Source: an uncultured Eubacteriales bacterium
GTDB lineage: Bacteria > Bacillota > Clostridia > Peptostreptococcales > Anaerovoracaceae
Reading direction: 5' to 3'
Assembly (NCBI GenBank): GCA_902775345.1
Contig: CACYLW010000004.1
Span: 62,001-126,000 of the forward strand
Length of the DNA: 64,000 nucleotides
The stretch's first letter is position 1. Each line of letters starts with the position of its first letter. The position numbers and the translations under genes were made by a program. Below are positions 1-64,000 of this stretch, in pieces. The notes beneath the pieces are model-generated. The model was not told the origin of the DNA. It ran no database searches and saw only the letters and a list, made by a program, of their open reading frames with translations.

Positions 1-1415
1 AGAAGTTCGTCCTTGATGACGCCCATCAGCTTATGTTCATCTGCGAGCAGGCTCTTGTAGTACGCGATCTTCTTGAGGAGCTCGTTGTACTCGGCCTGGA
101 TCTTCTCGCGCTCGAGTCCCTGCAGCTTGGCGAGCCTCATATCGAGGATGGCCTGCGCCTGGATCTCGGAGAGCCCGAACCTGATCATCAGTTTTTCCTT
201 GGCGTCATTGTACGATGAACGGATCGTTGCGATGACTTCGTCGATATTGTCGAGCGCTATGATGAGACCTTCCAGTATGTGGGCTCTGGCCTCTGCCTTC
301 GCGAGGTCGAAACGCGTTCTGCGTGTAACGACTATCTTCTGATGCTTGAGGTATTCCTCGAGGATCTGCTTGAGATTGAGGATCCTCGGCTCGCCGTCGA
401 CCAGCGCCAGCATGATCATGCTGAATGATGTCTGCAGCGAAGTGTGCTTGTATAGCCTGTTGAGGATGACGTTCGGATTCGTGTCTTTCTTGAGCTCGAT
501 AACGATGCGCGTTCCCTCGCGGTTCGACTCATCGCGGATCGCCGAAATACCCTCAAGCCTCTTTTCTTTTACGAGTTCAGCCATCGACTCGATGAGTCTG
601 GCCTTGTTTACCTGGAACGGGATCTCGCTGACGATGATGCGCATGCGGCCGCGCTTGTCCTCTTCGATCTCGCATACCGAGCGGACGTTGACCTTGCCCT
701 GTCCTGTCATGTACGCGTCGCGCGCGGCGTGCTTGCCGAGGATGATCGCTCCCGTCGGGAAGTCCGGTCCCTTGATGATGCCCGCGAGCTCTTCTATGGA
801 GCTGTCCGGTTCGTCTATCAGCCTGACGCATGCATCGATCGTTTCGCCGAGGTTATGCGGCGGGATCGATGTGGCCATGCCGACCGCGATACCGTTGCTG
901 CCGTTGATCAGCAGGTTCGGGACTCTGGACGGAAGTACCGCCGGTTCCTGTTCCTCGCCGTCGTAGTTGTCAACGAAATCCACGGTATCTTTCTCGATGT
1001 CCCTGACCATCTGGAGGGAGAACGGAGACATCCTGGCCTCGGTGTATCTCGAAGCCGCTGCTCCGTCGCCGTCGACCGAACCGAAGTTTCCGTGACCGTC
1101 AACGAGCGGATATCTTGTCGAGAAGTCCTGCGCCATCTTTACCATGGCGTCGTAGATGGAACTGTCACCGTGAGGGTGATACTTACCCATTACTTCGCCG
1201 ACGATACGCGCGGATTTCTTATGTGGTTTGTCCGGCGTGATGCCGAGGGAGTGCATGCCATACAGTATCCTCCTGTGTACCGGCTTGAGTCCGTCGCGCA
1301 CGTCCGGAAGAGCACGTCCGACGATTACGCTCATTGCGTAGTCGATGTACGAGTTTTTCATCTCGTCATATATTTCGTGCTCGATAATAGTGCTGTTGTC
1401 TAACAAATTTGCCAT
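1..1415 (-). CDS. gyrA: DNA gyrase subunit A (C-terminal part outside window)
   Basis: Breakage-reunion subunit of DNA gyrase, which introduces negative supercoils with GyrB. The first ~471 of the usual ~820 residues are visible; the gene runs off the left edge. The start [10 protein letters not shown] has an AAGGA ribosome site just upstream. The family core is clear: the [18 protein letters not shown] stretch (about 32-49), HPHGDSS (80-86), and the catalytic tyrosine in ASRYTEARM (Tyr124). The quinolone-determining positions are the susceptible type (Ser85 and Asp89, matching E. coli Ser83 and Asp87). It lies 67 bp downstream of gyrB on the same strand and is probably cotranscribed with it. 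Confidence 0.97.
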
Positions 1416-1429
1416 ATTTTGATCCTTGT

Positions 1430-1475
1430 ACGGCCGTTGCTGCCCCGGGACATGTCCCTTAAGGCGCACGGCCAA
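1430..1475 (-). other. Inverted repeats in the gyrB-gyrA spacer
   Basis: The short gyrB-gyrA spacer holds a perfect 12-nt palindrome GGGACATGTCCC (1447-1458) nested inside GGCCGT...ACGGCC arms (1432-1437 and 1468-1473). In the transcript this could fold as a hairpin just before the gyrA ribosome site. There is no T-tract, so it does not look like a terminator. It may be an RNA processing or stability element. The function is unproven. Confidence 0.35.
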
Positions 1476-1482
1476 ATCTGTA

Positions 1483-3495
<2,013 letters not shown>

Positions 3496-3535
3496 TTAAA
3501 AAACGGGCATTGTATCCCTTTCTTTTTTCGCTCAA

Positions 3536-3564
3536 ATTTTACCATATAAGCGATTTTTTTGCAA
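3536..3564 (-). promoter_or_regulatory. Sigma-A promoter for gyrB-gyrA
   Basis: Read on the minus strand: TTGCAA (3559-3564), a 17-bp spacer, TAAAAT (3536-3541), with TGG directly before the -10 (extended -10). Predicted start near 3529 gives a ~120-nt leader before gyrB. Confidence 0.6.
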
Positions 3565-3644
3565 GTAATTCCACAACATCTTGTATTTTTGAAAAATCGC
3601 CTTAAATCGAAAATAATCGCCTCGTGCTTCTTTCCGGTCTCAAT

Positions 3645-3677
3645 AAAAAAAGCCCTGAAAGCCAGTTGTTTCAAGGC
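3645..3677 (-). terminator. Intrinsic terminator after recF
   Basis: Nine-base-pair stem (3652-3660 with 3669-3677, one G-U pair) followed on the minus strand by seven T. It separates recF from gyrB, so the two are probably transcribed independently. Confidence 0.7.
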
Positions 3678-3697
3678 AAAAAAACATAATTTCCCGC

Positions 3698-4903
3698 TTA
3701 GTACTTGTCAACACGTGTCACGGACCCCTCTTCGATGCGGAAGAGAGTCCCTCCGCGAAGGTCTTTTATCACTTCATCGTTCAGCTCAGCCGAGGTGATA
3801 AAGAGTTGAACATCATCTATCTCACTCACAAGAAAGCGCTGCCTGTCGAGGTCAAGTTCAGAGAGCACGTCGTCGAGAAGCAGGACCGGAGGCTCATCGA
3901 GCATCTGTCTGGCTATCCTAATCTCAGCCAGCTTGAGAGAGAGCGCGATCGTACGCTGCTGTCCCTGCGAGCCGTATTTTTTCGCATCCTTGCCATTGAT
4001 ATAGAACTCTATATCGTCGCGGTGCGGCCCGAGACTTGCGTATCCGTTGTATATGTCACGGTCACGGTTATGATAGATCTGGCTGTATAGTATCTCGCGC
4101 CCCTCGGTCCCGGTCACGAAATCGCATGCCGTCTTATATTCTATCTTCAGTTCCTCCCTGCCGCCTGAGATCTTGTTCATGATCTCGCCTGCCTCAGCGC
4201 TGAGCATCTCTGTGAATTCCCTGCGGAACCTCAGGATCTCGTAGCCTGCGTCAGCCAGCTGACGGTCATAGATATCCATCATGTCCTCATTGTAGCGCCG
4301 GCTGTTGTCATACGGACTGCGTTCAAACATTTCGGCGCTGCGCACGTCATTCAGGCTCACGTTGTCGGCACGGCTGAAAGTTTTCTTCTTTACATTAAAG
4401 TATCCCTTGAGCAGCGCATTCTTTTCGCGCAGCGCCTCGTTGTATCTGCGCAGCGCATCATAGTACATCGGTCTCATCTGCGAGAGTTCGCGGTTGATGA
4501 ATGCGCGCCTTCTGTCAGGACTGTCCTTTATTATGCGTAAATCATCGGGAGAAAAGATAATGACCACGACATTATTCAGCAGCTCAGTCGTCTTGCGGAT
4601 GAGTTTGCCATCCTTCTTGATCATCTTTTTTCCGTCAGATCTTATAACTATATTAATATTTTTATCAATATCTTCAGAAGTGATGTATGTACTGACCCTG
4701 GCAGAGCTTTCGCCGAAGCTGATGAGGTCAGAAGAATTGCTCGTACGGAAACTCCTCGCAAAGGCGGTAAGATATATCGCCTCGATGAGGTTTGTCTTGC
4801 CCTGAGCGTTCTCTCCGACTATGATGTTGCGGCTTTCATCAAAGTCGAGTTCAAGGTTTTTATAGTTTCTGAAATTTTCCAAAATAATACTGTTTATCTT
4901 CAT
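3698..4903 (-). CDS. recF: RecF recombination/replication-repair ATPase
   Basis: SMC-like ABC ATPase that helps load RecA at gaps and stalled forks. It has 401 residues, slightly above the usual ~370. The N-terminus MKINSIILENFRNYKN is canonical, which fixes the start. Walker A is GENAQGKT (30-37), and the C-terminal signature/Walker B region LLLDDVLSELD is intact. No ribosome site precedes the ATG, and an extended -10 (TGC-TATAAT) ends only nine bases before it, so the mRNA may be leaderless. The gene usually follows dnaN directly; here it sits 5.6 kb away on the other side of the origin. Confidence 0.96.
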   Translation of the reverse strand: MKINSIILENFRNYKNLELDFDESRNIIVGENAQGKTNLIEAIYLTAFARSFRTSNSSDLISFGESSARVSTYITSEDIDKNINIVIRSDGKKMIKKDGKLIRKTTELLNNVVVIIFSPDDLRIIKDSPDRRRAFINRELSQMRPMYYDALRRYNEALREKNALLKGYFNVKKKTFSRADNVSLNDVRSAEMFERSPYDNSRRYNEDMMDIYDRQLADAGYEILRFRREFTEMLSAEAGEIMNKISGGREELKIEYKTACDFVTGTEGREILYSQIYHNRDRDIYNGYASLGPHRDDIEFYINGKDAKKYGSQGQQRTIALSLKLAEIRIARQMLDEPPVLLLDDVLSELDLDRQRFLVSEIDDVQLFITSAELNDEVIKDLRGGTLFRIEEGSVTRVDKY

Positions 4904-4909
4904 AATGAA

Positions 4910-4921
4910 ACAATTATAGCA
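4910..4921 (-). promoter_or_regulatory. Extended -10 promoter for recF
   Basis: Minus-strand TGC-TATAAT with the TATAAT at 4913-4918. No good -35 was found at 17 bp. The expected start point falls about two or three bases before the recF ATG. Confidence 0.45.
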
Positions 4922-4943
4922 TATTATTTCTTTCTTACTTATG

Positions 4944-4952
4944 TGATATACT
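4944..4952 (+). promoter_or_regulatory. Extended -10 promoter for the 5.0-6.0 kb gene pair
   Basis: TGA-TATACT, extended -10 type, with a poor -35. It lies 50 bases before the ATG at 5002 and is divergent from the recF promoter. Confidence 0.4.
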
Positions 4953-5001
4953 TTTACAGTAATTATTTATTCTTTCAGAGGATGAATTGGGAGAAACGAC
5001 T

Positions 5002-5592
5002 ATGAATAACAAAAGAGGCGGATTTGGTGCAAAGCTTCTGCTTGTACTCATACTGATGATCGCTTCCGCGTTCGGCGGAGCTTACGGATATCGCGTGCTT
5101 GACGGCAAACTGGCTTCTCGTGATGCTCTCAAGGCAGTTGAAAATGTCGATGTTTCTGATTATGACGCTGCTGAGCAGTCTGTCATCCAGGGCTATATCG
5201 ATGAGGCAAAGAAAAACCTTGAAACAGCCAAAACGCGCAAGGAAGTCTATGACATCATCAGCGATTTTATCGGCGATGTTGACAAGGTTCAGACTGCAAA
5301 CGAGAAAAAACTCGAAGAGGCTCTCAAGGCTGCTGAAGAAGCAAAGCAGAAGTACGGAAATAATAATAATAACAATAATAGCAACATCTTTAATAACAAT
5401 GATAATAATGACAGCAGCCAGAATACTGACAGCTCAGCCGGTACTGATACAAGTACAGATCAGTCTAATGACAGCAGCGGAAACTACAAGAGCAACGAGC
5501 TGAATACAGGCACACAGGAAGAACAGCAGGAACAGGGCGGTTTTCTTAACAGCCTGCTCGGAGGTCTCGCAAACGGATCAGACGGTAACTAA
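5002..5592 (+). CDS. Membrane-anchored protein with Asn-rich linker
   Basis: No family recognised. It has 196 residues. I chose the ATG after GGGAGA; a TTG five codons upstream is possible but overlaps that ribosome site. The order is a short basic N-terminus (NNKRGGFGAK), one hydrophobic segment (about 12-29, either uncleaved signal or membrane anchor), a charged helical stretch of ~90 residues with coiled-coil-like Glu/Lys/Ala content, then a low-complexity Asn/Ser/Asp/Thr region with a run of seven Asn, and a Gly-rich tail. Most of it is probably extracytoplasmic. The following lipoprotein gene starts two bases after its stop, so the two form an operon. Confidence 0.65.
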   Translation: MNNKRGGFGAKLLLVLILMIASAFGGAYGYRVLDGKLASRDALKAVENVDVSDYDAAEQSVIQGYIDEAKKNLETAKTRKEVYDIISDFIGDVDKVQTANEKKLEEALKAAEEAKQKYGNNNNNNNSNIFNNNDNNDSSQNTDSSAGTDTSTDQSNDSSGNYKSNELNTGTQEEQQEQGGFLNSLLGGLANGSDGN

Positions 5593-5594
5593 AG

Positions 5595-6041
5595 ATGAAA
5601 AGAAGAACCACCTTTATCATTCTAATGATAATGACAGTCATATCTGTCATATGCTTTACCTCATGCGGAAGTAAGAAGGCAACACTTGAAACCTACATGA
5701 ACGACCATCCGGATGACAAGGCTAAAATAGAAGAGACTGTCGCCTCAAGTGATATGCCCGGCCTTTCGGTCGATTTCAGCGGCAATGAAATGATATACAC
5801 ATTCGAACTCTCAGGAATGGAAGGCATAACAGAGGAGTATATAAAGTCCGATATAGCAAAGCAGCTGTTTGAGTCAGGACTTGAAAATCAGGCGGATACT
5901 TTCAAAAAAGTCGCAAATACGGTACTGGATGAAGTAAGAAAAAATGAAAAGTCCATCGATAGCATCTCATTAACAGTGAAATACACTTATAATGATGAAG
6001 TTATCACCAGTGCAACTTATGAGACCGATCCTGTCAGCTGA
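5595..6041 (+). CDS. Small lipoprotein, resembles DUF4854-type proteins
   Basis: It has 148 residues with a typical type II signal: basic MKRR, hydrophobic core, and lipobox FTSC giving lipidated Cys24. The mature part is acidic and includes a YMNDHPDDKAKIEE-like opening and alternating beta-type segments. This loosely resembles short clostridial lipoproteins annotated DUF4854; that assignment is from memory and is weak. It is translationally close to the preceding membrane protein and ends at a terminator shared with the convergent jag operon. Confidence 0.6.
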   Translation: MKRRTTFIILMIMTVISVICFTSCGSKKATLETYMNDHPDDKAKIEETVASSDMPGLSVDFSGNEMIYTFELSGMEGITEEYIKSDIAKQLFESGLENQADTFKKVANTVLDEVRKNEKSIDSISLTVKYTYNDEVITSATYETDPVS

Positions 6042-6078
6042 TGATTCTGCTGAATTTCGCTGAACAAACAAAACAAAC

Positions 6079-6110
6079 AGCGGCTGCGCCGGAGCGCAGC
6101 CGCTTTCTTT
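6079..6110. terminator. Bidirectional terminator between the lipoprotein gene and jag
   Basis: Perfect 11-bp GC-rich stem (6079-6089 with 6094-6104, loop CGGA), followed by T-rich sequence on the plus strand and a TTTGTTTTG stretch on the minus strand. It serves two convergent operons. Confidence 0.8.
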
Positions 6111-6117
6111 TGCTTTT

Positions 6118-6984
6118 TTATTTGGTTTCGATGATGACCTTGCGGTAAGGATCTTTTCCTTCGCTTCTTGTCTTTACGTTAGGATGGTTCTGCAGTGTGC
6201 AGTGGATAACCTTTCTTTCGTAAGGATTCATTGGTTCGAGTGTCGTAGGTCTTCCGCTTCTCTCTACCTTGCCCGCCAGACGGTTTGCAAGGTTTACGAG
6301 GGTCTTTTCTCTCTTTGCCCTGTAGTTTTCCGCATCGAGGATGACTCTGATGTACTTGTCTGAGTCCTTGTTTACCACGTAGCTTGCGAGGCACTGAACT
6401 GCGTCAAGTGTTGATCCTCTCTTGCCGATGATAGTTCCGGTGTCTTTGCCGGTGATCTCTACGAACACCAGCTCATCACTTGCCTTAACGCTGAAGTCCA
6501 GATCTATTCCCATCTGTGTAGCTATGTCCCTGAGGAAAGCTTCAAGCGGATGATCCTTGACCGGCTCGAGTTTTTTCACTTCGTAAAGCATTGTGTCTTC
6601 AAGAGACAGGTTATATTTCTTTTTAGACTTACGGCTCTTTTCCTTATTGCGAGCCCTTTCTCTTGCCCTTGCGTCTTCTCTCTCTTCTGCTTCGAACTTG
6701 TCGTAATCTGCTCTTACTTCGTCAGGCAGTTTCTGTGCGGAATTCTCCGGCAGACCTGCAAGTATCGCATCAAGATCGTCAAACGACGATTTTTTAGCGC
6801 TGACAGGCTCTGCTTCCTTGGCGGTTACCCTTACTCTCGCCAGTTTGGAGCCTATTCCGAGGAATCCGTTCGATGATTCTTCGAGCACCTCGATCTCTGC
6901 GTCCTCTCTGTTTATTTTGAGTTCCTTAAGCGCGAGATCTACGGCAGTGTCAACATCGACTCCCCATTTTTCTGAAGATCTCAT
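6118..6984 (-). CDS. jag: Jag/KhpB RNA-binding protein
   Basis: Jag (KhpB/EloR) proteins bind RNA and influence cell elongation and division, and sit beside yidC in Bacillota. It has 288 residues. The order is an N-terminal Jag_N domain (about 1-52, with GFLGIGSKLARV), a basic linker rich in Arg/Lys/Glu (about 90-125), a KH domain with GKDTGTIIGKRGSTLDAVQ, and a C-terminal R3H domain with RPTTLEPMNPYERKVIH. It starts three bases after the yidC stop and is the last gene of the rpmH-rnpA-yidD-yidC-jag operon. Confidence 0.95.
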   Translation of the reverse strand: MRSSEKWGVDVDTAVDLALKELKINREDAEIEVLEESSNGFLGIGSKLARVRVTAKEAEPVSAKKSSFDDLDAILAGLPENSAQKLPDEVRADYDKFEAEEREDARARERARNKEKSRKSKKKYNLSLEDTMLYEVKKLEPVKDHPLEAFLRDIATQMGIDLDFSVKASDELVFVEITGKDTGTIIGKRGSTLDAVQCLASYVVNKDSDKYIRVILDAENYRAKREKTLVNLANRLAGKVERSGRPTTLEPMNPYERKVIHCTLQNHPNVKTRSEGKDPYRKVIIETK

Positions 6985-6987
6985 TTA

Positions 6988-7749
6988 CTAATAACTTCCT
7001 TTCATTCTTGCTCTCTTCTTCCTTGCGAGCTCCTTCTCTGCTCTCTCTGCAAGTTTCTTCTTTTCTTTCTCTGCATTCATCTGATCCTTGATCTTGTTGA
7101 TCCTGAGATTAAAGAAAATCTGCATGAACTGACCGCCGGCCCAATAGATCGCAAGTCCTGCCGGATACGATCTTGCCAGCCAGAGGATGCTCAGCGGGAA
7201 GAAATATTTCATGATCGCATTCATTGCCTTCTGCTGACCAGGGTTTGCTCCCGGCTGCTGCATTGTCATCGCGCTGTTCATGCTGAAAGCGAAGAACGTT
7301 GCGAGACCTGCCGCTATAGGCAATATCCAGAGATCCGGCTGTGCGAGGTCCTTGATCCAGAGGAATGACTCGTGGTTCGCGAACATCAGTGTCGGATCAT
7401 CAGGCATGTACTTCATCGGATTTCTGAGGAGTGCGAAAAGTCCCATGATTATAGGGAACTGAATGAGCATAGGAAGGCAGCCGCTCATCGGATTGAATCC
7501 GGACTCAGCGTACAGCTTCTGCATCTCTTCATTCATCTTTTCCCTGTCGTTGGCATATCTCTTCTGTATCTCTTTCGACTTCTCAGACATGTCTGACATG
7601 TTGGCAGTCGATTTGATCTGCTTAGCATAGAGAGGATAAAGTACCAGCTTAACGATGACAGTAAGGATGATGAGAGAAATACCGTAATTGCCCACCAGTT
7701 TATATATCAGCGCAAGCAGATATCCGATAGGTTTTGCAATAATTCCCAT
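6988..7749 (-). CDS. yidC: YidC/SpoIIIJ membrane protein insertase
   Basis: Inserts and folds membrane proteins at the cytoplasmic membrane. It has 253 residues, of the short Gram-positive YidC type. Hydrophobic segments lie near 5-40, 95-110, 140-160 and 185-215, and the long cytoplasmic loop after TM1 (KQIKSTANMSDMSEKSKEIQ) is typical. It lacks the lipoprotein signal that many Bacillus homologues carry and has a basic C-terminal tail (KKKLAERAEKELARKKRARMK) fit for ribosome contact. It sits between yidD and jag in the conserved operon. Confidence 0.95.
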   Translation of the reverse strand: MGIIAKPIGYLLALIYKLVGNYGISLIILTVIVKLVLYPLYAKQIKSTANMSDMSEKSKEIQKRYANDREKMNEEMQKLYAESGFNPMSGCLPMLIQFPIIMGLFALLRNPMKYMPDDPTLMFANHESFLWIKDLAQPDLWILPIAAGLATFFAFSMNSAMTMQQPGANPGQQKAMNAIMKYFFPLSILWLARSYPAGLAIYWAGGQFMQIFFNLRINKIKDQMNAEKEKKKLAERAEKELARKKRARMKGSY

Positions 7750-7783
7750 TTACTTCTCCGTTCTTGTGGTGATAATAAGCCCT

Positions 7784-8014
7784 TTATGGTACGGGATCAT
7801 ATCCTCCCGGATGACCCGGGTGACATCTGAGTATTCTTTTAATACCCAGCCAACTCCCTTTCAGAGCTCCGTACTTTTCAACAGCCTGTATGAAATACGC
7901 GCTGCATGTAGGGGTATACCGGCAATGTGCTCCTATGTACGGAGATATGCCGATCTGGTACGCCCTTACAAAGGCTATTAATATTCTTTGGATGATAGTC
8001 TTCTTACTTTTCAT
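7784..8014 (-). CDS. yidD: YidD membrane-insertion efficiency factor
   Basis: Small protein of 76 residues, DUF37/YidD family, thought to assist YidC-dependent insertion. The family core YTPTCSAY and [20 protein letters not shown] is intact. Its first 11 bases overlap the end of rnpA, consistent with translational coupling. Confidence 0.95.
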
Positions 8015-8363
8015 TGTTGCCTTCTATGAGGATACCTGCGCTTTCAAGCGATTTTTTCAGCTGCTTTTCTACTTCGGGTTCCTTACATCCTATTATGGCG
8101 GCGCGCGCCACAAATATGATATCGTATCCCTTCTTTACTCCCGGCTCGATATTCCTGTATGCAGCTCTCATGAGTCTGCGTGATCTGTTTCTTTCTACAG
8201 AATTACCTACTTTTTTACTCGAAACAAATGCAGTCCTTGTATATCTGAGCCCATTTCTTCTATAAAGAATCACCGCAAATCTGCTGCCCCTGGACTTTCC
8301 CTGTTTATATACCCTGGAAAAATCACTCTGTTTTCGCAATGTGAATTCGCTGTGATCTCTCAT
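8004..8363 (-). CDS. rnpA: Ribonuclease P protein component
   Basis: Protein subunit of RNase P, which matures tRNA 5' ends. It has 119 residues. The RNA-binding signature [13 protein letters not shown] is present after the beta-strand region ([31 protein letters not shown]). It lies downstream of rpmH and overlaps yidD by 11 bases. No RNase P RNA gene is seen in this window. Confidence 0.97.
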
Positions 8364-8389
8364 TAAGACACCAATTCAATTAATAAAAA

Positions 8390-8524
8390 TTAGACAGTAA
8401 GAGCTTTTCTGCCTCTTGCTCTTCTTCTCTTAAGTACCTTACGTCCGTTAGCTGTGGACATTCTCTTGCGGAAACCGTGTTCTTTAAGTCTCTGCCTTTT
8501 CTTTGGCTGATAAGTTCTTTTCAT
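8390..8524 (-). CDS. rpmH: 50S ribosomal protein L34
   Basis: 44-residue, strongly basic protein [18 protein letters not shown]... with the family-typical [13 protein letters not shown] end. An AAAGGAG ribosome site lies at the expected spacing. It is the first gene of the minus-strand operon, about 70 bases below a consensus sigma-A promoter, and borders the dnaA-upstream origin region. Confidence 0.98.
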
Positions 8525-8603
8525 TTTTTTCTCCTTTATCTATTGATACTAATGTAGTTTATTATGTGTGCCCTCTGAATTCCATGAGCACATAGACCAA
8601 TGC

Positions 8604-8632
8604 ATTATAGATTAGAAACCTTGAAATGTCAA
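8604..8632 (-). promoter_or_regulatory. Consensus sigma-A promoter for rpmH operon
   Basis: Minus-strand TTGACA (8627-8632), exactly 17 bp, TATAAT (8604-8609): perfect match to the vegetative consensus. It drives rpmH-rnpA-yidD-yidC-jag. Confidence 0.88.
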
Positions 8633-8934
8633 CAAATATAAAAGCTGCAAATACTCTTGATAAATAAAACCCTTTAATTATTTTTTTATTATTTTTAATT
8701 TTTCTATTGATAATTTATTCATTTTTTCTGTGTCTAAATTTAGTACATAATTTTTCAAAAAATGGGTTATACACAACATGTAGTGTAAGCCTTTAGTTAT
8801 TAACAACTTTATCAACAATATGTGGATAACTTCTTTTTTGAACACTTCTTTTTACCTGTTTTTAGCACTATTTTGCTCTTTGCATATGTGGAAAACTTTA
8901 TGTAAAATATGTTCACGAAGGACGGATAATAAAA
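8633..8934. other. Origin of replication, dnaA-upstream part (oriC-I)
   Basis: About 300 very AT-rich bases without a gene between the rpmH promoter and dnaA. DnaA-box-like sites are TTATACACA (8767-8775), TTATTAACA (8797-8805), TTATCAACA (8809-8817), the perfect box TTATCCACA on the minus strand (8821-8829) and TTTTCCACA on the minus strand (8887-8895). The cluster sits just before dnaA as in Bacillus, where it also autoregulates dnaA. Confidence 0.8.
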
Positions 8935-10278
8935 TTGGACAAGAACAAGATATGGGGGACTACCCTCAATTTTCTTAGAGATAATAATACGAGTCTTAGC
9001 TACAATACCTGGCTGGCTCCTCTGACGATCCATCATATAGAGGAGGATGCAGGTATTATTTATCTTGCATGGCCTAATCAGGCAAAACTTATCACTCATA
9101 TAAACGATCATTATCTTACTCAGATCGAAAACGCTCTTAACAGCAGCACTGATAAAAAATACAGAGTAGTAATCAAGCCTGATAAAGAGTATGAAATCGC
9201 TAAAATAGACACTTCAAGGATGAGAAACACCTTCAATCAGGAGAAGCTTTTCAATCCTCGTTTTAACTTTGAGAATTTTATAGTAGGAAATTCAAATAAA
9301 TACGCACATGCAGTATCTGTTGCAGTAGCTGAATCGCCGGGAGACATCTATAATCCTCTTTTTATTTACGGAGGATCAGGTCTCGGAAAGACTCATCTGA
9401 TGCAGTCAATCGGAGTACACATAATACGTAATAATCCTGAAACCAAGGTTCTTTACGTTTCTTCGGAAATGTTCACAAATGAATATATAACTGCTATCAA
9501 AGAGAACAAAACAAGAGTTTTCCGTAATAAATACCGCAAACTTGATGTTCTTCTTATAGATGATATCCAGTTCATTGAAGGAAAAGAACAGACCCAGGAA
9601 GAATTCTTCCATACCTTTGAATCTCTTTATCATAATAATAAACAGATAGTTATTACCAGCGACTGTCCTCCGGTAAGCCTTAAGGGTCTTGATGAAAGAC
9701 TCCGTACCAGGTTCAGCTGGAACATGATAGCGGATATTCAGCCACCTGATTATGAAACAAGAGTAGCTATATTAAGGAATCTTGCTGAAAAATCGGATAT
9801 TGAAGTTACCGGTGAAGTAAGCGATGTTCTTAGCCTTATAGCAGATCAGGTAAAGGATAATATAAGAGAACTCGAAGGAGCTTATAACAGAGTTGTCGGT
9901 CTTTCCCAGCTTCTTAATGAGCCTATTACTGTTGATAATGCCCGCAGCATTTTAAAAGATATAATAAAGGACAATGAACAGGCTGTTGCTCCTGAGCGCA
10001 TAAGATCCATAGTCGCAAATCACTATAAAATAAAGATAGCAGACATGGATTCTCCTAAGAGAAATGCTGAGATAACTCTTCCGAGACAGGTTGCGATGTA
10101 TCTTTGCAGGGAAGAAACGGATCTTTCACTTCCGAAAATAGGAAAGATATTCGGAAACAGACATTATTCAACAGTAATACATGCCGTTGAAAAGATAGAA
10201 GAGCAGCTCAAATATGATGAAATACTCTATGAAAACGTAGAGACTATCAGAGCAAAACTACAGTCAAGGAAGAGATAA
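8935..10278 (+). CDS. dnaA: Chromosomal replication initiator DnaA
   Basis: AAA+ initiator that binds DnaA boxes and melts the origin. It has 447 residues and starts at TTG; no in-frame ATG exists nearby and the N-terminus (WGTTLNFLRDNNTSLSYNTWLAPL) is the normal domain I. The order is domain I (1-80), a short linker, AAA+ with Walker A GGSGLGKT (146-153) and Walker B LLIDDIQF, and the C-terminal DNA-binding domain with GNRHYSTVIHAVEKIE. Both flanks carry DnaA boxes. Its codon use is markedly AT-rich compared with genes farther out. Confidence 0.98.
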   Translation: MDKNKIWGTTLNFLRDNNTSLSYNTWLAPLTIHHIEEDAGIIYLAWPNQAKLITHINDHYLTQIENALNSSTDKKYRVVIKPDKEYEIAKIDTSRMRNTFNQEKLFNPRFNFENFIVGNSNKYAHAVSVAVAESPGDIYNPLFIYGGSGLGKTHLMQSIGVHIIRNNPETKVLYVSSEMFTNEYITAIKENKTRVFRNKYRKLDVLLIDDIQFIEGKEQTQEEFFHTFESLYHNNKQIVITSDCPPVSLKGLDERLRTRFSWNMIADIQPPDYETRVAILRNLAEKSDIEVTGEVSDVLSLIADQVKDNIRELEGAYNRVVGLSQLLNEPITVDNARSILKDIIKDNEQAVAPERIRSIVANHYKIKIADMDSPKRNAEITLPRQVAMYLCREETDLSLPKIGKIFGNRHYSTVIHAVEKIEEQLKYDEILYENVETIRAKLQSRKR

Positions 10279-10485
10279 ATTTTTTCAACATTCATTAAAG
10301 CTCTTTTCAACATCATTGATTAACAAATTTTAATTTTTAAAAGCTTCAAAAATCAGTGCTCATAAAAGTTATCCACATAATCAACAGGCCATACTACTAA
10401 TACTAATAAAAAATATATAAATATGATCAGGTCCGGAAGAATCATTCTTCTCCGTGATAAATAATCATAAGAAAGAGGTACCATT
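10279..10485. other. Origin unwinding region between dnaA and dnaN (oriC-II)
   Basis: AT-rich spacer. A perfect DnaA box TTATCCACA (10369-10377) is followed immediately by a degenerate one (TAATCAACA, 10378-10386), a GGCC patch (10387-10390), then trinucleotides CTA-CTA-ATA-CTA-ATA (10394-10408) running into an A/T tract. This is the order of the Bacillus unwinding element: box, GC cluster, DnaA-trio array, duplex-unwinding A/T run. Two weak box-like TTTTCAACA sequences lie upstream (10282-10290, 10304-10312). Confidence 0.75.
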
Positions 10486-11589
10486 ATGAAAATTTATTGC
10501 AACAGAACAGAATTGAATAAAGCACTCAATAATGTATCTCATTCAGTTCCTGTAAGAACTACTTCAAATATACTTGAAGGAATACTTGTAAATGTTGAGG
10601 AAGGAAAGATGTTCCTTACCGCAACAGATACAAACATGACTACTGAAACAGTAATAAATGTAAATTCAGAAGGTATATGTGAATTCGTAGTTCCTGCAAA
10701 ACTTTTCAGCGCTATCATTTCAAAACTTCCGGAAGATGAAATGATGATCGATTATGATAATGAAAAGTCAAAGATAAATATAAAGTGCGCAGGATCAAGT
10801 TCAGAAATAATATGCTTCAGAGGTGATGAATATCCGAAGTTATTTATTGATGAAGGAGAAAATGAGATATATCTCGATAAGGATGATGTAAAGAAACTCA
10901 TAAAAAAGACTGCATTCAGCGCTTCTACAGATGAGTTCAACAGGATAATCACTGGAGTCCTTCTTGAGATAAAGAACGGAAGCATGAAAATGGTAGGAGT
11001 TGATCCTTACAGGATAGCTACCTATAAGATAGAAGTTGAAAACAAAGAAAACATAAGCGTTATCATTCCTGCAAAGCTGATTATTGAAGTAGCTAAATTC
11101 ATCAGCGATGACGGCGATTCAAAGATGAGCCTTGAAGTAGTTGATAATAAAGTCATACTCAAATTCGATAACAATAAGGTAATAATCAACACTTATTCAG
11201 GAAAATTCATCGATTATGAAAGGATCCTCAATAAGGAAGGAAACATAAATGTTAGAGTAAAGAAGGACGATCTTCTCAAGAGTACTGAAAGAGCATCACT
11301 TCTGGCATCCGTACAGAATAACAACCTTATAAGATTCAACATAGGAAAAGAAATGATATACATCACTTCACTCAATGAAGAGGGTAATATCGAAGAAAAG
11401 GTTGAAATAATAAACGACGGAGAGGATCTGAATATCGGTATCAACTCAAGATATCTTAAGGATGCTCTCAGCGTAATAGAAGATGAAGAAATAAATATAA
11501 ACTTCAAGGACAGCGTGAGTCCGGCTATCATAAAGCCGCTTAAGGGAGATAAATATACATACCTGATCCTTCCGATAAGAATGAATTAA
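10486..11589 (+). CDS. dnaN: DNA polymerase III beta sliding clamp
   Basis: Ring-shaped processivity clamp. It has 367 residues, the family length, with three clamp domains. The C-terminus ends in the typical TYLILPIRMN. An AAAGAGGT ribosome site precedes the ATG. A strong terminator follows directly, so the usual downstream partners (the S4-domain protein and recF) are not part of this transcript. AT-rich like dnaA. Confidence 0.97.
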   Translation: MKIYCNRTELNKALNNVSHSVPVRTTSNILEGILVNVEEGKMFLTATDTNMTTETVINVNSEGICEFVVPAKLFSAIISKLPEDEMMIDYDNEKSKINIKCAGSSSEIICFRGDEYPKLFIDEGENEIYLDKDDVKKLIKKTAFSASTDEFNRIITGVLLEIKNGSMKMVGVDPYRIATYKIEVENKENISVIIPAKLIIEVAKFISDDGDSKMSLEVVDNKVILKFDNNKVIINTYSGKFIDYERILNKEGNINVRVKKDDLLKSTERASLLASVQNNNLIRFNIGKEMIYITSLNEEGNIEEKVEIINDGEDLNIGINSRYLKDALSVIEDEEININFKDSVSPAIIKPLKGDKYTYLILPIRMN

Positions 11590-11590
11590 A

Positions 11591-11642
11591 ATAAAAAAAC
11601 ACCTTGCATTCCCGCTTAAGGAGCATGCAAGGTGTTTTTTTT
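11591..11642. terminator. Bidirectional terminator between dnaN and psuG
   Basis: Perfect 12-bp stem (11598-11609 with 11625-11636) flanked by A-tract and T-tract, so it works for both convergent genes. Confidence 0.88.
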
Positions 11643-12591
11643 ATATGTTATTTTTATATTTTTTATTGATGTAATGATTTGATTTGCAGAATTCACATGC
11701 TGTCTGTGCTGCGATCTTTGCATTATTCAAGACCAGCTTTATGTTTGATTCCAGGCTGTCTCCTCCTGTGATCTCTTTTACTTTCGCAAGAAGGAAAGGT
11801 GTTGTTTCCTTTCCCTTTATTCCGAGATCGATGCACTCCTGTATGGCCTGATCTATTGCAGGATCTATTATTGCAGGATCCATTGAATATTCATCAGGAA
11901 TAGGATTTCCTACGAGTATTCCGCCTTTCATTCCGAGTTCCATGTGAGTTCTGAAAAAATCTGCGAGTTCTGAAGGCGAATCGACTCTGTAATCAACTTT
12001 ATATCCGCTCTTGCTTGTATAGAATGCAGGCATGTCTTCAGTGCCCATGCCTATAACAGGAACACCTTTTGTTTCAAGGTATTCGAGAGTCAGTCCTATG
12101 TCGAGTATTGATTTGCATCCGGCGCAGATCACCATTACAGGAGTCTGGGCAAGTTCCTCAAGATCGGCACTGATATCCATTGTGATCTCAGCTCCTCTGT
12201 GAACTCCTCCTATTCCGCCGGTAGCAAAAATATTGATTCCGGCCATGTGAGCTATCATCATGGTAGTTGTAACTGTGCAGGCTCCGTCAAGACCTTTTGC
12301 GCAGAGCATTGCAAGATCACGTCTTGAAGCTTTTGTGATTTCAGTACCTTTTTTTCCGAAATATTCAATTTCATCAGGAGTAAGTCCTGCTTTGAGTCTT
12401 CCTCCGATGATAGCGATCGTTGCCGGTACTGCTCCGTTTTCCCTGACCATTTTTTCAACTGCAAGAGCTGTCTCAACATTCTGAGGATAAGGCATTCCGT
12501 GAGATATGATAGTGGATTCAAGAGCAACAACAGGTTTGCCTGCATTCAGAGCCGCTTTTACTTCTTTGCTTATATCCAGATATTTATTCAT
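11641..12591 (-). CDS. psuG: Pseudouridine-5'-phosphate glycosidase
   Basis: Splits pseudouridine 5'-phosphate into uracil and ribose 5-phosphate, recycling this modified nucleoside from RNA breakdown. It has 316 residues. Family features are VVALESTIISHGMPYPQN near the start, TTTMMIAHMAGINIFATGGIGGVHRG in the middle, and the GNPIPDE segment. It lies 21 bases after the PfkB-kinase gene on the same strand, the usual psuK-psuG partnership. Confidence 0.95.
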   Translation of the reverse strand: MNKYLDISKEVKAALNAGKPVVALESTIISHGMPYPQNVETALAVEKMVRENGAVPATIAIIGGRLKAGLTPDEIEYFGKKGTEITKASRRDLAMLCAKGLDGACTVTTTMMIAHMAGINIFATGGIGGVHRGAEITMDISADLEELAQTPVMVICAGCKSILDIGLTLEYLETKGVPVIGMGTEDMPAFYTSKSGYKVDYRVDSPSELADFFRTHMELGMKGGILVGNPIPDEYSMDPAIIDPAIDQAIQECIDLGIKGKETTPFLLAKVKEITGGDSLESNIKLVLNNAKIAAQTACEFCKSNHYINKKYKNNI

Positions 12592-12612
12592 TTCCGGCTT
12601 GTCTCCATTCTT

Positions 12613-13584
12613 TTATATTTCTTCGTCCTTATAGTTTTCTATTTTATGTGTTTTTATTTTGTATTCCTTAAGTTTGTTTTTAATGAAATCGCTGCTCATT
12701 TCGGGATGAATGGTGGAATCAACTGTTATGGTTGCGGAAGCTGCAGTGTTTGCAGCCATTGCCTGAGTTGTAAGACCGTCACCCTCTTCATTAAGTGAAG
12801 CCCATACTATTGCAGCCATCGCTGAATCACCTGCTCCTGTGGTGTTTCTTACTGTAACAGGATATCTGTCAGCCATTATGGCATTATCTTTATCAGCAGC
12901 GAGCATTCCGTGAGAACCCATGGAAATGAATACTCTTCTGACTCCCTGATCAATGAGCGCGCGCGCTGCCTCAAGGCAGTCGTATTCATTTTCTATTATC
13001 ATGTCGGTAAGATACTCTGCTTCAAGAAGGTTTGGCTTAAGTGTATCTATTCCTTCAAGATGGCCTTTTATTTTATCGGCATGAGAGACAGATACAGTAT
13101 CCACATAAAGAGGAACTTTACATACTTCTTTCAGTTTTAAAAGAGCCTCCTGCGACATATTACAGTCAGCTACTGCCAGTGATGCAGAATTTATCACATC
13201 TTCTATTGATTCTATGTATTCAGGTGTTATGTGATCAACAATGTCTACATGAGACAAAGCAAGCTCCATCTCTCCTTTTTCATCGTTGATGAAAAGATAT
13301 ACTGAAGATGAACCTCCCGGAACTATTACGGACAGACTTGTGTCAATTCCGGTCATTTCGCATTTTTTAAGCATTTCCAGACCCAGAATGTCATCACCTG
13401 CAGCGGTCACAAGTTCGACTTCTGCTCCGAGCATGGCAAGATTATGAGCTATGTTTCTGGCAACACCGCCATAACTCATTTTTATTACACCCGGATTTGA
13501 ATCGTTCGGGATGAGAGGCTTATAAGGAGTACCGCCCAGATCAATATTTGCAGCACCAATGACCAATACGTATTTATTATCCAT
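12613..13584 (-). CDS. PfkB-family sugar kinase, probable pseudouridine kinase
   Basis: Ribokinase-fold kinase of 323 residues. I chose MDNKYVLVIGAANIDLGG because CAGGA precedes it; an ATG eight codons upstream has no ribosome site. The N-terminal substrate-binding GG (SYGGVARNIAHNLAMLG) and the C-terminal PfkB signature with catalytic Asp (NTTGAGDSAMAAI) are clear. Being directly upstream of psuG suggests it phosphorylates pseudouridine (PsuK), though substrate choice in PfkB proteins cannot be read reliably from sequence. Confidence 0.85.
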   Translation of the reverse strand: MDNKYVLVIGAANIDLGGTPYKPLIPNDSNPGVIKMSYGGVARNIAHNLAMLGAEVELVTAAGDDILGLEMLKKCEMTGIDTSLSVIVPGGSSSVYLFINDEKGEMELALSHVDIVDHITPEYIESIEDVINSASLAVADCNMSQEALLKLKEVCKVPLYVDTVSVSHADKIKGHLEGIDTLKPNLLEAEYLTDMIIENEYDCLEAARALIDQGVRRVFISMGSHGMLAADKDNAIMADRYPVTVRNTTGAGDSAMAAIVWASLNEEGDGLTTQAMAANTAASATITVDSTIHPEMSSDFIKNKLKEYKIKTHKIENYKDEEI

Positions 13585-13626
13585 ATCTTTAATCCTGCAA
13601 TTAATCATTATATGAAGTGATAATTA

Positions 13627-14208
13627 TTACGAATTCTGCTGTTCCTTTATGCGCTGTTTCCAGCATCTGTGGCACATTGCAGTATATCTGTCATTTCCTC
13701 CGAGAACTACCTGGTCACCTTCTGTGATTATGCGTCCGTTATCGTCAAATCTTGCATTTACAGTCGCTTTGCGTCCACATTCGCATATGGTCTTGATCTC
13801 GGTTATTGAATCTGCGAGTTCCATGAGCCTTTGTGCTCCGGGAAAGAAGTGGGTCTGAAAGTCCGTGCGAAGCCCAAAGCAAAGCACAGGAAGATCATTT
13901 TCGTCAACGAGCCGTCTCAGTCCGTCTATCTGTGCAGGGGTCAGGAACTGAGCTTCATCGGCAATAATGACATCATAATCACCGGCCTCATGATAAGCCC
14001 TGATTATGTCATCATCAGGCTGTATCACCTGTGCCTTCTGCTGAAGACCGATGCGGCTCTTTATGATATCTGCTCCGTCGCGTGTATCAGTGCCCGGCTT
14101 TATCAGCCAGACCGTCATTCCTTTTTCTTCATAATTGAATTTGGTGGTAAGAGCCTGAGCAGATTTTGAAGAGCCCATAGCTCCGTATTTGAAATACAGC
14201 TTTGCCAT
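13627..14208 (-). CDS. tdk: Thymidine kinase (type II)
   Basis: Phosphorylates thymidine and deoxyuridine for salvage. It has 193 residues. The P-loop GAMGSSKS (9-16) is the type II Tdk variant, DVIIADEAQFL holds the Walker B and catalytic region, and the zinc site is formed by CECGRK and CHRCWK. It is the first gene of the minus-strand tdk/PfkB/psuG set. Confidence 0.95.
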   Translation of the reverse strand: MAKLYFKYGAMGSSKSAQALTTKFNYEEKGMTVWLIKPGTDTRDGADIIKSRIGLQQKAQVIQPDDDIIRAYHEAGDYDVIIADEAQFLTPAQIDGLRRLVDENDLPVLCFGLRTDFQTHFFPGAQRLMELADSITEIKTICECGRKATVNARFDDNGRIITEGDQVVLGGNDRYTAMCHRCWKQRIKEQQNS

Positions 14209-14300
14209 GCCGCACCTCCGATTTTTTATAAGAAAATACCTGTTAACATTATAAAAGAAAAATAGATATTTTTAAAATAAATCAGTTTTTTCCGCTTGTG

Positions 14301-14315
14301 TGATTATAGTATAAT
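14301..14315 (+). promoter_or_regulatory. Probable promoter for the BMP lipoprotein gene
   Basis: A TATAAT at 14310-14315 with a weak T-rich -35 region; start expected near 14322, leaving a ~60-nt leader. No purine-riboswitch sequence is seen in the leader. Confidence 0.4.
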
Positions 14316-14381
14316 TATTAAGTCAGGATCGACGGATCCTATGTTACTTATATCACTCTAAAGTACTTTAGGAGGATCGTA

Positions 14382-15515
14382 ATGAAGAAATTTCTTGTTT
14401 TACTCCTCGCAGCTCTGATGGTATTCTCATTTGCAGCTTGCGGGGGCGGCGGTGGCGGTGATGAGGCTGCAGCTGATGACTCCATGAAGGTTGCAATGAT
14501 AACTGACTCCGGAGACATCACAGACCAGTCCTTCAACCAGACAACCTATGAAGCTGCAAAGACTTATTGCGAAGCGAACGGTGTTGATTTCACATATAAG
14601 AAACCTGCATCTGACTCCGACGCAGACCGTGTTTCTTCAATCGAAGAAGCTATTGAGGAAGGCTACAATGTAATCTTAATGCCGGGATATCTGTTTGCTC
14701 CTGCTATCGTAGAAGTAGCACCATCCTTCCCTGATGTTAAGTTCGTAGCTCTCGACGTTTCTGAGTATGACCTCTGCACAGCTGCAGAAACAGACACATA
14801 TTCTGAGGAAAACGTTTACAGTGCTGTTTACCAGGAAGAGATCGCCGGCTACATGGCAGGTTATGCCGCAGTTAAGCTGGGATACACAAAGCTCGGATTC
14901 CTCGGCGGAATGGCAGTACCTGCTGTACAGAGATACGGCAGCGGATTCATTCAGGGTGCTGATGCTGCTGCAGAAGAGCTTGGAAAGACTGACGTAGAAA
15001 TCAAGTATGCTTACGGCAACCAGTTCTTCGGCGATGCTGATATCACAGCTGCTATGGACACATGGTATGGCGGCGGCACAGAAGTCGTATTCGCTTGCGG
15101 CGGCGGAATCTACACATCTGCCGGTGAAGCTGCTTCCAAGGTTGGCGGCAAGGTAATCGGTGTTGACAGTGATCAGTCCGGAAAGATCGACGGCGACTAT
15201 GGCGAAGGCACAACAGTTACATGCGCTATGAAGGGTCTTGCTCCTACAGTTAACACACTGCTGACTGCTATTCAGGAAGGCAAGTGGGCTGACTATGCCG
15301 GACAGGTTCAGAACCTCGGTCTTGCATCGGCTACACCTTCTGAGAACTATGTACAGCTCCCTGACAGCACACAGTGGGCTGACGGATTCCAGAAGGCTGA
15401 CTACGAGAAACTCGTAGGCGAGCTCTTCGACGGAACAAGAACAGTGTCCAATGATACTTCGGCTCTTCCTGCTACAAAGGCTGTAAAGGTCGACGATCAG
15501 GGCAACATCAAATAA
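14382..15515 (+). CDS. BMP/PnrA-type nucleoside-binding lipoprotein
   Basis: Extracellular substrate-binding lipoprotein of a nucleoside ABC importer (PnrA/BmpA family). It has 377 residues. The signal ends at lipobox FAAC (Cys20) followed by a Gly-rich tether. The family pattern is present: MITDSGDITDQSFNQTTYEAA, DADRVSSIEEA, LGFLGGMAVPAVQRYGSGFIQGA, and GVDSDQSG. An AGGAGG ribosome site precedes it. The ATPase and both permease genes follow past a terminator, allowing higher expression of the binding protein than of the membrane parts, as is common for such importers. Confidence 0.92.
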   Translation: MKKFLVLLLAALMVFSFAACGGGGGGDEAAADDSMKVAMITDSGDITDQSFNQTTYEAAKTYCEANGVDFTYKKPASDSDADRVSSIEEAIEEGYNVILMPGYLFAPAIVEVAPSFPDVKFVALDVSEYDLCTAAETDTYSEENVYSAVYQEEIAGYMAGYAAVKLGYTKLGFLGGMAVPAVQRYGSGFIQGADAAAEELGKTDVEIKYAYGNQFFGDADITAAMDTWYGGGTEVVFACGGGIYTSAGEAASKVGGKVIGVDSDQSGKIDGDYGEGTTVTCAMKGLAPTVNTLLTAIQEGKWADYAGQVQNLGLASATPSENYVQLPDSTQWADGFQKADYEKLVGELFDGTRTVSNDTSALPATKAVKVDDQGNIK

Positions 15516-15536
15516 TTAGATCTGACTATAATCATA

Positions 15537-15567
15537 AAAAGCGTTTCCATTGAGGAAGCGCTTTTTT
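15537..15567 (+). terminator. Terminator after the BMP lipoprotein gene
   Basis: Stem of 12 bp with one G-U pair (15537-15548 with 15554-15565) running into six T. It separates the binding-protein gene from the ATPase gene, probably with partial readthrough. Confidence 0.8.
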
Positions 15568-15656
15568 GTTTTCTTTATTATTTTTTCTTTCTATAAATAA
15601 TGGTAAAATAATTACGTATATGTTTGTTGTTTTAGGAGACGGAGGAATATGGAATT

Positions 15657-17258
15657 ATGGATACACCTTATGCCATAGAAATGGTGAATATCACCAAACG
15701 ATTCCCCGGCATCATAGCAAATGATAACATCACTTTGCAGCTGAGAAAGGGCGAGATACACGCCTTGCTTGGTGAAAACGGTGCCGGTAAATCTACCCTC
15801 ATGTCCGTTCTTTTTGGTTTATATCAAGCAGAAGAAGGGGTAATCAAGAAGGACGGCAAGGAGGTAAAGATCAATAATCCTAACGACGCCAATGATCTGG
15901 GCATCGGAATGGTACACCAGCACTTTAAACTAGTCCAGTGCTTCACAGTCCTCGAGAACATCATTCTGGGAGTAGAATCCACAAAGAATGGTGTGCTTCA
16001 GATGGAAGAAGCAAGAAAGAAAGTTAAGGCATTATCAGAAAAATACGGGCTGCAGGTAGATCCTGATGCCAAGATCGAAGATATTACCGTAGGAATGCAG
16101 CAGAGAACTGAGATCCTCAAGATGCTCTTCCGTGACAATGAGATCCTCATCTTCGACGAGCCTACTGCCGTGCTTACGCCGCAGGAGATCGAAGAACTGA
16201 TGCAGATCATGAGAAATCTCAGAGCTGAAGGTAAATCGATCCTTTTCATAACCCATAAGCTGAACGAGATCAAAGCCGTAGCTGACAGAGTAACGGTCCT
16301 CCGCCGCGGCAAGTACATCGGCACCGTTGATGTTGCTACAACTTCAAAAGAAGAGATGAGCCGCATGATGGTAGGAAGAGATGTCAACATGGTAGTGGAC
16401 AAAGCTCCTGCACATCCGGGCAAGACCATTCTCAAGGTAGAGAACATGACGGTCGCTTCCAAGATGCATGCGAACAACGCTGTCAAGAACGTAAGCTTCG
16501 AAGTACATGAAGGCGAGATCGTATGTATCGCAGGTATCGACGGAAACGGACAGACAGAGTTCGTATACGGACTTACCGGCATGGAGCCGCTTGTCGACGG
16601 CAAGATAACACTTTGTGATGAAGACATTACAAGGTGGTCGATCCGCCAGAGGAGCAAGCTGCTGAGCCATATTCCTGAGGACAGACACAAACACGGACTC
16701 GTGCTTGATTATCCTCTCGAATACAACATGGTTCTTCAGAGATACTATCAGCCTGAATTCACTTCGAAGGCAGGTTTCCTCAAGAGACCTGAGATCCGCG
16801 CTTACTCTGAAAGACTTGAAGCTGAACACGACGTAAGATCAGGCCAGGGTTCTATCACTATTGCAAGAGCTATGTCCGGCGGTAACCAGCAGAAGGCCAT
16901 TATCGCGCGTGAGATCGACAAGGATCACAAGCTGCTCGTTGCAGTTCAGCCTACAAGAGGTCTTGATGTCGGAGCTATCGAAGGCGTTCACAGAAACCTT
17001 ATCAAGGAGAGAGACAACGGCAGGGCGGTCCTGCTCATATCACTCGAACTTGAAGAGGTAATGAATGTTCCTGACAGGATCCTCGTTATGTACGAGGGTG
17101 AGATCGTCGGTGAGCTCGATCCTAAGAAGACTACAGTCGAAGAACTTGGTCTCTACATGGCAGGTGCAAAGAGAAATGTTACTGTCAATGCCAATACCAG
17201 CGAGATAGAGCATTCAGAAGTAGTTGACACTGCGGCAGGAAGGAAGGAGGAAAAGTAA
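15657..17258 (+). CDS. Nucleoside ABC transporter ATPase (two ABC domains)
   Basis: Energises nucleoside import with the next two permeases. It has 533 residues, a tandem ABC protein like sugar-type RbsA and YufO/NupA. The first domain has Walker A GENGAGKST (about 37-45), and the second carries the usual degenerate P-loop GIDGNGQTE. Signatures are VGMQQR and SGGNQQK, with Walker B IFDEPTAVL and a degenerate VAVQPTRGLDVG. A GGAGG lies 11 bases before the ATG. It overlaps the next gene by one base (TAATG). An extended -10 (TGG-TAAAAT, 15601-15609) may be its own promoter. Confidence 0.94.
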   Translation: MDTPYAIEMVNITKRFPGIIANDNITLQLRKGEIHALLGENGAGKSTLMSVLFGLYQAEEGVIKKDGKEVKINNPNDANDLGIGMVHQHFKLVQCFTVLENIILGVESTKNGVLQMEEARKKVKALSEKYGLQVDPDAKIEDITVGMQQRTEILKMLFRDNEILIFDEPTAVLTPQEIEELMQIMRNLRAEGKSILFITHKLNEIKAVADRVTVLRRGKYIGTVDVATTSKEEMSRMMVGRDVNMVVDKAPAHPGKTILKVENMTVASKMHANNAVKNVSFEVHEGEIVCIAGIDGNGQTEFVYGLTGMEPLVDGKITLCDEDITRWSIRQRSKLLSHIPEDRHKHGLVLDYPLEYNMVLQRYYQPEFTSKAGFLKRPEIRAYSERLEAEHDVRSGQGSITIARAMSGGNQQKAIIAREIDKDHKLLVAVQPTRGLDVGAIEGVHRNLIKERDNGRAVLLISLELEEVMNVPDRILVMYEGEIVGELDPKKTTVEELGLYMAGAKRNVTVNANTSEIEHSEVVDTAAGRKEEK

Positions 17259-18415
17259 TGAAAGAGAAGAAAAATCTGATTAAGAATCCATCCTTCCAGG
17301 CAATACTGACATCGCTGATTTGTATAGTATTAGGTCTGTTTATAGGATTCATAGTACTGCTTTTGATCAACCCTGCCGGTGCAGGCGAGGCCATAAAGAC
17401 GATCCTTATCAACTTTATGAGCCGCTCATCGTCAATAGCAAGGATGAAAGCCCTTGGTAACACGCTTGCCAAGAGTGCGCCGCTCCTGATGTGCGCTCTT
17501 TCGATCTGCTTCTGCTACAAGGTAGGACTGTTCAACATAGGTGCCCCTGGACAGTATGAAGCCGGTGCCTGCATCGGACTTTATGCCGCACTCGCATGGC
17601 ACTGCAACTGGGTAGTGTGCCTCATTCTTGCGGCGATCGCAGGTGCCATTGTCGGAGCTGTCTCCGGTGCGCTGAAGGCATACAGAAACGTAAACGAAGT
17701 TATTTCGGGTATCATGCTCAACTGGATAATCCTTTACACGACCAACATGATCCTTGCAAAGGTAAAAGATCCGACGAGCCCGTATACCATTAAACTTTCA
17801 ACAGGCAACAAGAGTGCGCTTATTCCTACAGCCGGACTCAACACGCTGTTCTCCAATAACAAATCAGTCACGCTGGCCATCCCGTTCGCGATACTGTTCG
17901 CGATACTGATCTGGGTGATCCTGTCAAAGACCAAATTCGGATATGAACTCCGTGCGACAGGTTTCAACAAGGAAGCTGCCAAGTATGCCGGAATGAAGGA
18001 AAAACAGAATATCATCATCACTCTGGCGATCGGCGGAGCACTCGCGGGTATCGGAGCTGCCTTCCTCTTCCTTACGGGATATCAGGAATGGTCGACAACA
18101 CAAAGTTCCGTACCGGCCATGGGATTCAACGGAATCGCGGCTACCTTCCTCGGCGGTCTGCATCCGATCGGAACGATCTTCGCATCGTTCTTCATCCAGT
18201 CGATCACAGACGGCGGAGCGCTTATCAACAAGTCGATATATCCTTCGCAGATCTCTGACCTGATCTCAGCGATCATCATATACCTTTGCGGTTTTGTACT
18301 TTTCTTCAAGTTTGCTATCAACAACTGGATAGGAAAGAGAGACAAGGGAGGCCCTAACGTCAACGATGTTCCGGTCAAAGATGACGCTGCTAAAGCGGAA
18401 GGAGGTGACAAGTAA
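17258..18415 (+). CDS. Nucleoside ABC transporter permease 1
   Basis: Inner-membrane permease of the BPD_transp_2 family (YufP/NupB type), 385 residues with about ten hydrophobic segments. The family signature is GAALAGIGAAFLFLTG followed by GFNGIAATFLGGLHPIG. Start and stop overlap by one base with both neighbours (TAATG), indicating coupled translation. The long C-terminal polar tail is normal for this subunit. Confidence 0.93.
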   Translation: MKEKKNLIKNPSFQAILTSLICIVLGLFIGFIVLLLINPAGAGEAIKTILINFMSRSSSIARMKALGNTLAKSAPLLMCALSICFCYKVGLFNIGAPGQYEAGACIGLYAALAWHCNWVVCLILAAIAGAIVGAVSGALKAYRNVNEVISGIMLNWIILYTTNMILAKVKDPTSPYTIKLSTGNKSALIPTAGLNTLFSNNKSVTLAIPFAILFAILIWVILSKTKFGYELRATGFNKEAAKYAGMKEKQNIIITLAIGGALAGIGAAFLFLTGYQEWSTTQSSVPAMGFNGIAATFLGGLHPIGTIFASFFIQSITDGGALINKSIYPSQISDLISAIIIYLCGFVLFFKFAINNWIGKRDKGGPNVNDVPVKDDAAKAEGGDK

Positions 18416-19356
18416 TGATACTGTTACTGCAATACACCATCATATACGCTTCTGTACTTTGCCTCGTGGCTCTCGGCGGATGCTTCTCCGAGCACTCCGG
18501 CGTTATCAACCTGGGACTTGAAGGAATCATGGTAATGGGTGCGCTTGGCGGAGCCGTTACGATGTTCCTGCTTCCTGCCGGTACAGCAAAGATCGTTATC
18601 ATACTTGCTACAACACTTGCGGCGATAATCATCGGCATGCTGTTCTCCTGCCTTCTGGCAGTTGCCAGCATCAACTTCAAGGCTGACCAGACACTCATCG
18701 GTACTGCCATGAACCTGCTTGCAACAGCAGCAGCTACAGTATTCGTAAGAGCTATGAATACAGCAATCAACCCTGACAACGTATCGAGCGCTATCCAGTA
18801 CATTCAGCCTAAGAAGGCATTTCTGAAGAATATCGGAAAGTTCGAATTCAACTGGTTCATGCTCATGGCAGTTGTACTGCTGGTAGTTGCATGGTTCCTG
18901 CTCTACAAGACCAAATTCGGTCTGAGACTCATGGCCTGCGGTGAGAATCCACAGGCTGCCGACTCGGTAGGTATCAATGTATACAAGATGCGCTGGGCAG
19001 GCGTACTCATCTCTGGTTTCCTCGGCGGACTCGGCGGTATTGTGTACATCACAGCCGGCGTATCCGAGTGGAAATTTGAAATGGGCGTTGCGGGCTTCGG
19101 CTTCCTGGCTCTGGCTGTAATGATCTTCGGTCAGTGGAAACCGACCAACATCGCACTTGCGGCACTGCTCTTCGGACTCTTCAGAGCCCTGTCCAACGTA
19201 TACACGGGAATCCCGTTCCTGGCTGCGATGAACATCCCGAGCACTGTCTACAACATGCTGCCTTACATCATCTCGCTCATCGTTCTTGCATTCACATCCA
19301 AGAACTCCAGAGCGCCGAAGGCAGAAGGAATTCCATACGACAAGGGAATGCGTTAA
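18415..19356 (+). CDS. Nucleoside ABC transporter permease 2
   Basis: Second permease of the same importer (YufQ/NupC type), 313 residues, strongly hydrophobic. It carries the paired signature GFLGGLGGIVYITAG and VAGFGFLALAVMIFGQWKP. A GGAGGTGACAAGTA ribosome site precedes the ATG, which overlaps the previous stop. It ends the transporter operon before a hairpin at 19380. Confidence 0.93.
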   Translation: MILLLQYTIIYASVLCLVALGGCFSEHSGVINLGLEGIMVMGALGGAVTMFLLPAGTAKIVIILATTLAAIIIGMLFSCLLAVASINFKADQTLIGTAMNLLATAAATVFVRAMNTAINPDNVSSAIQYIQPKKAFLKNIGKFEFNWFMLMAVVLLVVAWFLLYKTKFGLRLMACGENPQAADSVGINVYKMRWAGVLISGFLGGLGGIVYITAGVSEWKFEMGVAGFGFLALAVMIFGQWKPTNIALAALLFGLFRALSNVYTGIPFLAAMNIPSTVYNMLPYIISLIVLAFTSKNSRAPKAEGIPYDKGMR

Positions 19357-19379
19357 ACATCCCTTCAGCAAAACGCTAC

Positions 19380-19414
19380 AAGCGGGAGCGAAAGCTCCCG
19401 CTTATTTATTATTT
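19380..19414 (+). terminator. Terminator after the nucleoside importer operon
   Basis: Perfect 10-bp stem with GAAA loop (19380-19389 with 19394-19403) followed by an imperfect T-rich tail (ATTTATTATTT). Confidence 0.65.
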
Positions 19415-19503
19415 ATGCAATCGCAATCGGTATACATTTCGTTGTATAATCTATTTGTAGTAATATGCACTTTTTTATTAGGTATTGGCAAAGGAGCTTC
19501 GAC

Positions 19504-20160
19504 ATGGAAACAAAAGATATTCTTAAGTACGTCGACCACACACTGCTTGCGCAGACAGCAAAGTGGGAAGATATCAAGGCACTGATCGATGACGGAATCA
19601 AATATGAAACGGCGAGCGTATGCATCCCTCCGGGGTACGTTGCACAGGCAAGGGAATATATCGGAGCGAGACTCCCTATCTGCACTGTCATCGGTTTCCC
19701 GAACGGCTACAATACCACCGCAGTCAAAGCGTTTGAGACAAGCGATGCTCTCGACAACGGAGCTGACGAGATAGATATGGTCATCAATATCGGCTGGGCA
19801 AAGGACGGCAGATGGGACGATATCGAAAATGAGATCCGCACACTCAAGGAGATCTGCGGAGACCACATCTTGAAGGTCATCATCGAGACAAGCATGCTTA
19901 CTGACGAAGAGAAGGTGAAACTCTGCGAGATCGTTACATTTGCAGGAGCTGACTTCATCAAGACCTCGACCGGATTCGGCGGAGGCGGTGCCACATTCGA
20001 AGACGTCGAACTGATGGTAAAGAACGTTGGAGAAGGCGTGAAGGTAAAGGCTTCCGGCGGCATCAGCGGACTTGACGATGCTGCAAAGTATCTTGAGATA
20101 GGAGCAAAGAGACTCGGCACCAGCAGAGTAGTAAAAGCAGCAAAGGCTGCTGAAAAATAG
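19504..20160 (+). CDS. deoC: Deoxyribose-phosphate aldolase
   Basis: Cleaves 2-deoxyribose 5-phosphate into acetaldehyde and glyceraldehyde 3-phosphate through a Schiff-base lysine. It has 218 residues. The [15 protein letters not shown] start has GGAG eight bases upstream; an in-frame ATG 13 codons earlier has no ribosome site. The catalytic Lys lies in [14 protein letters not shown], with the second active-site Lys in VKVKASGGI. It follows the importer and precedes udp and deoB, completing a nucleoside catabolic route. A TATAAT at 19445-19450 may be its promoter, though the -35 is poor. Confidence 0.96.
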
Positions 20161-20232
20161 CAAATAACATACCTTTTTCAAAATATAACAACACTTTTCG
20201 AAATATTATTACAGGGATAAAGGGGTGTCATT

Positions 20233-21021
20233 ATGGTAGATTACACAGAAGGCAAAGGCTATCAGTATCATGTAGGACTCAGACCGGGCGATGTCGGTGA
20301 GTATGTTATACTCCCGGGGGACCCGCACAGAGTCCCGAAGATCGCTGCATATTTCGATAACGCAGAGAAGGTTGCTGACAGCCGTGAGTATGTAACTTAT
20401 TCCGGATATCTCGACGGAGTCAAGGTAAGCTGCACCAGTACAGGCGTAGGCGGACCTTCAGCTTCGATAGCACTCGAGGAAGTCGCCAATGTAGGAGGCA
20501 AGACCTTCATCAGAGTCGGTACATGCGGAGGCATGGACATTGATGTAAAGGGAGGCGATGTTGTGATCGCTACGGGAGCGGTCCGCATGGAAGGTACTTC
20601 AAAGGAGTATGCTCCAATAGAGTACCCAGCAGTCTCCGACGTAACGGTTTCGGCAGCTCTTGTAGAGGCTGCAAAGAAACTCGGTGCCTGCTATCATACA
20701 GGAGTCGTGCAGTGCAAGGACGCTTTCTACGGACAGCACATGCCGGAGGCTCTCCCGAACAGCTATGAACTTCTGAACAAGTGGGAAGCATGGCTGCGCA
20801 TGGGATGCAAGGCTTCCGAGATGGAATCGGCAGCCCTCTTCATCGTAGGCGCTTACCGCAGACTCAGAGTCGGCTCGGTGTTCCTCGTTGTAGCGAACCA
20901 GGAAAGAGAAAAGGCAGGTCTCCCGAATCCTCAGGAGCACGATACAGACCTGGCCATCCGTGTTGCCATTGAGGCGATCCGCATGATGATAGCTGAAGAC
21001 AAGGCAAAGGGAGGAAAATAA
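20233..21021 (+). CDS. udp: Uridine phosphorylase
   Basis: Phosphorolyses uridine (and often deoxyuridine) to uracil and ribose 1-phosphate. It has 262 residues, NP-I phosphorylase family. Phosphate-binding GDPHRV near residue 29, VGTCGGMD, and the nucleoside-binding EMESAALF are present and favour the uridine type over purine phosphorylase. The stop is directly followed by the deoB ATG, so the product sugar phosphate would go straight to phosphopentomutase. Confidence 0.92.
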
Positions 21022-22188
21022 ATGGGCAAGAGAGTATTTTGGATAGTGCTCGACAGTGCGGGCATCGGAGGAGCTCCTGACGCAGCCGATTTCGGCGATT
21101 CCGGAGCGGACACCTTCGGAAGCTGCTATAAAAGCGGCGAAATGAACGTTCCTAACATGGAAAAACTTGGCCTTAAGAATATCAAAGGCACGTCATTCTA
21201 CGATCCTAAGGATGAGATCGACGGCTGCTACTGCCGCATGCATGAGAAGTCGCGCGGCAAGGATACAACTGTAGGCCACTGGGAGATGGCCGGCATGGTC
21301 TCGCCGAAACCTCTCCCTACCTATTATGATGGATTCCCTCAGGAGATACTTGATAAGATCTCAGAGGCCACGGGAAGAGGAATAGTCTGCAACAAGACTT
21401 ATTCCGGAACCGAAGTCATCAAGGATTACGGCGAGCATCACGTCAAGACAGGAGATCTTATCGTATATACGAGCGCGGACAGCGTGCTTCAGATAGCGGC
21501 GCATGAGGATGTAGTGCCTATAGAAGAGCTTTATGATATCTGCCACAAGGCAAGAGAAATAATGCAGGGCGAGCACGGCGTAGGCCGTATCATAGCAAGA
21601 CCGTTCGAGGGTGAATGGCCGTTCAGGAGGACTGTCAGACGCCACGACTTCAGCCTGCAGCCGCCAAAGGAAACAGTACTGGATGCCTTGAAAAAAGAAG
21701 GATTCCAGACTATCGGCGTAGGCAAGATCTATGATATCTTCGCAGGCAAGAGCGTCATGTTCAGTTATTCCAATAAAGGAAATGAAGCCAACATGGTAAG
21801 GACCATAGACATAGCGGGAGCTGATTTTGAAGGCCTCTGCTATGTGAACCTTGTGGATACAGACATGATCTACGGACACAGAAGGGATATCCCTGGATAT
21901 ACAAAGGCTCTCAATACTGCTGACAGACAGTTCGGCGAGCTTATGGAGGTAATGGGTCCTGAAGATATCCTGATAATAACTGCCGACCACGGATGCGATC
22001 CGGGCTTTAAGGGCACAGACCATACGCGTGAGGACATACCTTGCCTGATATGGGGACCATCCATAAAGAAAGGCATTGACCTCGATACGCGCGATACCTA
22101 TGCTGACATGGCAGCTACGATAGCTGAATATTTCGGGATCAGTTACCGCGGCGACGGTACATCGTTCCTAGCAGAGATTACAGAATAA
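21022..22188 (+). CDS. deoB: Phosphopentomutase
   Basis: Interconverts (deoxy)ribose 1- and 5-phosphates, linking nucleoside phosphorylases to DeoC and the pentose phosphate pathway. It has 388 residues, alkaline-phosphatase fold. Metal-site segments are DSAGIGGAPDAADFGDSGADT near the start and the C-terminal LIITADHGCDPGFKGTDHTRED, with KDTTVGHWEMAG holding the phosphorylated Thr. It abuts udp with no gap. Confidence 0.97.
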   Translation: MGKRVFWIVLDSAGIGGAPDAADFGDSGADTFGSCYKSGEMNVPNMEKLGLKNIKGTSFYDPKDEIDGCYCRMHEKSRGKDTTVGHWEMAGMVSPKPLPTYYDGFPQEILDKISEATGRGIVCNKTYSGTEVIKDYGEHHVKTGDLIVYTSADSVLQIAAHEDVVPIEELYDICHKAREIMQGEHGVGRIIARPFEGEWPFRRTVRRHDFSLQPPKETVLDALKKEGFQTIGVGKIYDIFAGKSVMFSYSNKGNEANMVRTIDIAGADFEGLCYVNLVDTDMIYGHRRDIPGYTKALNTADRQFGELMEVMGPEDILIITADHGCDPGFKGTDHTREDIPCLIWGPSIKKGIDLDTRDTYADMAATIAEYFGISYRGDGTSFLAEITE

Positions 22189-22201
22189 CAGGAAGGTAAT
22201 T

Positions 22202-23611
22202 ATGGCAGACACCATTGCTGCGATATCAACAGCGCCCGGTGAGGGCGGAATAGGGATAGTAAGGGTAAGCGGCCCTGAAAGCGCGGGTCTTATGAAGAGG
22301 CTCATGCTTTCATGTCCCGATGAGATAGAACCAAGACACGCTTACCTTGGCAAGATCGTGAAAGACAGCTCAAGGTCCGATGCGGAGATCATCGACGAGG
22401 GCATCTTTCTGTACATGAAAGCTCCGGCGTCATATACAGGCGAGGACATGCTCGAGATACAGGGACATGGAAGCAACGTTTCGCTGAAGGCGATCCTTGC
22501 CGCAATTCTCGACTCGGGACTCCCTGACGTGAGAATGGCGGATCCCGGTGAGTTCACGAAACTCGCTTTTCTCAACGGAAAGATGGACCTTTCACAGGCT
22601 GAGGCCGTGATAGACATCATCAAGGCGAAAAGCGACCTTTCCCTTGAAATTGCTGAGGGACAGCGTGCCGGAAGACTGAGTGAAAACATAAAAAACATAC
22701 GTGAAGAACTGCTCGATGTTCTTGCAGAGATGGCTGTGGACATCGACTATCCTGATGAGGATTACGATGATGACAGCGGTGCATACGGTAAGATCATCGA
22801 TCAGCTGAGATGGGTCCATTCAGATGTGGAAGACCTTCTGGATACTGTTTCCATAGGAAGGATCGCCCGTGAGGGGGTCAGAGCCGTCATCGCAGGCAAG
22901 CCAAATGCCGGCAAAAGCTCTCTCATGAATGCTATACTGGGCGAAGGCCGGGTCATCGTTACGGATGTACCGGGAACGACACGCGATACAGTCGAAGAGA
23001 GCGCGTCTCTGGGCGGAGTGCCTATCGTTCTTGTGGATACAGCGGGTCTCCGTGACTCTGATGATAAGGTCGAGAAGATCGGTATTGAAAGAACTACACA
23101 GGCCATCGCGGGAGCGGATCTCGTGATACTTGTTATTGACGGCAGCCAGGCCCTTGATGACGATGACAGAAAAGTGCTTTCTTACATAGGGAATATGAGC
23201 ACCGACCATATACTTGTAGTGATAAACAAGGAAGACCTTGGAAGATCGGTATCAGAAGAGGCTGTTCTGGAGAAACTTCCGCGGGTAAGGATCATCAGTA
23301 CATCCCTCATCGGCAAAGGCGCGATCGATGCAGCGAAAAAAGTGACTGAAGCTATCGGCGAAATGCTGGATCTCGGGAGCATCAATGCCCGTGAGACCAA
23401 CATCGTAACGAACGAGCGACATGTTCACCTGCTCAGAAAGGCATCGGTGGAGATCGATGAGGCGATAAGCATGCTGCAGAATGGTGAACCTATTGAAGTT
23501 GCTGAGCTTTCAGCACATTACGCCTATGAAGCGCTGGGTAAGATCATCGGCGAGGAGGTTGGTGAGGAAATACTCAATACAGTATTCAGCAAGTTCTGTC
23601 TTGGTAAATAA
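22202..23611 (+). CDS. mnmE: tRNA modification GTPase MnmE
   Basis: With MnmG it makes the 5-carboxymethylaminomethyl modification at U34 of certain tRNAs. It has 469 residues. The N-terminal folate-binding domain begins [22 protein letters not shown], the G domain has [18 protein letters not shown] and NKED, and the protein ends in the conserved FCLGK with the catalytic Cys. The stop overlaps the mnmG ATG (TAATG). These genes normally lie on the jag side of the origin; here they are on the dnaN side. Confidence 0.98.
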
Positions 23612-25611
23612 TGAGTAATAAAAACGCAGAAAAAAGATATGATGTGATCGTTATTGGTGCCGGCCACGCGGGATGCGAGGCCGGTCTTGTTTGCGCGCGT
23701 CTCGGCATGGAAACTGTCATGTTCTGTACAGATATCGCTTCTGTCGCCATGATGCCATGCAACCCTTCCATCGGAGGAACAGGAAAAGGACATCTGGTTC
23801 GCGAGGTGGATGCGCTCGGCGGCGAGATGGGACTGAACATCGACAAGACGTTCATCCAGTCGAAGATGCTCAACACTTCAAAGGGTCCTGCAGTCCACTC
23901 CCTGAGAGCCCAGGCCGACAAGGAGAAGTATCATCAGGAGATGCTGAAGACCATCCGCGGACAGGAGCATCTTGAGCTTATCGAAGATGAAATAACAGAA
24001 TTGGTACTTGCGGAACGCTCTGATTGCAAGGCTTCTGACGGACCTGTGGATAAGTTTATCAGCGGAGTCAGGACAGCGTCAGGCAGTGAATATGCATGCA
24101 AGGCAGTCATAATCTGCACCGGAACATTCCTCGCAGGCAAGATATTCATAGGTGATGATATCACGATCTCAGGACCGGGCGGACTCAGGCCCGCGACCAG
24201 GCTGGGTGAAAACCTCAGGGACCTCGGATTCCCAATCAGAAGGTTCAAAACAGGTACTCCTGCCAGGATGCACAGGGATACTCTCGATTACGAAGCCATG
24301 ACCGAACAGCTCGGCGATGAAAAGATCGTTCCGTTCAGCTTCATGAACGAAGACAAGACATACGATATAGATCAGATCAGCTGCTGGCTCTCGTATACGA
24401 ACGAATCAACGCATAAGATAATTCTGGACAACATAGAAAAGTCAGCCATGTATTCGGGTAATATCGTTGGTGTCGGGCCGAGATACTGTCCGTCTATCGA
24501 AGACAAAGTATCGCGATTCAAAGACAGAAAAAGACATCAACTGTTCGTCGAACCTGAAGGTACCGACACTGATCTGATGTATATCCAGGGCATGAGTTCC
24601 AGCCTGCCGGAGGATGTACAGCATGCTTTCTATGCAACTATTCCGGGGCTTGAACATGCTGAAATCCTAAGCCCTGCATATGCGATCGAGTATGACTGTG
24701 TAGACCCTCTTTCGCTTAATCCGAGCCTGGAGAGCAAGCTTGTAAACGGCATGTTCTGTGCCGGTCAGTTCAACGGAAGCTCCGGTTATGAAGAGGCCGC
24801 TGCCCAGGGACTGATTGCCGGCATCAATGCAGTAAGCATGATCAAAGGAAAAGAGCCTCTTGTTCTAAGAAGGGATCAGGCGTATATAGGCGTTCTTATC
24901 GATGACCTTGTCACCAAGGGCACGAACGAACCATACAGGATCATGACGTCCCGTGCTGAATACAGGCTTCTTTTGAGACAGGACAACGCCGACAGAAGGC
25001 TTACAGAGATAGGACGCGAATACGGCACGGTCACGGACGAGAGATACAAAAGATATATTGAGAAGAAAGAAAAAGTCGATAAGGAAGTCGCAAGACTTAG
25101 AAGCAAAAGAGTCGACATCGACAGGTTCAGGGAATTTCTTTATGAACACGAGATACGCCGGGCGGAAGACTCGTGCGGTGATGATCCTGACAGGCGCGAA
25201 CAGATCGAAAGAAAGAAAAAAGAACTTGCAGAGACTGCAAATCAGTGCTTTGCAGATATCCTGAAGAGACCTGCGATCTTCTATTCGGATCTTGTTGAGA
25301 TCGATGATGAGACCAGACCGGAACTTACGGAGAATGAGAAGACTGAGGTCGAAGTAATGCTGAAATACGATGGATATATCCGGAAGCAGATCAGTGAAGT
25401 TGAAAAGCTCAGGAGCCTTGAAAGCAAGAAGCTGAGTGAAAATCTTGATTACAATTCGATCGGAGGTCTCAGGCTTGAAGCCAGGCAGAAGCTAACGGAA
25501 ATAAGGCCTCTTACTGTAGGCCAGGCAAGCCGGATAAGCGGAGTATCACCGGCAGATATAAATGTATTGCTCGTACATCTCGAAAAAGAAATGAGATCCG
25601 GTAACAGATAA
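23611..25611 (+). CDS. mnmG: tRNA uridine 5-carboxymethylaminomethyl enzyme MnmG
   Basis: FAD-dependent partner of MnmE (GidA). It has 666 residues, slightly longer than the usual ~630. The Rossmann motif [14 protein letters not shown] is at the start, and family signatures [23 protein letters not shown] and [23 protein letters not shown] are intact. The extra length is probably a charged helical insertion (about 500-535: [20 protein letters not shown]). Overlaps mnmE by one base and is followed by rsmG 11 bases on. Confidence 0.97.
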
Positions 25612-25622
25612 TAAAGGTGTTT

Positions 25623-26282
25623 ATGGAAAATAAATTTGATCAGTCAATAGTAAGAAAGCTCCGGGAGAAATATGGAGAACAGAAGACATCGACCCTTCTC
25701 TCCTACCTTGATCTTGTGCTGGTCAGAAATGAGCATATAAACCTGACAGCCGTAAGGGAACATAACGAAGCCCTGGTAAAGCATGTGCTCGATTCACTGG
25801 CCATAACGGACCTTCCGGAGTACAGAGACGCTGAGAGGATAATTGACGTTGGTACCGGAGCCGGATTTCCCGGCGCGCTGCTTGCCATCGTTAGTCCGGA
25901 GAAAGAATTTGTTCTTCTGGACTCCACCCTCAAGCGCCTCAGAGTCATAGATGAGTTTGCTCACACACTTAATATAAATAATCTTAAAACCGTTCATGCC
26001 CGCGCCGAAGAGATCTCACGAAAGCCTGAGTATAGCCAGGCCTTTGATGTCTGCGTATCAAGAGCAGTGGCGAATCTTGAAAAGCTGTCCGGCTGGTGCA
26101 TCCCTTTTGTCAGGAAAGGCGGAAACTTTATTGCCTATAAAGGCGAAAACTACGAAGAAGAACTTCAGCAGGCAGAAAAAGTTCTTAGAAGGAACAAGGC
26201 CGGTCTTGCACGTGTAGAATCCTATAAAGACGTTCCGGAGGAGATATCCGGACACGTTCTTCTGGTAATAACAAGATCCTGA
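25623..26282 (+). CDS. rsmG: 16S rRNA m7G527 methyltransferase RsmG
   Basis: SAM-dependent methyltransferase (GidB) acting on G527 of 16S rRNA. It has 219 residues from MENKF, placed just after AAAGGTG; a GTG two codons earlier is possible. Motif I is IIDVGTGAGFPGALLAI, with INLTAVRE and VSRAVANL characteristic of the family. The parS sites begin directly after its stop. Confidence 0.95.
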   Translation: MENKFDQSIVRKLREKYGEQKTSTLLSYLDLVLVRNEHINLTAVREHNEALVKHVLDSLAITDLPEYRDAERIIDVGTGAGFPGALLAIVSPEKEFVLLDSTLKRLRVIDEFAHTLNINNLKTVHARAEEISRKPEYSQAFDVCVSRAVANLEKLSGWCIPFVRKGGNFIAYKGENYEEELQQAEKVLRRNKAGLARVESYKDVPEEISGHVLLVITRS

Positions 26283-26284
26283 AA

Positions 26285-26300
26285 CGTTTCACGTGAAACA
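26285..26300. promoter_or_regulatory. parS site 1
   Basis: CGTTTCACGTGAAACA, 15 of 16 matches to the consensus parS palindrome TGTTTCACGTGAAACA. It starts two bases after the rsmG stop and would be the centromere-like loading site of ParB. Confidence 0.9.
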
Positions 26301-26332
26301 TTTTTAGGTGCTCTCAATAAACTTTCAATAAT

Positions 26333-26348
26333 TGTTTCACGTGAAACA
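26333..26348. promoter_or_regulatory. parS site 2
   Basis: TGTTTCACGTGAAACA, a perfect parS consensus, 48 bp from site 1 and 187 bp before parA. With site 1 it forms a short ParB nucleation cluster about 16 kb right of the origin. Confidence 0.95.
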
Positions 26349-26534
26349 TCCACCTCTACATATTGTGGTCTGTCCGCCTGAAGGACACAATTTGCACCTT
26401 GCATTTATTAAAGGCCACTAAAATCACCGAATCATCACAGTAAAACCACTATAAGAAGTAGAAAACTGCGGGATAATTGAAGTATAATACACGGAAGTGT
26501 TTAATCGGGAACTATGTCCCGCAGGAGGTAATCA

Positions 26535-27323
26535 ATGGGCAAGGCTATTGCTATTTTTAATCAAAAGGGCGGTGTGGGAAAAACTACTACCAATATTAAC
26601 CTGGCAGCGTGTCTGGCGCGCAGGGGAAAGAAGGTCCTTATGGTAGACATCGATCCGCAGGGAAATACTACCAGCGGTATCGGTATACGCAAGAGGACTT
26701 TGAAGTCGACCCTTTATGATGCGCTTATAGACACAGACTTTGACGTCAGAAAAGCCGTACTGCCGACGAATACCGAGAATCTCTTCCTTATTCCGGCAAG
26801 CGTTGATCTTGCCGGTGCAGAGGTTGAACTGGCTCAGCTTGAAGGGCGTGAGCGCAGACTCAAGAGAGTTATTGACGCAGTTAGAGATGACTACGACTAT
26901 ATTCTTGTAGACTGCCCTCCTTCGCTGGGTATCCTGACTATAAACTCACTCACCGCTGTAAACAGCGTTCTTATCCCGATCCAATGCGAGTTCTACGCAC
27001 TTGAGGGAGTAAGCCAGCTGATAAGCACTATCGAGAAGGTTAAGGAAAGACTGAACCCGGGCCTTTATATAGACGGTGTCATACTGAGCATGTTCGATGG
27101 GAGGACTAATCTCTCCCAGGCTGTCGTCGCGGACGTCAGAAACTTCTTCGGACCTGCCATGTACCACACGATAATCCCGCGTAACGTCAGACTTGCGGAA
27201 GCCCCGAGCTTCGGAAAGCCGATCATCGATTATGATCCGAAAGCGCAGGGCGCTAAGGCATACCAGGAATTCACAAAGGAATTTCTGGCCAGAGAAAGAG
27301 CAAGAAAGAGAGCGAAAAATTAA
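26535..27323 (+). CDS. parA: Chromosome-partitioning ATPase ParA (Soj)
   Basis: Deviant-Walker ATPase that positions origins with ParB and, in Firmicutes, modulates DnaA. It has 262 residues. The deviant Walker A KGGVGKTTT (about 11-19) carries the signature Lys, with DIDPQGNTTSGIG and VDCPPSLGILTIN following. An AGGAGG ribosome site lies at the right spacing. It overlaps parB by one base. A TATAAT at 26483-26488 is the likely -10. Confidence 0.97.
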   Translation: MGKAIAIFNQKGGVGKTTTNINLAACLARRGKKVLMVDIDPQGNTTSGIGIRKRTLKSTLYDALIDTDFDVRKAVLPTNTENLFLIPASVDLAGAEVELAQLEGRERRLKRVIDAVRDDYDYILVDCPPSLGILTINSLTAVNSVLIPIQCEFYALEGVSQLISTIEKVKERLNPGLYIDGVILSMFDGRTNLSQAVVADVRNFFGPAMYHTIIPRNVRLAEAPSFGKPIIDYDPKAQGAKAYQEFTKEFLARERARKRAKN

Positions 27324-28264
27324 TGGCCAAGAAAGCAGGACTCGGGAGGGGATTAGACGCGCTCTTTGCTGACGCTGCCCCGGTAGAAGAAAAATGGAGA
27401 CCCGCTGACGGACAGGAAGAAAAGACTTCCGGGGCGTCAGGAGAATCGGATAATGAAGACAGGGTCCTATATATCGACATAAACGACATAAGACCAAACA
27501 ATGCTCAGCCTAGAAAGAACTTTGATGAGGTAAAGCTCGGCGAGCTGGCAAGCTCGATAAAAACAAACGGAGTCATCCAGCCTCTCATTGTCAGAGAAAG
27601 CACATCGGGCTACGAACTTGTAGCCGGTGAAAGAAGATGGCGTGCGGCCAGGATGGCAGGGCTGAGAAACATTCCTTGCATCGTAAGGAACTTCGATGAC
27701 AAACAGAACGCGATAGTCGCGATCATCGAAAACATGCAGAGAGAGGACCTCGATCCTATTGAAGAGGCTCTCGGACTCAAGTCGATGACTGATAAATACG
27801 GCTTCACGCAGGAGCAGATATCTGCTTCGCTCGGCAGGAGCCGTACATATATAACGAACAGCATAAGGCTGCTCAAACTTCCGGAGGAGATCCAACAGTA
27901 CGTGTCCAGCGGACAAATGTCCGCAGCTCACGGAAGGACCATCATAAATATCCCTGACAAGGCAAGACAGAAAGAGATCGCGGACAAGATCATACGCAAC
28001 GATCTTTCCGTAAGAGCTACTGAAAGGCTTGCAGAAAAGGTCAAGGACGAGCTCAGGCCTGAGCGCAGGAAGCGCAGAAAGGCTGCTGATGCCGATAAGG
28101 CGAAGGCCGCAGAGATCGCTGCTGTCGAAAGAGAACTCATGACTCTCCTGGGCACCAAGGTGCACATCAACGGCGATGACAGCAAGGGTGCGATCGAGCT
28201 CGAGTATTACAGCATCGATGAACTCAACAGGCTTATCGACGCTCTGAGGGATGCCTTCAAGTAG
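27323..28264 (+). CDS. parB: Chromosome-partitioning protein ParB (Spo0J)
   Basis: CTP-dependent parS-binding clamp. It has 313 residues. The ParB/Srx domain holds NAQPRKNFDE and the GERRWRAARMAG nucleotide-binding box; the HTH is FTQEQISASLGRSRTYITNSIRLLKLP; the C-terminal dimerisation segment follows a basic linker. The N-terminal GLGRGLDALF is the short ParA-stimulating peptide. Cognate parS sites lie just upstream. Confidence 0.97.
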   Translation: MAKKAGLGRGLDALFADAAPVEEKWRPADGQEEKTSGASGESDNEDRVLYIDINDIRPNNAQPRKNFDEVKLGELASSIKTNGVIQPLIVRESTSGYELVAGERRWRAARMAGLRNIPCIVRNFDDKQNAIVAIIENMQREDLDPIEEALGLKSMTDKYGFTQEQISASLGRSRTYITNSIRLLKLPEEIQQYVSSGQMSAAHGRTIINIPDKARQKEIADKIIRNDLSVRATERLAEKVKDELRPERRKRRKAADADKAKAAEIAAVERELMTLLGTKVHINGDDSKGAIELEYYSIDELNRLIDALRDAFK

Positions 28265-28276
28265 AGAGGAATAGTC

Positions 28277-30073
28277 ATGGACAATCAATACATCAGTAAG
28301 CTGCCTATCCCGGCATGCAGTGTTGACCCGGACGGCATAATTTCCGGAGCCAATCCGCTCATGAAGAATGTCTTCGTTTATGAAGACATTGCAGGGTACA
28401 ACTTCTTTACTATGACCGGCTTCAAGCGTGACCAGCTCATGCATGCCAATAAAGAGGAAATGACCCTTGAGCGCAACGGAAAGGTCTTTAAGCTCTGGAT
28501 CAACGAGGATGCGAAGGAAGATGAGGACATTGTCGTGTTCTTTGACGAGGCGACCGCAAGAGAGTCGTTTAAGAGCAAGCTCGAGAGTGACAGAGCGGTC
28601 ATCGTGTATATCAACATCGACAATTACGACGAGCTGATCGCAAGCTCGCCGGAAGACCTCAGGAGACTTATCCCGGCTCAGATCGACGGACTTCTCCGTA
28701 AGTGGGGAGATTCGTTCCAGTCACCTGTCATCAGCACATGGGATGACAGATATGTCATGTATACCACCAAGGGGCAGCTGGACCGCATGATTGAAGAAAA
28801 CTTCAGCGTTATCGATGAGGTCAGGAGCCTGGAATCGAAGATCGATTTCCCTGCGTCCATAAGCATCGGAGCCGGTATTTCCAACGTTTCGCTGGTAGAA
28901 TCCACCGAACTTGCGGAGGCGGCCCTTGAGCTCGCTCTCGGGCGCGGAGGCGATCAGGCGGTAGTCAAGACTGATGATGGAACGCGCTATTACGGCGGCA
29001 CGCTCCAGTCGCTCGAGAAAAACAACCGCAGCAAGCCGAGGGTAATAGCTCACGCTATGAAGTCCCTCATAGAATACGCTGACAAAGTGTTCATCATGGG
29101 GCATAAATGGCCTGACATGGATGCGTTCGGATCGGCACTGGGAGCCAGCGCGATCTGCAGCTTCCTCGGCAAGGATTCATACATAGTCATAGAGAAGCAC
29201 AACGAAGCGCTCGACACTATTTATGACAAGGTTGCGGATACTGAAATATACAACATAATCAAGCCTGAGAAGGCTCTGCGCATGGTGACAGACATGTCTC
29301 TGCTCATCATCGTTGATACAAACAGGCCTAAACTGGTGGAGTGTCCGGAGCTTGCGGATGCCTGCAAGACCAGGGTCGTCATCGACCACCACAGACTGTC
29401 AGCAGATTCATATCATAACTCGGCAGTCGCTTACGTGGAAAGTTACGCGTCATCTGCAAGTGAGCTGATGGCTGAGCTGATGCAGCACTTCTCGCAGAAG
29501 CGTTTCATCAGCAAACTCGAAGCCGAAGCGATGCTCGCGGGCATCATGGTGGACTCCAACAACTTCTCCGGAAGGACCGGAGTCAGGACCTTCGAGGCGG
29601 CATCGTGGCTCAAGCGCGGTGGCGCGGACAGCACGGAAGTCAAGAAATTCTTCCAGGTAAGACAGGAGGACTTCCTTGCCAAGGCGAACGCGATCGCCGG
29701 AGCGGAATTCACGCCTGAAGGAGTCGCATACGCCATTACAGAGGGAACCACCAATAACACACAGATAATAAACGCGCAGGTCGCGGACGAGCTCATGACG
29801 GTCAAGGGAACCAAGGCCTCGTTCGTTCTCGGAAGAAACATGAGAGGCCAGACGGTAGTAAGCGCAAGGTCTCTGGGTGAGATCAACGTACAGGCTCTGA
29901 TGGAGAAACTCGGCGGCGGCGGACACTTTACTGCTGCGGCAGTCCAGACCGATGACCCGCTCGCGGAGGTGCTTGCCCGCATAAAGAAAGGCGTCAAGGA
30001 ATTCTTCGACAAAGAGGAAGAAGAGCGCAGACGCGCCATGAGCAAGACTCAGGAAATAGAACTGATCAGATGA
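28277..30073 (+). CDS. gdpP: GdpP-like cyclic-di-AMP phosphodiesterase without membrane helices
   Basis: GdpP/YybT proteins hydrolyse c-di-AMP through a DHH-DHHA1 domain. It has 598 residues against ~660. The order is a PAS-like region (about 5-90), a degenerate GGDEF domain (about 105-235, with GRGGDQ instead of GGDEF), DHH with GHKWPDMD (275-282), Asp347 and DHH (370-372), and a DHHA1 end with GGGGH. The two N-terminal transmembrane segments of standard GdpP are missing: the sequence starts directly in the PAS-like region after a good ribosome site (GAGAGGAATAGTC), so the enzyme is predicted cytosolic. Next to rplI and dnaB, the standard neighbourhood. Confidence 0.9.
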   Translation: MDNQYISKLPIPACSVDPDGIISGANPLMKNVFVYEDIAGYNFFTMTGFKRDQLMHANKEEMTLERNGKVFKLWINEDAKEDEDIVVFFDEATARESFKSKLESDRAVIVYINIDNYDELIASSPEDLRRLIPAQIDGLLRKWGDSFQSPVISTWDDRYVMYTTKGQLDRMIEENFSVIDEVRSLESKIDFPASISIGAGISNVSLVESTELAEAALELALGRGGDQAVVKTDDGTRYYGGTLQSLEKNNRSKPRVIAHAMKSLIEYADKVFIMGHKWPDMDAFGSALGASAICSFLGKDSYIVIEKHNEALDTIYDKVADTEIYNIIKPEKALRMVTDMSLLIIVDTNRPKLVECPELADACKTRVVIDHHRLSADSYHNSAVAYVESYASSASELMAELMQHFSQKRFISKLEAEAMLAGIMVDSNNFSGRTGVRTFEAASWLKRGGADSTEVKKFFQVRQEDFLAKANAIAGAEFTPEGVAYAITEGTTNNTQIINAQVADELMTVKGTKASFVLGRNMRGQTVVSARSLGEINVQALMEKLGGGGHFTAAAVQTDDPLAEVLARIKKGVKEFFDKEEEERRRAMSKTQEIELIR

Positions 30074-30097
30074 TCCGGAAAGACGGAGGAAAAGATA

Positions 30098-30547
30098 ATG
30101 GAAGTCATTTTAAAACAGGATGTCAAGGGAACAGGTAAGGCCGGTCAGGTCGTAAAGGTCAGCGACGGTTATGCACGCAACAAGCTGATCCCGGGAGGAC
30201 TTGCCGTAGAGGCGACTCCTGCCAATAAGAAGGCAATCGAGAGAGAAAAAGCAAAGGCAAAGGAAAAGTACGAGGCTGATAAAGCCGCAGCGCTTGATCT
30301 TGCTAACCAGCTTGCGGATAAGATCGTAGTAGTTAAGACAAAGGTAGGCGAAAACGGCAGACTTTTCGGAGCCATCACTTCGAAGGAAATCGCTTCCGCG
30401 ATCACGGAGCAGACAGGCATCGAAGTCGACAGGAGAAAGATCATTCTCGACAAGCCTATCAAGGAGACAGGCGTTGAAACGCTTGAGATCAAACTGTTCC
30501 AGGATATAAAAGCCAAGGTGGTCGTTAAGATCGAAGGCGGAAAGTAA
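30098..30547 (+). CDS. rplI: 50S ribosomal protein L9
   Basis: 149 residues, normal size. The N-terminal domain [19 protein letters not shown] and the [14 protein letters not shown] signature are followed by the long charged connecting helix and the C-terminal domain ([11 protein letters not shown]). It lies between gdpP and dnaB, a conserved Firmicutes order, and dnaB starts three bases after its stop. Confidence 0.98.
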
Positions 30548-30550
30548 AGA

Positions 30551-31909
30551 ATGGACGAAGAAAGAAAAGACGTACTGCTTCCGCCGGTAGACATAGATGC
30601 CGAGAAGGCGGTCCTGGGATCGATGCTGAAAAACCAGGATGCCAGGGCTGATGTCAGCGCAATGCTCAGAGCTGAGGACTTTTACCTCAAGGAGCATCAG
30701 GAGATCTACAGGACCATGCTCGACATGGACCAGCGAGGCACCGGCATCGACATAACTACGGTGTATTCCGCCCTGAAGCAGAGAAAGACCGCCGATATGG
30801 TAGGCGGCATAACATATCTGAGCAGACTGATGGACGAAGCCATCGTTCCTTCGAATGCCCGCTATTACGCAGAGACAGTCTCGGATAAATCCAAGATGAG
30901 ACAGCTGATAACCGAAGCGGAGTCCATCAGGGACGCGGCGTATTCGTCCGAGCTTCCGCCTGAAGATATTCTCGACAGCGCCGAGCAGCGCATACTCGAG
31001 ATCGCTCACAAGACACAGCGCAGCAGATATGTAGATGTTAACGACGTTATCTTCGAAAACATCAAGCAGCTGCAGGATCTTGAGAAGTACGGAAATGACA
31101 AGGGCATCCCGACAGGCTTCAGGGATGTCGACAAGATACTCGGAGGATTCCAGAAGACGGACCTCATAATCCTGGCCGCAAGACCGGGTGTCGGCAAAAC
31201 GGCCTGGGCGCTCAACGTTGCTGAACACGCGGCTTCGGTAGGCAAGAAGGTCATGATATTCAGCCTTGAGATGGCCAACACTCAGCTTGGTGAAAGACTG
31301 CTTTCCATGACTTCAAACGTTCCTCTTGAGAATATCCACAAGGGGACCATCTCCATGGAGGAATGGGAAGACCTCTCGGCAGCGCAGGACAGCTTCTACG
31401 GACTTGACATGGTGATCGATGAATCGTCGGTGATCACGCCTGTCGAAATGAAGAATAAATGCCGCCGCTTCAAGCAGGAAAAAGGTGACCTCGATCTGGT
31501 CGTAATCGACTATCTGCAGCTGATGAGCATGGGCGGATACAGGATAGAGCAGCGTGAAAAAGAGATCGCGGCCATTACCAGATCGATCAAGATCATGGCC
31601 AAGGAACTCGACTGCGCCGTAATACTGCTGTCGCAGCTTTCCAGAGGACCTGAGCAGCGCGGAGGCGACCACATGCCGAAGCTCTCCGACCTGAGGGATT
31701 CCGGAGCGATCGAGCAGGATGCTGACGTTGTCATCTTCCTGAAGAGGGACGACTACTACAGCTCCGAAGAAGAAAGAGCCAACATCGACGACAGCACGGG
31801 CCTCACCTGCGCAGTCAACATAGCCAAGCACAGAAACGGTCCGGTCGGAATAGCGAATCTGACATGGATCCCAAGATACGTAAAATTCGGCAACATGGCG
31901 AGAGAGTAG
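30551..31909 (+). CDS. dnaB: Replicative DNA helicase DnaB (DnaC of Bacillus)
   Basis: Hexameric fork helicase of 452 residues. The N-terminal domain starts PPVDIDAEKAVLGSML; the RecA-like domain holds Walker A ARPGVGKTAWALN, Walker B VVIDYLQLM, and the DLRDSGAIEQDADVV box. The next gene is a DnaD-like protein, fitting a primosomal gene pair. Confidence 0.97.
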   Translation: MDEERKDVLLPPVDIDAEKAVLGSMLKNQDARADVSAMLRAEDFYLKEHQEIYRTMLDMDQRGTGIDITTVYSALKQRKTADMVGGITYLSRLMDEAIVPSNARYYAETVSDKSKMRQLITEAESIRDAAYSSELPPEDILDSAEQRILEIAHKTQRSRYVDVNDVIFENIKQLQDLEKYGNDKGIPTGFRDVDKILGGFQKTDLIILAARPGVGKTAWALNVAEHAASVGKKVMIFSLEMANTQLGERLLSMTSNVPLENIHKGTISMEEWEDLSAAQDSFYGLDMVIDESSVITPVEMKNKCRRFKQEKGDLDLVVIDYLQLMSMGGYRIEQREKEIAAITRSIKIMAKELDCAVILLSQLSRGPEQRGGDHMPKLSDLRDSGAIEQDADVVIFLKRDDYYSSEEERANIDDSTGLTCAVNIAKHRNGPVGIANLTWIPRYVKFGNMARE

Positions 31910-31914
31910 GAACC

Positions 31915-33309
31915 ATGGCAAAAGTCAAGCTGTCAATCGAGAAAGGAAGAGATATCTTCCTCCACAGAACCAGGGTCGAAAACCTGTTTATAAGCGAGTA
32001 TCTGCCGGACGCGCCGGGAGATTATGTTAAGGTGTTCCTCATTGGTCTGATGCATGCGCAGTATGACCTGAAGCCGAACAGGAGCGAACTGTCCAAGCTG
32101 CTGAAGCTCAGCGAGGAAGAGATCGCAGAGGCCTGGATCTACTGGGAATCAAGAGGTCTGGTGCGGATCATACGTGAAAAGGACGGAGGAAACGAGGAAG
32201 TCAGTCACATCGTATTCGTGCCTAAGATCGAGGAGCTCTACGGAAAACTGGCTGAAACGCAGCCTGCGCAGGCGCCTGAAACCCAGCCTGAAGCACAGGA
32301 AGACATGTCTCTGTATGTCTCGATCGATGACATGGATTATGACGAGGTCATAAATGAAAAACTCGTAGACAGGAGGCTCCGCGAGCTTTATGAGAAGTAT
32401 CAGGTAACCACGGGAAGGACTATTTCGCGTCAGGAGATATCGAAGATCGAGGACGCGATAAAGGTCTACGGCATAGAGCCTGAGATCTTTGACTTCGCGA
32501 TCGACTACTGCGCCGATCTCGAAAAATACAGCGTTGATTACATATTTAAGGTAGCGCTCAGATGGACCGAGGAGGGCTGCCGGACTGTCGAGGAGGCCAA
32601 GAGACTGCTCGACAAGCACAGCCGCAGGAACGACTGCTACAGGCAGGTGTTCAGGGCGCTGGGATTCAACAGGCTGCCGGCACCGATCGACCGCGAGATC
32701 ATGGACAGATGGTTCGACCAGATGAACTGCTCGCTCGCAGAGGTGCTCGACGCGTGCTCTGCCGCGGCCGGCCTGAGAGAGCCGAACCTCAAATACGTAA
32801 ACAAGGTGATCGAGAACCGCCGTCTGGAGAAAGGCGGTATCAACACGAGACTCCGGAACGATAACGGACAGGGCGGATCCGCGGATGTGCCTGCCGCAGA
32901 CGAAGGAAGTCCGGTGAGCCGCAAGGTGCTTTCGGACTACTTCGAATTCATAAGAAACGAAGAAGAAAAAGAGCGCGAAGCGCGCATAGTGGAGGTCCTC
33001 AGAAAAATACCGGAGATGAAGGCTGTCTTTGAGGCGGAGAGCAATGTCAACTCCAGGATGCTTTCGCTGAGACCGGGAGCAGACAATCTCGACGCAAGGC
33101 AGAGACTGAGAGCCGAAAGAATAGCAATAGAAGAAAATAGAAAACAACTCCTTACCGGTAACGGGTTCCCAAGCGACTATCTTACCAGAAAGTACAGATG
33201 CAACATCTGCAAGGATACCGGATATACCGATGAGGGCATGGTGTGCAGCTGCTGCAGGGAACGCGCTGCGGAAGCATTCAGATGGCACACGGATAAAGAA
33301 AAGGCGTAA
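31915..33309 (+). CDS. DnaD-domain primosomal protein with C-terminal zinc-type motif
   Basis: 464 residues. I chose MAKVKLSIEKG, after GTAGGAACC; an in-frame ATG 17 codons earlier lies inside dnaB. Order: a winged-helix-like N-terminal part (about 1-115, with NRSELSKLLKLSEEEIAEAWIYW), an acidic linker, a DnaD/DnaB_2-like helical region (about 155-300, YIFKVALRWTEEGCRTVEEAK), and a C-terminal cluster CNICKDTG...CSCC (Cys 429, 432, 444, 446, 447). That cluster resembles the N-terminal zinc motif of DnaI/DnaC helicase loaders, but no loader ATPase follows. By context it acts in helicase loading. Immediately followed by the M23 gene with no spacing. Confidence 0.75.
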   Translation: MAKVKLSIEKGRDIFLHRTRVENLFISEYLPDAPGDYVKVFLIGLMHAQYDLKPNRSELSKLLKLSEEEIAEAWIYWESRGLVRIIREKDGGNEEVSHIVFVPKIEELYGKLAETQPAQAPETQPEAQEDMSLYVSIDDMDYDEVINEKLVDRRLRELYEKYQVTTGRTISRQEISKIEDAIKVYGIEPEIFDFAIDYCADLEKYSVDYIFKVALRWTEEGCRTVEEAKRLLDKHSRRNDCYRQVFRALGFNRLPAPIDREIMDRWFDQMNCSLAEVLDACSAAAGLREPNLKYVNKVIENRRLEKGGINTRLRNDNGQGGSADVPAADEGSPVSRKVLSDYFEFIRNEEEKEREARIVEVLRKIPEMKAVFEAESNVNSRMLSLRPGADNLDARQRLRAERIAIEENRKQLLTGNGFPSDYLTRKYRCNICKDTGYTDEGMVCSCCRERAAEAFRWHTDKEKA

Positions 33310-35172
33310 ATGACATTTAACGAAACAGAAGAAAAAACACTGAATACAGAAATAGAAGCAAAAGCCGAAGAAGAAGCCGCTGCAGAGCCCGAAGAAGAAG
33401 TACACCTTTCGCTCGATGACGCGCAGATCAAGGCTGCAGCTTTGGCATACGCGAGATACCTGAAAGACAACGATCTTGCTCCGGGTGACGCGACCACAAC
33501 TGAGCCCGGAGAGATAATGCCTGAACCGGCAGAAGCTCCTGAACAGGAGACACCTTCTGAAGAAGAGCAGACTGCGGAAGATGACGGGCAGGAGAAACAG
33601 GATAAAAAGACCGAGACAAAAAAAGCTGAGGACCTCAGAAAGATCCGGAAGAGGCAGGAAGCCAAGGCCAGGCAGAAGGAAAAGTTCCTGAAAGGCGGGA
33701 AGGATTCCCTGGCATCGGTAATGAATCTCCACGATAAAGTCCAGGACGTTATTGACGGAACATTCAGCAAGCTCGGACGGGAAGTAATAAGAGGTGCGCA
33801 CAATATCAGCTCTTCATACAGAAATACCCGTCGCGGCATCGGGATCGCGATCCTCGTCACAGGTCTTCTGGCTGCAGGCATCCTGATCGTATTCGACATG
33901 TTCACGGTCTACGAATATGCATATAACGGCAAGGTCCTCGGATATGTGAAGAACCAGGAGGAAGTCACCGACGTTCTTGACGTCGCAGGCAGGCAGCTCG
34001 CTAACAATAACAGTACTGAGGGAGAAGTAAAGTTCGTAGCGAACCAGAACGTGACGTTCAACCCGGTCGACGGAAGAGGAAAAAGTACCGACGACTCGGA
34101 TACTGTAGTCAATAAGCTCATCTACATGACGGATATAGAGACTGAGGCCTATGCCGTATACGATGGCGACAAGGTGGTTGCCATCGTTAAGGACCAGAGC
34201 GACGCAGACAGCCTGCTGCTCCAGACCAAGGACGATCTCTCGGCACCTGATCCGGGCATGGAACTGGTATCGGCGGAATTCACTAATGAACTCTCCGTAA
34301 GGCCTGTAAACGTACTGCTCGGAAGCATTCAGAGCAATGCTGCCGCACAGGAACAGATGACAAACGGCGGTGAGATGAATACATATCACATCGTCGAACA
34401 GGGAGAAACGGTCGAGAGTCTGGCTGCCGAATTCGGTGTAGAAGCATTCGATATCTACAACGGAGATAACAGTGAAGCAGTTGTCGAGATCGAACAGGGA
34501 GACAGGGTCTGCATCAGAAGTCATGTTGAGCCTGTCAGCGTCAAGATGGTCGAAGAAGGCAGACTCAAGGAAGTCATCGAGTTCGAAACTATAAAGAAAG
34601 AATCTGACGAGTACTACAAGGGCGATACCCATCTCGAGCAGGAAGGCCAGAACGGAGTACAGATATTCGAAGGAAGGATCACCAAGGTCGGCGGTGAAGT
34701 CCAGAACAGAAAAGAGACTGCTGAGACGGAGATACTTGTCGAAAAGAAAGACAAGATCATCCTCGTCGGTACGGCAGAGAGACCGAAGACCGCTGCGACC
34801 GGAACATTCATAATGCCGATAGAGAACTATGTAGTTACATCCGAGTGGGGCGGCAGATGGGGCCGCATGCATGAGGGAATGGACTTCGGCGCAAGCACCG
34901 GAACACCTATTTACGCCGCTGACGGCGGTAAGGTAATCAAGGCCAACTTCTGGTCAGGACACGGACTGTGCGTGGAGATCGATCACGGCAACGGAGTGGT
35001 CACAAGGTACTCACACTGCAGCGCAGTGCATGTAAGCATCGGAGACCTGGTATATCAGGGTCAGCACATAGCGGATGTAGGTAACACCGGACACAGCTTC
35101 GGAAGCCACCTGCACTTCGAAGTAAGGATAAACGACGTATCCCAGAACCCGAGAAATTACGTCAACCCGTAA
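33310..35172 (+). CDS. Membrane-anchored M23 endopeptidase with LysM and G5 domains
   Basis: Cell-wall peptidoglycan hydrolase of 620 residues. A long acidic then basic cytoplasmic part (1-175) precedes one transmembrane helix (176-197). The extracellular part has a SpoIVFA/GW-like opening, a LysM-type repeat (about 357-403, YHIVEQGETVESLA), a G5 domain (about 405-480) and an M23 domain with the zinc ligands HEGMD (His521, Asp525) and HLH (600-602). All catalytic residues are present, so it should be active. The unusually long cytoplasmic tail may allow intracellular control. Confidence 0.93.
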   Translation: MTFNETEEKTLNTEIEAKAEEEAAAEPEEEVHLSLDDAQIKAAALAYARYLKDNDLAPGDATTTEPGEIMPEPAEAPEQETPSEEEQTAEDDGQEKQDKKTETKKAEDLRKIRKRQEAKARQKEKFLKGGKDSLASVMNLHDKVQDVIDGTFSKLGREVIRGAHNISSSYRNTRRGIGIAILVTGLLAAGILIVFDMFTVYEYAYNGKVLGYVKNQEEVTDVLDVAGRQLANNNSTEGEVKFVANQNVTFNPVDGRGKSTDDSDTVVNKLIYMTDIETEAYAVYDGDKVVAIVKDQSDADSLLLQTKDDLSAPDPGMELVSAEFTNELSVRPVNVLLGSIQSNAAAQEQMTNGGEMNTYHIVEQGETVESLAAEFGVEAFDIYNGDNSEAVVEIEQGDRVCIRSHVEPVSVKMVEEGRLKEVIEFETIKKESDEYYKGDTHLEQEGQNGVQIFEGRITKVGGEVQNRKETAETEILVEKKDKIILVGTAERPKTAATGTFIMPIENYVVTSEWGGRWGRMHEGMDFGASTGTPIYAADGGKVIKANFWSGHGLCVEIDHGNGVVTRYSHCSAVHVSIGDLVYQGQHIADVGNTGHSFGSHLHFEVRINDVSQNPRNYVNP

Positions 35173-35199
35173 CCCGCGCGTTTTAGCGGAGGTCAAGAA

Positions 35200-35649
35200 T
35201 TGGCAGATAATAACAACACGCAATTTGATACAAAGGAAGTCCTCTGGGAAGACGAGGAGATGAGACAGCGCATCGAAAAGAGGCGCAGGGCCAGCCACAG
35301 CAGGAAGATCAGAAGAAAACTGATCACCCTGTTTGCTGCGGCCGTTGTCTTCGTTCTTCTCGGATCCATGTACGGAAGGGACATCATAAGGCTCAAAGCC
35401 GAGAACCGCGCTCTCAAGAAGCAGCAGATCGCGCTTGAGATGCAGAGAGAGGAGCTTCAGGAAGAGCTCAAGAACGCCAACAATCAGGAGTACATCAGAG
35501 AGCAGGCGAAAAAACAGCTCAGACTTCTGAACCCTGGCGAGATACTCTTTACGTTCGATGAAGAAGCTGAGCCTGAGGTCGAAGACGGGGAAAAATCTGA
35601 GGAAGATAAAGCTGAAGAAACAGAGGAAACCGGAGGCTCCGATGGGTAA
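35200..35649 (+). CDS. FtsL/DivIC-type septum protein
   Basis: Bitopic divisome protein of 149 residues, starting at TTG with GGAGG eight bases before. A basic N-terminal cytosolic part is followed by one transmembrane helix (about 41-58), then a coiled coil (LKAENRALKKQQIALEMQREEL) and the YIREQAKKQLRLLNPGEILF segment typical of DivIC/FtsB. An acidic tail ends the protein. The last eight bases overlap the rsmA start. Confidence 0.85.
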   Translation: MADNNNTQFDTKEVLWEDEEMRQRIEKRRRASHSRKIRRKLITLFAAAVVFVLLGSMYGRDIIRLKAENRALKKQQIALEMQREELQEELKNANNQEYIREQAKKQLRLLNPGEILFTFDEEAEPEVEDGEKSEEDKAEETEETGGSDG

Positions 35650-36511
35650 AAAGAATACTCACAGAGTCAGGGCGAACAGGCCGCGGAGCCTCGCCGGAGT
35701 CCGGCCGAACAAGAGTCTCGGGCAGAACTTTCTCATCGATGAGGACGTGATACGCACCATCATTGATGAGAGCGGAGTGACGGAAGACACCCTGGTACTT
35801 GAGATAGGACCGGGCACCGGAGCGCTGACCCTCCCTCTTGCTGAGCTTGCGGGCAGAGTCATCGCTGTCGATCTTGACCGGGAGATGATAGAAGGCCTCA
35901 GGATCAAGACTTTCGGGATGGACAATGTGGAGCTGATCCACGGAGACATACTTCAGCAGGATATCAGGGGGATCACGGAAAAGAGCATGTCAGAATACGG
36001 CCTTTCCGAGCTGCGCATGATCGGCAATCTCCCCTACTACATAACTACACCAATAATAATGAAATTGCTCGAGTCAGGAACCGGAGCGAAGAGCATCACT
36101 GTGATGATGCAGAAAGAGGTCGGCGACAGGATCGCCGCCGAGCCCGGTACCAGAGCTTCGGGCGCAATAACATATCCGGTTCACTACTACGCCGAAGTCA
36201 CTGAGATCGTCGATGTGCCACGGGAGTGCTTCTACCCTGTTCCGGGAGTGGACTCCGTAGTATTGAGACTCGATCTCAGAGATAAACCGCCTGTAGAAGT
36301 GAAAAGTGAGGAAATGCTTATGCGCTGTGTGAAGGCGGGATTTGCAATGAGACGCAAGACCCTGCTGAACGCGCTGACCTCACTGGGCGGATATGATAAA
36401 AAAACACTGTCGGACGCTCTTGAAGGCGCGGGAATCGACTCGGGCCGCAGAGCTGAAAGCCTTACGCTTGAAGAGTTTGCAAGGCTTGCTGACAGTTTGC
36501 AGGAGGCATAA
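35642..36511 (+). CDS. rsmA: 16S rRNA dimethyladenosine transferase RsmA
   Basis: KsgA-family enzyme that dimethylates two adjacent adenosines near the 3' end of 16S rRNA. It has 289 residues from MGKKNTHRV, placed after GGAGGCTCC. Motifs: PNKSLGQNFLID, VLEIGPGTGALTLPL (SAM), and IGNLPYYITTPII (catalytic NLPY). Overlaps the preceding gene by eight bases. Confidence 0.96.
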   Translation: MGKKNTHRVRANRPRSLAGVRPNKSLGQNFLIDEDVIRTIIDESGVTEDTLVLEIGPGTGALTLPLAELAGRVIAVDLDREMIEGLRIKTFGMDNVELIHGDILQQDIRGITEKSMSEYGLSELRMIGNLPYYITTPIIMKLLESGTGAKSITVMMQKEVGDRIAAEPGTRASGAITYPVHYYAEVTEIVDVPRECFYPVPGVDSVVLRLDLRDKPPVEVKSEEMLMRCVKAGFAMRRKTLLNALTSLGGYDKKTLSDALEGAGIDSGRRAESLTLEEFARLADSLQEA

Positions 36512-36513
36512 TT

Positions 36514-38616
36514 TTGCAGGACAGAATTCGCAGGTTCCTTGCCGTGATCGTTGCTTTCTTCAAAAAAGCCGGCCAGGGCATCGGCAAAGCATTCTATAAG
36601 GTTTTTCCAAAAAGAACGTCAAAGTACTTTGACGCGAATCTTCATGAGGTCAAGTACATCTGGCTGATGGCGCTCAGCGCTCTCCTCGTCTACCTCTATA
36701 TAGAGGAGTTTGCGAGGCTGACCACCGGACCGATGGAAGGCATCCGCTGGGCGTTCACGCATCCGGTCGTATTTCTTTACAATATCCTCATCATTTTCGC
36801 GAGCATGACCTTAGCGCTTCTGTTCAGGAGGCGCAGGTTCGTATGGCTCATGGTCTCGGTAGTCTGGCTCAGTCTAGGAACAGCCAACGGCGTGATCCTC
36901 ATGAACAGGATGACACCATTCACTCTTTACGATTTTACAAATTTCACAGACGGACTCACCATTGCGACCACTTACTTCTCGAAACTCCAGATAATACTCT
37001 TCCTCGTTGCCCTTGCTCTTGGCGTGGCGGCTATCGTGATGATTTTCATCAGAAGTGAGAAGTGGAAGAACATCAGTTACAAAAAAAGCATAGCCATGAT
37101 CCTTGTAACGTTGGCTGTTGCCGCCGGAGCGACGGTGGGTCTCGAGAAGACCGGGACCATCAGCTCGTTCTTCGGAAACCTGAACTACGCTTACAGGGAT
37201 TACGGAATGCCGTACTGCTTCATCTCGACATCCGTCAGTGGAGGCATATCGAGACCGAGAGGCTACTCAGAGGAGCTTATCGCGGGCATACTGGACGACA
37301 AGACCGCAAAGGGCACGGACACACTGCTCAAGGAGAAGGACGACAGCACTGATCACCCTAACATCATCGTGCTCCAGATGGAGTCGTTCACTGTGGCTCA
37401 GGACTATGCGAATATTGAAGTCTCAAAGGATCCTACTCCTGTATTCAACAAACTTTACAAGAATTACACATCGGGCAGCTTTGTCGTTCCGGCGTGCGGC
37501 GCGGGAACAGCGAACACTGAATTCGAGGTGCTGACGGGCATAAGCGCAAAGTTCTTCGGACCTGGCGAATACCCGTACAAGGGCAAGCTCCGCAAGAACG
37601 TGCTTGAAAGCATGGCTTATGTGACGCGTGCTCACGGGTATAATACCGCGGCGCTTCACAACCACAGGGCGCTTTTCTACAACAGGAACGAAGTATATGC
37701 AAATCTCGGATTCAACACATTCACTTCCGTTGAGTACATGAACAACGTCTCGTTCACGCCGACAAACTGGTGCAAGGACAAGGTCCTCACGGACGAGATC
37801 ATGGAGATAATGAAGTCATCTAAAGAGAGGGACTTCATGCATGTCATCTCAGTTGAGGGACACGGCGCCTATCCGACGGAGCAGGTCTTCAAGAAGCCGT
37901 ATACCGAAGTCACGGCAGACGATGATTATACAAAGTGGAGATACGAGTACTACCTCAACGAATGCCATGAAATGGATACCTTTATAGGCGATCTGATCAA
38001 GAAGATCGAGGAGAGCGGCGAGCCTACTGTCATGATAATCTACGGCGACCACATCCCTGCCCTCGATGTAAAGGAAGAAAACTACAGGCAGAAAGACCTG
38101 TATACGACGCGGTACGTGATCTGGGACAACATCGGGCTCCCTAAGAAGGACCGTGACATACATTCATATGAAGGCGGCGCAATGCTGCTGAAGGATGCCG
38201 GACTCGAACATGAGGGAATAATCTTCGATTATCAGCAGTCCAACGATCCGGGCAAGGACAAAACCTATCTTGAAGATCAGGAAGCCCTGGCTTACGACAT
38301 GCTCTACGGAAAGCAGTTTGCTTACGGCGGTAAGGAGCCTTACGAGCCGGTCGACATGAAGATGGGCCACAAGAGCATAAAGATAAAGGATCTGGTGAAG
38401 ATCGGAGAAAGATATTACCTGCGGGGCGAGAATTTCACTGAAAGATCTATCATCAGCATGGAAGGCAAGCAGCTGTCGACGGTATACCTGTCCCCTACCC
38501 TGCTGGCACTTAACGAGAGCATTGATCCGCAGGATATAGACAAGCTGGAGGTCAGCCAGGTAGACAAGTCTAAAGAGACGGTACTGACAACAGTCGGCGC
38601 CAACGAAGAGCTGTAG
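36514..38616 (+). CDS. LTA synthase-like membrane sulfatase-fold enzyme
   Basis: Alkaline-phosphatase/sulfatase superfamily, LtaS/phosphoglycerol-transferase type. It has 700 residues, TTG start after AGGAGG. About five transmembrane helices (48-66, 85-103, 108-128, 155-178, 193-210) anchor an extracellular catalytic domain with metal-site Glu (VLQMESF), catalytic Thr in GTANTEFEVLTG, and YGDHIP. A C-terminal extension (about 610-700) forms a separate, probably beta-rich domain. It probably transfers glycerol-phosphate or a similar group onto lipid or polysaccharide; the acceptor is unknown. Confidence 0.88.
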   Translation: MQDRIRRFLAVIVAFFKKAGQGIGKAFYKVFPKRTSKYFDANLHEVKYIWLMALSALLVYLYIEEFARLTTGPMEGIRWAFTHPVVFLYNILIIFASMTLALLFRRRRFVWLMVSVVWLSLGTANGVILMNRMTPFTLYDFTNFTDGLTIATTYFSKLQIILFLVALALGVAAIVMIFIRSEKWKNISYKKSIAMILVTLAVAAGATVGLEKTGTISSFFGNLNYAYRDYGMPYCFISTSVSGGISRPRGYSEELIAGILDDKTAKGTDTLLKEKDDSTDHPNIIVLQMESFTVAQDYANIEVSKDPTPVFNKLYKNYTSGSFVVPACGAGTANTEFEVLTGISAKFFGPGEYPYKGKLRKNVLESMAYVTRAHGYNTAALHNHRALFYNRNEVYANLGFNTFTSVEYMNNVSFTPTNWCKDKVLTDEIMEIMKSSKERDFMHVISVEGHGAYPTEQVFKKPYTEVTADDDYTKWRYEYYLNECHEMDTFIGDLIKKIEESGEPTVMIIYGDHIPALDVKEENYRQKDLYTTRYVIWDNIGLPKKDRDIHSYEGGAMLLKDAGLEHEGIIFDYQQSNDPGKDKTYLEDQEALAYDMLYGKQFAYGGKEPYEPVDMKMGHKSIKIKDLVKIGERYYLRGENFTERSIISMEGKQLSTVYLSPTLLALNESIDPQDIDKLEVSQVDKSKETVLTTVGANEEL

Positions 38617-38752
38617 CGACCATTTTTCCGGAAAAAGAGCTTCATAAGCTAAGAAAACGTTGCAAAAAAGCTAAATGTTTGAAAAAACATCGCTGAAATT
38701 TACACTTTTTTCTGAAAAAACTCCTTATTTGTGGAGAAAAATATAAGAAAAC

Positions 38753-39991
38753 ATGAAAGAAGATACAAAAACAACAGAATTAATGGAATCGATAAAGGAA
38801 ACAGTCGATGAAAAGGAAAACGATGCTGTAACGGAAGCAAATGCGGCTGATGAAGTCAGCGCAGCCGTTGATGACGGCAAGTATGACGTTGAGGGCATTC
38901 TTGAGCTGGCAGATGACGGCTTCGGATTCCTCAGGTTTGACAACTTCCTTACTTCAAACAAAGACATATACGTATCGCCGACACAGATCAGAAGGTTTGG
39001 TCTGAGGACGGGCGATAAGATCCTGGGTATCGCAAGAAAGCCAAGGGGAACAGAGAAGTTCGGAGCGCTCCTCTTCGTGAAAACTGTAAACGGATTCGAT
39101 CCTATGACAGCAAAGAGAAGGCCGCACTTCGACAACCTCACCCCTATTTTCCCGAACGAGAAGATAGTGCTCGAGAATTCAAGCATCGACCTTTCGACCA
39201 GGGTCATGGATCTGGTGGCGCCTATCGGCAGAGGACAGAGAGGTCTCATAGTCGCTCAGCCAAAGGCCGGCAAGACAGTTCTGCTCAAGAAGATAGCGGC
39301 TTCGGTGGAGGAAAAGTATCCGGACATCGAGCTCATAGTGCTGCTGGTGGATGAAAGACCTGAGGAAGTCACTGACATGAAGAGGAGTCTTAAGCACTCT
39401 GAGGTCATCTATTCCACTTTCGATGAAGAGACAAAGCACCACGTGAAAGTGGCGCAGATGGTAATAGAGCGCGCGAAGCGTCTCGCGGAATCAGGCAAGG
39501 ATGTAATGATCCTGCTGGATTCGATCACAAGGCTTGCCAGGGCATACAACATGGAAGTGCCGGCTTCGGGAAGGACGCTTTCGGGCGGTCTCGACCCGGG
39601 TGCGCTGCACCCGCCGAAGAAGTTCTTCGGTACAGCGCGTAACCTGGAGGAAGGCGGCAGCGTAACCATACTGGCAACCGCGCTGGTCGAGACCGGCTCA
39701 CGCATGGATGATGTCATCTATGAGGAGTTCAAGGGCACCGGCAACATGGAGCTGCACCTTGACAGACAGCTCAGCGAGCGCCGCATCTTCCCTGCCATCG
39801 ATCTTTACAAGTCGGGCACGAGGCGTGAAGATCTCCTTCTCACGCAGGAGGAATACCAGGTCATGTACATGCTGCGCAGGGCGATGAGTTCGGGCAGCGT
39901 CATGGATGTGACAGAAGAAATAATAGACAATCTTTCAAGCACGAAGTGCAATGCGGATTTTGTCAGTTTCATGCTGAAAAAGCTCCATTAG
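38753..39991 (+). CDS. rho: Transcription termination factor Rho
   Basis: RNA-dependent hexameric helicase that terminates transcription. It has 412 residues. After a ~40-residue acidic tail comes the cold-shock-like RNA-binding domain (ILELADDGFGFLRFDNF), then Walker A AQPKAGKTVLL, VLLVDERPEEVTDM, and the RDTIT-type Q/R loop region. A 137-bp leader upstream has short AT-rich hairpins but no clear terminator. No rpmE follows, unlike many Clostridia. Confidence 0.97.
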   Translation: MKEDTKTTELMESIKETVDEKENDAVTEANAADEVSAAVDDGKYDVEGILELADDGFGFLRFDNFLTSNKDIYVSPTQIRRFGLRTGDKILGIARKPRGTEKFGALLFVKTVNGFDPMTAKRRPHFDNLTPIFPNEKIVLENSSIDLSTRVMDLVAPIGRGQRGLIVAQPKAGKTVLLKKIAASVEEKYPDIELIVLLVDERPEEVTDMKRSLKHSEVIYSTFDEETKHHVKVAQMVIERAKRLAESGKDVMILLDSITRLARAYNMEVPASGRTLSGGLDPGALHPPKKFFGTARNLEEGGSVTILATALVETGSRMDDVIYEEFKGTGNMELHLDRQLSERRIFPAIDLYKSGTRREDLLLTQEEYQVMYMLRRAMSSGSVMDVTEEIIDNLSSTKCNADFVSFMLKKLH

Positions 39992-40068
39992 TGCCTGAGT
40001 GCCGGATCCGCTTCAGCAGCTCTGACCACGCATTTAAACAGATAATATTTGGGACATATACATAAAAA

Positions 40069-42252
40069 ATGGCAAAGATTGATTACGATAAAATTTTTGT
40101 AAAGGGCGCCTGCCCTACCACGATCGGCGGACAGGCTGTAATGGAAGGCGTCATGATGCAGGGCCCTGACAGGGTCGCTCTTGCTATGCGCCTGCCTTCC
40201 GGCGAGCTCTATCTCAAGACGAAGCTGAAAAAGAAGCAGCCGCCTGCGATGAAGATCCCTTTCGTCAGAGGCATTGTTTCTTTCGTGAATGCTCTTGTCG
40301 GAGGAATGGGAACGCTCATGGAGTCTGCCGACATCCTCGAGACTTACGCGCCTGAGCAGTATGCCGAAGAGGAAGGAAAACTCGAGGCATGGATCAATAA
40401 GAAGTTCGGTGCAAAAGCTGCGTGGAATTTCCTGATGGCGACAGCCCTCCTGTTCGCGGTGGCGGTATCCATCATCTTCTTCGTGATACTGCCGACCTGG
40501 GTCGTTAACTTCCTGGGCAAGTGGATACAGAGCGCGGTCGTGCTCAACCTGATAGAAGGCATACTCAGGATACTGATGTTCGTCGCCTATGTCGCGGCGA
40601 TACGCGGCATGAGCGATATCAAAACGCTCTTCCAGTACCACGGGGCTGAGCACAAATCGATACACTGCTACGAAAACGACAGAGTCCTCTGCCCTGAAAA
40701 CGCGGAAGAATTCTATACCCTGCATCCGAGGTGCGGCACCAGCTTCCTGGTGTTCGTGCTCATCATAAGCCTGCTGCTCTTCAGCTTCCTCGGCTGGCCG
40801 AACCTGGCGGTGAGGATCCTTTCGAGAATACTGCTGATACCGGTGATCGCAGCCATAAGCTTCGAGCTCCTGAGATGGGCAGGCAGATCTAACGGAAAGA
40901 TCGTGCGCATTCTCAGCTGGCCTGGTCTCCAGCTGCAGAGACTGACGACCGCGGAGCCGAACAGAGACCAGCTCGAAGTGGCGCTGCTCTCGCTCAAGGC
41001 GGTCCTCGTGGATCCGGGAGTTCCTGAGATCAACGGATTTGTCGACAAGGACGGCAATCAGGTGAGATCAAAAGCCGAAGAGAAAGAGATAGAACGCGAG
41101 ATGGAGGAATGGGCGGCCGATGTCGAGGCTCATACGGAAGCCAACAAGAAGGCCGCGGCAGCAGCGATCGATGACTTCACAAGGATAGAGGAGCGTACGA
41201 TCTTTGAGGATCCGGCTAACGGCGCGAGCGAAGAGGAGATCGTCAGCGCGATCAACTTCCTCGACGAACTTGACAGCGACGGTTACACGATAGTAGCTAC
41301 TGATGAAACGGACGGCCGCACGCTCGTAAGAGCGATCGCTGACAGAGAAGCGATCGAGGCAAAGGCACGGACTCTCGCGCGCAGATACACTAAAGACATC
41401 AAGACCTACGAGAACGCGCTCAGCTGGGGAAAGGCTGCGCTCAGCATGCTCCCGAACGGCAAGAACGAGGCAAGGATGATAATGTCGTACGCGACGGGGC
41501 TTGGAACCACCGAGCTCATAACCAGGTCCAAGGAACTCATGCGCGATGATGATTTCGAAGAGTTCCAGAAAAGGATCTATCTGAGGATAGAGGGCGTTCC
41601 GCTCCAGTACATCTTAGGCATGCAGGAGTTCATGGGACTGCCGTTCAGAGTCAATCCGTCGGTGCTGATCCCGCGTCTCGATACGGAAATACTGGTAGAG
41701 AACGTGCTGGAGACGATCGACAGGATGAACATGAGAAATCCGGAGGTGCTCGATCTGTGCACCGGCAGCGGAGCCATCGGCATCAGCATAGCCGCAAAGG
41801 TCCCTGACGCGATAGTCACCATGACGGACGTGTCTGAAGAGGCTCTTCATACGGCAATGGGCAACGCGGGACTCAACGGCGTCAACCGCCGCTGCATATT
41901 CCTGCTCGGCGACATGTTCAACGCGGTCCCGGATGACAAGCACTACGACGTGATCGTCTGCAATCCTCCGTACATTCCGAGCGACGTCATCGAAACTCTG
42001 GATCTGGAAGTGAAGGAGCACGAGCCGCGCATGGCTCTCGACGGAGGAAAGGATGGCCTCGATTATTACAGGATAATAGCGGATAAGGCCAGCCTGCATC
42101 TCAAGACAGGTGGAGTGCTTGCTCTCGAGATAGGTGCTGAGCAGGCAGCTGACGTAAAGAAGCTGCTCAGCAAAGCCGGTACGTATGAAGGAACAAGGGT
42201 CATACGCGACCTGGCATACCTCGACCGCGTTATCATCACCTTGCGCAGATAA
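40069..42252 (+). CDS. prmC: DUF1385 membrane protein fused to PrmC release-factor methyltransferase
   Basis: 727 residues in one frame. Residues 1-315 are a full DUF1385 protein: GGQAVMEGVMMQGP near the start, four or more transmembrane helices, and YHGAEHKSIHCYE. A charged linker (about 315-440) leads to PrmC, which methylates the glutamine of release-factor GGQ motifs. It has the helical N-domain, GVPLQYILGMQEFMGL, SAM motif LDLCTGSGAIGIS and catalytic NPPY (632-635). In related genomes these are two adjacent genes. prfA, the usual partner, is not found downstream. The ribosome site is weak. Confidence 0.92.
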   Translation: MAKIDYDKIFVKGACPTTIGGQAVMEGVMMQGPDRVALAMRLPSGELYLKTKLKKKQPPAMKIPFVRGIVSFVNALVGGMGTLMESADILETYAPEQYAEEEGKLEAWINKKFGAKAAWNFLMATALLFAVAVSIIFFVILPTWVVNFLGKWIQSAVVLNLIEGILRILMFVAYVAAIRGMSDIKTLFQYHGAEHKSIHCYENDRVLCPENAEEFYTLHPRCGTSFLVFVLIISLLLFSFLGWPNLAVRILSRILLIPVIAAISFELLRWAGRSNGKIVRILSWPGLQLQRLTTAEPNRDQLEVALLSLKAVLVDPGVPEINGFVDKDGNQVRSKAEEKEIEREMEEWAADVEAHTEANKKAAAAAIDDFTRIEERTIFEDPANGASEEEIVSAINFLDELDSDGYTIVATDETDGRTLVRAIADREAIEAKARTLARRYTKDIKTYENALSWGKAALSMLPNGKNEARMIMSYATGLGTTELITRSKELMRDDDFEEFQKRIYLRIEGVPLQYILGMQEFMGLPFRVNPSVLIPRLDTEILVENVLETIDRMNMRNPEVLDLCTGSGAIGISIAAKVPDAIVTMTDVSEEALHTAMGNAGLNGVNRRCIFLLGDMFNAVPDDKHYDVIVCNPPYIPSDVIETLDLEVKEHEPRMALDGGKDGLDYYRIIADKASLHLKTGGVLALEIGAEQAADVKKLLSKAGTYEGTRVIRDLAYLDRVIITLRR

Positions 42253-42286
42253 CAGCGCTGACAGAAAAGAAAACTGAGGCAGAAAA

Positions 42287-42907
42287 GTGACTGAATCTGA
42301 AAGAATGGAAGCCGGACTGCTGTATGATCCGGGAGCTGATGAGATCCTGTCCGTACAGAGTCCTCTCGGAGAAAAACTCAGGGAGTTCAACGATCTCAAG
42401 CCGTCGCAGTACGAAGAGCAGCAGCGCCTCATGAGGGAGCTCTTCGCTGAATGCGGAGAGAACGTGTTCATCCAGAGACCGCTATACGCGAACTGGGGCG
42501 GCAGCCACGTGCACATGGGCTCCAACATATATGCCAACTTCAACCTGACGCTGGTCGATGACGGTCATATATACATAGGTGACTGGGTCAAGTTCGGACC
42601 TAATGTAACCATTGTGACAGCGGGACATCCGGTGCTTCCGGAATTAAGAAAAGACCCTGCGCTTCAGTTCAACAAGGATGTGCACATCGGTGAGTGCGTG
42701 TGGATTGGAGCCGGCGTGATCGTCCTGCCGGGAGTGACCATCGGAAAGAACAGCGTCATAGGCGCTGGAAGCATCGTAACGAAAGACATACCTGAAAATG
42801 TCGTTGCTGTCGGAAATCCGTGCAGGGTCATGAGACCGGTCGGCGAAAAGGACAGGGAGACTTTTTTCAGAAACGAGAAAATAGACTGGGAGGAACTCAA
42901 TGGCTAA
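42287..42907 (+). CDS. Maltose/galactoside-type O-acetyltransferase
   Basis: Left-handed beta-helix acetyltransferase (Maa/LacA/NodL type), 206 residues. The GTG start has GAGGCAG upstream, and the opening TESERMEAGLLYDP matches the family. The hexapeptide core includes GSHVHMGSNIYANFNLTLVDDGHIYIGDWVKFGP and IGAGVIVLPGVTIGKNSVIGAGSIVTKDIP, with catalytic His in VTAGHP. It probably acetylates a sugar. Its end overlaps the next gene by eight bases. Confidence 0.92.
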   Translation: MTESERMEAGLLYDPGADEILSVQSPLGEKLREFNDLKPSQYEEQQRLMRELFAECGENVFIQRPLYANWGGSHVHMGSNIYANFNLTLVDDGHIYIGDWVKFGPNVTIVTAGHPVLPELRKDPALQFNKDVHIGECVWIGAGVIVLPGVTIGKNSVIGAGSIVTKDIPENVVAVGNPCRVMRPVGEKDRETFFRNEKIDWEELNG

Positions 42908-43526
42908 GGTGATATTGATAAATGGCAGTCCGAGAGCTGAACAGTGTACGGCGACTGCACTCAACGAAATGATAAAGACCTTCAATGAAGAGGGTATCGA
43001 AACTGAACTTATCCATATAGGAAACAAGAGCATCCGGGGCTGCACGGCGTGCGGTTACTGCTCGACACATGACGGATGCGTGTTTAAAGACATCGTGGAT
43101 GAAGTGAATGCCAGGCTCGAGAAAGCGGACGGCCTCGTCGTCGGGAGCCCGGTATATTACAGCTCGCCGAACGGGACTCTCATATCGTTCCTTGACAGGC
43201 TGTTCTACAGCGCCCAGTACGACATGCACATGAAAGTCGGCGCTGCGGTAGTCAGCGCCAGACGCGGAGGAAACACAGCGTCATTCGATGTGCTCAACAA
43301 ATACTTCAGCATCAGCGGCATGCCGATCGCTACATCCACGTACTGGAACCAGGTGCATGGCTTCACGTCTGAAGACGTAAAAAAGGATGCCGAAGGTCTG
43401 CAGGTAATGAGAAATCTCGCACGCAATATGGCTTTCATGATAAAGGCCATCGCGGAAGCGAAAGAAAAATACGGACTGCCTGAAGTGGAACATGGCAGTT
43501 TCACCAGCTTCGCGGACGGCAAGTAA
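42900..43526 (+). CDS. Iron-sulfur flavoprotein (NADPH-dependent FMN reductase family)
   Basis: Flavodoxin-fold protein of 208 residues. The FMN phosphate loop is NGSPRAEQCTATAL (8-21), and a compact cysteine set C48-x2-C51-x2-C54-x5-C60 resembles the 4Fe-4S site of archaeal/clostridial iron-sulfur flavoproteins. GSPVYYSSPNG is the second flavin-contact loop. It likely shuttles electrons from reduced ferredoxin or NAD(P)H. It sits between the acetyltransferase and the CooT-like gene on one transcript. Confidence 0.88.
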   Translation: MAKVILINGSPRAEQCTATALNEMIKTFNEEGIETELIHIGNKSIRGCTACGYCSTHDGCVFKDIVDEVNARLEKADGLVVGSPVYYSSPNGTLISFLDRLFYSAQYDMHMKVGAAVVSARRGGNTASFDVLNKYFSISGMPIATSTYWNQVHGFTSEDVKKDAEGLQVMRNLARNMAFMIKAIAEAKEKYGLPEVEHGSFTSFADGK

Positions 43527-43541
43527 AAGGAGGAAACGGAT

Positions 43542-43727
43542 ATGTGTCTTTCAATGGTTTATAAGAATGAAGTGAACGATGCAAATCTGCTGGCAAAGAA
43601 TGTAGCAGATATCAAGGTAGACGGAGGAACGATCATCTTTACGGATCTGATGGGGATCCGCTACACGTTCGACGGGACACTGGAGAAGGTCGACCTGATG
43701 GATAACTACGTTATAGTCCGCGGATAG
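43542..43727 (+). CDS. CooT-like small metal-binding protein
   Basis: 61 residues, beginning Met-Cys (MCLSMVYKN). CooT proteins of carbon-monoxide dehydrogenase operons are ~65-residue beta proteins whose Cys2 binds Ni(II). This one keeps Cys2 and a predicted all-beta body (ADIKVDGGTIIFTDLMGIRYTFDGTLEKVDLMDNYVIV). An AAAGGAGG ribosome site lies 11 bases upstream. It sits between two Fe-S redox genes, and a CooC-family gene lies 20 kb downstream. Nickel binding is inferred from family, not shown. Confidence 0.72.
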   Translation: MCLSMVYKNEVNDANLLAKNVADIKVDGGTIIFTDLMGIRYTFDGTLEKVDLMDNYVIVRG

Positions 43728-43757
43728 ATAGTTGTGTATAGATAAAAAGGGGGAAAA

Positions 43758-44906
43758 ATGTATTATAACGACTTTGGCGACATTAAGCTTTCGGGACTCG
43801 GTCTCGGCTGCATGAGGCTGCCGTGCATCGACGGCGATGACTCCAGACCTGATCCTCAGGCCGTGCAGGAGATGGTCGACTACGCGATGGCAAACGGCAT
43901 TAACTACTTTGATACCGCGTGGGGATATCACGAGGGAAACAGCGAGAAGGTCATCGGAGAGGCTCTCTCGAAATATGACAGGAGCAGCTTTTATCTTGCA
44001 AGCAAGTTTCCCGGATATGATCTGTCCAATTTCGGCAAGCACGAGGAGATATTCGAAAAGCAGCTTGAAAAATGCAGAACTGACTACTTTGATTTCTATC
44101 TCTACCACAACGTATGCGAACTGAACATCGATAAGTACCTTGACGACAGCACCGGACTCACCGAGTTCCTGCTGAAGAAGAAGGAAGAAGGCAAGATCCG
44201 CCACCTCGGTTTCTCGTGCCACGGGACCCAGGAGACGATGCACCGCTTCATAATGAAGAACTTCAGACACCTGGAGTTCTGCCAGATACAGCTGAACTAT
44301 CTTGACTTCGAGTTCCAGAACGCAAAGGACAAGGTCGAAGAACTCAACAATATCGGGATGCCGATATGGGTAATGGAGCCGCTGCGCGGAGGCAAGCTTG
44401 CGAAATCATGCCTCGGCGGCGAGAAGATCCTTGCCAAGAGCAACACTGATTATACCCCGGCAAACTGGGCCTTCGGTTTCGTCGAGTCCGTTCCGGGAGT
44501 TACGATGATACTATCGGGAATGTCGAACTTTGAGCAGTTGAAGCAGAACATCGATTTCTTCAGTGAAAGAAGACCTCTCGGTGACGACGATATCGCGACA
44601 CTGCTGACAGCAGCGCATTTCGATACCACGGGCAAGGGCGCCGGTACGGTCCCATGCACAGCATGCAGATACTGCACTACGAAGTGCCCTATGGAACTCG
44701 ATATCCCAAGGCTGCTCGCGCTTTACAACGAGCATGCATACAGTGAAGGCGGATTCATCGCGCCAATGGCTCTGGCAGCGATCGACGAGAGCAAACTTCC
44801 GTCAGCATGCATAGGATGCGGAGCATGCGCGGCAGTCTGCCCGCAGCAGATCGACATACCGGGAACCATGTCGAAGTTCACGGAACTGCTTAAAAAAAGT
44901 GAATAG
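43758..44906 (+). CDS. Aldo/keto reductase with two C-terminal 4Fe-4S clusters
   Basis: 382 residues. The AKR barrel (about 1-290) has NYFDTAWGYHEGNSE with the catalytic Tyr and an N-terminal GLGCMRLP. The C-terminus carries two ferredoxin-type CxxCxxCxxxCP motifs (CTACRYCTTKCP from 300, CIGCGACAAVCP from 351). Such Fe-S AKRs are common in anaerobes and probably exchange electrons with ferredoxin; their substrates are mostly unknown. It ends the 42.3-44.9 kb gene group. Confidence 0.92.
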   Translation: MYYNDFGDIKLSGLGLGCMRLPCIDGDDSRPDPQAVQEMVDYAMANGINYFDTAWGYHEGNSEKVIGEALSKYDRSSFYLASKFPGYDLSNFGKHEEIFEKQLEKCRTDYFDFYLYHNVCELNIDKYLDDSTGLTEFLLKKKEEGKIRHLGFSCHGTQETMHRFIMKNFRHLEFCQIQLNYLDFEFQNAKDKVEELNNIGMPIWVMEPLRGGKLAKSCLGGEKILAKSNTDYTPANWAFGFVESVPGVTMILSGMSNFEQLKQNIDFFSERRPLGDDDIATLLTAAHFDTTGKGAGTVPCTACRYCTTKCPMELDIPRLLALYNEHAYSEGGFIAPMALAAIDESKLPSACIGCGACAAVCPQQIDIPGTMSKFTELLKKSE

Positions 44907-44917
44907 CTGATACTTAT

Positions 44918-44944
44918 AAAGGCGTTTACAATGAACGCCTTTTA
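44918..44944 (+). terminator. Terminator after the Fe-S aldo/keto reductase gene
   Basis: Nine-bp stem (44918-44926 with 44934-44942); the T-tract is short, so efficiency is uncertain. It insulates the first dehydratase-like operon. Confidence 0.5.
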
Positions 44945-44978
44945 AGCTGCAAAAAAACAATATGCACTTTTTAAAGCC

Positions 44979-45008
44979 TTGCCATTAACCCGCTGAGGGG
45001 GTTAATAT
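44979..45008 (+). promoter_or_regulatory. Putative promoter with embedded palindromic operator, first dehydratase-like operon
   Basis: TTGCCA (44979-44984), 18 bp, TAATAT (45003-45008). Inside the spacer is ATTAACCC-N7-GGGTTAAT (44984-45006). The core AACCC-N7-GGGTT recurs at 58205-58221. The placement between -35 and -10 suits a repressor or MerR/CsoR-like regulator. Confidence 0.45.
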
Positions 45009-45094
45009 TTTATCAACAGGAAACTGACAGAGGTCTTTTAGTGCCTTTGCTGGTTGTGAGAGGGATTTTTTTAATAAGAAAGAGGAGAGATAAT

Positions 45095-46297
45095 ATGAAA
45101 GACCTCAAGCATCTTTTGTATTTTGAGAACCTCCTGCAGAATGCAAATAACGAACTGATAGAACAGGCTAAGAAGGACGGCAAAATCTGCGCGGCGTTTA
45201 CGTGCGAGAATATACCGGAGCCTCTGATGAACCTTGGCAACACGTTCTCAGTTCGTCTTTTTGCGCCTAATTCCGGCTCGCTCGACATAGCTACGTATTA
45301 TATGACGAGCTTTCTTTGCGAGACGAGCAGGGCGCTGCTGGAGAGAGCGATCGAAGGAGGCTTCAACTTCGCGGACTGCCTGATCGCTGCGGACGGCTGC
45401 ACCATGATGAACCGTGCTGCCGAAAACATGGAGCTGCTTCATACCATGGACGAGGGAAAGGATAAATTCTTCTATCAGTTCATGGAGATACCGATGAAGG
45501 CTACTGAGAATGGAGTCGCACTTCTGAAACTGCAGACGACTAACCACATACTCAGGCCGCTGCACGAGAATTACGGCATCGACATTTCTGAGGAAGCCAT
45601 GCTCAAGGCAGTTGAAGAGCACAATGAGGTCTGCAGGCTCATACAGGAGATCGGCGAATTCCGCAAGGAGGACGATCCGCGCATTACAGGCTATGAGTTC
45701 CACGTGCTCACGCTGGCAACATACCTTGCTCCGAAGTATCTGCTCATCGACAAGCTGAGAGAGACACTCGAGGAGATAAAAACCAGGGAGCCTGACGGCA
45801 GGAAGTGGCGTGCCCGCGTTCTGGTGGTCGGGTCGGAGATCGACGACATCGGCATGATAAAGCTGATCGAGGAATGCGGAACCTATGTATGCGCAGACAG
45901 ATACTGCTTCGGCTCATTCCCGGGCAGAATACCTATCGAGATCGATCCGGATTCGGAAGATGACGTTCTCACACAGATCTGCCGCCACTACACCATGATG
46001 AGCCAGTGCCCTCGTACGATGAACATGGAGAAGGTATACGGACGTAAAAAATACGTCAACGACCTCGCAAAGGAGTATAAGGCAGACGGCATCATCTATG
46101 AGCAGGTCAAGTTCTGCGACCCGTGGGCTTACGAGCGCATGCTGGGATCGCACATGCTGAGAGAGGATTACGGATTCCCGGTGCTCTCCGTAGACAGACC
46201 GTACAACATCAACGCCGGCGCAGGCCAGATGCGTACGCGTGTGCAGGCATTCATTGAAAGCATTGAGATAAAGAAGATCCAGGGAGGTGAGAAGTAA
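45095..46297 (+). CDS. 2-hydroxyacyl-CoA dehydratase / benzoyl-CoA reductase family subunit (HgdB/BcrC-like), copy 1
   Basis: 400 residues. The ATG follows AGAGGAGA; an upstream GTG extension was discarded. The family comprises Fe-S proteins that do hard one-electron reductions of CoA thioesters or small molecules. The three classic cluster cysteines are recognisable: Cys37 (FTCENIPEPL), Cys102 (ADGCTMM) and Cys341 (VKFCDPWAYE). Additional cysteines (32, 75, 95, 180, 261, 266, 271, 296, 305) could support a larger cluster. It overlaps the partner subunit by one base (TAATG). Substrate unknown; no ASKHA activator gene is adjacent. Confidence 0.85.
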   Translation: MKDLKHLLYFENLLQNANNELIEQAKKDGKICAAFTCENIPEPLMNLGNTFSVRLFAPNSGSLDIATYYMTSFLCETSRALLERAIEGGFNFADCLIAADGCTMMNRAAENMELLHTMDEGKDKFFYQFMEIPMKATENGVALLKLQTTNHILRPLHENYGIDISEEAMLKAVEEHNEVCRLIQEIGEFRKEDDPRITGYEFHVLTLATYLAPKYLLIDKLRETLEEIKTREPDGRKWRARVLVVGSEIDDIGMIKLIEECGTYVCADRYCFGSFPGRIPIEIDPDSEDDVLTQICRHYTMMSQCPRTMNMEKVYGRKKYVNDLAKEYKADGIIYEQVKFCDPWAYERMLGSHMLREDYGFPVLSVDRPYNINAGAGQMRTRVQAFIESIEIKKIQGGEK

Positions 46298-47901
46298 TGG
46301 CATTCAAGACAGTCAAAAAGATCACTAACCCTAAGAAGAAAAAAGGTGACCAGACGCTCGGCAAACTCTACCCGACCAACGGCAAGACAAAGGTCTTCGT
46401 CCGCCGTGAGTGGAGAGGCGTAAAGGACACGCTCTACGATTATTCCAGATGGCTCTACATCATGTCCATCCTCGCAAGGTTCATATCGAAGCCTCGCAAC
46501 ATCAAGGCGATGTTCCGTTACAGATGGATGGCAAACTATCTGGCAGTTCCATATATGATGGACAAGTTCACTCTCGGACTCAGGGATGAGCCTCTGCGCA
46601 TCACCCACACAGCCATGAACTTCGTCATCTATGACGTAGCCAAGACGATGGACAACATCTTCAAAGGCGACCGCCGTACCGGCAACAACAAGAAGTTCTC
46701 GGATACATGCGTACTGACAGACGAGAACGCGATGACAGCGTTCATGATGGGATTCAAGGATACGACAGCCATCCTCAGAGAGGTCCCGACCATGTTTGTC
46801 GCCAACCTCCTGACGCAGAATTCGACTACGCATTACCTCGATGTTGCTCAGGAATTCGGACTTCCGGGCGATGTCTGCCCGATGCCTGAGGCTGAGGCCG
46901 GCATTTCCATCGATGACGACTTTGCCGTACTCGGCTGCTGCGCAGTACAGGTCAACACCACATGCGACGGTTCGCTCATGGGTAACGGTGTCATCGCACA
47001 CAGACTCGAGCGTGAATACGGCATCCCTACGTTCCAGCTGACTGCTCCGCTCCGCCATAAGGAGGATGATGTTCAGGAATACGCTGCCAACGACATGAAG
47101 GAGGCTGTAAAGTTCATCGAAGAACACGCACATGAAAAATGGGACTGGAAGCGTTACTTCGAGAGCGCTGCCAGAGTCAACGACGCTACAAAGCACCGCG
47201 CATTCTGGCTTGACAACAACTCAACTGATTATCCGCAGTTTGTAGGTTCGGTATTCTCGCTCTACAACGATACCAACTACATGGGCAACTGCGGAAGATC
47301 GCCGCTCTTCCCTCCTAAAGACAAGAAGATCAGCAAGCTTGTCGAACAGGGATATAAGAAAAAGACCATGATCTGCCCTGAATACAGGCACAGATGTATC
47401 GTATGGGGAGTACAGCCTCAGTACAACATCCACATGCTGTACTGGATGATGCACTGCTGGGGCGTTGTGCCGCTGACAGACATGCTTTCAATGGTCAACA
47501 CCGACATGATCGCAGAAGAGGATACTCCTGAAAACAGGGAAAAAGCCTGGTTCGACATGGCATGGCTCAACGAGAACATGATCATGCGTAACCGTACTCA
47601 CGGCGGATACAAGGTGCTCGTCGACGAGCTCTGGGAGTTCTGCGAGATCATGAACGCTGACATGGTCATGATGTGGGAGCACATGAGCTGCAAGGCTCTT
47701 GACGGTCTCCACGGAATGTTCGAGGAGCAGGGCCGCGAGAGAGGCATCCACGTTGTTTGGGTATGCCACGACCTCTGCGATCCGAGAGTCTACACAAGAC
47801 AGGCGATCCGTGATGAGTTCAGCCAGTACATGCGTACAGTACTGCGCGAGGAACCGCTCGATCCGACTATTGAGCATATACCTGACGAGAATATGTGGTA
47901 G
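46297..47901 (+). CDS. 2-hydroxyacyl-CoA dehydratase family partner subunit, copy 1
   Basis: 534 residues, longer than the ~420-480 of HgdA/FldB. The N-terminal ~100 residues are basic then aromatic and unlike classic dehydratases. Candidate cluster cysteines are Cys194 (GDVCPMPEAEAG), Cys223 (NTTCDGS) and Cys465 (HMSCKALDG), all kept in the copy at 59660. Both also share the HREWRG/RREWRG opening and EEPLDP near the end. A GGGAGGTGAGAAGTA ribosome site overlaps the end of the first subunit. The pair should form a heterodimer. The operon ends at the terminator at 47948. Confidence 0.8.
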   Translation: MAFKTVKKITNPKKKKGDQTLGKLYPTNGKTKVFVRREWRGVKDTLYDYSRWLYIMSILARFISKPRNIKAMFRYRWMANYLAVPYMMDKFTLGLRDEPLRITHTAMNFVIYDVAKTMDNIFKGDRRTGNNKKFSDTCVLTDENAMTAFMMGFKDTTAILREVPTMFVANLLTQNSTTHYLDVAQEFGLPGDVCPMPEAEAGISIDDDFAVLGCCAVQVNTTCDGSLMGNGVIAHRLEREYGIPTFQLTAPLRHKEDDVQEYAANDMKEAVKFIEEHAHEKWDWKRYFESAARVNDATKHRAFWLDNNSTDYPQFVGSVFSLYNDTNYMGNCGRSPLFPPKDKKISKLVEQGYKKKTMICPEYRHRCIVWGVQPQYNIHMLYWMMHCWGVVPLTDMLSMVNTDMIAEEDTPENREKAWFDMAWLNENMIMRNRTHGGYKVLVDELWEFCEIMNADMVMMWEHMSCKALDGLHGMFEEQGRERGIHVVWVCHDLCDPRVYTRQAIRDEFSQYMRTVLREEPLDPTIEHIPDENMW

Positions 47902-47947
47902 TCCGGATATTTCATCATAAAAAGACTTTAAACGGCATTTTTGATCC

Positions 47948-47971
47948 GGCGCCCCTCAGGGGCGCCTTTTT
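47948..47971 (+). terminator. Terminator after the first dehydratase-like operon
   Basis: Perfect 8-bp GC stem (47948-47955 with 47959-47966, loop TCA) followed by five T. Confidence 0.85.
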
Positions 47972-48012
47972 CTATGGAATTGCAGGCCGTGCAGGTTTAG
48001 AATATAGATGTA

Positions 48013-49395
48013 ATGGAAAACAGGCTTCTGAAAAAGCGAATAACGTCTGAAGCGGACCTGACTGTAGGCTCAATAGTCGACAAGGTCCTTCTTTTTGCCA
48101 TACCGCTCATGCTGACAAGCATGCTGCAGCAGCTTTTCAATGCCACAGACGTAGCGGTCGTCGGCAAGTTCGCGAGCATGGAGGCGATGGCTGCCGTCGG
48201 CAGCAACACCCCTGTTGTCTCACTGCTGATCAATTTCTTTGTGGGTGTTTCTGTAGGATCAAACGTGCTGATATCCCGCAGCATAGGAGCGAGGGACTCA
48301 GAGAAAGCGAAGAGCGCGGTGAGAACATCCATGGCGCTGGCACTGACGGCCGGAGTCTTCATAGCGCTGCTCGGCAATCTTATTGCTTCTCCGATCATCG
48401 AAATACTGGGTGTTCCGGCTGAGGTAAAGGAGTATTCTGTCACCTACCTCAGGCTCTACTTCAGCGGCGCCCCGTTCATCCTGCTCTACAACTTCGAGGC
48501 TGCCATCTTCCGGAGCAACGGAAACACAAGGACTCCGCTCACCTGCCTCTTTGCCGGAGGGGTCTTCAATGTGGCGGCTAACCTTTTCTTCGTTCTGGTG
48601 CTCGGGATGGACGTGGACGGAGTTGCCATAGCGACCGTGCTGGCGAACGTTATAAGCTCGATGATGCTGCTTTACTTTCTGAGAAAAGAGGACAGCATCA
48701 TACATGTCAACGTGGCAAAGATCCGCATCAACAGAGACGACCTTGCGACCATACTTAAGATAGGCATGCCGGCAGGCCTGCAGAGCGCAGTCTTTTCAAT
48801 ATCCAACATCTGCATACAGTCCGGCATCAACAGCCTGGGAGCCGACTACATGGCTGCGTCTTCAGCGGCATTCAACATAGAGATATTCGCGTTCTTTGTA
48901 GTCAATTCGTTCACACAGACGCTGGTCACATTCATAGGGCAGAACTATGGCGCCGGCAAATACGCGAGATGCAGGGAGGTCGTGCGAAAGACTCTCATGG
49001 TGAGCTGGACGTTCGCGATGGTTCTTTCGGTGCTTCTGCTTGTTTTCGCAAGACCTTTGCTCGGCCTGTTCACAAATGAGCCGCAGGTCATAGAAGCCGG
49101 GATGCTCAGAGTCAAGGTGATCCTTTATGCCGAAACGCTGAATGTGCTGATGGACAATCTGTCAGGAGCCATGCGAGGTCTCGGAAAGTCACTGATCCCT
49201 GCGCTGACCACGCTCATCTGCGTATGCGGAGTGCGTATAATCTGGGTGTTCACGGGATTTCAGATCTACCACACATGGATGTCCATAATGATGGTCTTTC
49301 CGGTGAGCTGGGCGGTCAACACGGTGTTCATCGTAATCGGTTATATACGAACACGCAACAGGATGCTGTGCGCAGATGAAGAGGCTTCCTGCTGA
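48013..49395 (+). CDS. MATE family efflux transporter
   Basis: Cation-coupled multidrug/metabolite exporter of the MATE (DinF/NorM-like) family. It has 460 residues with about 12 transmembrane helices. The N-terminal DLTVGSIVDKVLLFAIPLMLTSMLQQLFNATDVAVVGKF and the LISRSIGARDSEKA loop are characteristic. There is a weak ribosome site; spacing from the previous terminator suggests its own transcript. A role in exporting a product of the neighbouring pathway is only a positional guess. Confidence 0.93.
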   Translation: MENRLLKKRITSEADLTVGSIVDKVLLFAIPLMLTSMLQQLFNATDVAVVGKFASMEAMAAVGSNTPVVSLLINFFVGVSVGSNVLISRSIGARDSEKAKSAVRTSMALALTAGVFIALLGNLIASPIIEILGVPAEVKEYSVTYLRLYFSGAPFILLYNFEAAIFRSNGNTRTPLTCLFAGGVFNVAANLFFVLVLGMDVDGVAIATVLANVISSMMLLYFLRKEDSIIHVNVAKIRINRDDLATILKIGMPAGLQSAVFSISNICIQSGINSLGADYMAASSAAFNIEIFAFFVVNSFTQTLVTFIGQNYGAGKYARCREVVRKTLMVSWTFAMVLSVLLLVFARPLLGLFTNEPQVIEAGMLRVKVILYAETLNVLMDNLSGAMRGLGKSLIPALTTLICVCGVRIIWVFTGFQIYHTWMSIMMVFPVSWAVNTVFIVIGYIRTRNRMLCADEEASC

Positions 49396-49448
49396 AGAAA
49401 GCAGAAAAGCAAAACTTTTGCTCATCCGGACAGTAATGTAAACGGATT

Positions 49449-49458
49449 ATGCTATAAT
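49449..49458 (+). promoter_or_regulatory. Extended -10 promoter for the duplicated-domain lipoprotein
   Basis: ATGC-TATAAT, with TGC directly before TATAAT (49453-49458); no matching -35. Start point about 35 bases before the ATG. Confidence 0.5.
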
Positions 49459-49499
49459 CGGGTTGATGGTTTATGAAAACGTGTACAGGAGGGACACCT

Positions 49500-50573
49500 A
49501 TGAAGAAAAAATTACTGGTTTTGATGATGGCCTTCGCTATGATCCTGGCTTTTGCATCATGCGGCGGCAGTGGCGGAGGATCTGAAGCCGAGCCTGAAGC
49601 TGCAGCTGAACCAAATGCAGGCGTTGGCGGAATCGTATTCGTCTTACCTGATGGCTGGACGGTAAGCGGATCATCCCTGGAAGGATATCTCGAAGTAACC
49701 ATTCCGGATTCGGATTACATTCTGTATGCAAACATATTCGGTGAAGATGACCTTGAAAACGTAAACCGCTGGAACCCGGAACACGGTGCTGACAGCCTGG
49801 AAGCTTATTATGAAAAGAACTATAAGAGCGAAGAAGCTCTCGCAAAAGAAGGTCTTGAAAGCACGCCGGTAAAGGTCTGCGATACAGATGCTCTGTACAA
49901 TAAGTTCAAGACTGAAAGCGGAGGATATATCGAGGCTGCAACCACATGGATGAGTGACGGAGAAATCTATAACATCGGTCTGGTAAATTATGATTCATAT
50001 GGCGAGGACGGCAAGGTCAATGATGATGTTACAAAACTGACAGATGAAGAGATCGCGACATATGAAGACATCGTTGCAAGCATTCAGCCGGGAGACGGCA
50101 CGGCTATCCAGAAGGCGGCACTGTCTGCTGATTCGGTTGGTTCGATCGCATTTGAAGCACCTGCAGGATATACCCTTACGGCTGTGTATGAGGATCAGAT
50201 CACTTTTACTAAGGACGGCAGCGAGGTCACTCTTCAGTTCAACGTTACACATGAGGACGATCTGAAGAACATGACGGATTCAGATGGAAAGCATCCTGAA
50301 TCGCTCCAGGAGTGGTACGAACAATTCCTGTATGAAGGAATAGAAGAGACCGAAATTGCCGGTTACAAGGGCCACGTTGACAAATGGCCGGCTGAAGACG
50401 AAAACTACTATAACTGCAGTGCAGAATTCCTCGCTGATGACGGGATCTACAACGTCTATATGGGAACAGATGCCTGGGACGAAGATGGAAATATAAAGGA
50501 AGATGCAGTGTCGCTCACAGAAGATGACATGGCAGTCTTCGACGCATTCGTCGCATCACTGAAAAAGAAATAA
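49500..50573 (+). CDS. Lipoprotein with two tandem related domains
   Basis: 357 residues from the ATG after AGGAGGG; an ATG nine codons earlier lacks a ribosome site. The signal ends at lipobox FASC (Cys21) and a Gly/Glu/Ala tether. The mature part has two similar ~150-residue domains (about 42-197 and 212-355). Each opens with VG-(G/S)-I-x-F-x-x-P-x-G-(W/Y)-T and later has EDDL, a YNxYMG/YNIGL-type strand, a DxxxED motif and a final VAS-(I/L). This points to internal duplication of a beta-rich extracellular domain. The function is unknown. Flanked by its own promoter and terminator. Confidence 0.7.
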   Translation: MKKKLLVLMMAFAMILAFASCGGSGGGSEAEPEAAAEPNAGVGGIVFVLPDGWTVSGSSLEGYLEVTIPDSDYILYANIFGEDDLENVNRWNPEHGADSLEAYYEKNYKSEEALAKEGLESTPVKVCDTDALYNKFKTESGGYIEAATTWMSDGEIYNIGLVNYDSYGEDGKVNDDVTKLTDEEIATYEDIVASIQPGDGTAIQKAALSADSVGSIAFEAPAGYTLTAVYEDQITFTKDGSEVTLQFNVTHEDDLKNMTDSDGKHPESLQEWYEQFLYEGIEETEIAGYKGHVDKWPAEDENYYNCSAEFLADDGIYNVYMGTDAWDEDGNIKEDAVSLTEDDMAVFDAFVASLKKK

Positions 50574-50618
50574 AAAACCATCAGGCGTATAGTGGCCGGA
50601 TGGTCGCTGAGGCTTATC

Positions 50619-50653
50619 GCCGGTGCCCTTAACACGAAGGGCGCCGGCTTTTT
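50619..50653 (+). terminator. Terminator after the duplicated-domain lipoprotein
   Basis: Stem of 12 bp with one G-T wobble (50619-50630 with 50637-50648) followed by five T. It overlaps the stop codon region of the convergent ligase gene. Confidence 0.8.
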
Positions 50654-52004
50654 ATTTATCTGTCTGTTCCTGAAGTTCGTAACGCTTAAGCTTGCCTATC
50701 GCTGAGCGCGGAAGAGCTTCAGCCCTTATGATAACGTCGCAGATCTGCTGTGAAAGCGGGAGGTCTTTGTTGTAATTACCGATCGTTTCGAGCAGTTTGC
50801 TGCGAAGCTCCCCTGCTTCTGCCGGATCGTCCGTGCATGAGCCGGCAACAAGTACAGCATGACCGTTCTTCATAGTCACACCGAGATCCGCAAGCCCGGT
50901 CTCGCGTGAGAGGTCGTCTTCGTACTGAGGACAGAATATCTTAGCTCCGTCAGGCATGATAAGTATGTCTTTCTTACGTCCTTTAAGGTGAAGCCTGTCC
51001 TTCTCATCGAAGCTTCCGAGGTCTCCGGTATAGAAACGGCCATTTTCAAACATCGGCTCCCTGCCCAGATATCCCAGCATCATGCATGGCGTGGCAACAG
51101 AGATCTCACCGTCTTCTTCAATGCGGATATCTGCTTCAGGGCATGGATACATGGCGTATGGCTCATCCAGATCCTGTGTGATCGCTATGCCGCTCGATGT
51201 TTCCGAAAGGCCGTAGCCGATATAGACCTGGATTCCCCTCTTCCTGAGATCGTCAACTATAGGCTGAGGACATGGAGCTCCCCCGATAAGTACTGTTCTG
51301 AGCCCCGGGTTCAGGGCGTCAGCTTTGAGCATGTCCGCGATCTGCGAAGGGACCGCCGGAATTATGTCAGGGTCGAAAAACAGCGCATCGCCGGTAAACT
51401 CATGAAGGCTCCTGCCCAGCGCCAAGGTTGCTCCGTAAGCGAGACCCCAGAGCATGGAACATACAAAACCGTATGCATGCGACAGCGTGAGCACTGAAAG
51501 GATCACGTCTCCCTCTCCGCAGGCCAGCATGCTCTGCCCGCTCCAGGCGCTTGCGCACAGCGACGTGGACGTGAGTCTGACGATCTTGGACCGGTCGGTG
51601 GTCCCGGATGTGAAGAAAAGAAGCTCTCCTTCACCCTTCTTTCCCCTGATGCGTCCCCGTTCATCACGCTGCGACTCGCGCACAAATCTCGCTTCCTCCG
51701 CAGCAGCGGCAGCAAGTTCGTTATATTCTTCCGGCATACGGGAATCCGCGATTATTATGTCGCATCCGGCTATCACGTGGGCGAAAATGTCCACAAGCGA
51801 CTCCGGATCCAGATCGTAACGGATCACCTCTACGGTGCTGCAGGCGGCTTTCACATGCAGCGTCTCGGAAGATATCATCTGTCCCAGTTCCTTATACGAG
51901 ATTTCCCTTACTTCTCCGTCTTTTGTTTCGTACCTGACGGCTGCGGCGTTGCGCTCTCTGAAGCCATCTACAAGGCTTTCAAACGATTCGTATCTTTTAT
52001 ACAT
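50652..52004 (-). CDS. AMP-forming acyl-CoA synthetase/ligase family protein
   Basis: ANL-superfamily adenylate-forming enzyme of 450 residues. P-loop FFTSGTTDRSK (near 130), IGYGLSETSSG (near 260), YTGDLG and the hinge/C-domain GRKKDILIMPDGAKI are present, ending with the PRSAIGKLKRYEL segment whose Lys completes catalysis. It could form an acyl-CoA for the nearby dehydratase-like enzymes, an inference from position. It is shorter at the N-terminus than most such ligases (~500-550). Transcribed alone from the right, with a TATAAT-like -10 (52047-52052 on the minus strand). Confidence 0.88.
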   Translation of the reverse strand: MYKRYESFESLVDGFRERNAAAVRYETKDGEVREISYKELGQMISSETLHVKAACSTVEVIRYDLDPESLVDIFAHVIAGCDIIIADSRMPEEYNELAAAAAEEARFVRESQRDERGRIRGKKGEGELLFFTSGTTDRSKIVRLTSTSLCASAWSGQSMLACGEGDVILSVLTLSHAYGFVCSMLWGLAYGATLALGRSLHEFTGDALFFDPDIIPAVPSQIADMLKADALNPGLRTVLIGGAPCPQPIVDDLRKRGIQVYIGYGLSETSSGIAITQDLDEPYAMYPCPEADIRIEEDGEISVATPCMMLGYLGREPMFENGRFYTGDLGSFDEKDRLHLKGRKKDILIMPDGAKIFCPQYEDDLSRETGLADLGVTMKNGHAVLVAGSCTDDPAEAGELRSKLLETIGNYNKDLPLSQQICDVIIRAEALPRSAIGKLKRYELQEQTDK

Positions 52005-52130
52005 AGCATCGTCTCCGCTCTGGTTGCGCTGAAGAAATTTGCAAAAATTATATTACAAAAAAAGACTGTTCTCTATAAAAATCGTTGCAGTTGTTACGCG
52101 GGACTTCATTTTGTGCAAATTGTAAACTAC

Positions 52131-52158
52131 AAAAAGAGCCGGGGATGATCCCCGGCTC
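52131..52158 (-). terminator. Terminator after the polytopic membrane protein gene
   Basis: Perfect 10-bp stem (52136-52145 with 52149-52158) followed on the minus strand by five T. Confidence 0.82.
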
Positions 52159-52175
52159 ATGCAGCATATGGCTTA

Positions 52176-53297
52176 TTATGCTCTTGCTCTTTCCATTGCT
52201 TCTTCGTAATCCTTTGTTCCAGCCCAAACATCGTTTGAATATGGGTTCTTGCCCATTGCGATGGAACGTTTGATGATCACTGCGATGCAGATGACGTTGG
52301 CAGCGATCGAGAGCATTGCGATAACGCCCTGTGCTGTCGGGTCAGCTGTGATACCCATGTCAGCGATGATCTGACCTGCCTGTGCAGTCTTGCCTGCGCC
52401 TGCATTGTAGAGAGTGATCGCTTTCTCATAAAGATCCATTGTAGTGATACCGAGCTCCGTAGCTCCGCCGTAAACTGAAGGGAGCGCAGCAGCAAATCTG
52501 CTGGAGAGCTGGAATGCAGGAACGACCTGAGCCCACATGCACCAGATGGCAAGAGTGTTTGCACGGTTCTGGATCCATGCACCCTTGTTCCACAGAGCAT
52601 TCGCGAAAGTAGGAGCGAGCAGAAGTGCAACGCCGCAGTACCACGAATGTGTAGGCAGGTTGAGATAAGTGTACTCGAAGTTCCAGATATCGTATGCAAC
52701 GATGAACCAGATAGTCATGTCAGGCCAGAGCATGTCGGACATGTTCTTGTCTTTCGATGTGAGCAGGTGAACGCATCCTGTCATGCAGAAGATGTTGATC
52801 ATTCCTGCAAGTGCGTTGAGCAGGTTCCACCAGCCGCCATAAATGAATACGCCTTCATTCGATGCCCACCATGCGCCGCTGAAGTCTCCTGTGATGGAGA
52901 ATGCAGCAAGTGCGGACTCCATGTCGGATACGTTTGCGATCATGATGTTGGCTGCAACGATGAACCAAGGCCACCATTTGAACCATGCTTTCTTACCGAG
53001 GCCCCACTCGTACTTGATCATCATGAATCCTACACAGCCGATGTCAGCAGCATAGAGCTTGAAGTAGTGGAACCAGCCGTCCATGAATGCGACTGTCGGG
53101 TTTTCCGGTCCGCCGAACATTCCGACATGCGCAAGAATGAAATAGACCGTGAGAATAGCCGGGATGATAACGAATATGACCATACCACCTGCTTTGGTCT
53201 TTCTGCCGATCTCGTTCATGACGATCAGTCCGCAGAATACGAGCACCCAGCCAATGATCTGCATCATTGCGTGATTGCTGTAAAGCTGAAATAACAT
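52176..53297 (-). CDS. Polytopic membrane protein, resembles DUF5692
   Basis: 373 residues with about eight to nine hydrophobic segments rich in Trp (for example WWPWFIVAANIMIANVSDME and YGGWWNLLNALAGM). From memory it resembles the DUF5692 family; no function is established. Acidic/polar loops (NVSDMESALAAF, WPDMTIWFIVAYDIWNFEYTY) sit at membrane edges, as in some transporters or membrane redox subunits. Divergent from the flavoprotein gene at 53488, with back-to-back promoters in a 190-bp spacer, suggesting shared control. Good AGGAGG ribosome site. Confidence 0.7.
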   Translation of the reverse strand: MLFQLYSNHAMMQIIGWVLVFCGLIVMNEIGRKTKAGGMVIFVIIPAILTVYFILAHVGMFGGPENPTVAFMDGWFHYFKLYAADIGCVGFMMIKYEWGLGKKAWFKWWPWFIVAANIMIANVSDMESALAAFSITGDFSGAWWASNEGVFIYGGWWNLLNALAGMINIFCMTGCVHLLTSKDKNMSDMLWPDMTIWFIVAYDIWNFEYTYLNLPTHSWYCGVALLLAPTFANALWNKGAWIQNRANTLAIWCMWAQVVPAFQLSSRFAAALPSVYGGATELGITTMDLYEKAITLYNAGAGKTAQAGQIIADMGITADPTAQGVIAMLSIAANVICIAVIIKRSIAMGKNPYSNDVWAGTKDYEEAMERARA

Positions 53298-53344
53298 ATA
53301 AAAACCTCCTGATAAATCTGATTATCTACTATTTAATTAATTAT

Positions 53345-53372
53345 GGAAACCGAATCCAATCTGTTGGTTTCC
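53345..53372. promoter_or_regulatory. Inverted repeat in divergent promoter region
   Basis: GGAAACC-N14-GGTTTCC. It lies directly at or after the expected start point of the minus-strand promoter, a typical repressor position. Confidence 0.45.
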
Positions 53373-53379
53373 GCGGCAG

Positions 53380-53408
53380 ATTATAAGACATTGTTTATTA
53401 AATATCAA
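53380..53408 (-). promoter_or_regulatory. Sigma-A promoter for the DUF5692-like gene
   Basis: Minus-strand TTGATA (53403-53408), 17 bp, TATAAT (53380-53385). The leader to the ATG at 53297 is about 75 nt and contains the inverted repeat. Confidence 0.75.
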
Positions 53409-53416
53409 GCCTTATA

Positions 53417-53445
53417 TTGAGTATTTTAAATACCCTTTATATAAT
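53417..53445 (+). promoter_or_regulatory. Sigma-A promoter for the flavoprotein operon
   Basis: TTGAGT (53417-53422), 17 bp, TATAAT (53440-53445), 43 bases before the ATG. Back-to-back with the minus-strand promoter, eight bases apart. Confidence 0.7.
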
Positions 53446-53487
53446 GAATCCGTCAGATTTTAAAAGAATTCTCTTAGGGAGGGAGAA

Positions 53488-55026
53488 ATGAAGTTTTATA
53501 AAGACCATTATGATGTCGTGATCATCGGAGGAGCTCTTGCAGGGCTCTCAGCTGCCCTTCAGTTACAGCAGAAAGGGATCAACGACATCCTTATCCTGGA
53601 GAAGCACAATCTCCCGGGCGGTCTGGCGACCAGTTACGTCCGTAACGGAATAGAGATAGAGGCGACTCTCCATGAGATGATGAGCATAGGTTCCAAAGAG
53701 GACAGACTCAAGGTCGGCGCGTTCTTCGATGAGTGCGGTGTTGACATCGACTGGCTCAAGGTGCCTGAAGCGTACAGATTCGTCGAGCCCGGGAAGGGCA
53801 TCGATATAACGCTGCATCCGGGCTTCGAAAGAATGGCGGACGAGATCGATGAGCAGTATCCGGGATGGGGACCAAAAGTACTCGAATTCATGCAGCTCTG
53901 CAACAGGGTGTACGATTCGATGAACACCCTTTCGGTTACGCCGATGAGCAAGCCGGCGATGCTCATGAAGCATCCGGACTTTGTAAAGACGGCAGGCTAC
54001 ACGGCTGTTGAGGTCATCGACACATTCGGATTTCCGCAGGACATCATCGACATACTTACACCGTACTGGATCTACGTCGGTAACCCGATGAGCACCCTGC
54101 CCTTCACTATCTATGCTTTCCTGATGGCGGATTACTTCCGCGGAGGCAGCTATGTACCTAAGAAGTACTCGCATGAGATGAGCATGAAGCTCCAGGCGAA
54201 GGCTGAGGAGAACGGCGCTCAGGTGGAATTCTGCCAGGAGGTCGAGAAGATCCTTGTGAAGGACGGCAAGGTCACCGGCGTGCGCACGAAGCGGGGCGAT
54301 GAGATCAGTTGCGATTATGTCATAAGCGCTGCGTACCCAAACAAGGTGTACACACAGATGATAGAGCCTCTTTCGGAGGTCCCTGCCGGAGCCATCAGGA
54401 TGGTCAACGGCCGCAGGCTCTCGGTCACGACAGCATCGGTCATGATGGTGCTTGACGATACACCGGAGAACCTCGGAATCAGTGATTACAATATTTTCTC
54501 GGCCGGTGAGACCATGGATACAGACAAGATCTGGGAACAGGGAAAGACCACCGGACCATACAGGTATCTGACATCGATCTGCCTCGATCTGGCAAACCCG
54601 GGCGCTACGCCTGAGGGCATGTGCCAGTTCTCGATCACCAATCTGCCTCTCGTACAGGGCTTCCTCGATCTTAAGGAAGAGGACTACTACGACTTCAAGC
54701 GCAGAATGGCGAAGCAGATGATCGATGAATACGAAAGAGTCAGCGGGATCAACATCCATGACCATATAGTCGAGATCGAAGTGTCGACACCTGTCACCGT
54801 TGCCCACTATGTAGGAGCGTGGAAGGGCAGCATTTACGGTTACTCGCACAGCATCGATGACCACGCGGTGGCAAGGCTCCAGATGAAAGAAGAAGATCAC
54901 TTCATTGAAGGTCTTGAGTTCGCGGGAGCCCATGCCATCAGCGGAAACGGCATGGGTCCGGCCGTCACGAACGGCCGCGCCGCCGCCAAGGCTGTGATAG
55001 ACGACGTTGCAAAGAAGAAAGCATAG
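53488..55026 (+). CDS. CrtI/phytoene-desaturase-like NAD(P)/FAD oxidoreductase
   Basis: 512 residues. The N-terminal Rossmann segment VVIIGGALAGLSAALQLQQKG (middle Gly replaced by Ala) and ILEKHNLPGGLATSY bind FAD, and the C-terminal GLEFAGAHAISGNGMGPAVTNGRAAAKAV closes the FAD site, as in carotenoid desaturase/isomerase-like amine-oxidase-fold enzymes. No other carotenoid genes are present, so a pigment role is unlikely. It forms an operon with the 2Fe-2S reductase 15 bases on, a plausible electron partner. Substrate unknown. Confidence 0.85.
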   Translation: MKFYKDHYDVVIIGGALAGLSAALQLQQKGINDILILEKHNLPGGLATSYVRNGIEIEATLHEMMSIGSKEDRLKVGAFFDECGVDIDWLKVPEAYRFVEPGKGIDITLHPGFERMADEIDEQYPGWGPKVLEFMQLCNRVYDSMNTLSVTPMSKPAMLMKHPDFVKTAGYTAVEVIDTFGFPQDIIDILTPYWIYVGNPMSTLPFTIYAFLMADYFRGGSYVPKKYSHEMSMKLQAKAEENGAQVEFCQEVEKILVKDGKVTGVRTKRGDEISCDYVISAAYPNKVYTQMIEPLSEVPAGAIRMVNGRRLSVTTASVMMVLDDTPENLGISDYNIFSAGETMDTDKIWEQGKTTGPYRYLTSICLDLANPGATPEGMCQFSITNLPLVQGFLDLKEEDYYDFKRRMAKQMIDEYERVSGINIHDHIVEIEVSTPVTVAHYVGAWKGSIYGYSHSIDDHAVARLQMKEEDHFIEGLEFAGAHAISGNGMGPAVTNGRAAAKAVIDDVAKKKA

Positions 55027-55041
55027 AAAGGAGGCAGCCAC

Positions 55042-56223
55042 ATGAAAGTAAAAGGTTTCTTAAAAGATGTCGGCGGCGCCTCCCGCGTCACCAAAATGCG
55101 CAGGGAGCTGATCGCTAAAGGCTCCCCTGTTCCGGATCCAAAGGATCCTATCCGCGAGCTGGCTGACCTGCTCCATCCGGGCAAGCAGCAGTTCACGGTC
55201 ACGGAGATCCGTGAAGCATCACCAACCTCGACTACATACAGGTTTTCGCCTGTGAACGGGCATGTGCCGGTATTCCAGAGCGGTCAGTACGCAAACTTCT
55301 ATCTGACGGTCGGCGGCAGCGTGCTCACCCGCGCGTACTCGATCTCGTCGGCTCCTTATGAAGCAAGGCTTCCTGAGCCGTTCTTCGAGGTGACGATCAG
55401 ACATAACGTACACTACCTGGTTCCGGACTGGTTCCTTGGGAACGTAAAGGTGGGCACTGAGATCACAGCTGCCCTCCCGTTCGGACAGTTCCACTATGAG
55501 CCGCTGCGCGATTCAGACCATATTGTCGGCATTGCCGGCGGATCGGGCATAACACCGTTCGCATCGATGGCAAAGGAGATCGCTCACGGCAAACTCGATA
55601 TCGATCTTACGGTCATCTACGGTTCTGTAAAGCACACGGACATAGTATGCGGCGATGAGCTGAAGGCCGCGGCCGGCGCAGCTCCTGACAGGATCCATCT
55701 TGTGCACGTGATGTCCGATGACGACGAGTGGGACGGCGAGAAGGGCTTCATCACAGAGGAGATCATAAGAAAGTATTCTCCGGAAGGAGCTTCGTACTTC
55801 TTCTGCGGACCTCCGGCGATGTTCTTCCTGATCGATAAGATCATGAAGGAGATGGGTGTTCCTCTGAAGAGGTTCAGGCACGACGCTGCAGCCCAGCCGG
55901 ATGTAAAGATGATCCCGGGATTCCCGATGGATCAGGTCGGCAGGGAATATAAGATCACTGTCAGGCGCGGCATTCATGAAGACGTCATCCCTGCTGCTGC
56001 GGACGAACCGGTGGCGGTCGCGCTTGAGAGAGCTGCGATCCCTGTCGACACCCACTGCAGAGGCGGCGAATGCGGATACTGCCGCACACAGCTGCTCGAG
56101 GGAGATATCTTCGTATCACCGCTCAACGACGGCAGAAGAGCAATGGACAAGGAACTCGGCTGGTTCCATGCCTGTTCCGCTTACCCTACGTCTGATCTGA
56201 AGATAAAGATTCCTATTATCTAG
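55042..56223 (+). CDS. FAD/NAD(P) ferredoxin-type reductase with C-terminal 2Fe-2S domain
   Basis: 393 residues. A ~50-residue basic N-terminal lead, then an FNR module with flavin motif RAYSISSAP, nucleotide motif GIAGGSGITPF and CGPPAM, then a plant-type 2Fe-2S ferredoxin domain with Cys339, Cys344, Cys347 and Cys378. This arrangement passes electrons from NAD(P)H via FAD to the 2Fe-2S centre. It is cotranscribed with the CrtI-like flavoprotein (AAAGGAGG ribosome site) and could feed that enzyme or the dehydratase-like proteins. Confidence 0.9.
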   Translation: MKVKGFLKDVGGASRVTKMRRELIAKGSPVPDPKDPIRELADLLHPGKQQFTVTEIREASPTSTTYRFSPVNGHVPVFQSGQYANFYLTVGGSVLTRAYSISSAPYEARLPEPFFEVTIRHNVHYLVPDWFLGNVKVGTEITAALPFGQFHYEPLRDSDHIVGIAGGSGITPFASMAKEIAHGKLDIDLTVIYGSVKHTDIVCGDELKAAAGAAPDRIHLVHVMSDDDEWDGEKGFITEEIIRKYSPEGASYFFCGPPAMFFLIDKIMKEMGVPLKRFRHDAAAQPDVKMIPGFPMDQVGREYKITVRRGIHEDVIPAAADEPVAVALERAAIPVDTHCRGGECGYCRTQLLEGDIFVSPLNDGRRAMDKELGWFHACSAYPTSDLKIKIPII

Positions 56224-56255
56224 ATCCGGCCGCCCGTAATCAACCGAAAACATGC

Positions 56256-56284
56256 AAAGCTCCGTTTACAATACGGAGCTTTTT
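56256..56284 (+). terminator. Terminator after the reductase gene
   Basis: Ten-bp stem (56256-56265 with 56273-56282, loop TTTACAA) merging into five T. Confidence 0.82.
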
Positions 56285-56389
56285 CATTGTTAAAATTCAT
56301 CAATGAAACACAATTCGGCGCAGAAATAGTCTATAATATGTCTCTGCGGTAATAGTGTGAAATTACCCCTTTTGGGAAGGAGATAAAGA

Positions 56390-56689
56390 ATGAACAACAG
56401 AAACATTCTGGCGGCTCTTTCGTACATCACCTGGATCGGATTCCTTATCGCGTTCTTCATGGGTGACAAAAGCGACAGCTTCGCCAGACATCATCTTAAT
56501 CAGGCGCTGGTACTCAATCTTGCCGGCCTGATCAGCGGAGTCCTGGTGGTAATACCACTGCTCGGCGCCCTGGTAGCCGGAGTGGTCAACGTGGCAGCGA
56601 TCGTGTTTGACATCATGGGGATCTCAAGCGCGCTCAGAGGAACCACGGAGCCGCTTCCGCTCATCAGTGACATACACATAATCGGATAA
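56390..56689 (+). CDS. Small membrane protein, DUF4870-like
   Basis: 99 residues: two to three transmembrane helices (about 7-24, 40-58, 60-80) around a conserved-looking SFARHHLNQALVLN motif, which resembles DUF4870/Tic20-like small membrane proteins. A GGGAAGGAGAT ribosome site precedes it, and a TATAAT lies at 56332-56337. The function is unknown; the following lipoprotein gene is 80 bases downstream and may be cotranscribed. Confidence 0.72.
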   Translation: MNNRNILAALSYITWIGFLIAFFMGDKSDSFARHHLNQALVLNLAGLISGVLVVIPLLGALVAGVVNVAAIVFDIMGISSALRGTTEPLPLISDIHIIG

Positions 56690-56769
56690 ATCGGCTAATC
56701 GGTTAAAAACCCGGCCTGTTTCCGGGAAGAGCGACTTTTTAAGCGACTTTTAAAGGGAGGAAAACAGAA

Positions 56770-57684
56770 ATGAAAAGAATGAGCAAACTGTTTGTACTTA
56801 TGCTGGCGCTCATCATGGCACTTACACTCGGCTTTTCTGCCTGCGGAAGCAACGGAGGCAGCGGAGGACAGAATCCTGTTATGAACTTTGCCGGCAACTA
56901 TACGTGTGACAGAGCAAATATCTTTATTGCGGCTGAAGGCGAAGACGGCGCAAGCGCCTTTGTCACCTGGGGAAGCAGCGTCTCGGAAGAAAGCAGCTGG
57001 TCCATGAGCGGAAAGTTTGACGCAGACAAGATGACCTTCGAGTATTCTGACTGCGCAAGGACTGATTACGTATACGACGAGAACGGAGAAGTCAAATCCG
57101 AGGAAAACGTATATATGAACGGACACGGAACGATTACCTTCGTTGAAGGTGATCCTGTCACGCTTACCTGGAAGGACGACCAGGAGAATGTGGCCGATGG
57201 AATGGTCTTCGAGTATACCGGCGTAGTTCCTGATGACGAGGATGACGAAATTGCAAATCCTTGGAGCACTGCGGACACACTCCAGGCTGCAGCTGAAGGC
57301 GCAGGCCTGGACGGATTCTCGATTCCTGAAGAAGCGGAGATCAGCCTCGGCGCTGTTAAGCTCGCTGAAGCCAGATACATGGAAGGAATCGCCGAAGCAA
57401 ACGTGGAATTCCCTGCTGTGGAAATGACGATCCGCAAGGGTACTGCTGCCGCTTCTGAAGACGGAGACATCTCGGGCGACTATAACGTATACAAAAACAC
57501 ATGGACGCAGAATATCAAGGGCCTCGAAGTGACATGCTTCGGAAACCGCGAAGGAGAAGCGACCAAGACCATCTGGCAGGTAGATGATACATGCTACTCG
57601 ATCACTGCTTACGGATTGGGCGGAGACACAGACTACGGCCTCTCCCCTGACGACCTCAACTCGCTTATCAACGGCATCCAGTAA
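56770..57684 (+). CDS. Lipoprotein of unknown function
   Basis: 304 residues. The signal ends at lipobox FSAC (Cys25) with a Gly/Ser tether. Two mature regions are visible: an N-terminal beta-rich stretch (about 40-155, repeated polar strands such as GKFDADKMTFEYSD and GHGTITFVEGDPVTLTWKDD), then an acidic linker (DDEDDE) and a C-terminal region (about 165-300). No family recognised. GGGAGG ribosome site. Ends at a shared terminator with the convergent His-rich gene. Confidence 0.68.
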   Translation: MKRMSKLFVLMLALIMALTLGFSACGSNGGSGGQNPVMNFAGNYTCDRANIFIAAEGEDGASAFVTWGSSVSEESSWSMSGKFDADKMTFEYSDCARTDYVYDENGEVKSEENVYMNGHGTITFVEGDPVTLTWKDDQENVADGMVFEYTGVVPDDEDDEIANPWSTADTLQAAAEGAGLDGFSIPEEAEISLGAVKLAEARYMEGIAEANVEFPAVEMTIRKGTAAASEDGDISGDYNVYKNTWTQNIKGLEVTCFGNREGEATKTIWQVDDTCYSITAYGLGGDTDYGLSPDDLNSLINGIQ

Positions 57685-57701
57685 AATAACAGCAAAATAA
57701 A

Positions 57702-57731
57702 AAAGGGGGACGGTATTTACCGTCCCCCTTT
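57702..57731. terminator. Bidirectional terminator between lipoprotein and His-rich gene
   Basis: Stem of about 13 bp around a TTT-type loop (57702-57731). The minus strand has the better T-tract (TTTTTTATTTT), so it is stronger for the His-rich gene. Confidence 0.8.
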
Positions 57732-57737
57732 GACGTA

Positions 57738-58097
57738 TTATGCATTTTTTATCAATGAGAGTGCCTGCTCGATGAGATCGTTGCTTTCGCCAAGCTTGTC
57801 GACTGCGTCGTGGATCAGGTCGCCTGCAACATCATCGAAACAGTGCGCGAGATCGTGCAGCTCCTCGGCGTGGTGCCTGTTGTGATCGAGCATGTAATTC
57901 AGGAGAGCAAGAGCTTCCTCAGGTGAGGATGCCGCGGCATGCGAGTGCGTATGAGCGTGCGTGTGCGTGGTGCCGTCAGCATGTGTATGAGTGTGAGTGT
58001 GACCGCAGTGCTCGTGCGAATGAGTATGCTCGTGGTCGTGTTCGTGGACCTCGTGTTCATGGCCTGCGGCAGTGTTATTATTGATATCGGTGCACAT
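57738..58097 (-). CDS. Histidine-rich metal-binding protein
   Basis: 119 residues with 24 His, 18 of them in the first ~53, mostly in alternating HxH patterns (HEHDHEHTHSHEH, HTHTHTH). Begins Met-Cys; further Cys at 31 and about 85. Residues 58-119 form a predicted helical hairpin with acidic residues (LDHNRHHAEELHDLAHCFDDVAGDLIHDAVDKL), unlike a plain storage tail. The layout recalls nickel-storage or delivery proteins (CooJ, HypB N-terminus, SlyD/Hpn tails), but no close family was recognised; zinc or cobalt are alternatives. GGAGG lies six bases before the ATG. Confidence 0.72.
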   Translation of the reverse strand: MCTDINNNTAAGHEHEVHEHDHEHTHSHEHCGHTHTHTHADGTTHTHAHTHSHAAASSPEEALALLNYMLDHNRHHAEELHDLAHCFDDVAGDLIHDAVDKLGESNDLIEQALSLIKNA

Positions 58098-58204
58098 AAA
58101 AATCCTCCGTGGCAGTAATCGAAAAAGTGTTTTTCTGAGTGCGTGAAACGCATTTTCTCACCTGTCTATTGTAATCAAATATGTGGTATTTTAAAAGGCT
58201 TTAC

Positions 58205-58221
58205 AACCCCATATGGGGGTT
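58205..58221. promoter_or_regulatory. Palindromic operator-like site, second copy
   Basis: AACCC-CATATGG-GGGTT. Same 5-7-5 arrangement and same GGGGGTT right side as the site at 44987-45003. It lies between divergent genes, so it could serve either one. G-tract palindromes of this type resemble CsoR/RcnR/CstR-family operators, an inference only. Confidence 0.45.
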
Positions 58222-58259
58222 ATTTTTATTGATGAAAATCTTGTATAAAAAAAATACAA

Positions 58260-58291
58260 AAACGCGGACACTAATTGCAGTTTCCGCGTTT
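58260..58291. promoter_or_regulatory. Inverted repeat flush with the second operon promoter
   Basis: Arms 58260-58268 and 58283-58291 are perfect complements, with an extra ACT/AGT inner pairing. The right arm ends eight bases before the -35. On the minus strand a T-tract follows (TTTGTATTTTTTTT), so it could be an antisense terminator; alternatively it is an activator site. Confidence 0.45.
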
Positions 58292-58299
58292 CCTTCTCG

Positions 58300-58329
58300 T
58301 TGACACATTTATAACAAAGAACGTAAAAT
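58300..58329 (+). promoter_or_regulatory. Sigma-A promoter for the second dehydratase-like operon
   Basis: TTGACA (58300-58305), 18 bp, TAAAAT (58324-58329). Predicted leader about 130 nt. Confidence 0.7.
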
Positions 58330-58467
58330 AGAATCATCAATATTATTGTAGAAAAAAGTCTGTTCCGTGCATGCGGAAAACGCGCTTTCGTGCATAAAAG
58401 CAGAGCGGAGAGACGGTTTTCTATGACAGTTTTTTACATCTGAGAGGGAGAGGTAAGGTGACACACA

Positions 58468-59658
58468 ATGCGTGACTTAAAGCATCTGATCTACTTTGAG
58501 GACCTGCTGCAGGAAGCCAACAACGAGCTCGTGCGCAAGGGCAAAGAAGACGGCAATCTGTGCCTCGGCTACACTTGCTACTTCATGCCTGAAGTCCTCC
58601 TCGATCTGCCTGGCTGCTTTGCAGTAAGACTGAGAGCGCCTAGATGCACATCGCCGGACATGGCTTCTTACTACATGTCAGGCCGTACATGCCACTATGG
58701 CAGATCACTTCTCGAGAGAGCTCTGGAGGGCGGATTCAACTTCATCGACGCCCAGCTCGCTACAGAGACCTGCACGGTAACATGCAGATTCCAGGAGCAT
58801 CTCGATTACATGGACGACGTTATCAACAACGCAACGTTCAAGACTTCATTCACAGATGTTCCGTTCAAGAAGAACGCGAACAGCATCGACCACTACAGGA
58901 AGCAGCTGAAGATCAAAGTGCTCGATTTCCTTGCTGAAGAGTACGGAGTCGACACATCTGACGAAGCTATCCTGAAAGCGATCAAGATCAACAACGAGGT
59001 AAACGACATCATCACAGAGATCGGAAACTTCCGCAAGCTCGATAACCCAACGATCACAGGTTACGAGTTCAGTGTCATCACACTGGTATCGATGGTTTGC
59101 CCTAAGTATCTCATCGTTGACAAGCTGAGAGAGACTCTCGAAGAGCTCAAAACAAGAGAGCCTGACGACAAGCCTAATTACAAGATCAAGGTCCTGCTCG
59201 CAGGTTCCGAGAACGACGATCCTGACTTCGTCAAGCTGATCGAAGGCTGCGGAGCACTCGTTGTAGCCGACAGACACTGCTACGGCTCGCTCGAGGCCAG
59301 ACAGCACATCGACATCAAGGAGGGAGAAGATCCTCTGACAGCTGTCGCCAGACATTACCTGCTGACAAGCCAGTGCGCGAGATTCATGGAGCAGCAGGAG
59401 ATGAGACACCGCAAGAAGGTGCTCGCCGATTATGCCAAGGAATACAAGGCAGACGGTATCATCGTGGAATCCAACAAGTTCTGCGAATACTGGAGCTTTG
59501 AGAGAATGATCGACACGATCGTTCTGCCAAGAGACTTCGGATACCCGGTATGCTCCATCGAGAAGGAGTACATCAATACGGCATCCGGCCAGCTCAGAAC
59601 GAGATTCCAGGCGTTCGTTGAGAGCGTAGAGCTCAAGAAGATCCAGGAGGTCAAGTAA
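58468..59658 (+). CDS. 2-hydroxyacyl-CoA dehydratase / benzoyl-CoA reductase family subunit (HgdB/BcrC-like), copy 2
   Basis: 396 residues, clearly paralogous to the protein at 45095: same opening (MRDLKHLIYFEDLLQEANNEL against MKDLKHLLYFENLLQNANNEL) and same ending (SVELKKIQ). Cluster cysteines fall at identical positions: Cys37 (YTCYFMPEVL), Cys102 (TCTVTC) and Cys339 (NKFCEYWSFE). Some surrounding cysteines differ, so the two copies may hold different cluster environments or substrates. A long ribosome site (GGTAAGGTGACACACA) precedes the ATG. The partner subunit starts one base after its stop. Confidence 0.85.
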   Translation: MRDLKHLIYFEDLLQEANNELVRKGKEDGNLCLGYTCYFMPEVLLDLPGCFAVRLRAPRCTSPDMASYYMSGRTCHYGRSLLERALEGGFNFIDAQLATETCTVTCRFQEHLDYMDDVINNATFKTSFTDVPFKKNANSIDHYRKQLKIKVLDFLAEEYGVDTSDEAILKAIKINNEVNDIITEIGNFRKLDNPTITGYEFSVITLVSMVCPKYLIVDKLRETLEELKTREPDDKPNYKIKVLLAGSENDDPDFVKLIEGCGALVVADRHCYGSLEARQHIDIKEGEDPLTAVARHYLLTSQCARFMEQQEMRHRKKVLADYAKEYKADGIIVESNKFCEYWSFERMIDTIVLPRDFGYPVCSIEKEYINTASGQLRTRFQAFVESVELKKIQEVK

Positions 59659-59659
59659 G

Positions 59660-61297
59660 ATGAAAAAACCTGATTTGAAAAAACTCAAGGAAGTCGACTT
59701 CAAGAAGGCTGCCAGGGATTTCGTCTATGGCAAGCCTCACGGAGAAAGAAGACTCGGAGACCTGTATATCCCGAAGACAGGTCTGTATAAACACAGAGAG
59801 TGGCGCGGTATCAAGGATACCATGTACTACTTCAACAACATCTGGCTGTACAACTACGGAATGATCGTACGCGATATCATGGTTTACGGCGGCGGCCCTA
59901 AAGGCCTGATCCAGTTCCTCAAGGGAACATGGAGATACAGATGGATGGGTCAGACATACCTGACCGTAATGCACTGGTTCGACAGATGCCTTGAAGGTAT
60001 GAGAGGTGAAACACTCGCCGCATCTGCATGGCACTTCAGAGGAATCGTAAGCGCATGCCTGTACCAGATCACCGGATTCTTCAACAGAGACCTCAACATC
60101 GGCGGAGATCCGGCTCTCAGAGCTAAGACGATCGGTACTGACGAAACAGTATGGGGCGGAGTCATCTATCCGTACATGGATCAGGGCGGCTATTACCTGC
60201 CGACACAGATGATCCCGTACTTTGTAACATGCCACTGCAACAACCACACAGTACTCAACTACATCGATGCTGTACAGGCTTACGGACTTCCGGGCGACCC
60301 TTGCCCGATGTGCCAGGCCGAAGCAGGAATCTATATCGAAGACGATGTTCCTGATGCATATGTCGCGATGGTTACGACAAACGAGGCCTGCGACAGCTCG
60401 GTAGGAACCTCCGTCATTCAGGACTGGATGATGAACAAGCCTCTCTTCGCGATGCCGCAGGTAATGCAGTTCGACGATGATTCCGTTCTCGAAAACTGCG
60501 CTAAGGAAATCGAGATGGCCTGGAGGTTCATGGAAGAGCAGACCGGACTCGAGTTCCACTGGGAAGAGCTCAAGAAGCACATCGAGCTGCAGAACAAGCA
60601 GAACCAGTTCGAGAGAGAAAAATGGGACGTAGCTGCAAACACTCACAGCTATCCTATCAACGGTGTAGCTCAGGCTCTGTACAGGATCTTCTACTCGCAG
60701 TACGGTGAGAGACCGTTCTGGCATGATGTTGACAGACGTGTCAGAAAGATCATGGAGAAGTGCGTGACTGAGGACATCAACACATTCCCTATGACAAGAC
60801 ACAGAGTCATCGCATGGTCATGCGCTCCGCTTTACTACTCCGCATGGTGCACATGGGCTTACAACTGCTGGGGCCTCAACACCATCATCAACATGGACTC
60901 GCTGATGTTCGACCTTGATATCCGCACAGACACTTACGAGAACTGCCTGCTGGATATCGCGAAATATCATGAGTGGGCTCCGATGAGAAGAATGGCTGTA
61001 GGCGGACTGCAGCACATCTTTGAGCTCTGGGAGAACATGGAAAAGTTCAACTGCGACATGGTCATGATGTACGACCAGCTGCAGTGCAAGGGCATGCAGG
61101 GTGTAGTCGGACTCTTCGAAGACGAGTTCAGAGCCCGCAACATCCACGCTATCTGGATGCCTCACGCTCTGCCTGACAAGAGAACAGTTCCTAGGTCACA
61201 GATCAGACAGATCATCAATGACTACATGTTCACAGTAATGGGCGAAGAACCGCTCGATCCGTCACTGCTTGACTTTGACGATATCGACAGCTGGTAG
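59660..61297 (+). CDS. 2-hydroxyacyl-CoA dehydratase family partner subunit, copy 2
   Basis: 545 residues, paralogue of the protein at 46297. Shared marks are KHREWRGIKDTMY, RYRWM, AYGLPGDPCPMCQAEAG, ACDSS, LQCKGMQG and EEPLDPS. The matching cysteines are Cys215, Cys244 and Cys476; the last lies exactly 70 residues from the end in both copies. It has an extra CPMC pair and a CHC (191-193) not seen in copy 1. Hence copy 2 may bind an additional or altered cluster. It is followed 14 bases on by a small membrane-protein gene. Confidence 0.8.
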   Translation: MKKPDLKKLKEVDFKKAARDFVYGKPHGERRLGDLYIPKTGLYKHREWRGIKDTMYYFNNIWLYNYGMIVRDIMVYGGGPKGLIQFLKGTWRYRWMGQTYLTVMHWFDRCLEGMRGETLAASAWHFRGIVSACLYQITGFFNRDLNIGGDPALRAKTIGTDETVWGGVIYPYMDQGGYYLPTQMIPYFVTCHCNNHTVLNYIDAVQAYGLPGDPCPMCQAEAGIYIEDDVPDAYVAMVTTNEACDSSVGTSVIQDWMMNKPLFAMPQVMQFDDDSVLENCAKEIEMAWRFMEEQTGLEFHWEELKKHIELQNKQNQFEREKWDVAANTHSYPINGVAQALYRIFYSQYGERPFWHDVDRRVRKIMEKCVTEDINTFPMTRHRVIAWSCAPLYYSAWCTWAYNCWGLNTIINMDSLMFDLDIRTDTYENCLLDIAKYHEWAPMRRMAVGGLQHIFELWENMEKFNCDMVMMYDQLQCKGMQGVVGLFEDEFRARNIHAIWMPHALPDKRTVPRSQIRQIINDYMFTVMGEEPLDPSLLDFDDIDSW

Positions 61298-61311
61298 AAA
61301 GGAGGCCGGTG

Positions 61312-61551
61312 ATGAAGAAGGCTAAAAAGAAAAAGAATAAAGCCGCAAGATTCGTAAAGAAGACGCTCGGCATCGCGGCTCTTGCATATGCCGGACTGTT
61401 CTGCGTATTCTACTACGATCTCGACGGAAAGCTTCTCTATTACGTTGTTGAGCCGTTCATGAAGAACCACTTCGACAACATGGAGAGAAGAGATCCTCAT
61501 ACAGTACCGTATGAGCAGATCGACAGCGAATATATGGCACAAAACAATTAA
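61312..61551 (+). CDS. Small single-pass membrane protein downstream of dehydratase-like pair 2
   Basis: 79 residues (ATG; a GTG one codon earlier is equally placed after AAAGGAGG). A very basic N-terminus (KKAKKKKNKAARFVKK) precedes one hydrophobic segment (about 18-36, LGIAALAYAGLFCVFYY), and the rest is polar, ending acidic. Topology is probably N-in. No family recognised. The tight spacing behind the dehydratase-like pair suggests it anchors or assists that enzyme; copy 1 has no equivalent downstream. Confidence 0.65.
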   Translation: MKKAKKKKNKAARFVKKTLGIAALAYAGLFCVFYYDLDGKLLYYVVEPFMKNHFDNMERRDPHTVPYEQIDSEYMAQNN

Positions 61552-61563
61552 TTATAACAATTA

Positions 61564-61727
61564 CGGCCGCAGCTACCCCCGGACATATTCCGTCCGGAGT
61601 CTGAGTGCTCATAAGCGTGCGATAGCTGGTATAGGCTTAAGGGCCGAAGCTCTTAAAGCATGCGAAAGACAGTAGCTGCGGCATAGTCCGCACCTTTCCG
61701 GGCGAAATATGTCCGGGCGCGCGGCCG
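61564..61727 (+). ncRNA. Structured RNA element upstream of htpG, family unknown
   Basis: 164 nt closed by a perfect 7-bp stem (61564-61570 with 61721-61727) and a near-perfect 20-bp long-range stem (61578-61597 with 61698-61717; one wobble, one mismatch). Inside are a stem 61615-61620/61658-61663, an 8-bp hairpin 61637-61644/61649-61656 with CGAA loop, and a hairpin 61677-61681/61688-61692. An alternative perfect 11-bp pairing (61566-61576 with 61672-61682) is mutually exclusive with the outer stem. It ends 33 bases before the htpG ATG. It could be a cis-regulator or a free small RNA. Confidence 0.55.
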
Positions 61728-61759
61728 GTAAAATAAGAAAAAAGGAAGTTATTACTAAT

Positions 61760-63619
61760 ATGAAAAAGAAGTTCAAAGCCGAATCCCAGCGTCTGCTGGA
61801 CATGATGATAAACTCGATCTATACGCACAAGGAGATCTTCCTGCGTGAGATCATTTCGAACGCGTCGGATGCCATCGACAAGATGTGCTACCTTGCTCTG
61901 ACTGATCAGTCGGTTGGTGAGAGCCGGAGCGATTACGAGATCATCATCACTCTCGACAAGGAGAACCGCACGCTTACGGTCAGTGACAACGGGATCGGCA
62001 TGGACGAGCAGGAGCTCGAAAAGAACCTCGGCACCATCGCGTTCTCGGGAAGCAGCAAGTTCAGCGAGCAGCTCGAGAAGGATTCGAAGGAGGCCAAGAC
62101 TACCACTGCGGACCACACCTCCGAAGTGGATATCATAGGACAGTTCGGCGTAGGTTTTTACTCCGCGTTCATGGTTTCCGACAAGGTCGAGGTGGTCAGC
62201 AAGCACTACGGTTCAGATAAGGCCTACAAATGGGTCTCCGAAGGAGCCGGCGGTTACAGCATCGAAGAGGCGGAAAGAGACGGCCACGGAACTGATGTCA
62301 TAATGCACATCAGGCAGGACGGCGAAGAAGCGGACGAATTCAGCCAGTACATGAGGGAATACCCTATCTACAAGCTGGTCAAGAAGTACTCCGACTACAT
62401 CCGCTTCCCTATCAAGATGCTGATGCCGCACCCGCAGGTCAAGGAAGGTTCGGATCCCGAGAACCCTGAGTACGAGGAAATCTGGGAATATGAAGTATTC
62501 AACTCCATGGTGCCTCTCTGGCAGCGCAAGAAGTCAGAGGTCACCAAGGAAGAGTACGATGCTTTCTACAAGGCCACTTTCCAGGACGATACCCCTCCTC
62601 TTGAGACGCTCACAGTCTCGGTTGAGGGCCTGGTGAGCTACAATGCCCTGATGTTCATCCCTGAGCTGGTACCTAACAAGTACTACACGGATGACTATAC
62701 AGGCGGTCTGCAGCTTTACAGCTCGGGCGTACTCATCATGGACAAGTGCAAGGAACTCCTGCCGGATTATTTCAACTTTGTCAGAGGCGTTGTCGACTCC
62801 CCTGACCTGTCGCTCAACATCTCGAGAGAGATGCTGCAGCACGACAGGCAGCTGAAACTGATCTCGAACAATCTCGAAAAGAAGATCAGGTCAAAGCTTG
62901 AGGAGATGCGCGACAAAAACAGAGAAGAGTACGAGAAGTTCTACAAGAGCTTCGGACGCCAGCTCAAGCTCTGCGCGCTCGACGACTACGGCAAATACAA
63001 GGAGCAGCTGCAGTACGTAAGCCGCATGAAGGAAGACCAGGAATACATCTACTACGCAACGGGCGACAGCTTCGAGGCGGTAGACAAGATGCCGCAGACT
63101 GAAGTGCTGAAGGACAGAGGAATAGAGATCCTGTACTTCACGGACAGCACGGACGGATTCATCCCTGACATGTTCCGCGAATACAAAGGAAAGAAGTACA
63201 TGTCCGTCATCGACGGCGACTTCGATCTCGGCGACGGCAAGGATGAAGAGAAGATGAACAAGGCGTTCAAGGACACCTTCGACTTCGTCAAGGAGACACT
63301 GGGTGACAGAGTGGATGTCGTAAAGGCGACAACCAAACTGAAGACCCATCCTGTCTGTCTCTCAAGCGGGGACGGGATCACCTTCGAGATGGAGAAGTAC
63401 TTCACCGCCGTAAACCCTGATCTGGGAATGAAGGCAAAGCGCATACTCGAGCTCAACGTAGATCATGACGCGTTCCTGGCGCTCGACAGAGCAAGGATCG
63501 ACGATCCTGAGAGAGCGAAGAAAATGTGCGAAGTGCTGCTCAACCAGGCGCTGCTGATCGCGGGCCTGCCTGTCCAGGATCCAAGCGCGTACACTGATAT
63601 TATCTGCTCACTGTTCTGA
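61760..63619 (+). CDS. htpG: Hsp90 chaperone HtpG
   Basis: 619 residues, normal size. The ATG of MKKKFKAESQRLLDMM follows AAGGAAG; a longer in-frame start at 61709 would begin inside the structured element and adds no conserved sequence. GHKL ATPase motifs: EIISNASDAIDKM, DNGIGMDEQEL, GQFGVGFYSAFMV. It lies between the structured RNA and the CooC-family gene, a position that hints at a client-protein link with metalloenzyme maturation, though this is speculative. Confidence 0.96.
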   Translation: MKKKFKAESQRLLDMMINSIYTHKEIFLREIISNASDAIDKMCYLALTDQSVGESRSDYEIIITLDKENRTLTVSDNGIGMDEQELEKNLGTIAFSGSSKFSEQLEKDSKEAKTTTADHTSEVDIIGQFGVGFYSAFMVSDKVEVVSKHYGSDKAYKWVSEGAGGYSIEEAERDGHGTDVIMHIRQDGEEADEFSQYMREYPIYKLVKKYSDYIRFPIKMLMPHPQVKEGSDPENPEYEEIWEYEVFNSMVPLWQRKKSEVTKEEYDAFYKATFQDDTPPLETLTVSVEGLVSYNALMFIPELVPNKYYTDDYTGGLQLYSSGVLIMDKCKELLPDYFNFVRGVVDSPDLSLNISREMLQHDRQLKLISNNLEKKIRSKLEEMRDKNREEYEKFYKSFGRQLKLCALDDYGKYKEQLQYVSRMKEDQEYIYYATGDSFEAVDKMPQTEVLKDRGIEILYFTDSTDGFIPDMFREYKGKKYMSVIDGDFDLGDGKDEEKMNKAFKDTFDFVKETLGDRVDVVKATTKLKTHPVCLSSGDGITFEMEKYFTAVNPDLGMKAKRILELNVDHDAFLALDRARIDDPERAKKMCEVLLNQALLIAGLPVQDPSAYTDIICSLF

Positions 63620-63635
63620 CAAAGGGGCAAACAAA

Positions 63636-64000
63636 ATGGAAGAAACCAGAGATACTAAAATTTTAACAGTTGCCGGCAAGGGCGGCGTCGGAAAGACTTC
63701 GATCAGTTCCGCGATGGTCAGGATCCTCACTGAGGAATATCCTGACGCGAGGATACTCGCGATCGATGCCGACCCTGCCATCGGTCTCACGACAGCGCTC
63801 GGCGTTGAGCCGACTGACACTCTCGACGGCATCCGCAAGAAGATCGTCGGAAGCGTTGAAGAAGGCCGCCCGAAAGAAGCCATTGAGATGCTCAACGAGG
63901 CAAGGTTCCGTATTTTCGACACCATGCTCGAAGAGCAGAAGTTCAGCTTCCTCGCGATCGGAAGGCCTGAGGCTGCCGGCTGCTACTGCAAGGTGAATGC
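63636..64000 (+). CDS. cooC: CooC-family nickel-insertion ATPase (3' end outside window)
   Basis: The first 121 codons of an open frame running off the right edge. It opens METHIONINE-EETRDTKILTV, then the deviant Walker A GKGGVGKTS (about 14-23), DADPAIGLT, and GRPEAAGCYCKVN, the CooC-specific segment whose Cys-x-Cys binds nickel at the dimer interface. CooC proteins help load Ni into carbon-monoxide dehydrogenase. The ribosome site is AAAGGGGC. A CODH or other client may lie just beyond the window, which I cannot see. Confidence 0.85.
   Translation, partial: MEETRDTKILTVAGKGGVGKTSISSAMVRILTEEYPDARILAIDADPAIGLTTALGVEPTDTLDGIRKKIVGSVEEGRPKEAIEMLNEARFRIFDTMLEEQKFSFLAIGRPEAAGCYCKVN

Follow-up and report, generated by a model that had tools for sequence, protein, structure and literature searches.

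The window, that is, the whole stretch of 64,000 nucleotides analysed here, and the operon that crosses its edge probably encode a reductase that works at low potential, is driven by ATP and belongs to the class I benzoyl-CoA reductase/double-cubane family, accompanied by a metal-maturation set of the CODH type. Judged from their sequences, the subunit pairs of the window are an ATP-driven, class-I-benzoyl-CoA-reductase-like enzyme apart from the characterised ones, and the gene set suggests a strong reductant that has not been described before and may depend on nickel; no report of this set was found in the portion of open-licence PMC full text available to us. Benzoyl-CoA reductases and double-cubane proteins are described in the accessible part of one study as very strong biological reductants, the natural task of the latter being unclear (PMC11971306). 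The module would add a further kind of such reductant, tied to nickel-enzyme helpers and to a fragment of acetyl-CoA synthase, in bacteria in which CODH was not detected; it offers a testable case for a new CooC/CooT target and might supply a low-potential step of rumen metabolism that has gone unrecognised. From the interpretation given in a preliminary description of this DNA, the separate clade, the predicted double cubane and the nickel-type linkage are retained, while the proposals that the system is activator-less and uses another electron route are not.

Two paralogous pairs of small and large subunits are located, as described before, at 45095-47901 and 58468-61297. The small subunit of pair 1 (45095..46297, + strand; BzdN/DCCP-like) matched PF06050 with 280 bits and its large subunit (46297..47901, +; BzdO-like) with 84 bits, and the corresponding scores in pair 2 were 287 bits (58468..59658, +) and 96.7 bits (59660..61297, +), so that all four exceed the cut-off of 28.4 bits and the earlier family assignment holds. 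The window edge falls inside an operon, in which the cut CooC-type gene is followed by a third pair (small subunit, C4:126488-127684; large subunit, C4:127688-129553), an ASKHA activator (C4:129722-130513) and a gene for an ACS/CdhC-like protein (C4:130828-131568). The host genome, which is 90.5% complete, has a fourth pair on contig C3.

When BzdN was used as the reference for the ligands of the [8Fe-9S] cluster (Cys36/73/100/263/293/327), all six cysteines were found in 20/20 aligned small subunits of the window clade, including those of pair 1 (ligand columns CCCCCC) and pair 2, and a double-cubane cluster is predicted from them. Cys37 and Cys102, which had been pointed out previously, are conserved and are two of these six. 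MbdN, also named as a class I benzoyl-CoA reductase type, is without three of the six as aligned. Each large subunit of pairs 1 and 2 has three [4Fe-4S] cysteines aligning with HadB C84/C117/C346, which we take to be cluster ligands, and these were kept in 18/18 members of the group (BzdO lies outside this alignment); the conserved cysteine noted earlier about 70 residues before the end is one of the three. In pair 3, the predicted cluster ligands are Cys37/75/102/269/301/337 (small subunit) and Cys287/316/552 (large subunit). The large subunits are also longer than the classic ones, as had been claimed, with 534 and 545 aa (621 aa in pair 3) versus 408 in HadB and 447 in BzdO.

Relatives were represented by 80 related loci, the top-ranking ones among at least 561; pair 3 led the query that picked them, which biases the set to this pair, and synteny counts refer only to loci where the contig allows the test. 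The carriers among the 80 are mostly rumen and gut MAGs. The gene set is patchy among genomes, with the large subunit (1e-20) in just 2 of 199 genomes sampled across the phylum, yet it is present in hundreds of relatives. In relatives the pairs stand both with an ASKHA activator and with CooC, CooT and His-rich genes, and the nickel-type linkage proposed earlier proved stronger than was visible from the window alone, since CooC, CooT, the His-rich gene and the ACS-derived gene are conserved beside the pairs. The CooC-type ATPase, whose 5' part is at 63636..64000 (+, continuing to C4:126403), has CooC (3kje, 3.5e-17) as its closest solved structure; its CxC metal site is retained in 70/70 rows with letters there, and the gene stands ahead of the pair in 65/67 testable loci (absent from L087 and L091, where there is no N stretch). 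The CdhC-like gene follows in 36/38 (absent from L037 and L100, again with no N stretch). Because of these absences (2/67 and 2/38), neither gene may be strictly required. The CooT-like small protein (43542..43727, +; PF10133 57.5 bits, cut-off 27) starts with Met-Cys, and an MCLS start containing this Cys2 is found in all 12 listed of 18 homologues. The His-rich protein (57738..58097, -), whose putative role, judged by its sequence, is CooJ-like, has a conserved C-terminal region and no Pfam match, and its homologue adjoins CooT in 17/18 loci having CooT, although the match is partly low complexity; the exception is the host genome, where the two genes are 14 kb apart.

By sequence and model, the CdhC-like protein (about 245 aa) comprises the acetyl-CoA synthase middle domain and, of the A-cluster cubane cysteines, the first three. 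It stops after the third and differs from AcsB/CdhC in lacking the C-terminal domain that carries the CGC nickel ligands; an A-cluster is rejected on this ground, and the protein would serve as an [Fe-S] partner or scaffold. The nickel enzymes searched for in the host, namely CODH/Prismane, full ACS and NiFe hydrogenase, gave no match, and there was no CODH match in the other five own-family carriers, which speaks against the Coo genes as relics of a CODH in these genomes. The target of the Coo-type set appears to be the reductase module. In the remote class, CODH is also present in 5/6 carriers, so CooC could serve it there as well.

In the mechanism proposed here, a ferredoxin-type donor would first reduce the dimeric ASKHA activator at its [4Fe-4S] cluster; hydrolysis of ATP would then drive the electron onto the small-subunit [8Fe-9S] double cubane, and from there it would reach the large subunit's three-Cys [4Fe-4S] site, the presumed place of substrate reduction. 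CooC, CooT and the His-rich protein would fill or reshape a metal site within the module itself, most likely a nickel site in one of its proteins. Tentatively, the system may be a nickel-containing ATP-driven reductase and the first member of the benzoyl-CoA reductase/double-cubane superfamily that needs a Coo-type nickel set; the ASKHA-driven pair could have its own nickel-iron site or could deliver electrons to the ACS-derived protein, which would then be a working centre or a store. By analogy with NifEN, the scaffold for NifDK, one paralogous pair might be an assembly scaffold.

It is unlikely, though worth weighing, that CooC is instead an iron-sulfur maturase, namely a NifH-like ATPase assembling or reshaping the double cubane, that CooT and the His-rich protein do no more than buffer metal, and that the enzyme is an all-iron, benzoyl-CoA-reductase-like one. 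The module does hold a complete all-iron ligand set, the CooC-type protein matches MinD/ParA/NifH-group models too, and no Cys or His of the large subunit beyond the three cluster cysteines is invariant across the window clade and all five remote rows; Cys478 and His578 of the pair 3 large subunit, candidates for a nickel site, are invariant in the window clade only. However, the CooT and His-rich genes are of nickel type and the CooC CxC is kept throughout. The accessible text of one study, in which the words CooC and maturation are absent, reports production of BzdNO in E. coli with a plasmid that it describes as coding for BzdNO (PMC11971306), and no CooC is seen in the 8-10 kb examined at the DCCP-like and HadBC-like loci of the host itself; because of these two observations, we consider that the fold needs no CooC as a rule.

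A nickel-assisted reductase was also compared with a more ordinary reading, in which the pairs are (R)-2-hydroxyacyl-CoA dehydratase paralogues of the HadBC/FldBC type that share an activator, the Coo-type genes being chance neighbours or serving another enzyme. The PF06050/PF01869 building blocks are the same, host contig C1 carries a true HadBC-like locus that includes an activator and a CoA-transferase, and a nickel enzyme outside the search described above, such as urease or lactate racemase, might be another target. In the large-subunit tree, moreover, only G356B of the five remote sequences joins the window clade, while the rest fall elsewhere on weak forks and nearer to HadB. On the other side, the window pairs are apart from HadBC in both the small- and the large-subunit trees, placing them outside the characterised dehydratase clades as had been supposed (on long branches and with weak deep support); they score 68-82 bits with the NCBIfam HadC model against a cut-off of 700; HadC as aligned has 4/6 of the small-subunit cysteines versus six in all pairs here; and the linkage of CooC and the CdhC-like gene is retained in two remote genome sets. 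This reading is accordingly disfavoured and regarded as very improbable.

The preliminary description had noted that no ASKHA activator occurs in 64 kb, and the whole-genome search found no PF01869 gene within the window; the same search, however, located the activator 3,722 bp outside the window, within the same run of genes and directly behind pair 3 (TIGR00241 211.6 bits, cut-off 125.4). Both cluster cysteines, C128 and C167, are present in 52/52 rows, and in the 12 relatives listed the activator is 88-98% identical to that of the host. That the pairs function without ASKHA, with flavoproteins as the electron source, can be dismissed for pair 3 and is hardly credible in general, since the activator follows the pair in 49/49 testable loci and L057 has an additional one in its pair 2 locus, even though flavoproteins lie between pairs 1 and 2, no activator is found in the 12 kb examined around the fourth pair, and G268 (79% complete, about 310 contigs) has pairs and no activator match at 1e-30. 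An activator elsewhere in the genome and co-inherited with the pairs is thus what was found, and the suggestion of a different electron-delivery route falls with it. Several paralogous pairs are probably served by one activator, its use by pairs 1, 2 and 4 being suggested by shared ancestry and co-occurrence.

The other neighbours named previously all exist. An FMN-reductase-like Fe-S flavoprotein (42900..43526, +; PF03358 96.5 bits, cut-off 24; Cys motif by eye) is a possible redox partner, and an AMP ligase is located at 50652-52004. A CrtI/amine-oxidase-like flavoprotein (53488..55026, +; PF01593 68 bits) and an FAD/NAD + 2Fe-2S reductase (55042..56223, +; PF00175, PF00111) are loosely linked; homologues of both lie behind a pair in locus L187 of genome G289, the CrtI-like one directly. 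Acyl-CoA dehydrogenase-like genes stand ahead of the remote module in two genomes. These clues are too thin to name the substrate. An 80-aa protein (61309..61551, +) adjoins the pair 2 large subunit in 31/31 loci holding it (L021-L100), and HtpG (Hsp90; 61709..63619, +), between pair 2 and cooC, occurs somewhere in the locus in 14/16 wide loci with pair 2.

Among known systems, class I benzoyl-CoA reductase BzdNOPQ (Aromatoleum) shares the heterodimer with predicted [8Fe-9S] small and [4Fe-4S] large subunits, judged by ligand cysteines, and the ASKHA ATPase donor. BzdNOPQ has two different donor subunits, whereas in the window clade only one activator gene follows the pair; in 5/6 remote loci two ASKHA genes stand side by side, and the remaining locus (L180) is truncated by the start of its contig. 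The pairs here remain under every Bzd/Bcr equivalog cut-off (TIGR03190, TIGR02263, TIGR02260; best 97 bits versus 453.8), their large subunits are 87-174 aa longer than BzdO, CooC, CooT, His-rich and CdhC-like partners are in the module, and the genes annotated here include none recognised as serving aromatic degradation. DCCP, the partner of the reductase DCCP-R, shares all six cysteines, and among NCBIfam models NF040772 scores highest on the small subunits (127-135 bits, under the cut-off of 350), but the pairs here are unequal, with a large subunit having only three cluster cysteines, and form a separate clade. (R)-2-hydroxyisocaproyl-CoA dehydratase (HadBC/HadI) shares the family, the ASKHA activator and the three-Cys site of HadB, while HadC is without two of the six double-cubane cysteines and stands apart on a long branch. 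The MCR activation complex, in the accessible part of its description, combines an ABC-type ATPase with clusters described as [8Fe-9S-C] (PMC12176620). CooC, CooT and CooJ have roles in nickel insertion into the CODH of Rhodospirillum rubrum, according to the accessible part of another study (PMC6006190), and this set resembles the present one in CooC with CxC, CooT with Cys2 and a His-rich protein, clustered in relatives; it differs in having its CODH, for which the host and the other own-family carriers gave no match.

The host genome (2.25 Mb in 26 contigs, 90.5% complete) carries the window as positions 62001-126000 of contig C4, and gene calls and profile matches have borne out the two dehydratase-family subunit pairs of the preliminary description (pair 1, 45095-47901; pair 2, 58468-61297) together with the neighbour genes named there. 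Its claim that the system works without an ASKHA activator, the PF01869-type ATPase electron donor, has been overturned. The CooC-type gene spans the window end and is followed on the same strand by the small and large subunits of pair 3 (C4:126488-129553; the large one has 621 aa). Next on that strand are the gene of an ASKHA activator, at C4:129722-130513, and, at C4:130828-131568, that of a CdhC-like protein, a short acetyl-CoA synthase (ACS) fragment lacking the CGC nickel-ligand domain. The activator scores 188 bits with PF01869 (cut-off 31.5) and 211.6 with TIGR00241 (cut-off 125.4), and the activator-less appearance is an edge effect of the window.

The host also has a fourth pair (C3, 89 kb), for which no activator, CooC or CdhC-like gene was found within the 12 kb examined, HadBC-like (C1) and double-cubane cluster protein (DCCP)-like (C18) loci, each with its own activator, and a second DCCP-like gene (C3, 271 kb). 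Two ASKHA domains were noted at C7:84798-86507 in a 1511-aa frame, which we take to resemble fused plasmalogen-forming enzymes, and window positions 40069-42252 hold a 727-aa frame that looks by eye like a fusion of a DUF1385-type membrane protein and a PrmC-type methyltransferase. A URO-D/MtaA-like protein adjoins the DCCP-like gene in a locus cut from host contig C3 (L020:2323-4785); a methyltransferase-related setting for DCCP genes appears in a figure legend of PMC10418091.

Relatives of the large subunit were searched in one genome per species, giving at least 561 stretches, of which the best 80, mostly MAGs from rumen and gut with labels such as Mogibacterium, Oscillospiraceae, Solobacterium and Erysipelotrichaceae, were kept. 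Among these 80, synteny was counted where the contig was sufficient: the small subunit (72/72) and CooC (65/67) lie upstream of the large subunit, and the activator (49/49) and the CdhC-like gene (36/38) downstream, which upholds the proposed link of nickel-type genes to the pairs. The closest named relatives in this set include six MAGs labelled Mogibacterium sp., a genus placed within Anaerovoracaceae, from goat and sheep gut, whose pair 3 large subunits (one of the six incomplete) are 95-99% identical to the host's. Twenty loci have wide flanks on either side, and 16 of them also contain pair 2, whose position and orientation vary. In one relative (L057:16617 and 17657) the pair 2 locus has its own activator-like gene besides that behind pair 3. 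HtpG (Hsp90), located between pair 2 and cooC in the window (61709-63619), occurs somewhere in 14 of the 16, not always at that place, and is a possible assembly chaperone.

The distribution of the module is patchy: at a threshold of 1e-20 the large subunit was detected in 2 of 199 genomes sampled across the phylum and, host included, in 6 of 119 of its own family. Five of these six carriers (host counted) have an activator sharing 79% or more identity with the host's, and G268 gave no activator match. Compared with a Solobacterium MAG, the host shows an identity of 92% for the activator, 80%/75% for pair 3 small/large, 69%/72% for pair 2 small/large and 70% for CooC. Since identity is high in these parts and low for the CdhC-like protein (46%) and HtpG (41%), transfer of most of the module is suggested. 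Pair 2 sequences from different families form a monophyletic group in the tree of small subunits, as do those of pair 3, which places the duplication before the spread.

With the CdhC-like profile, 398 genomes across the phylum gave 2 short forms (host and G160) and 19 ACS-type matches (42-48 bits). A second class of the phylum, represented by 97 genomes, yielded 18 matches, of which six were short forms in frames of 240-277 aa (159-306 bits) and 12 were weak and ACS-type (42-46 bits; 428-747 aa). In all six short-form loci of the second class an ASKHA gene lies before the CdhC-like gene (incomplete in L180, where the contig begins) and CooC lies behind it; three of these loci contain a complete pair and a fourth a partial large subunit, and in the other two the contig ends. 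G356 has, after CooC, a second pair and an activator resembling the host's (334 bits). Since two acyl-CoA-dehydrogenase-like genes lie upstream of the module in G356 and G347, there is a hint that the substrates may be CoA esters.

Excerpts of PMC11971306 give Cys36/73/100/263/293/327 as double-cubane ligands of BzdN and Cys95/128/380 as ligands of the catalytic [4Fe-4S] cluster of BzdO. The six small-subunit positions are all Cys in 24 of 27 alignment rows, namely 20/20 of the window's clade, BzdN and three DCCPs. Unlike the window's clade, HadC (two rows) has Pro and Ala at two of the six; MbdN, whose own placement in the alignment rests on weak similarity, lacks three. HadB Cys84/117/346, which we take to be its cluster ligands, are matched by three aligned Cys of the large subunit in 18/18 group rows, five remote ones included. 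Profile comparison of the large subunits with the small-led family alignment gave a probability of 97.6% with these Cys in register; the N-terminal ~190 residues of the large subunit had no match in Pfam or NCBIfam and only chance-like ones in a PDB sequence search.

The small subunits, remote pairs included, form one clade (support 94/95, slightly below the tool's mark) excluding HadC, DCCP, MbdN and BzdN, with weak deeper forks (68/11). For the large subunits, the tree groups the window's pairs with G356B (97/93), separate from HadB and DCCP; the four further remote sequences (G160, G347, G356A and G083) are placed outside this group, closer to HadB, on weakly supported forks (44/78). The window's pairs do not nest with HadB/HadC in these trees, although deep placement is unsure because long branches were flagged in both tree runs.

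The CooC-type protein has CooC (3kje) as its best solved match with the CYC motif in register, and its CxC is kept in 70/70 rows having letters at the site. CooT scores above its profile cut-off and is present in 18 of 96 loci scanned, where absence says little because many loci are incomplete. The His-rich gene adjoins it in 17 of the 18, the exception being the host (14 kb apart), and in L184 (G289) a single run comprises the genes for the activator, the CdhC-like and His-rich proteins, CooT and the small and large subunits. Two His-rich proteins (L080:16295-16636 and L189:15761-16261) appear by eye CsoR/RcnR-like in their C-terminal part, one of them in frame with CooT; this would fit nickel regulation. 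The host genome search gave no Prismane/CODH or NiFe hydrogenase match, and its single PF03598 match is the CdhC-like gene itself; CODH scored above cut-off in 0/6 own-family carriers versus 5/6 remote carriers.

At 5156-10950 of L187 (G289:C7:32000-46000), CrtI-like and 2Fe-2S reductase homologues come immediately after a dehydratase-like pair, a possible hint to the substrate. In the window, a DUF5692 protein (52176-53297; 416 bits) adjoins such genes. Passages of PMC10134865 report DUF5692 beside homologues of IsrA (isoprene reductase), with a co-occurrence of 0.4, and IsrA homologues located with nickel chaperones.

A search of open-licence PMC full text found no report of an ASKHA/double-cubane reductase gene set with Coo-type and ACS-fragment genes. 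What surprises is that such a reductase is stably combined with nickel-type genes (CooC, CooT and His-rich) and with an ACS fragment, a combination in which the role of nickel is putative. We infer that the system works like class I benzoyl-CoA reductase; by score and partner set it is outside that class, from which it may form a separate clade, with weak deep support.
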